From: Planctomyces sp. SH-PL62
GTDB taxonomy: Bacteria; Planctomycetota; Planctomycetia; Planctomycetales; Planctomycetaceae
Length of the DNA: 45,258 nucleotides
Reading direction: 5' to 3'
Assembly: GCA_945905295.1 (NCBI GenBank)
Contig: CAMDPX010000032.1
Coordinates: forward strand, 1-45,258
Shown here: positions 1-45,258 of the stretch, piece after piece
Layout of the letters: every line of letters starts with the position of its first letter
How positions within the stretch are numbered: the stretch's first letter is position 1
The notes under the pieces: model-generated
Database searches by the model: none
What the model saw: only the letters and a program-made list of their open reading frames with translations
What the model was told of the DNA's origin: nothing
Translations under genes and position numbers: made by a program

Positions 1-2
1 TT

Positions 3-2843
3 TCCGAGGCTCAGATTGCTGATCTGGTGGAGTGGGTCCGGCGCGGAGCGCCTGATCCGCGCGTGGCCACGGCTCGGCTGGGCGGCTTGACGGTTGAAGA
101 GGCTCGGCGGTGGTGGGCTTTTCAACCGTTGAAACAGGTCGAGCCGCCGACTGTCAAAGATTCTGCGTGGCCGAGCAACGACCTCGATCGCTTCATTCTG
201 GCTCAGCAGGAAGCGCGCGGCTTGAGTCACTTGGCGACGGCCGACAAGCGCACTCTCATCCGCCGAGCCACGTTCGATCTGACGGGGCTGCCGCCGACCT
301 CCGCCGAGATCGAGACCTTCTTGAAGGACGACTCTGCCGAGGCGTTCGCGAAGTTGGTGGATCGGCTGCTGGCGTCTTCCGCGTATGGAGAACGTTGGGG
401 GCGGCACTGGCTGGATGTCGCGCGGTATGCGGACACGGCGGGCGATGGTGCCGACTATCCGGTGCGCGAAGCGGGCAAGTATCGCAACTGGGTGATCAAC
501 TCCTTCAATGCCGATCAGCCTTACGACGAGTTCCTGCGCGAGCAGATCGCGGGTGACATTCTCGCGAAGTCCGGCCCGCCGGATCAGTACGCCAACCGAG
601 TCACCGCAACGGGATTTCTCGCGATCGGCAAGCGGTATGGCTACAAGCCGTCGCCTGATTATCAACATCTCGACTTCGCCGATGCGATTGATTCGGTCGG
701 GCGATCGGTGCTGGGATTGTCGCTCGGTTGTGCGCGATGCCATGACCACAAGTACGATCCGGTGACGGCGGCCGATTACTACGCGCTCTACGGAATCTTG
801 CAGAGTTCGACGTGGGCCTTCCCTGGCGGCGAGGAGCAAAAGCGGCCCGTGTACTTTCCGCCGCTCGTTCCGCCGGACGAGGCCAAGCGACTCGATCAAC
901 TCAAGGCGGCGGAACTCGCGCGCTTGGATGCCGAGATCGGACGGCTCAAGTCCGAACGAAGCACTCTCGATAGCAAGTCGTTCGCCGGGGGAGTGGATCT
1001 CGGCTTTGAAGGGCAGACACTCGGCAAGCCGCCCGCAGGAGTGTGGTTGTCGGCCGGACCGAACTCGGTCATCGCCGAAGCTCAAAGTCCGTTCGTCCAC
1101 ACGCACCCCGCCGGGACGCGCGGCGCGCGTCTGGGTTCGGGCCAGAAGACTGGCGGCATTCGATACGTCTTTGAGCACGGCCTGCGTGCCACGCCCGGCA
1201 AGCAGATGCACTTCACGATCGACTTCCGGACGGTCGCCCCGACCGACAAGCGTGGCGCGTACCGTTTCTATCTGGGGCGCGGCGTGATTGCTTCGTTGGC
1301 GGTCGAGTGCAGCGTCACCGCGACCGAGTTCGCGATTAGAGACGGTGCCAAGTGGGAGGTCGTTCGGCAACTCGAACCGGGTACATGGCACACGCTGCGA
1401 CTGACGCTCGATCCGGAGAAGAAAACATATTCCGGCATCATCGCATCGGCGAGCGGGGCGGCGTCAGCCCCCCGGTTGTCTCGTGAAATGAACAGCGACA
1501 ATGCCCATGAATCCACCAGGGGGCTGACGCCACCCCGCTCGCCTAGCCTCACTGCGTTTCAAGACAAGCAACTTGCGGCGAACTGGGACGGCATCCTCGA
1601 CACGTTCATCTGCGATGGGATCGGGCATGTGGAGGGTCCGGCTCCGGTGCGAGATCTCGACAACATCGGTTTGATGGAGACACCGTTCGGCGCGCCTGGC
1701 ACGGGGCCGGTGACTTCTCCGGTTCTTTCGGCAGACGCGAAGGAGAAGCTCGCCAAGGTTGAACTGGACCTCGCGGCGCTGACGAAATCGCGCGTGGCGG
1801 AAGCCGCTCGGATGCCCTACGAAGTCGCCTACGGCGTGAGCGAAGGGACGCCGGTCAACGTGCGGATTCAGCAGCGCGGCGAGCCCGACAAGCTCGGTGA
1901 CGAAGTGCCGCGGCGCTTCCTCGAAATCCTTGGCGGCGATGCGCTGCCGACGAACTCAACCGGCAGCGGGCGTCTGGAATTGGCGCAGTGGTTGACTCGA
2001 CCGACCAACCCGCTGACCGCTCGCGTGTTTGTGAATCGAGTCTGGCAATGGCACTTCGGGCAGGGACTGGTCCCCACGTCGAGCGATTTCGGGACGCGCG
2101 GCGAAGCGCCGTCTCATCCCGAACTGCTCGACTGGTTGACGTCGCAGTTCGTCGCCTCCGGCTGGAAGGTGAAGGCGCTGCATCGACTAATCATGCGATC
2201 GCGAACCTATCAGCTTGCCAGCGACGACCACGCCGAGAACCTCAAGTTGGACCCGGAGAACCGCTGGCTGTGGCGTGCCTCGCGCCGGTCGCTGGATGCC
2301 GAATCGATCCGCGATGCGATGCTGGCCGTGAGTGGCCGGTTGGATCGTTCGCCCGCGTCGCCGCATCCGTTTCCGCCGGTCGATACGTGGGGCTTCACGA
2401 TCCACGCGCCGTTCCATGCGGTCTATGACTCGAACCATCGCAGCATCTATCTGATGGTGCAGCGCAATCGGCGGCATCCGTTCCTCGCGCTGTTCGATGC
2501 GGCCGATCCGAATCAGAGCATCGCCGAACGGCAGCCGACGACGACACCGACTCAGTCGCTGTTCTTGATGAACTCCCCATTCGTGCATGAACAGTCGGCG
2601 GCCTTCGCTCAACGACTGCTGGCTGTCGAAGGTGATGCCGCCACGCGAGTCCGGTCGGCGTTTGAACTCGCCCACGGCCGAATTCCCTCGGAGTCCGATG
2701 TGACCGACGCCGTGACCTTCATCACCGCCTACCGCGACAAGTTGGCGACTCAGAACATTCCGCCGGATCAGCAATCTCTCGCCGCTTGGTCAGCGTTCGC
2801 GCGAGTCTTGTTGACCGGCAATGCGTTTTTGTACGTGGACTAA
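3..2843 (+). CDS. DUF1549/DUF1553 planctomycete cytochrome-like protein, 5' truncated
   Basis: The frame is open from the window edge; the first visible residues (SEAQIADLVEWVRRGAP) match the end of the N-terminal PSCyt1 cytochrome domain of the paralogue at 34509, so the true start lies outside the window. DUF1549 follows (about residues 60-280) with the family signatures TFDLTGLPPT, YGERWGRHWLDVARYAD and CARCHDHKYDP; its CxxCH at C243 could bind haem or metal. A LamG-like insert sits in the middle, and DUF1553 fills the C-terminal third (FVNRVWQWHFGQGLV, GEAPSHPELLDWL). The family is secreted and of unknown biochemistry; pairing with DUF1501 is standard. An inverted-repeat element (1448-1543) is translated inside the LamG-like part. 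The DUF1501 partner begins 183 bases downstream. Confidence 0.93.
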   Translation, partial: SEAQIADLVEWVRRGAPDPRVATARLGGLTVEEARRWWAFQPLKQVEPPTVKDSAWPSNDLDRFILAQQEARGLSHLATADKRTLIRRATFDLTGLPPTSAEIETFLKDDSAEAFAKLVDRLLASSAYGERWGRHWLDVARYADTAGDGADYPVREAGKYRNWVINSFNADQPYDEFLREQIAGDILAKSGPPDQYANRVTATGFLAIGKRYGYKPSPDYQHLDFADAIDSVGRSVLGLSLGCARCHDHKYDPVTAADYYALYGILQSSTWAFPGGEEQKRPVYFPPLVPPDEAKRLDQLKAAELARLDAEIGRLKSERSTLDSKSFAGGVDLGFEGQTLGKPPAGVWLSAGPNSVIAEAQSPFVHTHPAGTRGARLGSGQKTGGIRYVFEHGLRATPGKQMHFTIDFRTVAPTDKRGAYRFYLGRGVIASLAVECSVTATEFAIRDGAKWEVVRQLEPGTWHTLRLTLDPEKKTYSGIIASASGAASAPRLSREMNSDNAHESTRGLTPPRSPSLTAFQDKQLAANWDGILDTFICDGIGHVEGPAPVRDLDNIGLMETPFGAPGTGPVTSPVLSADAKEKLAKVELDLAALTKSRVAEAARMPYEVAYGVSEGTPVNVRIQQRGEPDKLGDEVPRRFLEILGGDALPTNSTGSGRLELAQWLTRPTNPLTARVFVNRVWQWHFGQGLVPTSSDFGTRGEAPSHPELLDWLTSQFVASGWKVKALHRLIMRSRTYQLASDDHAENLKLDPENRWLWRASRRSLDAESIRDAMLAVSGRLDRSPASPHPFPPVDTWGFTIHAPFHAVYDSNHRSIYLMVQRNRRHPFLALFDAADPNQSIAERQPTTTPTQSLFLMNSPFVHEQSAAFAQRLLAVEGDAATRVRSAFELAHGRIPSESDVTDAVTFITAYRDKLATQNIPPDQQSLAAWSAFARVLLTGNAFLYVD
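1448..1543. repeat. Inverted-repeat element, family A, inside a coding region
   Basis: Arms 1448-1476 and 1515-1543 are inverted copies (27 of 29 positions pair) around a 38-base loop. The arm core is gcgagcggggcggcgtcagc. It is read through in the frame of the DUF1549/DUF1553 gene without a stop. The same arms occur at 30810-30895 and 37215-37286. Confidence 0.9.
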
Positions 2844-2863
2844 CTGAATCGTTTTTTGGGACT

Positions 2864-2989
2864 CAGATTGATCTTTGCACTGGTCAAGACACGGTCTTCT
2901 CTGCGCTCTTCGCTTCTCTGCGGTGAAAGAAAACTCTGGACTCACCGCAGAGAAGCGAAGAGCGCAGAGAGGGCGTAAACATCAATCTG
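2864..2989. repeat. Intergenic nested inverted repeat
   Basis: A perfect 29-base inverted repeat (2898-2926 with 2942-2970, core ctgcgctcttcgcttctctg) with a 15-base loop is nested in an outer 9-base pair, cagattgat (2864-2872) with atcaatctg (2981-2989). It fills most of the gap between the DUF1549/DUF1553 gene and its DUF1501 partner. No T-run follows, so it does not look like a classical intrinsic terminator. Confidence 0.88.
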
Positions 2990-3026
2990 TGGCCCGATCA
3001 ACGAATGAACCCTCAAGGAAACCGAC

Positions 3027-4418
3027 ATGAACCAGATCTCTCGCCGCGAGTTTCTGAGTACCGCATCGGGCGGCTTCGGCGCGATGGCCTTGGCTGGGAT
3101 GATGGCCGACGAAGCGCAAGCCGCTTCGATCGATCCTCTGGCGATTCGGCCGGGACATTTCGCCGCGCGGGCCGATCGCGTCCTCTTCCTCTATTCCACT
3201 GGTGGAGTTTCGCAAGTCGATACGCTGGACCATAAGCCGCAACTCGCTGCCGATCATGGCAAGTCGATCACTGCTTCGCGGTGGCTCAATAAGCCGGGAC
3301 AGTTTCAACGGTTCTTGATTCGGCCACGTTGGGCATTCAAGCAGTACGGGCAAAGCGGCACCTGGGTCAGCGATCTGTTTCCGCAGCTTGGTTCGGTCAT
3401 CGACGATGTGTGTGTCTTGAACGCGATGCACTGCGAGAGCGATGGCCACGACAAGGCGACGCTCGCGGCACATACCGGGTCGGCCCAGTTCGCTCGGCCC
3501 AGTCATGGTTCGTGGGTGAGCTATGGCTTGGGAACGGCCAATCGCAATCTGCCATCGTTCATGGTGCTTGCCCCAGCGGCTCCGTATGCCGGAGCTCAAA
3601 CGTGGGGCAGCGACTTTCTGCCGGGGTGCCATCAAGGGACACACGTCATTCCGGGCAAAGAGCCGCTCCCCAATCTTCGGCCGCGAGTTTCCAGCGCGGA
3701 ACTGCAACAGATGGAACTCGAACTGCTCGGCAAGCTGAACCGCCGGCACCTGGAACCACGAGCGGCCGATGCGGCGCTCGATGCCCGTGTCCGTTCCTTC
3801 GAGACGGCATTCGGCATGCAGCGCGAGGCTCCTGAAGCATTCGACCTCTCCCGCGAGACGGAAGCCACACTGAAGCTCTACGGATTGGAGCGCGGCGCGA
3901 CGCAGGGCTTCGGCTGGCAGTGTCTCGTCGCGCGGCGACTCGCCGAGCGCGGCGTGAGGTTTCTCGAATTGATCGACGTCGGGTCGAGCAACAACTGGGA
4001 CTCGCACGGCAACATGGGAGACCACGAACGTCTGGCCAAGGCGATCGACAAGCCGATCGCCGGTCTGCTGACCGATCTCAAGCAGCGTGGGATGTTGGAC
4101 CGCACGTTGGTGGTCTGGACTTCCGAGTTCGGCCGCACTCCGTTCCACCAGGATGCCAACCACGCCGGTCGCGAGCATCACAACCTGGTCTTCTCATCCT
4201 GGATGGCGGGTGGCGGCGTGAAAGGTGGCCTCGTCCACGGCAAGTCGGACGAGTACGGCATCCTGCCCACCGAAGGAGCGGTCCACACTCACGACCTGCA
4301 TGCCACCATGTTGCATCTACTCGGCATCGATCACGAACGCCTCACTTACCGCCACGCCGGCCGAGACTACCGCCTGACAGATGTCGCGGGCCGCGTGGTC
4401 ACGGAGATTCTTTCGTAA
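3027..4418 (+). CDS. DUF1501 family protein, Tat-exported
   Basis: 463 residues. The N-terminus carries a twin-arginine signal (SRREFL, then an Ala/Gly-rich stretch to about residue 32). The rest is the DUF1501 (sulfatase/alkaline phosphatase-superfamily-like) fold: VLFLYSTGGVSQVDTLDHKP near the start of the mature protein, SDLFPQLGSVIDDVCVLNAMHC, and the terminal THDLHATMLHLLGIDHERLT and YRLTDVAG signatures. The ATG at 3027 is followed at once by the Tat motif; the earlier ATG at 3005 is in another frame. It follows the DUF1549/DUF1553 gene, the usual pairing in planctomycetes. The substrate is unknown. Confidence 0.95.
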   Translation: MNQISRREFLSTASGGFGAMALAGMMADEAQAASIDPLAIRPGHFAARADRVLFLYSTGGVSQVDTLDHKPQLAADHGKSITASRWLNKPGQFQRFLIRPRWAFKQYGQSGTWVSDLFPQLGSVIDDVCVLNAMHCESDGHDKATLAAHTGSAQFARPSHGSWVSYGLGTANRNLPSFMVLAPAAPYAGAQTWGSDFLPGCHQGTHVIPGKEPLPNLRPRVSSAELQQMELELLGKLNRRHLEPRAADAALDARVRSFETAFGMQREAPEAFDLSRETEATLKLYGLERGATQGFGWQCLVARRLAERGVRFLELIDVGSSNNWDSHGNMGDHERLAKAIDKPIAGLLTDLKQRGMLDRTLVVWTSEFGRTPFHQDANHAGREHHNLVFSSWMAGGGVKGGLVHGKSDEYGILPTEGAVHTHDLHATMLHLLGIDHERLTYRHAGRDYRLTDVAGRVVTEILS

Positions 4419-4906
4419 CCCACAATCACGAAGTCATTCGCTCCGCGGATTGGCGAAATCGGGCAGTGGATGGCGTTCCTGTTCGATGCGAAGGTTTTCT
4501 TGTCGACAAAGATCGAATGCGAGCAACTCGGCGGAAGTGAGGTGCGGCGGCGGAGATGGATTGCGATCAGTCCTTCGGGTCATCCGACGACCCAACCAAC
4601 AATTCTTCGAGCGTCTGTATCACCAGCCGCAACCGTGACTCGGTTCCAACGAACGTCAGATCCTGCTGCAGCGCATGTTCGAGAAACTCGATGACCACTT
4701 CGGAATGCGGCGCGAGCTGGTACATCGGCAGCGATGGACTGGCGAAGGACACGGTTTTCACGGAGTGACTTCGGTTGGACAACCACGACAGAAAAGTTCC
4801 GAAGAGCCGAGCGCTCACGCCACTGTCGGTTGAGTTTGCGTTTGACCGGCATGAACCGGGGCGAGCGCACTGCGGCGGATGAGTCCGACTGAACGATCAG
4901 CGACGA
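4419..4906. other. 488-base gap with at most one weak small ORF
   Basis: The gap lies between the 3' ends of the DUF1501 gene (+) and the YHYH-PEBP gene (-). Apart from the small minus-strand frame at 4567-4818 I see no recognisable coding region, RNA gene or strong hairpin. It may hold remnants of decayed genes, since frames of mixed quality overlap on both strands. Confidence 0.5.
4567..4818 (-). CDS. Possible small hypothetical protein
   Basis: An 83-residue frame with a GTG start and no recognised family. It reads reasonably like a globular protein in its second half (HSEVVIEFLEHALQQDLTF, then an amphipathic RLRLVIQTLEELL), unlike the Arg/Ser-rich shadow frames nearby. No clear ribosome-binding site is visible. 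It could be the end of a decayed gene, because an overlapping frame upstream on the same strand also starts plausibly (MRSPRFMPVKRKLNRQW). Not assigned a function. Confidence 0.3.
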   Translation of the reverse strand: MSARLFGTFLSWLSNRSHSVKTVSFASPSLPMYQLAPHSEVVIEFLEHALQQDLTFVGTESRLRLVIQTLEELLVGSSDDPKD

Positions 4907-6610
4907 TTACTTCTTCCGCTCGTACTGAAAGTCCAACGTTCCTTCGGCGAGCGTGATGTCTTTGATGGCCTCGAGCAGTCCGGTTCGGTTGGCTTTGTCG
5001 GGGGACAGTTTTGGTATCTGTTCGGCGGACAATGCGAAGACGGTGATGTGATACTCCTTCACGCCGGGGCCTTTGGAACACATCGGGTCGTACTCGGCCC
5101 GGCGTCGGTCGTTGAGGCCCAGCTTGCCGACCCCTTTGCCATTCTTTGCCAGCTTCGTGACGTTGGCCGGGATGTTGTAGATGAGCCAGTAGGACTTCTC
5201 TTGATCGGGAGCCGTGTGCCATAGGCTGACAGCGAACGCCTTCGTTCCTTGTGGAGCGTCCTTCCATTCGACGGCGGGAGATTGGCTCGCTCCGTCGCAA
5301 GTGCAGTCGATCGAGATGAAACCTTTCGCATCGACCGAAGAACTAGTCACCGCTAGTTGCGGACGATTGCTGCGCGGCTTCGAGGATTCTTCGCGAGTGG
5401 TACTTGCTGTCGGACGATCGTCATTGCGCGGCGGACGCTTCTCGTCGCGCGGAGGGGGGTTGTCCCCCTTACGCGGCGGCGGCGGAGGAGGAGGAGGAGG
5501 AGGCTGACCTTTCTTCCCACCACCTGGACCGCGTCGCTTGGCCGAGTACGTTTCGTTGGTCGTCTTGCCGGTGGTGTCGGTGAATGAAAAATTGGCGGTG
5601 CCATCGGTGGCGAGCGTGTAGCTGACCGTCCCCTTTTTGCCCTTCACGTCGTAGGTCAGGACGTAGCTGCCGGGATTCGTCTCTTTGAAGTCGGTGATCT
5701 TCGCATCGCGCATCGGCGGCAATGACGGACGGAGCGGTTCCGCTCGCGGTTGCGGATCGACCTGCCCGTCGCGTTCGACGACCTCGCCGAAAAAGCCGCC
5801 GTTAAGGTATGGGTACTTCCTCGTCGCGTGATAGTGGTAGTTGCCCTGCTTGTCTTTGTGCCCATTAAGGGCATCCAGCCCGACGACCGGCGAACCATCC
5901 GGCTCGTCGTAGCCGTAGATCGGATAGCCGTCGAGTGCGTATGCGATCGGCAAGCCCTTGCCGATGGTCTTCTCCAGATGCACCGGAGCGATGTGATAGT
6001 GATAGTCGTCGGCTCGGCCGCAGTGCCCGCCGAACTCGTCGAGTTCGCCGATCGCGTAGGAATCATCGCCGCGATTGTTGAGCGGGTTGAAGATCGGAAT
6101 TCCGTTCGCCGCCAGCGCGATCGCTCCGCGCAGGAACTTGCCGTTCGCCGACTGCGGATTCTTCGCCGGCACCGGATGCCGCGGGATCTGCCACGAGTTC
6201 TCACCGAAGTATTTCTGAGGTAACGGCACCTGCTGCTGCCAAGCGGTGATGCCGACCATCATCCGGTGATCGGGAATTCCGTTCGATTCGACGTAGAAGA
6301 AGCGGTCGTCCCAGCGAGTGCTGATCGCTTTGAGTTTGGCGAATGCTGCAAACGCCTTCGCCATCTCCGGCACGGTTTCGGCAGCGGCTCGCGACGGCTT
6401 CTGATCAAGCTGAGCGAGCAACAGCGGGAGTTCCACGGCGATCTGCTCATCGGATTCTTTTTCGTCGGCTGCCACGTCCAGAACGGAGTCCACAGCATCC
6501 GGCGACTTTGCAGTCGGCTTGCGATGCGAATGGCCGGGATGCGCGAGCGCCGCTGAGCTCACAATCAACAAGGCTAGCAAAGCGGCGTGAGAGATCGTGA
6601 TGCGGAACAT
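4907..6610 (-). CDS. Secreted YHYH-domain protein fused to a PEBP (YbhB-like) domain
   Basis: 567 residues. A signal peptide (residues 1-23, ending SSAALA) is followed by a His-rich stretch (HPGHSHRK). The YHYH domain comes next, with its two signatures DDYHYHIAPVHL and GNYHYHATRKYPYL. A low-complexity linker (a run of Pro, then Lys/Arg/Asp/Pro) leads to a C-terminal phosphatidylethanolamine-binding-protein domain from about residue 410 (ISIDCTCDGASQSPAVEW, then YWLIYNIPA and KEYHITVFAL). The ATG at 6610 is preceded by AGGAG at good spacing. YHYH domains are extracellular and of uncertain function; PEBP proteins bind small ligands. The fusion suggests a cell-surface binding role, which is inference. 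Confidence 0.9.
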   Translation of the reverse strand: MFRITISHAALLALLIVSSAALAHPGHSHRKPTAKSPDAVDSVLDVAADEKESDEQIAVELPLLLAQLDQKPSRAAAETVPEMAKAFAAFAKLKAISTRWDDRFFYVESNGIPDHRMMVGITAWQQQVPLPQKYFGENSWQIPRHPVPAKNPQSANGKFLRGAIALAANGIPIFNPLNNRGDDSYAIGELDEFGGHCGRADDYHYHIAPVHLEKTIGKGLPIAYALDGYPIYGYDEPDGSPVVGLDALNGHKDKQGNYHYHATRKYPYLNGGFFGEVVERDGQVDPQPRAEPLRPSLPPMRDAKITDFKETNPGSYVLTYDVKGKKGTVSYTLATDGTANFSFTDTTGKTTNETYSAKRRGPGGGKKGQPPPPPPPPPPRKGDNPPPRDEKRPPRNDDRPTASTTREESSKPRSNRPQLAVTSSSVDAKGFISIDCTCDGASQSPAVEWKDAPQGTKAFAVSLWHTAPDQEKSYWLIYNIPANVTKLAKNGKGVGKLGLNDRRRAEYDPMCSKGPGVKEYHITVFALSAEQIPKLSPDKANRTGLLEAIKDITLAEGTLDFQYERKK

Positions 6611-6628
6611 GTGGAACTCCTGTCTTTG

Positions 6629-6746
6629 GGACTGCGGCCGCTTACGGTGTCAGGCAGCCTTGCTGCCGGGAGTGAGGGCGGATCGTGGAAGTGTTCGTCC
6701 AACAGCAGGATGTTGGACGGAAAGCGGCAGCAGGCTGCCGCAGTCC
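6629..6746. repeat. Intergenic inverted repeat with inner hairpin
   Basis: The outer arms ggactgcgg (6629-6637) and ccgcagtcc (6738-6746) enclose further GC-rich partial repeats (ggcagccttgctgcc and gcggcagcaggctgcc) and an inner 9-base stem, cgtccaaca (6696-6704) with tgttggacg (6711-6719). It lies between the SWIM gene's 3' end and the start of the YHYH-PEBP gene. I see no promoter that I can name. Confidence 0.65.
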
Positions 6747-6880
6747 AAGTTCATTACTTTGGCAGTTTGATTTGCAACGGGGTTGGCTTCGCATACGGAT
6801 GCGAGAGGCGCACACGGATCAACGATTCGTTCGCAGCGAGTTCATTCGGGTGCGCCATCACTCGTCTTCGAGACGCCGAC

Positions 6881-7837
6881 TCAATCAGCAATTTTCCGAG
6901 TCGACCGTTTCTTGATCGCCGCCTTGATCCGAGTCTTCGCCGCGGCCGTCTTGGAATTCTTTTTCGCCGCCGCTTTGGTGCCGGTTGTTGCCCGCTTTGT
7001 CACCGCTGCTGTCGCGATGGCTTTCTTGGCCACCGAACTCTTTTTCGTCGCCGGCTGGCGGGTTTGCTCACGCTTCGGCTTGGACTTCGTGCGAGTTGGC
7101 TTTGATGGCGCGGGAGCCACGTCCAGTTCGATGCCGAAGAGTGCTCCGAGGTCTTCGCCGGCAAGTGCGTTGCTGACACCGCTGAGTTCCCGATCAAGGT
7201 TGCCTTCGGCGACTGCCTGCGAGACCAGTTCTTGATGATCGACGTCGCGCAGAACGAACAGCAACTCCGGTTGCTTGTCGAGCCGTGCCGCGACGCCATA
7301 CATCACCGCCGCGAGGTGCTTGCAACAGTACGAATAGTCGGGGCAACTGCATTTCATTTGGATTTCTTTTGGCGACGGGAACAGCCCCTCCTTCTGCCGA
7401 GTCAGCCGCTGCATCACACCATCCGAGAAGCGCCCCGCCAGCAGATCGAGCAGCGAATCAATCGAGGCCGAGCAATCCTGCTTGATCTTCTTCCACGTCG
7501 GCTTCGTGAGTCCTTCGATGCTGATCGTGACCTTGTACGTTTCCGAACCGGCAACGATCGCCTCAATGTTGCGCGGTTTGATGACCAAATCCACGACCGA
7601 GCCGTTGCGGACGTAGGTGGCTCCGCGCGGCAGCCGGTTGGCGTAGTCGCTGTAGGCTTCGAGGTTCTTGCACCACGCCTGGCCCCAAAACGTTGTCGCG
7701 ATCTTGCGGCCTTCGAGCGTCACCGGAGCCGGCTGGCGACCTTGCTTCTTGGCCACCTGCGCCGCGTGCTTCACGGCATTGTTCTTCTTTTGAGCGACCG
7801 GCACATACGGTGCCCATTGGCTGTAGCCCCAACCCAT
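6881..7837 (-). CDS. SWIM zinc-finger protein with histone H1-like tail
   Basis: 318 residues from the ATG at 7837, giving the family's typical N-terminus MGWGYSQWAPYVPVA; an in-frame start 69 bases earlier only adds an unlikely leader. The SWIM motif is visible around residues 163-175 as CSCPDYSYCCKH (CxC...CxH), a zinc-binding fold used in DNA or protein contacts. From about residue 235 the protein becomes a Lys/Ala/Thr-rich tail like histone H1 or bacterial AlgP, probably DNA-binding. It lies downstream of a SNF2 helicase on the same strand, a known pairing that suggests a joint role on chromosomal DNA. The start of the mature region contains WGQAWCKNLEAY, also typical of this family. Confidence 0.9.
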   Translation of the reverse strand: MGWGYSQWAPYVPVAQKKNNAVKHAAQVAKKQGRQPAPVTLEGRKIATTFWGQAWCKNLEAYSDYANRLPRGATYVRNGSVVDLVIKPRNIEAIVAGSETYKVTISIEGLTKPTWKKIKQDCSASIDSLLDLLAGRFSDGVMQRLTRQKEGLFPSPKEIQMKCSCPDYSYCCKHLAAVMYGVAARLDKQPELLFVLRDVDHQELVSQAVAEGNLDRELSGVSNALAGEDLGALFGIELDVAPAPSKPTRTKSKPKREQTRQPATKKSSVAKKAIATAAVTKRATTGTKAAAKKNSKTAAAKTRIKAAIKKRSTRKIAD

Positions 7838-7911
7838 GATTGACTCCGTTCCGAAGGGGGGTGAAACATTTCGCGGAAGAGTGAGCAGCGATGTTTCGAT
7901 TGGCAAGCGAT

Positions 7912-8059
7912 CAACGTAGCCATCATCGCTCCGCGTGATGAGCCAACGTAGCCATCATCGCTCCGCGTGATGAGCCGAATGCTTCACACGACCACAATCA
8001 CCGGAAGATGCCGCCGTGAAGCACTCGGCTCGTCACGCGGAGCGATGACGGCTACGTAA
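7912..8059. repeat. Tandem 32-base repeat plus inverted copy forming a long hairpin
   Basis: Two identical adjacent 32-base units (7912-7943 and 7944-7975, beginning caacgtagccatcatcgctc) are followed by an inverted copy. The second unit and its flank (7944-7987) pair with 8016-8059 at about 39 of 44 positions across a 28-base loop. The array lies just past the stop codon of the SNF2 gene and before the SWIM gene, where it could act as an mRNA-stabilising or attenuating hairpin. Confidence 0.88.
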
Positions 8060-8070
8060 TTGCAGGCTGC

Positions 8071-10899
<2,829 letters not shown>

Positions 10900-10999
10900 C
10901 GTCGTGGCCACTCTCCAATCAGGAAGCAGATGTCGTTTCACAGGGACTGTGATCGTAGTGCCAAGGATCGCAATTGAACGGTCATAGAGCCCGAAAATC

Positions 11000-11079
11000 C
11001 CCACGGATGGCATCGCAATACCACGGATGAAAAACGGGAAGCCCTGTTTTATCCGTGGTATTGCGATGCCATCCGTGGG
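11000..11079. repeat. Perfect 29-base inverted repeat upstream of the SNF2 gene
   Basis: Arms 11000-11028 and 11051-11079 pair perfectly (core ggatggcatcgcaataccac) around a 22-base loop that is itself partly self-complementary. Each arm contains ccacggat twice. It sits in the 254-base gap between the SNF2 start and the preceding small gene, so it would lie in the 5' leader of the helicase transcript. Confidence 0.92.
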
Positions 11080-11153
11080 AATCATCGGAATGAAAACCCA
11101 AGCTTTGATCGGCAGGCGGCGAGCGATGGTTCTGGTGAACGACGATGTCAGAT

Positions 11154-11381
11154 TTATGGCACCAGCCCCCAAGAATCCCGATGAACCTTCTTTCTCAATA
11201 CCCCGGCATCTTGGAGTTGCTGCTGGTTGAACTTCGTGGCCAACTTGCCGGTCAGCGATTTGGGGTCTTCCGGTGATTTGAAAAAATCGGCGACGACGCC
11301 ATCAATGGGTCCGCCCAACTTCAAAGTGTAGGGATCACAATTCTTGACGATGGTTTCATAGATCGCCCCGTTGGTGCTCAT
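11154..11381 (-). CDS. Small hypothetical protein, coupled to the preceding gene
   Basis: 75 residues starting MSTNGAIYETIVKNCDPYTL. I chose the ATG at 11381 because it overlaps the stop of the upstream gene in the sequence ATGA, the usual sign of translational coupling; a start five codons earlier is possible but lies inside the upstream gene. No signal peptide or membrane segment is visible. The sequence is mildly hydrophilic with an amphipathic C-terminal half (LATKFNQQQLQDAGVL). I do not recognise the family. The coupling suggests that it and the 188-residue protein are made in fixed ratio and may interact. Confidence 0.6.
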   Translation of the reverse strand: MSTNGAIYETIVKNCDPYTLKLGGPIDGVVADFFKSPEDPKSLTGKLATKFNQQQLQDAGVLRKKVHRDSWGLVP

Positions 11382-11944
11382 GTCAACATGCTCCAATCGT
11401 AGACGTTGAGGTCGGGGACGCTCACTTGGTTTTGATCAACTTCAGAGCCGACAAAAACCGCCGTGAAATGCTCGCCCCCCTCGGAGGTCGCCACGAGATT
11501 CACCCGGTCGAGATACGTCGTTGTGTATGCACCGGATCGTTCCGCGTGGTTTGGCGGCATCGAAAGAACGAGCGGCTTTGTCGATGCCTTGGCCGACTTC
11601 GACGACTTCCATCTCAACTTCGAAAGCGGGGATTGCACCACAAAGGCGAGAACCTCTTCCTGATCGCGTTCCCGCTGCTGTTCAAGGTCGGTCATCAGAA
11701 ACTCACGCATCCGAGCCGTGGCGTTGGCGATTTCGAGACGCTCGCGCATTCGGTCCACGCGGATTTGCTCCTTTTTCTGATCCTGCGCCGCACGTTGTTC
11801 TTGTCTGTACTCGGCAACTTTGAGTCGTCGATGCTCCTCAGCGGCCTTGGCCTCGGCCCGTGCCTTCGCCACCGCCATGCGTTCCTGGCGCGCAAGACCA
11901 ACCTCAACAAACTCGCCATGTGCGATTGTTGAGCGATCGGCCAT
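11378..11944 (-). CDS. Hypothetical coiled-coil protein
   Basis: 188 residues. The region from about residue 15 to 100 is rich in Ala, Arg, Glu, Gln and Lys and would form a long helix or coiled coil (AEAKAAEEHRRLKVAEYRQE). The C-terminal third looks globular with beta character (GEHFTAVFVGSEVDQNQVS). No signal peptide, so probably cytoplasmic. It starts 53 bases after the LamG/kelch gene stop and overlaps the 75-residue gene by 4 bases. I do not recognise the family. Confidence 0.65.
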   Translation of the reverse strand: MADRSTIAHGEFVEVGLARQERMAVAKARAEAKAAEEHRRLKVAEYRQEQRAAQDQKKEQIRVDRMRERLEIANATARMREFLMTDLEQQRERDQEEVLAFVVQSPLSKLRWKSSKSAKASTKPLVLSMPPNHAERSGAYTTTYLDRVNLVATSEGGEHFTAVFVGSEVDQNQVSVPDLNVYDWSMLT

Positions 11945-11997
11945 AGGCGCAAGCCGTCAACGATGACACTCCCTCGCGCCGCCATTTTCAACCGCCG

Positions 11998-14100
11998 CTA
12001 TCTTCGCACGAGCTTCCACACATCCGGGGCCATATTATTACCGGCGACCATCCACAGGGCGTTGTCGTACACGAAGACCCCGGCGGCGTGTCTCGCATGC
12101 CAGGGAGTATTGGGGCATGGATGCCAATTCACACCATCGGCTGAGTGCCAGACATCGTTTCGATTGGCTGGCTTCTTGGCCGGCCCATAACCCTCCAGCA
12201 CCCACATGCGACCATCGAACACGGCCACTTCATGATATTGACGCGGCTCCCACGGAGCCTTTTCGAGATGGCGAACCCAGTGGACGCCGTCGGAGGAACT
12301 CCAGACATCGTTGAAGAATTTCCGACGCGGTGTTTCCGGTGTGTCGTAGGTGCCGCCACCCAGAATCCACATCCGATCCTTGAACACCACGCTTCCGCCA
12401 ATCATGCCGCGCGCGGACCAGTACGGCTCCTGCGGCGCGATCTGAGTCCACTCGGCACCATCGGTGGTCGTCCAGATGTCGCGATAGAACGCCTCGCTCG
12501 ACTGGACGTGATTCGGCATCGTTTGACCTCCCATCACCCAAATTTTCTCGGCGTGAGCGACCGTGTAGTGCAACGCTCGCTGACCCCACGGCGCGGCGGG
12601 ATTGATCAGCTTCCACTCCTTGCCATTGTCCGAGTTCCACACGTCGGGCTGATAGTGCCCTTGGTTCGAGTCACCACCGACGATCCACATCTTGTCCCGA
12701 TGCACGACGTGTCCCGCCGTGTGCCGTCCCTCCCAATCCGACCGGGAATCGAACTGACTGTCCTTGAACGTATTCGGCTTTTCGAGAATCCATGCCGCGC
12801 CGTCCTGGGAACTCCAGACCTCGTTGTTGCAGATGCGAGGGAAATGTTGCTTGTCATTCGGGTTCCAGCCTCCCAACAACCACATGCGTCCTTTGAAGGT
12901 GAGTGCTCCCAGACCGTCGCGAGGCGCAAAGGGGGCGGCCAATGTCACCTTGACCCATTCGTAAGCGGGAACGTCCGGCGCGGTCACCATCGAAAACGGT
13001 CGCTCGCTCTGAGCGACCAACTTCGACGGGCTGGTGGATACACGCACGCGACTTTGGGTCGATGGCGTCGAGGGTGCTTGCCAAACGAACTCGCCCGAGT
13101 TCGGTACGGACGGGGCGATCTCTGTCCAAGCCTTACCGTCATCCCCGCTCCATTCGATCTTCACGAGATCACGCGGGCTGACTTTCTGAGATGACCACCG
13201 GATGCGATGCCAACTTCCGCCACTCAGGCTCTCGCCTCCGCGAGGCGACAGCAACGTGATGGTCGGCGGGCCAACGGGTTCGATGGCGTCCGGCACATAC
13301 GAAGCGCGCCTCTCGATTTCGACCTCGGACAGCGCTCGCTTGTGAATGACCACCTCATCCATCAAACCGTTGAAATTCCAGAACCCCTTGCCGATGGCAC
13401 CGATGAGCAGCGGCTGGCCATTGTCCGAAATCTCGACGGCGTCCCGTTTCGCAACGCCCACTCGCACTCCGTTTCGATAGATCGACATTTGCTGGTCGTT
13501 GATCGTGATCGCCATGTGGATCCACTCGTCCTTGTCCATCACGTCGTCATCAGCCGTGACCAGCACTTTGCCTCCCGACTGCCGCCCCAGGTAGGCGACA
13601 AGCCGTGAGCCACTCATCCAGATCGCGTAGGGTGAGTTCGCCGCCGTTCCATTCGAGGACTTGTCGAGGATGCCACCGTTGCCACAAACCTTGGCCAGCA
13701 TCCACACCTCGATGGTCATCTCACCGCCGCCTCCCTGTTTTCGATCCAGAGGACAGAGCAGCTCATGAGCGGCAATCTCAACAACGCTCGACTTGCCATT
13801 GAATCGAATCGCCTTCTTGCCCGGCCACCGGCCCTGCTCCCAACCCGCGTCATGAATGGTCCCATCCAACGCGGCACCCGTCTTGGCCTTGTTCTTCAAG
13901 ACCGTCCCCGCCCCCTCTTGAAAGTCGTAATAGGCAATGACGCTGCGATCATCGAGCAACCGCTGACGCTCAGCATTCCAGCGGTCGAACCCCGCCCGCT
14001 TGACAGGCGACGCAGGCTCGTCGGCAAAGCCTTGAACCATCAACAAGCCAACGAGTCCAACGAATGGAAAAAGACGACGAATGCAGAACGGTCCGGTCAT
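11998..14100 (-). CDS. Secreted LamG and kelch-like beta-propeller protein
   Basis: 700 residues from the ATG at 14100, which gives a signal peptide (RRLFPFVGLVGLLMVQGFA) and has AAGGA just upstream; alternative in-frame starts at 14118 and 14163 only add charged residues, and the latter lies in a palindrome. Domains in order: a LamG/concanavalin A-like domain (about residues 25-235, including GTVLKNKAKTGAALDGTIHD and DEWIHMAITIND), a short Ig/fibronectin-like segment (LLSPRGGESLSGGSWHRIRW), and a C-terminal beta-propeller of kelch-like repeats with recurrent WILGG, WIVGG and WVMGG strands each followed by a DVW segment. Probably an extracellular carbohydrate- or surface-binding protein; no catalytic residues recognised. 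Confidence 0.88.
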   Translation of the reverse strand: MTGPFCIRRLFPFVGLVGLLMVQGFADEPASPVKRAGFDRWNAERQRLLDDRSVIAYYDFQEGAGTVLKNKAKTGAALDGTIHDAGWEQGRWPGKKAIRFNGKSSVVEIAAHELLCPLDRKQGGGGEMTIEVWMLAKVCGNGGILDKSSNGTAANSPYAIWMSGSRLVAYLGRQSGGKVLVTADDDVMDKDEWIHMAITINDQQMSIYRNGVRVGVAKRDAVEISDNGQPLLIGAIGKGFWNFNGLMDEVVIHKRALSEVEIERRASYVPDAIEPVGPPTITLLSPRGGESLSGGSWHRIRWSSQKVSPRDLVKIEWSGDDGKAWTEIAPSVPNSGEFVWQAPSTPSTQSRVRVSTSPSKLVAQSERPFSMVTAPDVPAYEWVKVTLAAPFAPRDGLGALTFKGRMWLLGGWNPNDKQHFPRICNNEVWSSQDGAAWILEKPNTFKDSQFDSRSDWEGRHTAGHVVHRDKMWIVGGDSNQGHYQPDVWNSDNGKEWKLINPAAPWGQRALHYTVAHAEKIWVMGGQTMPNHVQSSEAFYRDIWTTTDGAEWTQIAPQEPYWSARGMIGGSVVFKDRMWILGGGTYDTPETPRRKFFNDVWSSSDGVHWVRHLEKAPWEPRQYHEVAVFDGRMWVLEGYGPAKKPANRNDVWHSADGVNWHPCPNTPWHARHAAGVFVYDNALWMVAGNNMAPDVWKLVRR

Positions 14101-14135
14101 ACGATCCTTCACTTTCATCCGCAGCCCAGCCTTGC

Positions 14136-14168
14136 CATCCGTGGGCAGAATCCGATTGCCCACGGATG
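14136..14168. repeat. Short hairpin related to the 11000-11079 repeat
   Basis: A perfect 12-base stem, catccgtgggca (14136-14147) with tgcccacggatg (14157-14168), around a 9-base loop. The arm shares catccgtggg with the repeat at 11000-11079. It lies between two minus-strand genes, just before the LamG/kelch start. Confidence 0.75.
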
Positions 14169-14176
14169 AAGCCAGA

Positions 14177-17161
14177 TCACTCTTTGGCCAGCTCCACGAC
14201 TTCGGCCGGAGACAGCGTTCGCTCGAAGACCAGAGTGTGGCCGATGAGGCCGCGGTAGTAGGCGTCGTGGAAGTAAAAAATCTCCGCGCCGAGGATCAGC
14301 GACGGGACGATCCCCGAATCGGCGGGGAACTTCTTCGTCATCCCCTCGCTGACACGCTTGCCGTCTTGGAAGAGGCGGATGAGCCACTGGCCGGCGGAGG
14401 GCTCGGCCGTCATCGCGACGTGAGTCCAGCGGTCGGCTTCGATCTTCGTTGGTGACTCGATCACGTCGTTGACGTTGATCCGCGAGGCGAGCTGATACGG
14501 AGCCTTCTGGCCGTGCAGGCCGAGGATGAAGCGGCGTGCTCCGAAACCGATGACGTCACCCCTGGCTCCGTGTCCCCCTTTGCCCATCTCGGTGGCGGGT
14601 TTGATCCAGGCGGCGAGCGTCACTCCTTTCATTGGTGCTCCGCCGCCGTGATGACCGGTCAGCGCGAGCGGCAGCGTGTCCTTGTCGGCGTAGGCGGAAT
14701 GTCCGAGATAGAAGCGGCCGAGTCCGCTGTCGCGACGGTAGTCTTTTCGGTTCGTCAGGTTGTCAGCGAAGCGAATCGCCGGGCGACCGGAATCGACGAC
14801 CCAGTCGAGGTTCGCGAGGTCGAGATGTCCGAGCGGCATTGTGGGCCGACGCTCCGCGTCGGCTTCTCGACGCGGAGCGTCGAGCCACACACTCGCGTGG
14901 TTGAAAACGAACAGCCCCTTTCCTTCGAGCATCCGATAATCGGCGATCGCACCGACCGGCGCGGACCCGAAGCTCGGCGGTTGATCGTTTGGCTTGGAGG
15001 CAACATCAGGCGGCGGGGCTTCGCCGTCGGCGAGGCGTTTGAATTCGACATCGGTGACCAGCATCTCGCCGGTGCCGGAGTTGCCGAACGCGATCGACAG
15101 CGAACTGGCCTCTTCCGGCACATCGAACACGAAGCCGGTCTTCTTCCAATCGAACGAGCCGTTGCCGACGAAATGTTTCGCCGTCGCGAGCGGCTTGTTG
15201 GTCTTAGCTTGAACCGCTTCGAGTTCGATGCGTCCGCCGGGACCGTGGGCGTTGATTGACTTCACGAGAGCGGTGACGACGTAGCGGCCTTTGTCGAGGC
15301 CGGCGGCTTGAGGCGAGTCAGGCTGAAAGCCTGACCTACGGGCGGGCAAGTTCGCCTTGCCGAACGACGCGGGGCCGAGCTTCATCGCGAAGCCGCTTCC
15401 CGCGCCGCAGTTCTTTTCGAGTTCATACGCCGGCCGCGTGTTGTGAGCCGTCATGAACGGCGTCCGGCCGTAGATCCACGTTTCGCTCAGTGGGACGAAT
15501 TGGCGGAACGTCAGCTTCGGCCACTCGTCGGCGAAGAGGTAGTGATGCTCTGGGTCGAGCGTCGGCGAGTCATAAATCTTCGACTGCTTGAACAGCGACT
15601 CGGCCTCGGCCGACGGGACGCCGGTGTAACGGTACTCGACGCGGAGCTTCGTGCCGGGCACGGCGGTCTCCGGCTCGAAGCTGACCCCCGTGTCGTAGAA
15701 CGCCGCGCAGACCGCCGTGTTCAACTTGCGAGTCAGCAGTTTTGTGGCGTCCTTCGGATCGCGATGCCAATCGTGCTTGATGCGGTACTCGACGCCGGGG
15801 ACGACTGGGACTGTCTCGCCATGCCGACCGAACCAGACACGCTGGCCGCCGTACATTTCGAGATCGTTCTGCGGGCCGGGGTCGATCGGGTACACCGGCC
15901 GATGATACAGCTCGCCGCTCTTCCGCTTGGCGATCAAATACTGCCAGCGAAACGGATCGAGCGGCGTGTGATGCTCGAAGTCGAATCCGTACCGAAAATA
16001 AAACGGCTCTCCGGGGAGGACTTCCAGTTCGCTGTCGATGTCGTAGGCATACGTCCCCCGCTGCGAGTCGAACCCGACCGTCAGAGTGCTCTTCGTGACA
16101 AACCGATCCTTCACGTTGCGAGCCGACCAAGTCGCCTTGACGACGTCTCCGTGGGGCACGTTTTCAACGTGCCCGTCCTTTGGCTTCGACGCTTTCTTGG
16201 GTTCTGACGTTTTACTGTCGGGCACGTTGGAAACGTGCCCCACGCTGACGACCGGGTCAGTCCACTTGCTGGCCGCGTCGGGAAACGCACCTTGATTCTC
16301 CAGTCCCCAGTGCGAATCAAACGTGAGCTGCGGCTTGTAACCCGGCTTGAGCTTCGCGAAGCAACTCGGATCGCGCTCGTTGTGCAGTTGCAGAATCGGC
16401 TCATCCCCATCGAACACCCACTGGCGATCGCCAAGCCACCGCCGCACGGAAAACTTCGGCGAGTGCATTGCCGTCACCACAAGCGGCTCGCGCTTCGCCA
16501 GCGAAGTGGCCGTCACGCCATCGAAGGTCACTCGCGCAAGGCTGCTCGTCCCGATGCCGACTCGCGCACCGGTGAGCGGCGCGTCGATGTCCCCGAAGAA
16601 AATCTTCTCCTTTCCATCGACCTTCACGACCACCGCGTTGCCAAGCGTCACGACCGACAGCGCGATCGGCTGATTGAGCTTCACCTCGCACGGCACGACC
16701 CGCAGGTATCCGCCGTCCGGGAACTTCACGAGCGCCACGCACTGATACTTGTGCGACAACTGCACGCGGAATCCCGACTCTTGCCGCAACTCACGCCCTT
16801 CGATCTTCGAGACGGCTTCTCCGCCGCGCACAAGCACTCCCGCCTCGAACCCGCCGTCGCCAAACGTCGGATCAGGCCACGCACTCCAGCCTTCGCCAAA
16901 GAACCGTAACTGCTTCGCCGCTTCGCTGATCGTGACGTTCGCCGACACCTCGACCTGCGGCAACTCGCCCGGCGCGACCAAATAACTCCACTTGTCCGCC
17001 GACATCGCCACCTTGCCTTCAGCAACCGCGGCCCCTTTCCAATCACTGGGTTTAGCAGACCACTTCGAGAGGTCATCCGCCCAAACCATCGCTGATTCAG
17101 AACAGACCCCAAGCAGCACAGCAACTGTCAGCCATCGCAGGCCGATGGAAATGGTTCTCAT
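14177..17161 (-). CDS. Large secreted LamG-domain protein
   Basis: 994 residues from the ATG at 17161, with AGGGAG 8 bases upstream and a signal peptide (MRTISIGLRWLTVAVLLGVC... to about residue 28); the longer frame to 17281 has no such support. The N-terminal 230 residues look like a beta-sandwich (KVDGKEKIFFGDIDAPLTGA), the centre resembles a glycoside-binding or polysaccharide-lyase-like beta-rich protein (YRIKHDWHRDPKDATKLLTR), and the C-terminus is a LamG domain (VTLAAWIKPATEMGKGGHGA; WTHVAMTAEPSAGQWLIRLF). Function unknown, probably surface carbohydrate binding or degradation. Three repeat elements are translated inside it: family B (16150-16244), one at 14841-14890 and one at 15317-15335. 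Confidence 0.85.
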   Translation of the reverse strand: MRTISIGLRWLTVAVLLGVCSESAMVWADDLSKWSAKPSDWKGAAVAEGKVAMSADKWSYLVAPGELPQVEVSANVTISEAAKQLRFFGEGWSAWPDPTFGDGGFEAGVLVRGGEAVSKIEGRELRQESGFRVQLSHKYQCVALVKFPDGGYLRVVPCEVKLNQPIALSVVTLGNAVVVKVDGKEKIFFGDIDAPLTGARVGIGTSSLARVTFDGVTATSLAKREPLVVTAMHSPKFSVRRWLGDRQWVFDGDEPILQLHNERDPSCFAKLKPGYKPQLTFDSHWGLENQGAFPDAASKWTDPVVSVGHVSNVPDSKTSEPKKASKPKDGHVENVPHGDVVKATWSARNVKDRFVTKSTLTVGFDSQRGTYAYDIDSELEVLPGEPFYFRYGFDFEHHTPLDPFRWQYLIAKRKSGELYHRPVYPIDPGPQNDLEMYGGQRVWFGRHGETVPVVPGVEYRIKHDWHRDPKDATKLLTRKLNTAVCAAFYDTGVSFEPETAVPGTKLRVEYRYTGVPSAEAESLFKQSKIYDSPTLDPEHHYLFADEWPKLTFRQFVPLSETWIYGRTPFMTAHNTRPAYELEKNCGAGSGFAMKLGPASFGKANLPARRSGFQPDSPQAAGLDKGRYVVTALVKSINAHGPGGRIELEAVQAKTNKPLATAKHFVGNGSFDWKKTGFVFDVPEEASSLSIAFGNSGTGEMLVTDVEFKRLADGEAPPPDVASKPNDQPPSFGSAPVGAIADYRMLEGKGLFVFNHASVWLDAPRREADAERRPTMPLGHLDLANLDWVVDSGRPAIRFADNLTNRKDYRRDSGLGRFYLGHSAYADKDTLPLALTGHHGGGAPMKGVTLAAWIKPATEMGKGGHGARGDVIGFGARRFILGLHGQKAPYQLASRINVNDVIESPTKIEADRWTHVAMTAEPSAGQWLIRLFQDGKRVSEGMTKKFPADSGIVPSLILGAEIFYFHDAYYRGLIGHTLVFERTLSPAEVVELAKE
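14841..14890. repeat. Inverted-repeat element inside a LamG gene
   Basis: A perfect 15-base core stem, cgacgctccgcgtcg (14847-14861) with cgacgcggagcgtcg (14868-14882), flanked by imperfectly matching gtggg and ccacac ends. It is translated in the host gene as LDAPRREADAERRPT. Confidence 0.75.
15317..15335. repeat. Short palindromic repeat inside a LamG gene
   Basis: gtcaggct (15317-15324) and agcctgac (15328-15335) pair perfectly around gaa. With the flanking cctacg this resembles a dispersed planctomycete palindrome. It is translated as RRSGFQPDS. Confidence 0.6.
16150..16244. repeat. Inverted-repeat element, family B, inside a LamG gene
   Basis: Arms 16150-16175 and 16219-16244 pair at 25 of 26 positions (core ggggcacgttttcaacgtgc). 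Each arm is itself nearly palindromic. The host gene reads it as GHVSNVP at one end and GHVENVPHG at the other. Other copies are at 20413-20510 and 35180-35232. Confidence 0.93.
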
Positions 17162-17394
17162 CAATGAACTCCCTGAGCTCTTCTTGGAGGCGCGTTTACA
17201 AGAAGCAGCATCTGCCATCCAGCTTCGTGGATCAAGCAAGTCCAAAGCTCGCGTCGATCGATCACGTCCGAGCCTTGTCATTCGTGCGAACGCCAGCAGA
17301 TTATGTGCTCATGCGGAGCAGTGGATTCGCCCCGGTCGGGACGAATCGAAAACCGCTCGATCTAGATTGCACGTCATCTCAGAAAGGATCAGTC

Positions 17395-17925
17395 ATGTTG
17401 TCAGTTCGTCATCTGCTGTTTGTGTTGTCCGTCTCGTCTGTCTTCGCGTTGAATGTTTCGGCGCAGGAATCTCCCAAGCCGGGGCCGGAACATCAGAAGC
17501 TCAAGGAGCTGGAGGGAACCTGGGACGCGACGATGAAGTTCGGTGACGCCGAATCAAAAGGAACGATGATCTACAAAATGGACCTCGGCGGCCTGTGGTT
17601 GACGAGCGACTTTCGCGGCGAGTTTGGTGGCGAGAAATTCGCGGGCAAGGGGCTGGACGGTTACGACCCCGCCAAGAAGAAATACATCAGCGTGTGGGTG
17701 GATTCGATGATTACGTCGCCGCTGATGACCGAAGGAACCTTCGACAAAGAGGGCAAAGTGCTGACCCAAACCGGAGAAGGCCCCGGACCGGACGGCAAGC
17801 CCATGAAGATGAAAATGGTGACCGAACACAAAGGCAAGGACGCGATGCTCTTCACCATGTTCGCCCCCGGCCCCGACGGCAAAGAGGCCGCCATGTTTTC
17901 AATCTCCTACAAGCGACGAAAGTAG
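17395..17925 (+). CDS. DUF1579 family secreted protein
   Basis: 176 residues from the ATG at 17395, which has AAAGGA about 8 bases upstream and gives a clean signal peptide (LLFVLSVSSVFALNVSAQ). The mature part is a DUF1579 domain: LKELEGTWDATMKFG, GTMIYKMDLGGLWLTSDFRG, then beta strands with YISVWVDSMITSP and a final FSISYKRRK. DUF1579 proteins are predicted lipocalin-like beta-barrels, but no ligand is known. It is the only plus-strand gene in a long minus-strand run, so it probably has its own promoter in the 233 bases upstream; I cannot identify the promoter boxes. Confidence 0.93.
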   Translation: MLSVRHLLFVLSVSSVFALNVSAQESPKPGPEHQKLKELEGTWDATMKFGDAESKGTMIYKMDLGGLWLTSDFRGEFGGEKFAGKGLDGYDPAKKKYISVWVDSMITSPLMTEGTFDKEGKVLTQTGEGPGPDGKPMKMKMVTEHKGKDAMLFTMFAPGPDGKEAAMFSISYKRRK

Positions 17926-17998
17926 AGAATCCTTCGTCGGCAAGAAACTGGACGGCTCAGTCAGCACGACCACGAAATGACGCTCGGATGAACTCCAG

Positions 17999-20900
17999 CT
18001 ACTTGGTGACTCGGACGAAGTGCGAGCGTCGTTGTCCTGATGCGAGGTCTCGCACGTGGATCTCCCATTGGCCGAAGGCGTCATTTGCGGCAATATCGAG
18101 CTTGAGTTCGAGCACTCCGTGAGCGGCTCCGTAGTAGCCGCTGAACTCAGCGAGCCGGCCGTCGCCGTCTCGGACTTCGACGTGCAGCGGGATGACCGCG
18201 TCAACCGGCTTGCCGGTCGCGTCGTTGATGGAGATGCGGCCGGTCCACTGCTTGCCGCGAGCGACCTCGGCTGCGCCGTCGATCGACACCGCGGCAATCG
18301 GTTGAGGCAGAGTCATCAGCACTCGACCGTCGCACGGACCTAATGTCGTCGGCACAACGGTCGCCGTAGCGGAAGTCGCCAGACTTCCGACCGAACGTCG
18401 TTGACCTTTCGCTGCTTCAGCGTCGGAATCGGAAGTCTGGCGACTTCCGCTACTTCGATTGGTCCCATCCACCTTGCGGAACTCAACCGCGCGGTGCTCG
18501 ACCAAATCGTAGATCGCACCGACATCGCCGTTGACGGTCACCTCCGCCGCTGTCGGCACTCCGAGTTCATGCACGCGGCCGTATTGGCCGACGTAGTCGC
18601 CGGGTTCGCGGGCGTCGTTGACCAGGAAGATGTAATCGGCGCAGCCGGATCGACGGCGATGCGGGACGACTTCGGGTGACGATGAATCGACCACGCGCTG
18701 ATACTTGCCGTCAAGTTGCTGCCGAATTTCTGCCGCGAGTTTCAGCAGCGCGGCTTTGTCGGCGGCGGCGTCCTTCGTGCGAGCGAGGATCGGCAGCGTG
18801 ATGTCGGCCTTGATCGCCGGGCAGAGGCGTGAGTCGCCGACGATCAGGCCGCCGCGCTTCTGGAACGCGAGCACTCGATCGACGACCGGGCGAGTCAGCA
18901 CTTCGCAGTCGGTCATCACGAGCACTTTGTACGCATCCAGCCCGTCGCGCAGGACGTGCTCTTCATAGATGACTTCCGGCTGCAACCGAGCGTGTTGCAT
19001 CGCGAAGTACGCATCCGCTTGCCAGCCGCCGGCGTAACCCCAGGTGGCTCGCGACGCGAACGCGAACGTCGTGAAGCTTTCGAGAAACGCGATGTCGCTC
19101 TTCACGGCGGGGATTTGTCGCAGCGTCGGGCCGAGCGGTTCGACGACGTCGTGAATCAGCCGCGTGAGTTCGTGTTGCAGTTGCGGGTGCGTGTACTTGT
19201 AGGCGTGCGAGCCGTCGGTCGGAACGAGCGAACTCCAGCCGTGATACATGATCCCCTCCACCGGCCGAGCGATCTTCGTCCAGAACGCCTCGCGCAGATG
19301 ATGCGGGTGAATCGAGATGAAGCTCGTGCTCGGATCCTGATCGGCCCACTTCGCCGGGAGTTCCCCTTCTCGCGGCGAGGACTCCGCCGGTGCCGTCGTC
19401 GAGCGATACCAGAAGAGCTGCGTCATCTTCATGACCCGCTTCGTAGGTTGGGACTCCGTCCCGACCGCATTTGCACGCAGGCCCTTTGGAGTCGCGGATT
19501 TGGTCGGGACAGAGTCCCAACCTACGCCCGCCATCGCGAACATTTCATCCACCGGCAGTGACATGCGCAGCGGATCGGGATCGGTGTAGGTCCACTGCGA
19601 GAGCACATCGACCTCACCGCCGCTCCCCCACAATGGTGGGCACCGGACGACAGGATCGGTGAAGGTCCACTGATCGGCACGCTTCGACGCCCGTTTGAAC
19701 CCGCGATGCACGGCCGAGTGCGCGTCGTTCCAGCCGTCCCCTTTGCTCCACCACCAGCGATAGAACGCCAACTGCGGATGATCGGGCGAGACCACTCGAT
19801 CGGCCGGGAAGTCCTTCAAGGTTGTGTAGCTCGGCGGGTATTTGCCCTTCACGAAATCGGGAATGTTCGCGTCCGGGCCGAACGCGCGCCGATACGCCGC
19901 CAGATCCCACTCGGTGAACGAGACCTCGCTGTCGTCGCGGACCTCTGAGTTCACCAGCACCCCCTCGAAGGCCGGATGATCGCCATACGATTTCGCGATC
20001 GACTCGCCGAGCCGATCGAACGCCGCCATCACCTTCGGCGCGTTCGGCGTGAGCGTGCGCCGCTTGAGCTTCTCGCCGTTGCGTCCCGTTTGCACGAACT
20101 CACCGAGGTAAGGCTCGAAGTACCCGGGCCAAGTGGCGGCCATGATCTTGAGATCGTTCGCCAGTGCGGTATCGAGCATCGCTCGCGCGGCGGGCAGTTG
20201 TTCGGGCTTCGTGATGAGCACCGGTTCCGTCGCATCCGCCGCACGCTGATGATCGACCTCGGTGCCAAGGCAATGCGTGAACCCAATCTGCTTGAGCCGC
20301 GGCAATTCAACGAGCACATCCTTCACCCCGCCGATCCCCCACATCACGACCGGCATCCGCTCCGGCAACGGGCGAGCCACAAGCGTGACGGGATAGGTTT
20401 CGACGACTCGCCCGTGGGGCACGTTTCCAACGTGCCCATCCTTCGGGCTGTCGGTTTTCGATTTCTTCGAGTCGGTGCTTTTGACGGGCACGTTGGAAAC
20501 GTGCCCCACGCCGGCACTCACCGTCACGGTGTAAGCATCCGGCCGCAGCGTCGTGTCGAACGCAAACTCGACATCGTGTGATTCGCCCCCTTCAAGCTTG
20601 TTGATCGTCGCGTCCTTCGACAGTGGCAAGACCGGTCGCCCGCCAACATTCACCTCCAGCACTGCGTTCGAGATCGGCTCGCGCCGCAAGTTCGTCACGC
20701 GGACGGTCCACTTCGGAGCCTCCTCGAATCGAACGAACGTTCTCCGAGGAAACATGGCCGCGACGCGCAGCCGACCGAACTCGCGCACGCCGTTCGTGAG
20801 TCGCACTTCATCCACGAAGCCCGGAAAGCCGGGGTAGTTGCTGCCGAGCCGGTCGCCGATCGACAGCGGCAGATCGCCCGCCGAGATCGCTCCGCGTCCC

Positions 20901-21547
20901 GGCACATCCGCGCCGCCGAACGATTCGCCGTTGCGAAAGAACCGCACGCGGCCGCGACCGTCATACGTCGCCGCGATGTGAACCCACTCACCCGCCGGGA
21001 AGTCGCCGTACTCCGAGAGAAAGTTCTGCGACTCGCCGCCAAAGCCGAGCGACAGCGTCAATCGCTTCTGCCCCTTCGGATCCGCCGGACCGAAGCTGAG
21101 CTGATAGTCGTCATGCCCCGCATACTTCTTGTCGATGACGACCGCCCAATCGCGCTTTGCGAAATCCTCCTTCGGCTTGACCCACAACTCGATCGTGAAC
21201 GCACCGCTCGGGGTCAGCCTCGGATTGTTCGGCACGACGAAACCGTGCGACTGATCCCTTTCAGGAAACCCCGCAAACGATTCGAGCGCCCCGCCGAAGC
21301 GACCCTCCGCAACAAGCTTCCCGTTCCGCAAGACGCCAACCGGCAATCGCCCCGTCGAGTCCTTCCCATCCGCCGCATCGAACTTCCACAAGCCGATGAC
21401 CTGCGGCCCGGTCGCTTCGGCCCCTTCGTAAGCCTGCTCCCACGGCGTCGCGACATCCGCCGCGACCGCGATCGAACCAACCATCAGCAGCCCAACGAGA
21501 GACCACAGGCACACGGCAACTTTCACGCAACGCAACACCGGCATCAT
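17999..21547 (-). CDS. Very large secreted LamG protein with GH42-like C-terminal region
   Basis: 1182 residues. AGGAG lies just upstream of two consecutive ATGs (21547 and 21544); either could start the signal peptide (CVKVAVCLWSLVGLLMVGSI). Residues about 40-260 are a LamG domain (SGAFTIELWVKPKEDFAKRD; GEWVHIAATYDGRGRVRFF). A TIM-barrel-like central part follows (PVVMWGIGGVKDVLVELPRL). The later segment YKVLVMTDCEVLTRP, FQKRGGLIVGDSRLCP resembles the amidotransferase-like trimerisation domain of GH42 beta-galactosidases. I infer a carbohydrate-active protein but cannot assign catalytic acids. Three repeat elements are translated inside: 18366-18453, 19442-19526 and 20413-20510. Confidence 0.85.
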   Translation of the reverse strand: MMPVLRCVKVAVCLWSLVGLLMVGSIAVAADVATPWEQAYEGAEATGPQVIGLWKFDAADGKDSTGRLPVGVLRNGKLVAEGRFGGALESFAGFPERDQSHGFVVPNNPRLTPSGAFTIELWVKPKEDFAKRDWAVVIDKKYAGHDDYQLSFGPADPKGQKRLTLSLGFGGESQNFLSEYGDFPAGEWVHIAATYDGRGRVRFFRNGESFGGADVPGRGAISAGDLPLSIGDRLGSNYPGFPGFVDEVRLTNGVREFGRLRVAAMFPRRTFVRFEEAPKWTVRVTNLRREPISNAVLEVNVGGRPVLPLSKDATINKLEGGESHDVEFAFDTTLRPDAYTVTVSAGVGHVSNVPVKSTDSKKSKTDSPKDGHVGNVPHGRVVETYPVTLVARPLPERMPVVMWGIGGVKDVLVELPRLKQIGFTHCLGTEVDHQRAADATEPVLITKPEQLPAARAMLDTALANDLKIMAATWPGYFEPYLGEFVQTGRNGEKLKRRTLTPNAPKVMAAFDRLGESIAKSYGDHPAFEGVLVNSEVRDDSEVSFTEWDLAAYRRAFGPDANIPDFVKGKYPPSYTTLKDFPADRVVSPDHPQLAFYRWWWSKGDGWNDAHSAVHRGFKRASKRADQWTFTDPVVRCPPLWGSGGEVDVLSQWTYTDPDPLRMSLPVDEMFAMAGVGWDSVPTKSATPKGLRANAVGTESQPTKRVMKMTQLFWYRSTTAPAESSPREGELPAKWADQDPSTSFISIHPHHLREAFWTKIARPVEGIMYHGWSSLVPTDGSHAYKYTHPQLQHELTRLIHDVVEPLGPTLRQIPAVKSDIAFLESFTTFAFASRATWGYAGGWQADAYFAMQHARLQPEVIYEEHVLRDGLDAYKVLVMTDCEVLTRPVVDRVLAFQKRGGLIVGDSRLCPAIKADITLPILARTKDAAADKAALLKLAAEIRQQLDGKYQRVVDSSSPEVVPHRRRSGCADYIFLVNDAREPGDYVGQYGRVHELGVPTAAEVTVNGDVGAIYDLVEHRAVEFRKVDGTNRSSGSRQTSDSDAEAAKGQRRSVGSLATSATATVVPTTLGPCDGRVLMTLPQPIAAVSIDGAAEVARGKQWTGRISINDATGKPVDAVIPLHVEVRDGDGRLAEFSGYYGAAHGVLELKLDIAANDAFGQWEIHVRDLASGQRRSHFVRVTK
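18366..18453. repeat. Inverted-repeat element, family E, inside a LamG/GH42-like gene
   Basis: Perfect 25-base arms (18366-18390 and 18429-18453, core gcggaagtcgccagacttcc) around a 38-base loop. It is translated on the minus strand as a Ser/Thr/Ala-rich stretch. A diverged copy is at 21591-21657. Confidence 0.93.
19442..19526. repeat. Inverted-repeat element, family C, inside a LamG/GH42-like gene
   Basis: Arms 19442-19466 and 19502-19526 pair at 24 of 25 positions (core taggttgggactccgtcccg). The host reads VGWDSVPT at one end and VGTESQPT at the other. A second copy is in the ceramidase-like gene at 28206-28269. Confidence 0.93.
20413..20510. repeat. Inverted-repeat element, family B, inside a LamG/GH42-like gene
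   Basis: Perfect 25-base arms (20413-20437 and 20486-20510, core ggggcacgtttccaacgtgc) around a 48-base loop. It is read as VGHVSNVPV and GHVGNVPHG in the host protein. Confidence 0.94.
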
Positions 21548-21570
21548 TGGACTCCTCATAGATCAAAGTT

Positions 21571-21774
21571 TCATTTGGCCGTCGGCCGTCGTAGCGGCGG
21601 TCGCCAGACTTCCGTCCTTGCTTCCTCCACCATCGGAACTCTGGCGAGTTCCGCTACGGGCTCTGCTTTCACGCGGAATGGCAACAGCTCCGGCTCCGCT
21701 CCGTGAACTGCAGGGCCAAGGATCGGGCACATCAACACGACGCAAACGATTGTGAGACGAATCAACGGTGTCAT
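21571..21774 (-). CDS. Short secreted protein whose C-terminus is repeat-derived
   Basis: 67 residues. A good signal peptide (LTIVCVVLMCPILGPAVHGA) is followed by only about 40 residues, and the last 25 are encoded by the family E inverted repeat. The start overlaps the stop of the 246-residue gene in ATGA. It may be the remaining N-terminus of a longer secreted protein cut short by the repeat, or a genuine small secreted peptide. Not a known family. Confidence 0.5.
   Translation of the reverse strand: MTPLIRLTIVCVVLMCPILGPAVHGAEPELLPFRVKAEPVAELARVPMVEEARTEVWRPPLRRPTAK
21591..21657. repeat. Inverted-repeat element, family E, diverged copy
   Basis: Arms 21591-21614 and 21634-21657 pair at 20 of 24 positions. 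They match the family E arms at 18366-18453. It encodes most of the C-terminal half of the 67-residue secreted frame. Confidence 0.8.
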
Positions 21775-22511
21775 GAAGTTGCTCCTGGGAACTGAATCCG
21801 AATTTCATCCAGCATGACGTAGCCCTCCGGGAGTCGGCTGCGCCACACGGGGTAATCTTTTTCGGGACGCAGCCGATGAGGATCGCCGTCGATCGGACCC
21901 ATCGGGCCAATGTCGAGCGGAAAGAGAACCAACAAGATGTCGGCGTTGACGTCGCTCAGCACGGTCTTCAGCGGCGTGCGGCCGTAGTAGTCCGCGCGAT
22001 CATGCCGGCTGCCGAGACACGTCCAAGCCGATTCATCGTCCACGGCCACGATTCGCTGCTCGGTCCAATCGGATGTGACCGTGATCGGCTGGCCGGTCAA
22101 CAACCAGCCGGTGCAAATCCCCTGATGGACTCCTTGGCACAAGAGCAAGAGCTGCGTGTCGCGTGCGAGCAACTCCCCTTTCAGCCGCAGAGTGAATTCG
22201 GCGTTCGTGAAGTTCGTGCCGAAGCGGCCTTGAGTGAAACGGTTCTCGCCACTGACCTCGCGCTGATGCTCGCCGGGGCTGCCGCTGGTCAGCAGCATGA
22301 ACAGCAAGTGCATGTACCCGGCTCCGGGCGGCGCGTGGTTGTAGTCGATCCACCACGGACTGCGCGAAATGACGCAACCGTCCCGATGCTCCAACGGCTT
22401 CGGCCCGCGCGCGTTGTCGATCCACCCAAACCAACCACCCGGCCCGTTGTCGAACGTCTCGATGTAGGTCTTCATCCGATCCGCTCGATGTGCAGAAACC
22501 AGCGAGATCAT
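21771..22511 (-). CDS. Hypothetical protein with beta-sandwich-like sequence
   Basis: 246 residues. The ATG at 22511 is preceded by AGAGGA and overlaps the preceding frame's stop in ATGA; a second Met 12 codons in (MKTYIETFDNGPGG) is an alternative. Sequence features such as YIETFDNGPGGWFGWIDN near the start, FTNAEFTLRLKGELLARDTQ in the middle and GYVMLDEIRIQFPG at the end suggest a carbohydrate-binding-like jelly roll. No signal peptide is obvious. It is the second frame in a chain from the DUF1501 remnant to the 67-residue secreted frame. The function is not known to me. Confidence 0.75.
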   Translation of the reverse strand: MISLVSAHRADRMKTYIETFDNGPGGWFGWIDNARGPKPLEHRDGCVISRSPWWIDYNHAPPGAGYMHLLFMLLTSGSPGEHQREVSGENRFTQGRFGTNFTNAEFTLRLKGELLARDTQLLLLCQGVHQGICTGWLLTGQPITVTSDWTEQRIVAVDDESAWTCLGSRHDRADYYGRTPLKTVLSDVNADILLVLFPLDIGPMGPIDGDPHRLRPEKDYPVWRSRLPEGYVMLDEIRIQFPGATS

Positions 22512-23143
22512 GAATCGTCCTCTGGATGAGCAACAGCACTCAATTGAGTCGGCCGCAGATTACCGTTCGGCAACGTCATCGGCCAAGCACTCCCTGAGAT
22601 GAGTCGGTTCGATTGGCTCGCACCTAGTGTTCTGGAATGGGTGTGGTTGAGTGCGTTGATCAGATCGAGCTGGTCGCGATGCTGCGGGCGAGTGAGTCGC
22701 TCGTTCACGGCGTTGTTGATGCCGTAGGGGTTCGCTTCACCGCGACGAAGCTGATCGATCCGCCGATTCCGCTGCGAACCGTCTTGAATCGTGAACTTGG
22801 TCCCGTGAAAGGCGGCTGGCAGAAACGCGCTGCCGTAGTTCTGTGCTCCGCCAGTCGCCGTCGGCGGATTGATCGAGATGAAACCCGGCAGGTTCTGACT
22901 CTCGCTCCCCAGACCGTACAGCGTCCACGCACCGAGCGATGGGCGTACCGATTGAAAGTTCCCCGTGTGCATCTGGATGAAGGCCTGCGCGTGAGCCGGC
23001 TGATCGCAGTGCATCCCATGCAGCAAGCAGAGTTTGTCGGCCTGCCGCGCGAGATGCGGAAACAGTTCCGAGATCAGTTTCTGTGTCACGCAACGATTTG
23101 GGGCGGTATGCTGTTTCTCGAAAGCAGACTGGCGGCAACACAC
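22508..23143 (-). pseudogene. DUF1501 remnant
   Basis: Only the middle of a DUF1501 protein is recognisable, about residues 23-169 of the frame (23077 to 22636): LISELFPHLARQADKLCLLH, AQAFIQMHTGNF, SLGAWTLYGLGSESQNLPGF and GSAFLPAAFHGTKF align with the intact DUF1501 proteins at 3027 and 37311. The Tat signal and first about 100 residues are missing, as is the whole C-terminal half with its catalytic-like motifs. The frame nevertheless stays open and meets the next gene in an ATGA overlap. I take it as a deletion relic. A cognate DUF1549/DUF1553 gene is absent. Confidence 0.8.
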
Positions 23144-23163
23144 AGCTCCTTCAGGAGTCCATC

Positions 23164-23415
23164 ATGGTGGCGTTAAGTTTTGAAGTAGAAGAAGTCGTGG
23201 AACAGATCAGGTCATGGCCCCCCGAAACTCGAATCGCTCTCGCGCGACGAGTCTTGGAAACTTTAGACGGTGGTTCGAGCACCGCGCCCGCAGGATTCAA
23301 AGGCCCGCCGGCTCAGCAGGTACTCGGCTTGTGGAATCCTGCCGGCACGGCTCCGACCGATGACGAGTGCGATCACATCCTCGCGGACGAACTGCGGAGG
23401 AAGCACGCTTCATGA
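23164..23415 (+). CDS. Antitoxin of a PIN-domain toxin-antitoxin pair
   Basis: 83 residues from the ATG at 23164, with AGGAG 8 bases upstream; the longer frame from 23083 has no such site. The N-terminal half is helical (EEVVEQIRSWPPETRIALAR), the C-terminal part is short and acidic/basic (DDECDHILADELRRKH), the usual layout of a small antitoxin whose tail wraps the toxin. Its stop overlaps the PIN gene start in ATGA, typical of a VapBC-like operon. The precise antitoxin family is not clear to me. Confidence 0.8.
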   Translation: MVALSFEVEEVVEQIRSWPPETRIALARRVLETLDGGSSTAPAGFKGPPAQQVLGLWNPAGTAPTDDECDHILADELRRKHAS

Positions 23416-23810
23416 AAGTGTTGATTGACGCCAACGTGATTTTGGACTTGCTGCTAAATCGCTCGCCGTGGGTGACGGACTCGCAGGCGGTCAGGGAGGC
23501 CAACCACCGCCAACAAATTCACGGCCATGTGGTCGCGACCACTGTCACGAACTTGTTCTACATCGCTCGAAAGCTGGTCGGGCAACCGCTCGCCTTGAGC
23601 GGAGTTCGCGACTGCCTCGCGGCCTTCGACGTTGTGCCCGTCGATCAAGCGATCTTGCAAGACGCCGCAACACTGCCCGGCAGCGACTACGAGGACAACG
23701 TCACGATCCGCTGCGCGGTGACGTTCGGCATGGACGTGATAGTGACTCGCAATCTCGCCGACTTCACAGACAGCGCCCCGTCCCAGCGATCTCGCCTGGC
23801 GAGTTGCTGA
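23412..23810 (+). CDS. PIN-domain toxin (VapC-like), C-terminus frameshifted
   Basis: 132 residues from the ATG at 23412. PIN signatures are clear: MKVLIDANVILDLLL with the first catalytic Asp, ATTVTNLFYIARK, then GSDYEDNVTIRCAV and VIVTRNLADF near the end. PIN toxins are Mg-dependent ribonucleases. After ADFTDS the frame ends in an unrelated RLASC, but the neighbouring frame continues with PVPAISPGELLKRIHTASV to 23836, the expected family C-terminus. One missing C in the run at 23776-23779 would restore it. All catalytic Asp positions lie before the shift, so activity may survive. Confidence 0.85.
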   Translation: MKVLIDANVILDLLLNRSPWVTDSQAVREANHRQQIHGHVVATTVTNLFYIARKLVGQPLALSGVRDCLAAFDVVPVDQAILQDAATLPGSDYEDNVTIRCAVTFGMDVIVTRNLADFTDSAPSQRSRLASC

Positions 23811-23829
23811 AGCGGATTCACACCGCATC

Positions 23830-24012
23830 GGTGTGAAAGACGTCTCGCCGGGATCGCCTCGTCCTGCAGTTCCTGGATCGGCTTGTCGCTTTCGCCCGTC
23901 GCGGTGGCATACGTCGCCAGCGCATCGGCGAGCGGATCAGCCAACTCGATCGGATCCACGATCAACCCGCCCGGCTTCTCGCCGTACACGTTTCCGGTGG
24001 GGATGTCGCCTC
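23830..24012 (-). pseudogene. Possible gene remnant (HsdR-like?)
   Basis: On the minus strand a reading frame opens with GDIPTGNVYGEKPGGLIVDP and continues ELADPLADALATYATATGES. It resembles the GLIVDYIGIAD...ALATY segment of type I restriction HsdR subunits, though the match is partial and short. No start, neighbouring domains or stop fit a whole gene. It lies directly before the BsuBI/PstI-type methyltransferase and looks like a leftover of an earlier gene. I am not confident of the family. Confidence 0.3.
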
Positions 24013-24084
24013 AATGAGCAAGGTGTAGAATCTCGCCCGTTCCGTTTGAGACCTTCAATCTCTGCCGCTGGAGCATCCATCAAA

Positions 24085-25566
24085 GTGACCGCAACGACTC
24101 TTCCAACACCGGCGACTTCCGAGAGCAAGCAAGAACTCGGCCAGTTCTTCACGCCACGGCCGGTTGCGGAGTTCATGGCATCGCTTTTTGAAAGCTCGCA
24201 TGACGAGATTCGATTGTTGGATGCGGGAGCGGGCGAAGGGGCATTGACCGAGGCATTCGTGCGAATGATCTGCTCGCGACCACAAAGGCCGAGTCATCTG
24301 GCCGTAGTCGCGTATGAATTGGATGCGCGTGTGTTGAGCGGATTACGGACGACGTTGCAACGTTGCGAGTCCCTGTGCGCGGCGCGAGGCATCGAGTTTG
24401 CCGGCGAGATTCGTCACGCGGATTTCATCGAGTCGGCGCTGGACTTCGTGAAGGAAGACCTCTTCAGCTCCGCGACAGTCCCCTTCAACGCGGCGTTGCT
24501 CAATCCTCCCTATCGCAAGATCAACAGCGACTCGCACACGCGACGGCTGCTGCGAGAAGCCGGTATCGAAACGAGCAACCTCTACACCGGCTTCCTCGCA
24601 TTGGTAGCGCGGTTGTTGAGCGAGGGCGGGGAGATGGTCTCGATCACTCCTCGCAGTTTTTGCAACGGCCCCTACTTTCGACCGTTTCGACGTGAGTTCC
24701 TCGATTCGATGTCGCTGCAACGGCTGCACGTTTTTGATTCCCGATCCGCCGCCTTTCAGCGCGACAGCGTGCTGCAAGAGAACCTCATCGTTCGCGCGGT
24801 GAAGTCTCGCGAACATGCAGGCCACGTCGTGATCTCCAGCAGTTCCGGAGAACCGGGAGCGACGATCCGTGAAACCCGACTGGCTTACGCCGATGTCGTT
24901 CGACCCGATGACGCCGAGCAGTTCATTCACATCATGCAGGACGATTTGCAGGCCGCAGCGCGCGATCGCGTGCGTCGCTTCACGTCTTCACTGAGCGATC
25001 TTGGGCTGAACGTCTCGACGGGACGGGTCGTCGATTTTCGAGCGAAGGATCATCTCCGTCTGGACTCGGCAGCGGGAACCGTGCCGCTGATCTATCCCTG
25101 CCATTTCGAGGCGGGATATGTCCGCTGGCCAAAATCCCCCAGCAAGAAACCGAACGCCATCGCCGACATCCGCGACACGGCCGAGTTGCTGGTCGCCAAT
25201 CAAACTTACGTCTTGGTGAAGCGATTCAGTGCCAAAGAAGAACGGCGGCGCATCGTGGCGAGCGTGTTCGATCCAACGCGGATCGCGTGCGAACGAGTCG
25301 GCTTTGAGAATCATCTGAATTACTTTCACGCCGACGGAATGGGCTTGGAACCGAGCCTGGCCAGAGGCTTGTCCGCGTATCTGAATTCGACGGCGGTCGA
25401 TCAATACTTTCGGCAGTTCAACGGCCATACGCAGGTCAACGCGACGGACCTTCGCAATCTGCCATACCCCTCGGCCGCCGAGCTGCGACGACTGGGCGTC
25501 AACCTCGGCGACCGCTTTCCCGATCAACTGGAATTGGACCAGTTGCTGGAAAGCGAGTTGGCGTGA
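24085..25566 (+). CDS. Type II restriction-modification DNA adenine methyltransferase (BsuBI/PstI type)
   Basis: 493 residues from a GTG at 24085 (then TATTLPTPATSESKQELGQF), about 11 bases after GGAG. The frame stays open to 23833, but that extension is antisense to another remnant and Arg/Pro-rich, so it is rejected. AdoMet-binding motif I is LLDAGAGEG (D46) and the catalytic motif IV is NPPY (N140-Y143), as in N6-adenine methyltransferases of the Eco57I-like group. KQELGQFFTP near the start is also typical. The stop overlaps the endonuclease start by one base (TGATG), so the two are co-translated. By family it should protect a CTGCAG-type site; that specificity is inference. Confidence 0.93.
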   Translation: MTATTLPTPATSESKQELGQFFTPRPVAEFMASLFESSHDEIRLLDAGAGEGALTEAFVRMICSRPQRPSHLAVVAYELDARVLSGLRTTLQRCESLCAARGIEFAGEIRHADFIESALDFVKEDLFSSATVPFNAALLNPPYRKINSDSHTRRLLREAGIETSNLYTGFLALVARLLSEGGEMVSITPRSFCNGPYFRPFRREFLDSMSLQRLHVFDSRSAAFQRDSVLQENLIVRAVKSREHAGHVVISSSSGEPGATIRETRLAYADVVRPDDAEQFIHIMQDDLQAAARDRVRRFTSSLSDLGLNVSTGRVVDFRAKDHLRLDSAAGTVPLIYPCHFEAGYVRWPKSPSKKPNAIADIRDTAELLVANQTYVLVKRFSAKEERRRIVASVFDPTRIACERVGFENHLNYFHADGMGLEPSLARGLSAYLNSTAVDQYFRQFNGHTQVNATDLRNLPYPSAAELRRLGVNLGDRFPDQLELDQLLESELA

Positions 25567-26672
25567 TGGCAAAACGCGTGAGTCCCACACCACGAAAGCC
25601 GGCGCGAACCAAACCGGAAGAAGCCGCCGAGATTCTCAAAGCACTCGGCATCGGCCCCAAGCAGTCGAACGAAGTGGCCGCCTACACGTTGCTCGCCCTT
25701 TTGGATCTGCCACCGAAGGGTTCTTGGAGCGCCGCGACCAATCCGTTGCGCGGCATCACGCCGATCATCGATTTCGTGCGAGAAGTCTTCGCCGTCCGCT
25801 ACGCGCCCAACACGCGCGAGACGATTCGCGACGAGGCTGTGAAATACTTCGTCGATGCGGGGCTTGTGGTCCGCAACCCAGATGATCCGGCGCGACCAAC
25901 GAACAGCGGCAAAACGGTCTATCAAGTCGAAGCGTCCGCGTTGCGACTCTGCCAGTCGTTCGGGAGTCCCGAATGGCCGACCACGCTCGCCGCCTATCTC
26001 GCGAGTCGCGAGCACACCCGACATGAACTGCACCGGCAACGGTCGATCGCGCGAATTGCGGTGACGTTGCCTTCGGGCGAATCCATCGCGCTGTCACCCG
26101 GCGGACAGAACCCGCTGATCAAGCAAGTCATCGAAGAGTTCTGTCCCCGGTTCACGCCGGGGGCGGTCGTGCTCTACATCGGCGATGCTGAGAACAAGTT
26201 CCTGCATCTCCATGCCGAGTCGCTGAGTCAACTCGGCGTGACAGTCGCCGCCGCCGCAAAGATGCCGGATGTCGTCGTGTACGACTCGCGCCGCAACTGG
26301 CTCGTCCTGATCGAAGCAGTGACAAGCGCCGGGCCGGTGGACGGCAAACGCCGCAAAGAACTGAAAGAACTCTTCGCCGGTTCGGCCGCCGGCTTGGTCT
26401 TCGTCACGGCGTTCTCATCGCGAGACACCATGCGCAGCTTCCTCTCGCACATCTCCTGGGAAACCGAAGTCTGGATCGCCGAAGCCCCAGACCACCTCAT
26501 CCACTTCAACGGCGAACGTTTTCTTGGACCTTATCCCGATGTCATGCCCCGGTGGCGAATTCCAACGAGTTCCGTAAGATTTCAACCAGCATCAATCTGT
26601 CGGAGCCGAATCGTATGGTCGCCAACATCGCCTACCACAACCTCAGCGATCGACAGTTCGAAGAACTTGTGA
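25566..26672 (+). CDS. BsuBI/PstI-type restriction endonuclease
   Basis: 368 residues from the ATG at 25566, overlapping the methyltransferase stop by one base. The C-terminal nuclease domain is clear: KQVIEEFCPRFTPGAVVLYI, MPDVVVYD, NWLVLIEAVTSAGPVDGKRR and ISWETEVWIAEAPDHLIHFN then GERFLGPY. The PD...EAV arrangement fits a PD-(D/E)XK site. The N-terminal helical domain is LGIGPKQSNEVAAYTLLALL. In this family the protein ends near FLGPY; here about 40 residues follow (DVMPRWRIPTSSVRF...) that look like an out-of-frame read of the next gene. The native stop was probably lost in a deletion or frameshift. Confidence 0.92.
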   Translation: MAKRVSPTPRKPARTKPEEAAEILKALGIGPKQSNEVAAYTLLALLDLPPKGSWSAATNPLRGITPIIDFVREVFAVRYAPNTRETIRDEAVKYFVDAGLVVRNPDDPARPTNSGKTVYQVEASALRLCQSFGSPEWPTTLAAYLASREHTRHELHRQRSIARIAVTLPSGESIALSPGGQNPLIKQVIEEFCPRFTPGAVVLYIGDAENKFLHLHAESLSQLGVTVAAAAKMPDVVVYDSRRNWLVLIEAVTSAGPVDGKRRKELKELFAGSAAGLVFVTAFSSRDTMRSFLSHISWETEVWIAEAPDHLIHFNGERFLGPYPDVMPRWRIPTSSVRFQPASICRSRIVWSPTSPTTTSAIDSSKNL

Positions 26673-26755
26673 TCGAGTTGTGTGTCGAGCTCCTGGGCCA
26701 CAAGGTTCAGGGATTTGTTTCTGGTGCGGATGAAGGTTCGAGGATGTCGGTTTGA
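26615..26755 (+). pseudogene. N-terminal fragment of a restriction-endonuclease-like defence gene
   Basis: A 46-residue frame from the ATG at 26615. Its MVANIAYHNLSDRQFEELVI and ELLGHKVQGFVSGADEG resemble the first about 40 residues of large REase-like/NTPase defence proteins (Mrr- or ABC-three-component-like). The match stops at about 26741 and the frame closes in a few unrelated residues, where the C-terminus of the oppositely oriented LolA-like gene begins. I read this as a junction left by deletion of most of the gene. Confidence 0.55.
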
Positions 26756-27378
26756 TACCACTGCTTCTCATTCAGCGTTCGCGCGGCTCGGTCGGAGAAG
26801 CGGATGCCGGAGACGTGGGATGGGTATGAGTGGCCGGCGTCGGTTTTCTTCCACTCGCTGAAGAGGTGCCGGGTGTCGGTGTAGTCGATCGCCAGCAGTC
26901 GTTTGTCGCTGTTGTCGAAGTAGAGGTCGATTGGTTCTTTGACCGCTTCGGTGACTCGCAATCCGAACGCCGTGCGTTCGCCGACTTTGATGTCTTCGAG
27001 ATTGGTGACCTTCGACTTGGGGTCGAGCAGGATTCGCAGGCTCCAGGCCCAGCAGAGAACACGGACCTTGTCCTTGTCGCGCGGTGCGGTCCCGATCCAC
27101 CAGCGGTTGCCGACTTCAACCAACGATGTCCGATTGCTCTTGTCGTCCGGCTTCAGCGGAGTCACGGTCGAGGTGATGAGGACTCGCTCGCTGAAGCGGA
27201 ATAGTTTCAGAAGTTTCTCCTCGCCCCCGGCAGCCGCGACGACCTCTTGCACGCGCTTCGGAGCGTCCGGTTCGTCAGCCCATGCGCTGTGGCCCTGAAT
27301 CACGAACGCCGCCAGCGACAGCACCATCAAACTGCTCGCGCGCGCGGCAGTTATCCCAGTTTGTCGAGTCATTCGCAT
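26707..27378 (-). CDS. Secreted LolA-like lipoprotein-sorting-type protein
   Basis: 223 residues with a signal peptide (ASSLMVLSLAAFVIQGHSAWA). The mature part begins RVQEVVAAAGGEEKLLKLF and contains FSERVLITSTVTPLKPD, NRWWIGTAPRDKDKVR and RLLAIDYTDTRHLFSEWKK, a pattern of the LolA-like half-barrel families common in planctomycetes. The start is ATG 27378 or 27372. The C-terminus (EPSSAPETNP) overlaps the truncated fragment at 26615-26755 and may be replaced by junction sequence. It diverges from the ceramidase-like gene over a 186-base gap that should hold both promoters. Confidence 0.8.
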   Translation of the reverse strand: MRMTRQTGITAARASSLMVLSLAAFVIQGHSAWADEPDAPKRVQEVVAAAGGEEKLLKLFRFSERVLITSTVTPLKPDDKSNRTSLVEVGNRWWIGTAPRDKDKVRVLCWAWSLRILLDPKSKVTNLEDIKVGERTAFGLRVTEAVKEPIDLYFDNSDKRLLAIDYTDTRHLFSEWKKTDAGHSYPSHVSGIRFSDRAARTLNEKQWYQTDILEPSSAPETNP

Positions 27379-27564
27379 CGGTGGGTTTCTTCACAGAAAC
27401 ATGGAGCGGGAAGAACGAGCGGGGATTCTATTCAATCATCCTTTGCCGCCAACAACGGCACTGATCGCGGGGCGATTCGATGGGGTCATCCAGACGGTGG
27501 CAATTTGGCAGCGAAGAGATCAGTCTGTGGATCAATGAAAGTCGGCGAAACTGAAAGGTCTCCG

Positions 27565-29061
27565 ATGCGAAACGTCTGCCGGATTCTTGTTCTTGCGTAT
27601 TCATGGCTGCTGGCCACGACGATGTTGGGCGCGGCGGAGCCTTTGAAGGTTGGTCTGGCCGAGGTGGATATCACGCCGCCGGTGGGGTTCCCAATTGCGG
27701 GCTACTATCACGAGCGGCTGGCGGACGGCACGACGGATCGGCTCAAGGCGAAGGCGATTGTGTTTCGTGATACGAACGCTTCGGCCGCGTTGGTTGTGTG
27801 CGATCTGATCGGGATTGCGACTGACTTGTCGCGCGAGGTGCGGAAGCGAGCTTCCGATAAGACCGGGATTCCGGTGTCGGACATCGTGATCTCGGCGACG
27901 CACTCGCATACCGCGCCTGATTACATGAAGGAACTCTGGTTGCGGCTCGGTAACGAGAAGCAAGACCCTCTGCGTGCGGCTTACATCGACAAGCTCATCA
28001 ATGGCGTGACGGAGGCGATCACGAAGGCTCATGCCGACGCGAAGCCTGCGGCGTTGCAATGCGGATCGGCGACACAGGAGACGCCGGTGTCGTTCAATCG
28101 CCGCTTCGTCATGCGCGATGGCAGCGTGAAGACTTGGCAGAACTTTGAGAATCTTGAAGTCGTCCGCTCGGCCGGGCCGATTGATCCGGAGATTGGACTG
28201 CTCGTCGTAGGTTGGGACTCCGTCCCGACTGGCGTGAAGAAAGCGGTCGGGACGGAGTCCCAACCTACGGCGGTGCTGAGCAACTTTGCGTTGCATCTCG
28301 ACACTGTGGGCGGGCTGAAGTGGAGCGCGGACTATCCGTACTTCATTGAGCAGACGCTGCGCAAGTCGGTTGGCTCGGATGTGATTTCGATCTTTGGTAC
28401 TGGATGCTGCGGTGACATCAATCATGCGAACCCGCGTAGTAAGGATCGCAACAAGGCCGACTTCATCGGCATTTCGATCGGTGAGTCGATTCAAAAGCGG
28501 CTCGGCCAACTGACGCGGCTGGAGCAGACTGAACTTGTCGTGAAGTCGCGTGTGGTCAACGTCCCGCTGCAAGACGCGACGAAGGAGGAAGTCGCCCGCT
28601 CGATTCAGATTCTCGACGCTGCCAATCGTAAAGAGAAAGTCGAGTTCCTCGACCACGTCACGGCGTACAAAAAACTGATGCTCGACCAACTGCGGCATCG
28701 CGAGCCGCACGCGAACACCTCCGAGCACATCACCTGGGGCCTCAGCCGTTCGCTGGCCGGCATCGGTGACACGCTCCCCGTCGATGTGACTGTCATGACG
28801 CTCGGTCGCGACGTCGCGATCGTCTGCCTGCCGGGCGAAGTCTTTGTCGAACTGGGCCTCGCGATCAAACAAGGCTCGCCGTTCCGCACGACGCTGGTCA
28901 TCGAACTCTCCAACAGCGTCGAGACCATCTACATCCCCAACCGCGCCGCCTACGCGGGGGGCAGCTACGAAGTCACGAACTCAGCGCTGCAACCCGGCGC
29001 GGGCGAGATGCTCGTCGAAGCGGCACTCGGTTTATTGCGCGAAGCGGCCGGCAATCGCTGA
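27565..29061 (+). CDS. Neutral/alkaline non-lysosomal ceramidase-like hydrolase
   Basis: 498 residues from the ATG at 27565, 8 bases after AAAGG; the frame upstream to 27247 is not supported. A signal peptide (ILVLAYSWLLATTMLGAA) precedes the ceramidase N-terminal-type domain: VGLAEVDITPPVGFPIAGYY, a His-rich ISATHSHTAPDY likely at the metal site, FGTGCCGDINHANPR and VCLPGEVFVELGL. The family hydrolyses ceramide-type or related substrates outside the cytoplasm; the planctomycete members are often of unknown substrate. A family C repeat (28206-28269) is translated inside as VGWDSVPT...GTESQPT. Confidence 0.9.
   Translation: MRNVCRILVLAYSWLLATTMLGAAEPLKVGLAEVDITPPVGFPIAGYYHERLADGTTDRLKAKAIVFRDTNASAALVVCDLIGIATDLSREVRKRASDKTGIPVSDIVISATHSHTAPDYMKELWLRLGNEKQDPLRAAYIDKLINGVTEAITKAHADAKPAALQCGSATQETPVSFNRRFVMRDGSVKTWQNFENLEVVRSAGPIDPEIGLLVVGWDSVPTGVKKAVGTESQPTAVLSNFALHLDTVGGLKWSADYPYFIEQTLRKSVGSDVISIFGTGCCGDINHANPRSKDRNKADFIGISIGESIQKRLGQLTRLEQTELVVKSRVVNVPLQDATKEEVARSIQILDAANRKEKVEFLDHVTAYKKLMLDQLRHREPHANTSEHITWGLSRSLAGIGDTLPVDVTVMTLGRDVAIVCLPGEVFVELGLAIKQGSPFRTTLVIELSNSVETIYIPNRAAYAGGSYEVTNSALQPGAGEMLVEAALGLLREAAGNR
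28206..28269. repeat. Inverted-repeat element, family C, inside the ceramidase-like gene
   Basis: Perfect 24-base arms (28206-28229 and 28246-28269, core taggttgggactccgtcccg) around a 16-base loop, read in frame without a stop. The same arms occur at 19442-19526 in the opposite gene orientation. Confidence 0.93.
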
Positions 29062-29129
29062 TCGCAGAACGAGGTCTCGTTGAACACGGCGTGAGCACCG
29101 CTTCGGCCGAGGCTTCACTTAAGGGGCGT

Positions 29130-29939
29130 TCATTTGGACTTGGCGTTCGCGATCACGAAGTCGACCAACTCCTGGCACTGAAAGAAACCGGGCCACATGT
29201 TGTGCCCTTGCCCGGCGGGGACGATGAGTTGCATCTCGCCGCCGAGCGCTTCGTATCGTTTCCGCACTTCGCCGGAGTTGGCTTCCAGCGGAACAACCTT
29301 GTCGATGTCGCCGTGGATCGCGAACAGCGGCACCTTCGCTTTGGCGAGCGCGGCCAGCCGGTCAATCGGATTGTGCTCGGTGAGCTGTGCTTCGAGTTCA
29401 TCCGGCTTGAGGTGATAGGCACCGCTGGCTTTCGGCACTCCCGGATAGCTGGTGATGTTGCAGACCGGATAGACGCCCGCGAAGCCGCCGACCTTGTCCG
29501 CGTTCTCGGCGGCCCAACCCAGAGTCATCAGTCCGCCGCGACTACGGCCCAGTAACACGGGCTTCGGTGAAAAGCCGCGCTTCTCGGTCAGCTCGCGATG
29601 AAACGCCGAGAACAGCTTGCGGCCATCCGGGCTGCCAAACGACTCCCCCACGTCGATCCCTGCGATCGCGATGCCCGCCTTCGTGAAGCGTTCAAACATC
29701 CAACGCTCTTCAGTCCCTGGCAGCCCAGGAAGAGTCGGTGCGTACCACACCCACGGCGTCGCGCCGTCGGATTTCTTGTCCGGCGGGATCACAAACGCCG
29801 TGCGGCCGTCGACGCGAAACACATTCCCCGGCATCGGCAACTTTTTCTCAGGCGGGGCGGACTCCGTGGTCTGAGCCTTTGCGGCTTGTGCCAAGAAGAT
29901 CACCAACAGTACGGCAAGGATTCGGTTTGAGTGCTGCAT
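29130..29939 (-). CDS. Secreted alpha/beta hydrolase
   Basis: 269 residues from the ATG at 29939 (MQHSNRILAVLLVIFLAQAA is a signal peptide); the longer frame to 30017 adds a charged leader. The alpha/beta-hydrolase nucleophile elbow GRSRGGL (Ser) is visible in the middle, with PLFAIHGDIDKVVPL giving the acid-turn Asp and VPAGQGHNMWPGFF the catalytic His near the end. Probably an exported esterase- or peptidase-like enzyme; substrate unknown. It converges with the ceramidase-like gene, 68 bases apart. Confidence 0.9.
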   Translation of the reverse strand: MQHSNRILAVLLVIFLAQAAKAQTTESAPPEKKLPMPGNVFRVDGRTAFVIPPDKKSDGATPWVWYAPTLPGLPGTEERWMFERFTKAGIAIAGIDVGESFGSPDGRKLFSAFHRELTEKRGFSPKPVLLGRSRGGLMTLGWAAENADKVGGFAGVYPVCNITSYPGVPKASGAYHLKPDELEAQLTEHNPIDRLAALAKAKVPLFAIHGDIDKVVPLEANSGEVRKRYEALGGEMQLIVPAGQGHNMWPGFFQCQELVDFVIANAKSK

Positions 29940-30276
29940 CGCTTGGGTTCTTGATCGAGAGGTCGTGGTCAGTTTTTCGACCAGGCGTTTGTAACAGATG
30001 CCGTGTTTGCGAGACACGGTTTGTCCGAGATCGTGCCGCGGGGCGCACGACGCACATCGCGCGTGCCCCCAGACAGGCCCCTACGTGTTCGTCGGAATGA
30101 ATCTCGCCGGAGCTATGCGGTTCCGCTCAAGGTGTGTCATTCCGCGCGCACCGCACACGTCGCTTGATTCGCGTGAGCATCAACGCACGCCGTTTCAAAC
30201 GCCCCTATTCGCTTGGCACACGATCTGCGTTTCGCGTGATCGCACGCAGCCACTGGTCTTGAAACGCGAGGAGTTC
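29940..30276. other. 337-base divergent gap upstream of the Rieske/cytochrome operon
   Basis: It separates the hydrolase (-) from the Rieske gene (+) and must contain both promoters. I see no recognisable promoter boxes or binding site. A small hairpin, ccgtgtttgcgagacacgg, lies near 30001-30019. Confidence 0.5.
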
Positions 30277-30789
30277 ATGAGCCGAAGTCCTTCGGAATCT
30301 CAGACAGACATCGGAGACACGTTCCCGCGCCGAGCTTGGTTGTCGCGAATGTCGTCAGCCGCGATGGCCTTGGGGCTGACGCTTGGTTACGGCATGTTCG
30401 GGACGGTGATTGGCTGGTTCTTGTATCCGGCCAAAGCCTCGTCGCGGACGTGGCAGTTTCTGGCGGACCTCGGCAGCTTCGCGATCGGGGATTCGGTGAC
30501 TTACGAGGCTCCGGCCGGGCAGACGATCGTGGTGACTCGGCTGGCGGACAAAGGGGTGCCGGAGGACTTCATCGCGTTGTCGAGCATCTGCCCGCATCTT
30601 GGCTGCCAAGTGCATTGGGAATCGAACAACGATCGCTTCTTCTGTCCGTGTCACAACGGCGCGTTCGATAAAGCCGGTCAGCCGGTTTCGGGGCCACCGA
30701 AGGACTCGAATCAACCGCTGCCCCGCTATCCGCTGAAAGTTGAGAGCGGCTTGTTGTTCATCGAAGTGCCGATGGAGGCCCTGGTATGA
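30277..30789 (+). CDS. Rieske iron-sulfur protein
   Basis: 170 residues from the ATG at 30277, preceded by GAGGAG. A twin-Arg-like start (PRRAWLSRMSSAAMALGLTL) and one membrane segment (LGYGMFGTVIGWFLYP) anchor it in the membrane. The Rieske cluster ligands are C105-P-H107-L-G-C110 and C123-P-C125-H126, with C110 and C125 placed for the stabilising disulfide. It would pass electrons from quinol at the cytochrome b Qo site to a c-type haem. Its stop overlaps the cytochrome b start in ATGA. Confidence 0.96.
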   Translation: MSRSPSESQTDIGDTFPRRAWLSRMSSAAMALGLTLGYGMFGTVIGWFLYPAKASSRTWQFLADLGSFAIGDSVTYEAPAGQTIVVTRLADKGVPEDFIALSSICPHLGCQVHWESNNDRFFCPCHNGAFDKAGQPVSGPPKDSNQPLPRYPLKVESGLLFIEVPMEALV

Positions 30790-31946
30790 ACGTGAAAGAA
30801 CAGAGCACAGGCGAGCGGAGCGGCGTCAGTCCCCCGGTTGATGGAACCGCGAACTCGTTCGGAGCCACCGGGGGGCTGACGCCGCCCCGCTCGCCTGGAT
30901 CAAGCATCAAGCGCTGGTTCGCGGAACGCCTGCCGATCACCGGAGTGCAGTTGGAAGAGCTGACCAACGAGCCGGTGCCGGCTCATCTACGGCATTGGTG
31001 GTTTTGCCTGGGCGGGACGCCGGCGTACCTCTTCGTTGTGCAGATCGTGACCGGCATCCTGCTGGCGTTCTATTACCAGCCATCGCCGCAGACGGCCTAT
31101 CAGTCGATCGACACGATCACGAATCAAGTCGCCTTCGGCTGGTACATCCGCGGCATGCACAAGTGGGCCGCGACGCTGATGATCGCGGCGATCATTCTGC
31201 ATCAGATGCGGGTCTACTTCACCGGCGCGTATCGCCAGCCGCGCGAGATCAATTGGATGGTCGGCATGTGCCTGCTGCTCTGCACGCTGATCGTCGGCTT
31301 CACCGGCTACAGCCTGGTCTTCGAGCAGCTCAGTTTTTGGGGAGCGACCGTCGCCGCGAACATCTGCGACACGGTGCCGTATTTCGGTGTCTTCGCCAAG
31401 CGGATGCTGCTGGCGGGCGACTCGTACAACGACAACACATTGTCTCGGTTCTTCATCCTGCATGCGGCGGTGTTACCGGGGTTGATGATCCTGCTGATCG
31501 GCATTCACGTCGCGATCTTGCGGCTGCAAGGAGTCAGTGAACTCCGCTTCGAGAACGAACCGGCCGACGCTCCGAAGCATTTCGATTTCTTCCCCGACCA
31601 TTTTTATACCGAGCTGATCATCGGCCTGACCCTGATGATCCTCTTGAGCGTGCTGGCGACCGTGTTGCCCGTGACGCTCGGCCCGAAAGCCGATCCGCTG
31701 ACGACTCCCGAAGTCATCAAGCCGGAGTGGTGGTTCTACGTCTCATTCCGCTGGCTGAAGCTGTTCTCCGGCACGTTCGCCGTGCTGAGTTCCGGGTTCA
31801 TCGTCTTCGTGATGTTCGTCTGGCCGTTTATCGACGGCTGGATTCGCAAGCGCACGCGGTTCAGCGAAGCGAGCGTGTGGATCGGCATCGTCGGTGTGTT
31901 TTTGCTAGTCGGCCTCACCGTGTGGGAGGCGATCGTCGAGCACTGA
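30786..31946 (+). CDS. Cytochrome b (b6-type with subunit IV region)
   Basis: 386 residues. About eight membrane segments are visible, including FVVQIVTGILLAFYY, MIAAIILHQM, LLLCTLIVGFTGYSLV and WIGIVGVFLLVGLTVWEAI. Haem ligands are H125/H139 and H226/H241; 14 residues between the second pair is the b6-type spacing. The Qo motif is PEWW (about residue 320), replacing the usual PEWY. Residues about 9-38 are encoded by a family A repeat and precede the first conserved segment (WFAERLPITG), so the conserved protein may start later. With the Rieske protein it forms a quinol-oxidising complex; no separate cytochrome c1 or f gene is next to it. Confidence 0.95.
   Translation: MNVKEQSTGERSGVSPPVDGTANSFGATGGLTPPRSPGSSIKRWFAERLPITGVQLEELTNEPVPAHLRHWWFCLGGTPAYLFVVQIVTGILLAFYYQPSPQTAYQSIDTITNQVAFGWYIRGMHKWAATLMIAAIILHQMRVYFTGAYRQPREINWMVGMCLLLCTLIVGFTGYSLVFEQLSFWGATVAANICDTVPYFGVFAKRMLLAGDSYNDNTLSRFFILHAAVLPGLMILLIGIHVAILRLQGVSELRFENEPADAPKHFDFFPDHFYTELIIGLTLMILLSVLATVLPVTLGPKADPLTTPEVIKPEWWFYVSFRWLKLFSGTFAVLSSGFIVFVMFVWPFIDGWIRKRTRFSEASVWIGIVGVFLLVGLTVWEAIVEH
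30810..30895. repeat. Inverted-repeat element, family A, at the cytochrome b N-terminus
   Basis: Arms 30810-30838 and 30867-30895 pair at 27 of 29 positions around a 28-base loop. It is read as GERSGVSPPV and GGLTPPRSPG. The left arm is read in a different frame from the copy at 1448-1543, so the family is open in at least two frames. Confidence 0.93.
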
Positions 31947-31951
31947 CGTGG

Positions 31952-32353
31952 CTAATCGAACCAATCCTCCAGTTGCAGCCCTTTGACCCGTTGAAACTCG
32001 GATGTGTTATGCGTGACGAAAATCAAGTTCTGACTGACGGCATGAGCGGCCAAGAGCATGTCGAGTTCACCGATTGTTTGGCCACGACGCTCCAGGTCCG
32101 CGCGAATCACACCGTAGGCATCGGCCGCGCCGGAGTCGAACATCAAGACGTCGAAGGTCAGCAGAAAGTCGCTGATCTGCCGATGGTTTTCCTCGGGCCG
32201 GTTGCTCTTGTCCGCGCCGACGCGAAGTTCCGCGACTGTAATCGTCGAGATCACGATGTCGTCGGGCTTGTGCTGCTGAATGCGGTCGCCCACCGCACGC
32301 GGTTTGTTCCGCAACGCAAAGACGCACATGTTCGTGTCGAGCAGGTATTTCAT
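31952..32353 (-). CDS. vapC: VapC-type PIN-domain toxin
   Basis: 133 residues. MKYLLDTNMCVFAL carries the first catalytic Asp (D6); STITVAELRVG holds the conserved Glu; GELDMLLAAHA and FVTHNTSEFQRVKGLQLEDW complete the PIN_VapC pattern. It would be a site-specific ribonuclease. The start overlaps the antitoxin stop in ATGA. The pair lies between cytochrome b and the octahaem gene, on the opposite strand, with its stop 5 bases from cytochrome b's end. Confidence 0.95.
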   Translation of the reverse strand: MKYLLDTNMCVFALRNKPRAVGDRIQQHKPDDIVISTITVAELRVGADKSNRPEENHRQISDFLLTFDVLMFDSGAADAYGVIRADLERRGQTIGELDMLLAAHAVSQNLIFVTHNTSEFQRVKGLQLEDWFD

Positions 32354-32601
32354 TCGAAGGCCGATTCACGCGGGGCCTGTGGATGTTGGATTCGCTCGAC
32401 CATGAAGTCGTCGGTGACGTGGCCGATCGATTCTCGAAAGTGCTTCCACGGATCGGCGTCGTCTGAGCCCGGGCGTTTCGGTACCAACATCACGGCGTTG
32501 CCGACCTTCTTGACGAAGACCTGGTCTCCGTCGAAATGGATGTCGGACGGAAGGAGTACCGATTGGTGCTCGCCAACAACGGTGAGCGGGGCGGTCTGCA
32601 T
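32350..32601 (-). CDS. vapB: VapB-type antitoxin (AbrB/MazE fold)
   Basis: 83 residues. The N-terminal GEHQSVLLPSDIHFDGDQVF and VKKVGNAVMLVPKR match the AbrB/SpoVT DNA-binding strand pattern of VapB antitoxins. The acidic C-terminus would bind the toxin. Overlaps vapC by 4 bases. Like other VapBs it probably represses its own promoter, upstream of 32601 on the minus strand. Confidence 0.92.
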   Translation of the reverse strand: MQTAPLTVVGEHQSVLLPSDIHFDGDQVFVKKVGNAVMLVPKRPGSDDADPWKHFRESIGHVTDDFMVERIQHPQAPRESAFE

Positions 32602-32682
32602 GGCAAAGCTCCTGGTTCTCGAGGCGACGAAATCCTAACCCTCAAAACAAATCGCACCTAGTTCAATCTGACTGGCTGAAAC

Positions 32683-34284
32683 ATGACTCTTCAAACCAAA
32701 CGATATCTGATTGGCTTCCTTGGCCTGCTGTTCCTGGCCTCACTCGTGCTGGTGCAGGCGATGGAGATTGCTCGCAAGCGCGAGGAGGTCGGCATCACGT
32801 CGGGGCATGTCGCGGTGCCGGCGACGTCTAAGAGTTGCGTCGAGTGTCACGGCAAGTCGTCGCCGGGGATCATCGACCATTGGAAATTCAGCACGCACGC
32901 TCGCAAAGGAGTCGGCTGCGTCGAATGCCATCTGGCTCAGAAGGGGGACGTGGATGGCTTCACACATTACGGCCATCACATCGCGACCGTCGTGACTCCG
33001 AAAGACTGCGGACGTTGTCACGAGAAGGAAACGAAAGAGTTCACTCACAGCCATCACGCGAAGGCGGGGAACATTCTCGCGTCGCTCGACAATTTTTTGG
33101 CAGAGACCGTCGAGGGTTCGCGCACGCCGTTCAACCCGCATTCGCCGACGCCGGGCAAGCCGGACATTCATGAAGTCAACGGCATGTCGAGCGCCGCGGT
33201 CGGTTGTCAGCAATGTCACGGCAGCAAAGTCGCGCTACTGTCCAAGGATGGCGGGAAGATCACGCTGGATGACCTGAAGCCCGACGCGAAAGGGCAGCCG
33301 ACGAATTTGGAGATGCTCGATCGCATTGCCAAGACCGAAGACGGCCGACCGAAACTGCATGCCGACACCTGGCCGAATACCGGCATCGGGCGGCTGAATC
33401 TCGATGGCTCGTTGGGTTCGTGCTCGGCCTGTCACAGCCGGCATGATTTTTCTCCTCGTCGCGCGAGACAGCCGGAGAACTGCGGCAAGTGCCACCTCGG
33501 CCCGGATCATCCGCAGAAGGAAATCTACGAAGAGTCCAAGCACGGTGTCGCGTTCCGAGATCTCAAGGATCACATGAACCTGAACTCGACGAAGTGGGTG
33601 CTCGGCAAGGATTACTCGCAGGCTCCGACGTGCGCGACGTGTCACATGTCGGGTCACTCGAAGAACGGTGGCACGATCACGCATGACGCCGGCCAACGCA
33701 TCTCGTGGACGAACCGGCCGCCGGTCAGCGCGGTGCTCGACACCGATAAGGATGGCAAGTTGGTCACCGAGGCCGATCCCGCAAAGCGACGTGCGCTGGT
33801 CACGTTCTCGGCCGAGGAGAAGCGGACCAACATGAAGCAGGTCTGTCATCACTGCCACACGCCTGATTACGTCAACGCGTTCTACAAACAGTACGACGAC
33901 TTCATCGTGAACTACAACGAGAAGTTCGGGAAGCCGGGCCAGTCGATCATCGCCGCGCTGCGGAAGAACGATCTGCTCACCAAGACCGAGTTCGATGAAG
34001 AGATCGAATGGACCTGGTTCTATCTCTGGCACCACGAAGGCCGGCGGGCTCGGCACGGAGCCTCGATGATGGCTCCCGACTACGCGCACTGGCACGGCAT
34101 GTTTGAAGTCGCCGAGCGGTTTTATATGAAGCTGATCCCGCAAGCTCGCGAGATCACCAAGCACGCCGTCGAATCCGGCCAGGCCAATCAAGCGGCGGCC
34201 GTCAACGCGGTCATCGACGAAATCCTCGCCCGCCCCGAACACAAGTGGCAGGAGACCGGCAAGAAGTCCGCCGAGGCCAAATGA
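32683..34284 (+). CDS. Octahaem cytochrome c of the HAO-like family, membrane-anchored
   Basis: 533 residues with eight CxxCH haem sites at C52, C79, C109, C175, C247, C267, C317 and C388. The spacing and text (SCVECHGKSSPGIIDHWKFS, VGCVECHLAQKGDVDGFTHY, TPKDCGRCHEKETKEF) match hydroxylamine-oxidoreductase-like octahaem cytochromes. One uncleaved N-terminal membrane segment (YLIGFLGLLFLASLVLVQ) anchors it on the outer side. The C-terminal MMAPDYAHWHGMFEVAERFY is also HAO-like; whether its Tyr467 equals the crosslinking Tyr of HAO needs an alignment. It follows Rieske and cytochrome b on the same strand, so it is a candidate electron-accepting or catalytic partner of that complex. Confidence 0.92.
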   Translation: MTLQTKRYLIGFLGLLFLASLVLVQAMEIARKREEVGITSGHVAVPATSKSCVECHGKSSPGIIDHWKFSTHARKGVGCVECHLAQKGDVDGFTHYGHHIATVVTPKDCGRCHEKETKEFTHSHHAKAGNILASLDNFLAETVEGSRTPFNPHSPTPGKPDIHEVNGMSSAAVGCQQCHGSKVALLSKDGGKITLDDLKPDAKGQPTNLEMLDRIAKTEDGRPKLHADTWPNTGIGRLNLDGSLGSCSACHSRHDFSPRRARQPENCGKCHLGPDHPQKEIYEESKHGVAFRDLKDHMNLNSTKWVLGKDYSQAPTCATCHMSGHSKNGGTITHDAGQRISWTNRPPVSAVLDTDKDGKLVTEADPAKRRALVTFSAEEKRTNMKQVCHHCHTPDYVNAFYKQYDDFIVNYNEKFGKPGQSIIAALRKNDLLTKTEFDEEIEWTWFYLWHHEGRRARHGASMMAPDYAHWHGMFEVAERFYMKLIPQAREITKHAVESGQANQAAAVNAVIDEILARPEHKWQETGKKSAEAK

Positions 34285-34314
34285 ACCGGCGACGACTGGC
34301 CAATTTGTGAAATT

Positions 34315-34405
34315 GGGTGGCACGTCCTGACCATCGGGAAGGGCGTGGGAATCGCGATCAACTCTGAAAACCACGCCCTTCCCGATGGTCAGGGTCGTGC
34401 CACCC
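34315..34405. repeat. Intergenic long inverted repeat
   Basis: Arms 34315-34348 and 34371-34405 pair almost perfectly (one indel; core cctgaccatcgggaagggcg) around a 22-base loop. It lies in the 224-base gap between the octahaem gene and the next DUF1549/DUF1553 gene. No T-run follows. Confidence 0.9.
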
Positions 34406-34508
34406 ACCGCGCCCGCCGGATCGTTCGTCAGCATCCGGCTTGTCAGCCGAGGGAAATGTTTATGGAATGCCGCACTCGCATTCGTTCCCGCCAGCAAGGA
34501 AGACCGGT

Positions 34509-37181
<2,673 letters not shown>

Positions 37182-37214
37182 TTCATTCAACAGCAGGCTG
37201 GCCGAACTGAGTCA

Positions 37215-37286
37215 GGCGAGCGGGGCAGCGTCAGGCCCCCGGTCTCGCGAAGAAACCACCGGGGGGCTGACGCCGCCCCGCTCGCC
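37215..37286. repeat. Inverted-repeat element, family A, intergenic
   Basis: Arms 37215-37243 and 37258-37286 (29 bases, about 27 pair) around a 14-base loop. It separates the DUF1549/DUF1553 gene from its DUF1501 partner. It is the third family A copy in the window. Confidence 0.93.
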
Positions 37287-37310
37287 AATCTTGCGACAAA
37301 GGAAATGACG

Positions 37311-38717
37311 ATGTGGAATTCTCAAACCGATACGAACTTGCTCAACCGCCGTCTATCGCGCCGGCAAGCGTTGAAGACCAGCAGCGCCGGCTTCGGGTAT
37401 CTCGCACTGGCGGGATTGCTCGGCCATGACGCGGCACGGAATCGCGCCGTCGCGAATGAGCCATCCAACGCCCTGCGCCCGCTGGCTCCCAAGCCGCCGC
37501 ACTCCGCCGTGAAGGCCAAGCGGATCATCTTCTGCTTCATGGAAGGAGCGGCCTCGCAGCTCGATACCTGGGAATATAAACCACAACTCCAGAAGGACGG
37601 CGGCAAGGTCGGTCCCGGCGGCGGCCTGCTGACCGCGTCCAAGTTCAAGTTCGCTCAACATGGCCAGACCGGGACGTGGGTCTCCGAACTCTTTCCGCAC
37701 ATGACGAAGCATGTCGATGACCTCTGCTTCATTCGCGGTCTGCACACCGACACTCCGGCGCACCCGCAGGCGTGCATTCAGCTTCACACGGGGACGGCGA
37801 TCGCCTCGCTCACTCGGCCGTCGATGGGAGCGTGGCTGATGTACGGCTTGGGGACCGAGAACCAAGACTTGCCCGGTTACGTCACGATCAACCCGTCGGC
37901 GAACTTCGGCGGAGCGATCAACTTCGGCAGCGCATTCTTGCCGGCTCACTTCCAGGGAACGCGCATTGCCGACACCGGCTTCGTACCGAACTTGAAAGCG
38001 CAGACGGTCACGTCACTGCAACGTAAGCAGATCGATCTCGTGCAAGCGATGAACCGAGACCTCGCCGCGACACCCGGCGCGCCGGACCAGCTTGAGGGGG
38101 TCATTCAGTCCTACGAACTCGCGTTCAAGATGCAGGGCAAGGTTCCGGAGTTGCTCGACATCTCGAAAGAGCCGCAGTCGGTCCTCGACGCCTACGGAGT
38201 GAAGCCCGGTCCGACCGGCAGCTTCGCGCGGCAATGCTTGATGGCTCGGCGCTTGACCGAAGCTGGAGTCCGCTTCGTCGAGATCTGTCATCCCGGTTGG
38301 GACCAGCACAACAACTTGCATCGCGATCTCATCAAGAACTCCGCCGCCACCGATCAACCCACCGCCGCGCTGCTGGATGACCTGGGCCAACGCGGACTGC
38401 TGGACGACACGCTGGTCCTGTTCGGCAGCGAGTTCGGCCGGATGCCAACCGCTCAAGGCCCGGACGGCCGCGATCACAACATCACCGGCTACCCGATGTG
38501 GCTGGCCGGAGCCGGCGTGAAGAAGGGTTATTCGCATGGAGCCACCGACGAATACGGCCTGCACGCTGTCGAAGGCCGCATGCACACGACCGACCTGCAC
38601 GCCACGCTGCTGGCCCTGATGGGGCTCGATCACGAGCAACTGACTTACCGCTACGCCGGCCGAGATTTCCGACTGACCGATGTCGCTGGTAACGTGGCTC
38701 ATGAAATCTTCGCCTGA
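37311..38717 (+). CDS. DUF1501 family protein, Tat-exported
   Basis: 468 residues. I chose the ATG at 37311 over the one at 37305 because AAAGGA then has proper spacing. The Tat signal is LSRRQALKTSSAGFGYLALA. DUF1501 signatures are complete: CFMEGAASQLDTWEYKPQLQ, SMGAWLMYGLGTENQDLPGY, VRFVEICHPGWDQHNNLHRD, LVLFGSEFGRMPTAQG and the terminal THDLHATLLALMGLDHEQLT and FRLTDVAG. It is the partner of the preceding cytochrome-like protein. Confidence 0.95.
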   Translation: MWNSQTDTNLLNRRLSRRQALKTSSAGFGYLALAGLLGHDAARNRAVANEPSNALRPLAPKPPHSAVKAKRIIFCFMEGAASQLDTWEYKPQLQKDGGKVGPGGGLLTASKFKFAQHGQTGTWVSELFPHMTKHVDDLCFIRGLHTDTPAHPQACIQLHTGTAIASLTRPSMGAWLMYGLGTENQDLPGYVTINPSANFGGAINFGSAFLPAHFQGTRIADTGFVPNLKAQTVTSLQRKQIDLVQAMNRDLAATPGAPDQLEGVIQSYELAFKMQGKVPELLDISKEPQSVLDAYGVKPGPTGSFARQCLMARRLTEAGVRFVEICHPGWDQHNNLHRDLIKNSAATDQPTAALLDDLGQRGLLDDTLVLFGSEFGRMPTAQGPDGRDHNITGYPMWLAGAGVKKGYSHGATDEYGLHAVEGRMHTTDLHATLLALMGLDHEQLTYRYAGRDFRLTDVAGNVAHEIFA

Positions 38718-38805
38718 GCCACCGCACTCCAGGGAGTACGCCGCTTGCTATGCTGTCGGCTAAGCATTCAGTCTGAGTTGGTGCCTCGTTTATAAAGGCG
38801 AAGTC

Positions 38806-39405
38806 ATGGCCACGATTTCCTTTCATCTCACCGGCGAAGCGCTGTGGCGGCGCATGGAGCGAGCTGTGGAAAAAATTCAGGAACGCTTGGAGCGGACGGC
38901 ACGAACGCTGGAACAAGCCGGGATTCCTTACGCCATCATCGGCGGGAACGCGGTGCGCGCCTGGGTCGCTCAGGCCGATGAAGCCGCGGTGCGGACGACT
39001 CGCGACGTTGACATCCTGCTGCGGCGATCCGATTGGCCAGCGGCCAAAGCGGCAATGGAGGCGACTGGGTTCGTGCATCGCCATTCGGCTGGCATCGACA
39101 TGTTTCTCGACGGTCCCGACGCCAAAGCGCGCGATGCCGTGCATGTGCTGTTCGCCGGCGAGAAAGTTTTCCCGGACGACCTCGTGGCTGCTCCCGACGT
39201 GTCGGAATCGGAAAACATCCAGAACCATCGGACGCTGACGCTCGAAGCGCTCGTGCGAATGAAGTTGATTGCGTATCGGCGGAAAGACCAGATGCATTTG
39301 CTCGACATGATCGACGTCGAATTGGTGGATGAATCCTGGTGTCATCGTCTTCCGCCAATGCTCGCTGCTCGGCTAAAGGAATTGCTCGATACCCCCAACG
39401 GATAA
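38806..39405 (+). CDS. Nucleotidyltransferase, AbiEii-like
   Basis: 199 residues, with AAAGG 9 bases before the ATG. The minimal nucleotidyltransferase fold is visible: YAIIGGNAVRAWV followed by TTRDVDILLRR, the usual G-G...DxD arrangement with the metal-binding Asp pair, then LTLEALVRMKLIAYRRKDQM. The nearest families are AbiEii/type IV toxins and MNT proteins, which transfer a nucleotide to tRNA or protein. No antitoxin gene is adjacent: the preceding gap is 88 bases and the next gene is a cytochrome-like protein. It may be an orphan toxin or a housekeeping relative. Confidence 0.85.
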   Translation: MATISFHLTGEALWRRMERAVEKIQERLERTARTLEQAGIPYAIIGGNAVRAWVAQADEAAVRTTRDVDILLRRSDWPAAKAAMEATGFVHRHSAGIDMFLDGPDAKARDAVHVLFAGEKVFPDDLVAAPDVSESENIQNHRTLTLEALVRMKLIAYRRKDQMHLLDMIDVELVDESWCHRLPPMLAARLKELLDTPNG

Positions 39406-39506
39406 CTTGGCCGGTGCCTGACTCCTCGCCTGTTACTTCTGACCCGGCGGTGGTGTCACGGAGTGCCACCGCGACTTTGCGGCTTCGCCGCGTTGGAAAG
39501 CATCTC

Positions 39507-41834
39507 ATGACTCTTGGCACTCGCACGGTTGCGTGCAGTCTGGCGACGTTGATGGTGATCGTCACCAGCACGGTCGGTGATGAGACGAAGCCGAACAGCA
39601 GATCGGGATGCGCTGCGGCCGCCGATCGGTTATTTGTCGATGAAGTCTGGGCCAAGGTCGGCGCGCAGTCGTGCCTCAAGTGTCACAAGACCGGCGGCGA
39701 TGCCGAGGAGAGCAAGTTCGTCCTGCAAGATCCGCAGCGGAGCCAAGGGGCTGCTCAAACCGAGGCCCTGCGGCATAACCGCGAAGAGTTCGCGCGGATG
39801 GCTCGCGTGAAAGAGGGGGAGCAGTTTCGCATTCTCTTGAAAGCAACCGGCGGACTGAAACATGGCGGCGAGGAAGCTCTCAAGGCCGACTCGACCGGTT
39901 ATCGCATCCTGTCGGACTTCGTGCGCCGAGTGAACGCTCCGCAGATAGGCAAGCCTCCGCATGAGGCCGCGGCTGACGATAAGAATGCGCCCCCTTTCTT
40001 CGACGGCGTGGTGATGCTGGATGATCGCCGCTTGCTGCGGCGTGCCACGCTCTCGCTGGCCGGGCGGCTTCCAACCGATGCCGAGCTAGCCGCTGTCGCC
40101 AGTCAGGGACTCAAGGCACTCCCCGACCTTCTGAATGCGGTGATGAAGGAAGACGCTTTCCACGCGCGGCTGCGCGAGGGATTCAACGACATCTTCCTCA
40201 CGGTCGGCTACGACGACGGAGCCGAATCAGCCCTCTCCTACGACCACTTCAGCGAGACGCGGCATTGGACTCAGAAGCACGACCTCAACCACATCGAGGA
40301 TGAGAAGGCGAGACAGAAGGCACGCTACAAGCTGGCGGATGACTATCGCGCAGCTCTGCTGGGTGAGCCGATGAAGCTCATCGAACACATCGTGCGGAAC
40401 GACCGGCCGTTTACCGAGATCGTGACCGCCGACTACATCATGGTCACCCCTTACACGGCTCACGGGTACGGCATCTACGACGACCTGAAGGCAACGTTCA
40501 AGAACCCGGACGACCCGTTTGAATATGTTCCGGTGAAGCTGAAGGCGCTCGTCGGCCGCAATCGGATTGAAGATCAGGAATCAGTGACCGGCCTCTATCC
40601 GCACGCAGGATTGCTCAGTTCGTTCCATTATCTGCGCCGCTATCCGACAACGGAGACCAATCGGAATCGTCTGCGTGCCCGGATGTATTTTCTGCACTTC
40701 CTCGGCATCGATGCCTTGGAGTTAGCCGCGCGAGTCTCTGATGCCGCCGCCGTCTCGGCCAAGTACGAAATCCCAACGATGCAGGCGTCGGAGTGCGTCG
40801 TCTGTCACAAGACGATCGACCCGGTCGCCGGTTTGTTTCAAGACTACTACAAGTTCGAAGGCGTTTACGGACGGCGAAAAGACGGCTGGTACAAAGACAT
40901 GTTCGGCCCCGGCCTCGAAGGCGAGGACATGCCGTCCGAGGATCGGTGGCGTTCGCTGCAATGGTTAGGCGAGCGAACCGCACGCGACCCGCGCTTCGCC
41001 GTCGCGATGGTCGAGCATGTCTATTACCTCCTCACCGGCCGCAAAGTCCTGCTTGCTCCCAAAGACATTGACGATCCGCTGTTCAACGCCAAACGTCGGG
41101 CCTATGCGGAACAGCGTTGTCAGATCGAGGGGATCGCCGCTCGGTTCGCTCAGAGCGAGTTCAATCTGAAGCGCGTGTTTCAGGACTGGATCGTTTCGGA
41201 CTTCTATCGGGCCGACGGTCTGGCGACCGTCGCTACGAACTCGGCGCGACGGGCGGAACTGGACGACATCGGGTTGGTTCGGATGCTGGCTCCCGAACAG
41301 GTCGAACGAAAAGTGGGAGCGATCTTCGGCGAGCCTTGGGGCCGGCTGAACGATCAACTGGAGATGCTTTACGGCGGCATCGACTCCAAAGAAGTGACCG
41401 AACGCGCCGCCGATCCCAGTGGGGCGATGGGTGCGATTCAGCGGATGCTCGCGAACGATGTCGCCTGCAAGCAAACGATTCGCGACTTCATGCGCGAACC
41501 GGCCGAGCGGCGGCTGTTTCCCGGCATCGAACCGAGCGTTGTTCCCGGCGCATCGCCGGAAGGGGATCTCGCAATCCGCCGTGTCATCGTGCATCTCCAC
41601 GAACGAATTCTGGGACGACACGACGCCGCAGATTCGCCGGATGTCGAACGGACGTTTCAATTGTTCGCGGGAATCGTCAGCGATGCTCAGATGCAAAAGG
41701 GGATCGATCCGCGCGAGATCTACAACTGCCGGCGCGAGATGCCCAACGTTCCCGGCGACCCGCAATACACGATCCGCGCGTGGCGCGGCGTCGTGACTTA
41801 TTTGCTTCGACGGCCTGAGTTCCTTTATGAGTAG
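39507..41834 (+). CDS. DUF1588-type planctomycete cytochrome-like protein
   Basis: 775 residues from the ATG at 39507 (GGAAAG upstream), giving a signal peptide (VACSLATLMVIVTSTVG). The N-terminal haem-like CLKCH is at C56; the DUF1588 signature ASECVVCHKTIDPVAGLFQD carries a second CxxCH at C430. AGRLPTDAELAAVASQG recalls DUF1592/DUF1549. The domain set differs from the two DUF1549/DUF1553 proteins in this window, so it is another branch of the planctomycete cytochrome group. Its stop codon TAG lies inside a family D repeat (41831-41895). A DUF1501-like gene follows. Confidence 0.9.
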   Translation: MTLGTRTVACSLATLMVIVTSTVGDETKPNSRSGCAAAADRLFVDEVWAKVGAQSCLKCHKTGGDAEESKFVLQDPQRSQGAAQTEALRHNREEFARMARVKEGEQFRILLKATGGLKHGGEEALKADSTGYRILSDFVRRVNAPQIGKPPHEAAADDKNAPPFFDGVVMLDDRRLLRRATLSLAGRLPTDAELAAVASQGLKALPDLLNAVMKEDAFHARLREGFNDIFLTVGYDDGAESALSYDHFSETRHWTQKHDLNHIEDEKARQKARYKLADDYRAALLGEPMKLIEHIVRNDRPFTEIVTADYIMVTPYTAHGYGIYDDLKATFKNPDDPFEYVPVKLKALVGRNRIEDQESVTGLYPHAGLLSSFHYLRRYPTTETNRNRLRARMYFLHFLGIDALELAARVSDAAAVSAKYEIPTMQASECVVCHKTIDPVAGLFQDYYKFEGVYGRRKDGWYKDMFGPGLEGEDMPSEDRWRSLQWLGERTARDPRFAVAMVEHVYYLLTGRKVLLAPKDIDDPLFNAKRRAYAEQRCQIEGIAARFAQSEFNLKRVFQDWIVSDFYRADGLATVATNSARRAELDDIGLVRMLAPEQVERKVGAIFGEPWGRLNDQLEMLYGGIDSKEVTERAADPSGAMGAIQRMLANDVACKQTIRDFMREPAERRLFPGIEPSVVPGASPEGDLAIRRVIVHLHERILGRHDAADSPDVERTFQLFAGIVSDAQMQKGIDPREIYNCRREMPNVPGDPQYTIRAWRGVVTYLLRRPEFLYE

Positions 41835-41895
41835 CCACGCTCGCCAGAGCGTGGGCAAATCGGTGATCGCCCCACGTTCTGGCGAACGTGGCTAC
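41831..41895. repeat. Inverted-repeat element, family D, at a stop codon
   Basis: Arms 41831-41855 and 41871-41895 pair at 23 of 25 positions around a 15-base loop. The TAG stop of the upstream gene (41832-41834) is part of the left arm. The same family is inside the SNF2 gene (9399-9468). Confidence 0.93.
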
Positions 41896-41910
41896 GTCTG
41901 GAATCAAATC

Positions 41911-43191
41911 ATGCGACGCAATTTTCTAAAACTGTGCGGCTTGGCGGGGCTCGGTCTCGCCATGCCATGTGGATGGCCATCTCCGGCTCGTGCGAAAGAC
42001 GAAGACGGTGCGTATGGCGGGCCGTACTACATCGTGTTCAATGCCTCCGGCGGCTGGGATACGACGTACCTGATGGACCCCAAAGGAATCAACGAAATCA
42101 ACCGCCTGTATCAAGAGGGGGACATCCTGACTCGCGGCGCACACAAATACGCGCCGACCGCCAAGCATCATCAAGGGGGCATGAGCAACGAGGATTTCTA
42201 CTCTGAGTTCGGCGATGAGCTGCTGGTTCTCAATGGACTCGACTACTCGGTGAATAATCACTCGCCCGGCGCGCGCTACATGGCGACCGGCAAGCTCGAC
42301 AGCATGGCGTATCCGACGTTCGCCGCGCTGGTCGCGGCTTGTCAGGGGCCGGCCTGCCCGATTTCGTATCTGACGTTCGGCAATTACTCGGCGACCGGCA
42401 ATCTCGTGGCGATGTCCCGCGTCCCGTATATCCCCTCGCTGCAACGGATCGCGAATGCCGATTCGGTTGAGGGGAACGCGAAGTCTCCCTTTCACGACAG
42501 CTTTGCCCTCGATCGCATCGAACAGGCGTTGGCCGATCAAAACGCGGCCCGGACCCAAGAGCCGCGCCTCCCGCGCCTCGAACGGGCTGAGAACATGCTG
42601 TATGCCGCCCAAGTCAACTCGAAGGCGTTGCAGCGTGTGACCGCTCACATCCCGTCGTCCATTCCCAAAGAGCGACTCTCGCAGCAGGCCGAGATCGCAC
42701 TGGCCTCGTTCAAGGCCGGTGTGTGCGTCTCGGCAAATCTGACGATCGGACAGTTCGACAGCCACGCGAACAACGACGTCGACCAAATGAAACTCATTCC
42801 GGAGTTTCTCGCCGGCATTGCCTACGTCATTCGGCGGGCCGAAGAGTTGAAGATCCGCGACCAGCTCGTCGTCATCGTCCAAAGCGAGATGGGCCGCACG
42901 CCCACCTACAACAAGGGAAACGGCAAAGACCATTGGTCGATCGGCTCGATCATGTTTCTCGGCCGCGGCATCAAGGGGAACCGAGTCGTCGGAGCCACCG
43001 ATGAGAAACAGTTCCACGTCGCCATCGATCCACAAACTCTCGCGTGCGACAAAGACAAAGGCATCCGCGTCCGTCCCGAACACATTCACGCCGCGCTGCG
43101 CGAGTTCGCCGGTATCGCCAACCATCCCTTCAGCAAGAAGTTTCCCCTCGGCGTGCTTGAGAAAGAGAACCTGCAAGGACTGTGGGGCTGA
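41911..43191 (+). CDS. DUF1501-like Tat-exported protein
   Basis: 426 residues from the ATG at 41911 (MRRNFLKLCGLAGLGLAMPC, a Tat signal); the frame is open to 41827 but that stretch is the repeat. It is a divergent DUF1501-type protein: YIVFNASGGWDTTYLMDPKG, DELLVLNGLDYSVNNHSPGA, LVVIVQSEMGRTPTYNKGNG and HIHAALREFAGI. It differs from the other two DUF1501 proteins in lacking the LxxLxGxDH ending and matches the DUF1588-type gene upstream, from which it is 76 bases away. Confidence 0.9.
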   Translation: MRRNFLKLCGLAGLGLAMPCGWPSPARAKDEDGAYGGPYYIVFNASGGWDTTYLMDPKGINEINRLYQEGDILTRGAHKYAPTAKHHQGGMSNEDFYSEFGDELLVLNGLDYSVNNHSPGARYMATGKLDSMAYPTFAALVAACQGPACPISYLTFGNYSATGNLVAMSRVPYIPSLQRIANADSVEGNAKSPFHDSFALDRIEQALADQNAARTQEPRLPRLERAENMLYAAQVNSKALQRVTAHIPSSIPKERLSQQAEIALASFKAGVCVSANLTIGQFDSHANNDVDQMKLIPEFLAGIAYVIRRAEELKIRDQLVVIVQSEMGRTPTYNKGNGKDHWSIGSIMFLGRGIKGNRVVGATDEKQFHVAIDPQTLACDKDKGIRVRPEHIHAALREFAGIANHPFSKKFPLGVLEKENLQGLWG

Positions 43192-43335
43192 GTACCGTCG
43201 CCGTCCGGAGGAGGCGAACCGGCTTGCGGCTCAACGAATGCGCCGCAGGAGCGGCATGGGACACGAAGTCGACTTCTGGAATTGCCGCCGACTAGCAACT
43301 GATCTCCTCGACGAATCCTCTCATGACGAGCAGCC

Positions 43336-45258
43336 ATGCCGACCCTGACATCACCAGAACCTGACTCGCCGACCCCGCTACCGAGTCAGTCCGCCCCACG
43401 CAAACGCAAGGTGATGGTCAGCAGCACCGCGCGGGATTTGCCGGATCATCGCCAGGATGTGCTCGATGCCTGCCTCAGGCAGAGCTTCGATCCGATCATG
43501 ATGGAGCACCTGCCGGCCATGGATGCGAATGCCATCCAGGCGTCGCTCGACATGGTGGATGAGGCGGACATTTACCTCGGCATCTTCGCGTACCGCTACG
43601 GCTGGGTGCCGGGCTTCGACAATCCAAAGCAAATCTCCATCACCGAGATGGAGTACCGCCGCGCCGTCGAACGCGGAATGCCAAGGCTGATCTTCTTCAT
43701 GCACGACGATCATCCGGTGCGACCGTCCGATGTCGAGACCGGTGACGGAGCGGCCAAGCTCAAGAAGCTCAAGGACGAGATCGGCTCGCAGCGCGTCGCC
43801 GGGTTCTTCAAGTCCCCCGCGGATCTGCGCGGCTTGATTGTCGACTCGCTGTCGAGGCTCCCCAAGAGCGACGCCGAACAGAAGCGGCAGACCGAGTTCC
43901 ATTACGTCAGCCCGATCCCGCCAGCTCCTGAGGTGTATGTCGCGCATCCCTACACGCTGCTGACCGCTCCGAATGGTCTCGTTGGGCGCCGGCACGAATT
44001 GAACTGGCTCACTGATTGGGTGGCGGGGACTCGCCATGCGGCGGACTCGCTGGGCACGCCCCATCAAGCGGCGCTGAATCGCATCGTCAGCCGGCTGCAT
44101 CGGTCGCGGTTGTTTTTCTTCGTGGCGATTGGCGGACAGGGGAAGAGTGCGTTGGCTTGGCACTGGTTCCAGAACATCGCCGACCAGGAAATGCGACCGC
44201 TGGCCGGGCGCATGTGGTGGAGCTTCTACGAGTCCGATGCCAGCTTCGAGAATTTTGTCATTCGCGCGTTGGCTTACACGGCGAAGATCTCGATCGAGCA
44301 AGCCAAAGCGCAGCCCGTGGCGGAACGTGAAGCGTGGCTGCTGCATCTGCTCGACACGCAGCCGTTTCTGATCGTGCTGGATGGGTTGGAGCGGCTGTTG
44401 CTGGCGTACTCAGGCGGGAATGTGCGGGGGTTGGAGGACGACGAACTCGATCAACGCACCGCGCATCGCGTGGCCGAGGCGTATGGTCTCGATGAGACGG
44501 CGGCGCAGTCCTACACCGGGCAAGCTCGACTGCGGCAGACGTCCGATCCGCGAATCGCTTCGTTCCTGCGCAAGCTGACTCATGTGCGAGCCGCGCGAGT
44601 GCTGGCGACGACGCGGCTGTATCCGTCGGACTTGCAAATCGACGCGTTGGGTGAGCCAGTGGCGTCCTGCTTCGCGTACTTCCTGCCGGGGCTGAGCGAC
44701 GATGACGCGCTGGAGTTGTGGCGTTCGTTCGGAGCGCGCGGGGCGCGAGAGAACGTACTGCCGGTGCTGGCGTCGTTCGAGAAGCATTCGTTGCTCGTGC
44801 AGGCTCTGGCCAGCGAGGTTGCGCGGGACCGTTCGGCACGCGGCGATTTCGAGAAGTGGCGGGCCGAGCATCCCGACTTCAATCCGTTCGACCTGGCTCA
44901 CGATCAACGCCGCTCGCATGTGTTGAGCCACGCCCTGCGCGGCTTGAGCGACTCGCAAGTCTGGCTGCTGCAAACCATCGCGGCGTTCCGCATGCCGACG
45001 ACGTATGACACGCTCAAGGTTTTGGCTTTTCGGCCAGGCGCTGCTGCTCGTATTTCTTCGAGTATGAAGTTGACGGGAAAACGCGGCACCAAAAACAAAA
45101 CTCGGAAAACGACTAGTGCCGCGTCACGACTAAAACTTCGGGTTGGAGTTTATCGAGAATTCGACGACTCTGCGTGTACCACAAGGAGGTGGTCTATGCA
45201 CAAGAAATATGTAGTTCGATTGACGGACGAGGAACGGGGAGAGCTTCAGCTTGTGATC
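43336..45258 (+). CDS. DUF4062-STAND NTPase, probable defence protein, interrupted by an IS and open at the window end
   Basis: The first in-frame start after a stop at 43324 is the ATG at 43336. Residues about 25-130 are a DUF4062 domain (KVMVSSTARDLPDHRQDVLD; EADIYLGIFAYRYGWVPGFD), typical of the N-terminus of STAND proteins. GLVGRRHELNWL begins the NTPase, with P-loop AIGGQGKSA (K270), Walker B FLIVLDGLERLL (D349) and the Arg sensor RVLATTR (about 421-427). Such proteins act as nucleotide switches, many in antiphage defence. From about residue 565 the sequence changes to Lys/Arg-rich residues and, without a stop, runs in frame into an IS630-type transposase at 45196. The original C-terminal sensor domain is probably lost or beyond the window. 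Confidence 0.88.
   Translation, partial: MPTLTSPEPDSPTPLPSQSAPRKRKVMVSSTARDLPDHRQDVLDACLRQSFDPIMMEHLPAMDANAIQASLDMVDEADIYLGIFAYRYGWVPGFDNPKQISITEMEYRRAVERGMPRLIFFMHDDHPVRPSDVETGDGAAKLKKLKDEIGSQRVAGFFKSPADLRGLIVDSLSRLPKSDAEQKRQTEFHYVSPIPPAPEVYVAHPYTLLTAPNGLVGRRHELNWLTDWVAGTRHAADSLGTPHQAALNRIVSRLHRSRLFFFVAIGGQGKSALAWHWFQNIADQEMRPLAGRMWWSFYESDASFENFVIRALAYTAKISIEQAKAQPVAEREAWLLHLLDTQPFLIVLDGLERLLLAYSGGNVRGLEDDELDQRTAHRVAEAYGLDETAAQSYTGQARLRQTSDPRIASFLRKLTHVRAARVLATTRLYPSDLQIDALGEPVASCFAYFLPGLSDDDALELWRSFGARGARENVLPVLASFEKHSLLVQALASEVARDRSARGDFEKWRAEHPDFNPFDLAHDQRRSHVLSHALRGLSDSQVWLLQTIAAFRMPTTYDTLKVLAFRPGAAARISSSMKLTGKRGTKNKTRKTTSAASRLKLRVGVYREFDDSACTTRRWSMHKKYVVRLTDEERGELQLVI
45081..45124. repeat. 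9-base inverted pair flanking the insertion-sequence left end
   Basis: acgcggcac (45081-45089) and gtgccgcgt (45116-45124) are exact inverted copies with 26 bases between. The right copy appears to be the left terminal repeat of the IS630-type element. The left copy may be a remnant of another element end in the opposite orientation. Confidence 0.55.
45114..45258 (+). mobile_element. IS630-family insertion sequence, left end only
   Basis: A TA dinucleotide (45114-45115), the typical IS630 target, is followed by gtgccgcgtcacgactaaaa, which looks like a terminal inverted repeat. The transposase start follows with a strong aaggaggtggt site. The right end is beyond the window, so neither duplication nor second repeat can be checked. 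Confidence 0.75.
45196..45258 (+). CDS. IS630-family transposase, N-terminal fragment at window edge
   Basis: The ATG at 45196 is 7 bases after AAGGAGG. The first residues MHKKYVVRLTDEERGELQLV match the start of IS630-type DDE transposases. Only 21 codons are inside the window. The frame is the same as that of the upstream STAND gene. Confidence 0.85.
   Translation, partial: MHKKYVVRLTDEERGELQLVI

What the first reader, a model, noticed from the sequence alone, without database searches (positions are those of the whole stretch)
1448..41895. About twenty inverted-repeat elements in recurring families, about half of them translated inside genes
Elements of 19-148 bp with paired arms of up to 44 bases occur throughout the window. 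At least five families recur: A (1448, 30810, 37215), B (16150, 20413, 35180), C (19442, 28206), D (9399, 41831), E (18366, 21591). Arms are strongly conserved while loops differ in sequence and length (from about 5 to 48 bases), which points to copying of hairpin units or to selection on the stem. The arms are read without stops in the host frames. They resemble dispersed REP/RPE-type palindromes, but I know of no described planctomycete class with this set of families. A mobilising RAYT-like transposase is not visible here.
Basis: partly seen in the sequence, partly recalled or inferred. Interest (0 to 1): 0.78.

Follow-up and report, generated by a model that had tools for sequence, protein, structure and literature searches.

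The report
Mobile DNA hairpins translated inside genes
This uncultured planctomycete is full of short mobile DNA hairpins (REPINs and kin, apparently spread by small transposases), and many sit in frame inside genes, where they should be read as extra protein loops at spots that related species leave empty or fill with different hairpins.

Summary
The window holds 17 long inverted repeats and 21 REP-like hairpins, against 0-1 and 0-3 in ten simulations. Families B, C, D, E and 14841 are REPs (GTAG/GTGG foot plus hairpin) in inverted pairs, that is REPINs. The family C REP has 231 copies in this genome, 4-95 in each of 11 congeners and none in 28 genomes of other genera. Two RAYT-type transposase genes elsewhere in the genome are flanked by family C REPs, so a transposase exists.

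About a fifth of sampled elements lie in frame inside genes. Congeners show empty alleles; 35 of 37 distinct in-gene length differences are multiples of three. Sites studied are loops.

Beyond the finding: congeners carry different palindrome families at the same codon sites. In six shared in-gene pairs the arms changed little (5 of 286 positions, against 394 of 3,599 in flanks).

The kind is known: Di Nocera 2013 reported planctomycete GTAG REPs and intragenic REPs. Scale, site reuse across families and slow arms look like additions. Expression is untested; A, B, D and E have no proven transposase.

The parts
1448..1543 (+). Family A element, in frame in the PSCyt2/PSD1 gene 27-2843
   Evidence: protein alignment to G001 shows a clean 30-residue gap
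7946..8057 (.). Intergenic palindrome with GTAG-footed arms (imperfect hairpin); left arm partly repeated at 7914-7944
   Evidence: other palindromes at this place in G006 and, by eye, G007
9400..9467 (-). Family D REPIN in frame in the SNF2 helicase gene (real gene about 8071-10956)
   Evidence: fills the loop after motif I relative to PDB 1z63
10991..11088 (-). Separate dispersed palindrome (no GTAG foot) upstream of the SNF2 gene
   Evidence: congener orthologues align from residue 72-73; 15 other own-genome places in a capped list
14841..14888 (-). GTGG REPIN in frame in gene 14177-17281
   Evidence: absent in G011 and G001, another palindrome in G005
15317..15339 (-). Single GTAG REP in gene 14177-17281
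   Evidence: same length in G007, G005, G011 with six changes that keep a hairpin; absent in G001
16151..16243 (-). Family B REPIN in frame in gene 14177-17281
   Evidence: empty in G007, G011, G003, G001, G002; shared with G005 with coordinated arm changes
18366..18453 (-). Family E REPIN in frame in gene 17999-21559 (residues 1036-1065)
   Evidence: pLDDT below 50 at 1034-1063
19443..19525 (-). Family C REPIN in frame in gene 17999-21559 (residues 678-706)
   Evidence: pLDDT below 50 at 679-704
20414..20509 (-). Family B REPIN in frame in gene 17999-21559 (residues 350-383)
   Evidence: pLDDT below 50 at 353-382
21591..21657 (.). Family E REPIN (one arm degenerate), upstream of gene 17999-21559
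28207..28268 (+). Family C REPIN in frame in the ceramidase-like gene 27247-29061
   Evidence: same element in G002 and G010; shorter by 36 nt in the best matches of G006, G008, G001, which at 75-79% DNA identity may not be orthologues
30808..30897 (+). Family A element at the 5' end of the cytochrome b gene, apparently before the real start
   Evidence: 40 own-genome places scored out of 622 candidates; absent in five of six congeners mapped
34326..34393 (.). Intergenic palindrome of a high-identity repeat (about 34292-34407), no GTAG foot
   Evidence: 95-97% identical copies of about 110-116 nt in G010, G001, G007
35181..35231 (+). Family B REPIN in frame in the PSCyt/PSD1 gene 34440-37181
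   Evidence: same element in G002 and G006; empty in G010, G007, G004, G005, G011 (and in three hits that are probably paralogues); no target duplication seen
37215..37286 (.). Family A element, intergenic
   Evidence: other palindromes at this place in six congeners
41831..41895 (+). Family D REPIN; its GTAG supplies the TAG stop of ORF 39339-41834

Best explanation
These are REPINs (paired inverted REP hairpins) and kindred palindromes: non-autonomous mobile elements copied in trans by HuH tyrosine transposases (RAYT/TnpA-REP) encoded elsewhere in the genome. Shown here: many copies, restriction of family C to one genus among 40 genomes, empty alleles in relatives, and family C and a second palindrome family flanking Y1 transposase genes. 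Inferred from the known family: RAYT recognises the folded hairpin on single-stranded DNA and moves it. In genes, the insertions that are seen add a multiple of three bases without a stop and, where I could look, sit in loops. They should be translated as extra, probably disordered residues (12-30 net where a shorter allele without an element is known). If such sites are few per protein and insertion is frequent, different families will hit the same site in sister species, as observed. Once in place the arms change less than the surrounding gene or switch as a set, which I attribute to homogenisation by other copies or repeated transposase action; that last step is inferred.
For: GT[AG]G-footed hairpins in inverted pairs. 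Sample of 400 kb: 136 inverted repeats, 101 REPs. Family C REP: 231 copies here, 4-95 in 11 congeners, 0 in 28 other-genus genomes, backwards-pattern control 0. RAYT loci on C225 and C147 each carry five family C REPs within 1.5 kb, on both sides; the C225 protein has NHVH and YIARNP. The Y1 gene of L007 lies between two copies of the palindrome found in frame in four sampled genes. Empty alleles. Length differences (rows under 6 nt dropped): 35 of 37 distinct in-gene (site, difference) alleles are multiples of 3, against 15 of 33 outside genes; without one site that I later discarded, 34 of 35, and the remaining exception (1448) is in frame at protein level. All 20 elements with coding on both sides but no common open frame have the upstream stop between 43 nt before and 91 nt after the element start, and an ATG (17) or only TTG/GTG (3) within 40 nt behind the element, so they look like gene borders. 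Loop placement. Arms 5/286 changed, spacers 11/83, flanks 394/3,599 in six shared pairs.
Against: Of the window families only C is tied to a RAYT gene; A, B, D and E have no proven partner, and family A lacks the GTAG foot. The C225 and C147 matches are weak (26.4 and 25.9 bits, cut-off 23), and C147 reads YIADNA at the tyrosine motif. In-gene GT[AG]G elements share no spacer with any other element of the sample, which copying of a whole REPIN would lead one to expect. Spacer peptides are as hydrophilic in the two other forward frames (-1.30) as in the one used (-1.28), so hydropathy does not show translation; the significant difference from the five other frames together comes from the reverse strand. 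Low pLDDT at the inserts is partly expected because the alignment is nearly empty there, and six other short stretches are low too. The 35181 element occurs in G000, G002 and G006 although the gene tree joins G006 to the empty G004. All congener genomes are drafts, and there are no RNA or protein data.
Confidence: 0.85

Rival explanations
1. The in-gene elements are transcribed but not translated: the ribosome hops over them, as reported for palindromic elements of Magnusiomyces mitochondria (passage in PMC6649704).
For: The five in-gene elements tested fold extremely well as RNA (z -7.8 to -13.6).
Against: Bypassing needs no reading frame, yet 35 of 37 in-gene length differences are multiples of three and no clear frame-breaking in-gene element was seen in the sample.
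Confidence: 0.04
2. They are ordinary fast-evolving linkers that look palindromic by chance or through local quasi-palindrome correction, not mobile DNA.
For: The sites are length-variable, and some neighbouring alleles are non-palindromic or simple-repeat linkers (L033:6335). The coordinated changes at 16151 could arise by hairpin template correction.
Against: Near-identical arms recur across the genome (231 for family C; families A and B) and flank transposase genes; simulated sequence gives almost none.
Confidence: 0.03
3. The arms in genes change slowly because the hairpin is useful to the host gene (RNA pausing, polarity, folding), that is purifying selection and not homogenisation.
For: Arms change about six times less than flanks while spacers drift; folding is very stable.
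Against: Relatives do without the element at the same site or carry unrelated families. At 15317 and 16151 the arms changed as a set with pairing kept. The host genes are unrelated.
Confidence: 0.2
4. Recurrent hits at one codon site reflect target preference of the transposases, or insertion into an older palindrome, not a filter by protein tolerance.
For: Seven distinct different-family events at own sites against three elsewhere; intergenic places recur too.
Against: The sites whose position in the protein I examined coincide with loops, and element-free relatives exist at many sites. I did not search for a shared target motif.
Confidence: 0.25

Closest known systems
REPINs and RAYT/TnpA-REP (REPtrons)
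   Same: GTAG/GTGG foot plus short hairpin, inverted pairs, high copy, RAYT gene flanked by cognate REPs for family C
   Different: Foot-to-foot length 48-96 nt in the window and in-gene spacers unshared, whereas P. fluorescens GI doublets keep a 71-bp distance (PMC3116915 passages); about a fifth in frame in genes; sites reused by different families
Intragenic GTAG/CGTC REPs, above all of O. terrae (Di Nocera 2013, PMC3733652)
   Same: GTAG REPs, also reported from Planctomycetes; [quoted passage not shown] GTAG supplying stop codons; one precedent of site reuse (different REPs at about the same site of recB in two Xanthomonas species)
   Different: That paper says REPs in the other genes of that category lie at different sites; here site reuse by other families is the common pattern among congeners, and arms change less than flanks. 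The passages read do not report empty-site or frame tests of the kind done here
Rickettsia palindromic elements (RPE)
   Same: Palindromes in frame in many protein genes (passages in PMC3733652 and PMC6649704)
   Different: RPE-4 and RPE-6 are CGTC-tagged and CGTC repeats are said to lack a dedicated transposase; Rickettsia elements are said to lose repeat identity over time, while here shared arms are conserved
Coding palindromes of Nematomorpha mitochondria
   Same: Long inverted repeats kept inside coding genes (passages)
   Different: Perfect repeats with arms up to 142 bp; the authors call them distinct from selfish insertion elements

Membership tests
REP/REPIN | GT[AG]G tetranucleotide at the foot of a short hairpin | tested here: met
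   Families B, C, D, E, 14841, 15317. Not seen for A, 10991, 34326 and 2898
REP/REPIN | High copy number, dispersed | tested here: met
REP/REPIN | Inverted doublets with GT[AG]G ends outward | tested here: met
REP/REPIN | Spacer of fixed distance, as in P. fluorescens REPINs | tested here: not met
   48-96 nt foot to foot; no in-gene GT[AG]G element shares its spacer in the sample
REP/REPIN | Extragenic location (definition in PMC12306157 passages) | tested here: not met
   34 of 147 non-edge elements called in frame in genes, 30 after my discards; random positions 48%. So depleted in genes but not absent
REP/REPIN | Cognate RAYT gene flanked by the REPs | tested here: met
   Family C on C225 and C147. 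Not found for A, B, D, E within 1.5 kb of the 13 Y1 genes
REP/REPIN | RAYT cleaves and moves the cognate REP | not testable with these tools
   needs biochemistry
RAYT (Y1_Tnp) | HuH motif and catalytic tyrosine | tested here: met
   C225 ORF of 271 aa: NHVH, YIARNP; C147 copy: NHVH but YIADNA
Rickettsia palindromic element | In-frame insertion in ORFs | tested here: met
Rickettsia palindromic element | RPE sequence families | not tested
   no RPE sequence was compared; RPE-4 and RPE-6 carry CGTC tags by the cited passage
MITE of a DDE transposon | Target-site duplication | tested here: not met
   35181, by eye on the empty alleles; other sites not examined base by base
Translational bypass element | No need to keep the reading frame | tested here: not met
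   35 of 37 distinct in-gene length differences are multiples of 3

The most novel reading that the evidence does not exclude
Protein genes across this planctomycete genus carry a standing population of transposase-substrate hairpins as loops. Loop identity turns over between species at fixed sites, and the arms evolve in concert with the genomic REP population, not with their host gene. In several hundred proteins per genome a loop sequence would then be dictated by what a RAYT recognises.
Probability: 0.4. Interest if true: 0.8.

Novelty: new variant of a known kind. Interest (0 to 1): 0.68.

Why it matters
REPs are defined as extragenic. Here roughly a fifth of the sampled palindromes lie in frame in genes, with sister species giving empty, filled and differently filled alleles of the same site. 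That is a natural insertion-tolerance map of proteins. It is also a test bed for whether in-gene REP arms are kept by selection, by gene conversion or by the transposase, which is hard to ask where REPs avoid genes.

Tried and rejected
Rejected as elements: 41213 (conserved codons, same length in relatives); window 18736, L033:16509 and L032:15067 (arms of 18-19 nt inside ordinary coding sequence; only the first was checked against relatives; the other two by eye); L033:4035 (ORF of 27 residues). These four are the difference between 34 and 30 in-gene elements. L033:4035 was still in the set; one search gives the count without it. Translational bypass was rejected on the frame data. Hydropathy of spacer peptides gave no frame-specific signal. 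Shared spacers: 31 similar pairs among 123 spacers, none with an in-gene GT[AG]G element; a family B search showed ten copies sharing about eight bases beside one arm. RAYT partners for A, B, D and E were sought within 1.5 kb of all 13 Y1 genes and not found. The first arm count (3/286) used a boundary one base off at 28207; one search mends it to 5/286, so 'frozen' is now 'slow'; I left the odds as they were. Rfam on the window at gathering scores: 0 matches. Window right end against plasmids: no match. Six literature searches listed no paper on planctomycete in-gene REPs or on general site reuse by REPINs beyond PMC3733652; the library holds open-licence papers only and supplements were not open to me.
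Full report
What is there. Most are not single hairpins but pairs of REPs: a GTAG or GTGG foot, a short stem and a 3-4 base loop, facing a second copy in inverted orientation. One search scores both arms for 9400, 14841, 16151, 18366, 19443, 20414, 35181 and 41831, and one arm for 21591 and 28207, whose other arm is plain by eye. This covers families B, C, D, E and 14841. Family A (GGCGAG foot), 10991, 34326 and 2898 are palindromes without that foot. Ten order-3 Markov simulations of the window gave 0-1 long repeats and 0-3 hairpins against 17 and 21 observed.

Genome context. The window is contig C32 of an 8.60 Mb, 476-contig draft genome. In a 400 kb sample (first 20 kb of the 20 largest contigs, so not random) I found 136 long inverted repeats and 101 REPs. 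Family A gave 40 own-genome places scored out of 622 candidates, the window's own included. The family C REP (up to one mismatch) counts 231 here, 4-95 in each of 11 congeners and 0 in 28 genomes of other genera; the pattern read backwards gives 0 everywhere.

Transposases. Thirteen Y1_Tnp matches exist in the genome. The genes on C225 and C147 have family C REPs on both sides; beside that on C390 lie four copies of another GTAG REP. The Y1 gene of L007 lies between two copies of the GGGGTCGGGAGTC palindrome, which is in frame in four sampled genes. The C225 protein keeps NHVH and YIARNP; the C147 copy reads YIADNA; in both, the nominal N-terminus reads a family C REP arm in frame, although the true start could lie downstream. 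No partner was found for A, B, D or E.

In genes. With a codon-usage classifier, 34 of 153 elements in sample plus window (6 of them at stretch ends) have coding flanks in one open frame. Discarding three chance repeats and one with a 27-residue ORF leaves 30 of 147 non-edge elements, against 48% of random positions by the same classifier. Scaled up from this 5% sample that is some 600 per genome; treat it as a rough figure. Twenty further elements have coding on both sides of one strand but no common open frame; their stops and start codons place them at gene borders.

Mobility. In one search the same sites in congeners are empty between conserved flanks: L030:16503 (eight congeners), 35181 (five: G010, G007, G004, G005, G011), L030:12308 (five), 16151 (five), L033:12112 (two), L044:19679 (two). 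At 35181 the insertion runs foot to foot without visible target duplication. Over the in-gene sites, 35 of 37 distinct length differences of 6 nt or more are multiples of three; outside genes 15 of 33. Without the discarded site L033:4035 it is 34 of 35 at 17 sites, and the exception, 1448, is a clean in-frame gap at protein level.

Where in the protein. Gene 17999-21559 has three elements. Twenty more distant homologues (21 of 24 loci could be used, one of them a congener) have 1-8, 5-6 and 1-5 residues at those places. AlphaFold2 (mean pLDDT 79.1) puts the inserts at 353-382, 679-704 and 1034-1063, below 50 and between strands or helices; the alignment is nearly empty there, which lowers confidence by itself, and six other short stretches are low too. 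In the SNF2 protein the insert fills the loop after motif I relative to PDB 1z63. In a fused ECH/3HCDH protein it sits just before the second domain (insert 361-387, domain from 389). Others lie inside Pfam domains: two kinase domains, PSD1 (L030:17606) and PSCyt2 (35181). So not all lie at domain borders.

Recurrent sites. Of 24 in-frame in-gene palindromes found in 69 relative loci (370,679 nt), 22 map to my own-genome stretches: 19 at a site where the own genome has an element, 3 where it has none; 2 do not map. One of the 19 (41831) is at a gene end. By eye on the sequences, 11 of the 19 are of a different family, seven distinct events once shared cases are merged. A rough binomial, assuming 70 kb of coding sequence and a 50-nt target per site, gives 1e-11 for seven of ten. 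Examples: the SNF2 site holds three families in four genomes; L030:12308 holds three families and an empty allele; L030:17606 holds one REPIN in G000 and G010, another in G002, G007, G006 and G009, and a family A element in G005.

Slow arms. In six shared element pairs at four sites the arms differ at 5 of 286 positions, the spacers at 11 of 83 and the flanks at 394 of 3,599 (Fisher arms against flanks 1e-8, but the pairs are not independent). I left the 16151 and 15317 pairs out of this sum because their arms changed as a set: at 16151 the G005 copy has 5 of 48 arm changes, four of them a paired C/G swap repeated in both hairpins, and at 15317 6 of 23 positions differ and rebuild another hairpin in three congeners (1 of 23 in G003). 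With them included the arms would not look slow, so the claim is 'slow or switched', not 'slow' alone. The cause is open: selection, gene conversion or transposase action. The 35181 element is in G000, G002 and G006 although the host-gene tree joins G006 to the empty G004, so loss, local recombination or a second hit must be assumed.

Known or new. Di Nocera 2013 (PMC3733652; passages and the section on genome distribution) already reports GTAG REPs in Planctomycetes, several REP families in R. baltica, intragenic REPs in several species, GTAG giving stop codons, and one case of different REPs at about the same site of a gene (recB of two Xanthomonas). TnpA-REP biochemistry is from PMC8266576 (outline and part of the discussion), REPIN anatomy from PMC3116915 (passages), HuH subclasses from PMC6006769 (passages), coding palindromes and the Rickettsia comparison from PMC6649704 (passages). 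So the kind is known. The additions are the frame and empty-site tests in a planctomycete genus, the common reuse of sites by different families, and arms that stay or switch as a set.

Noticed in passing
window 34292-34407: A palindromic repeat of about 115 bp with 95-97% identical copies in G010, G001 and G007, closer than the neighbouring genes, as if recently active or exchanged.
   Followed up: partly
window 10991-11088: Dispersed palindrome without GTAG foot upstream of the SNF2 gene, 15 further own-genome places in a capped list; it inflates the nominal ORF.
   Followed up: partly
window 2898-2970: Perfect 29-bp inverted repeat (TCTCTGCGCTCTTCGC...), not REP-like, intergenic.
   Followed up: no
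window 45103-45253: About 150 bp at the window end match stretches of G001, three of them at contig starts, at 88-93%, suggesting the edge of a repeated element where assemblies break; no plasmid match.
   Followed up: partly
L151, L152 (RAYT genes of C225 and C147): The nominal N-terminus of both RAYT ORFs reads a family C REP arm in frame (VGTESQPT).
   Followed up: partly
L033:6335-6422 and orthologues: One coding site holds GGGGCGAGGGGCGAG-type palindromes here, GTTCCGAGTTCCGAG palindromes or GATTTGAGATTTG repeats in congeners, with length differences that are multiples of three.
   Followed up: partly
window 35181-35231: Element in G000, G002 and G006, with arms identical, although G006 groups with empty G004 in the host-gene tree.
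   Followed up: partly
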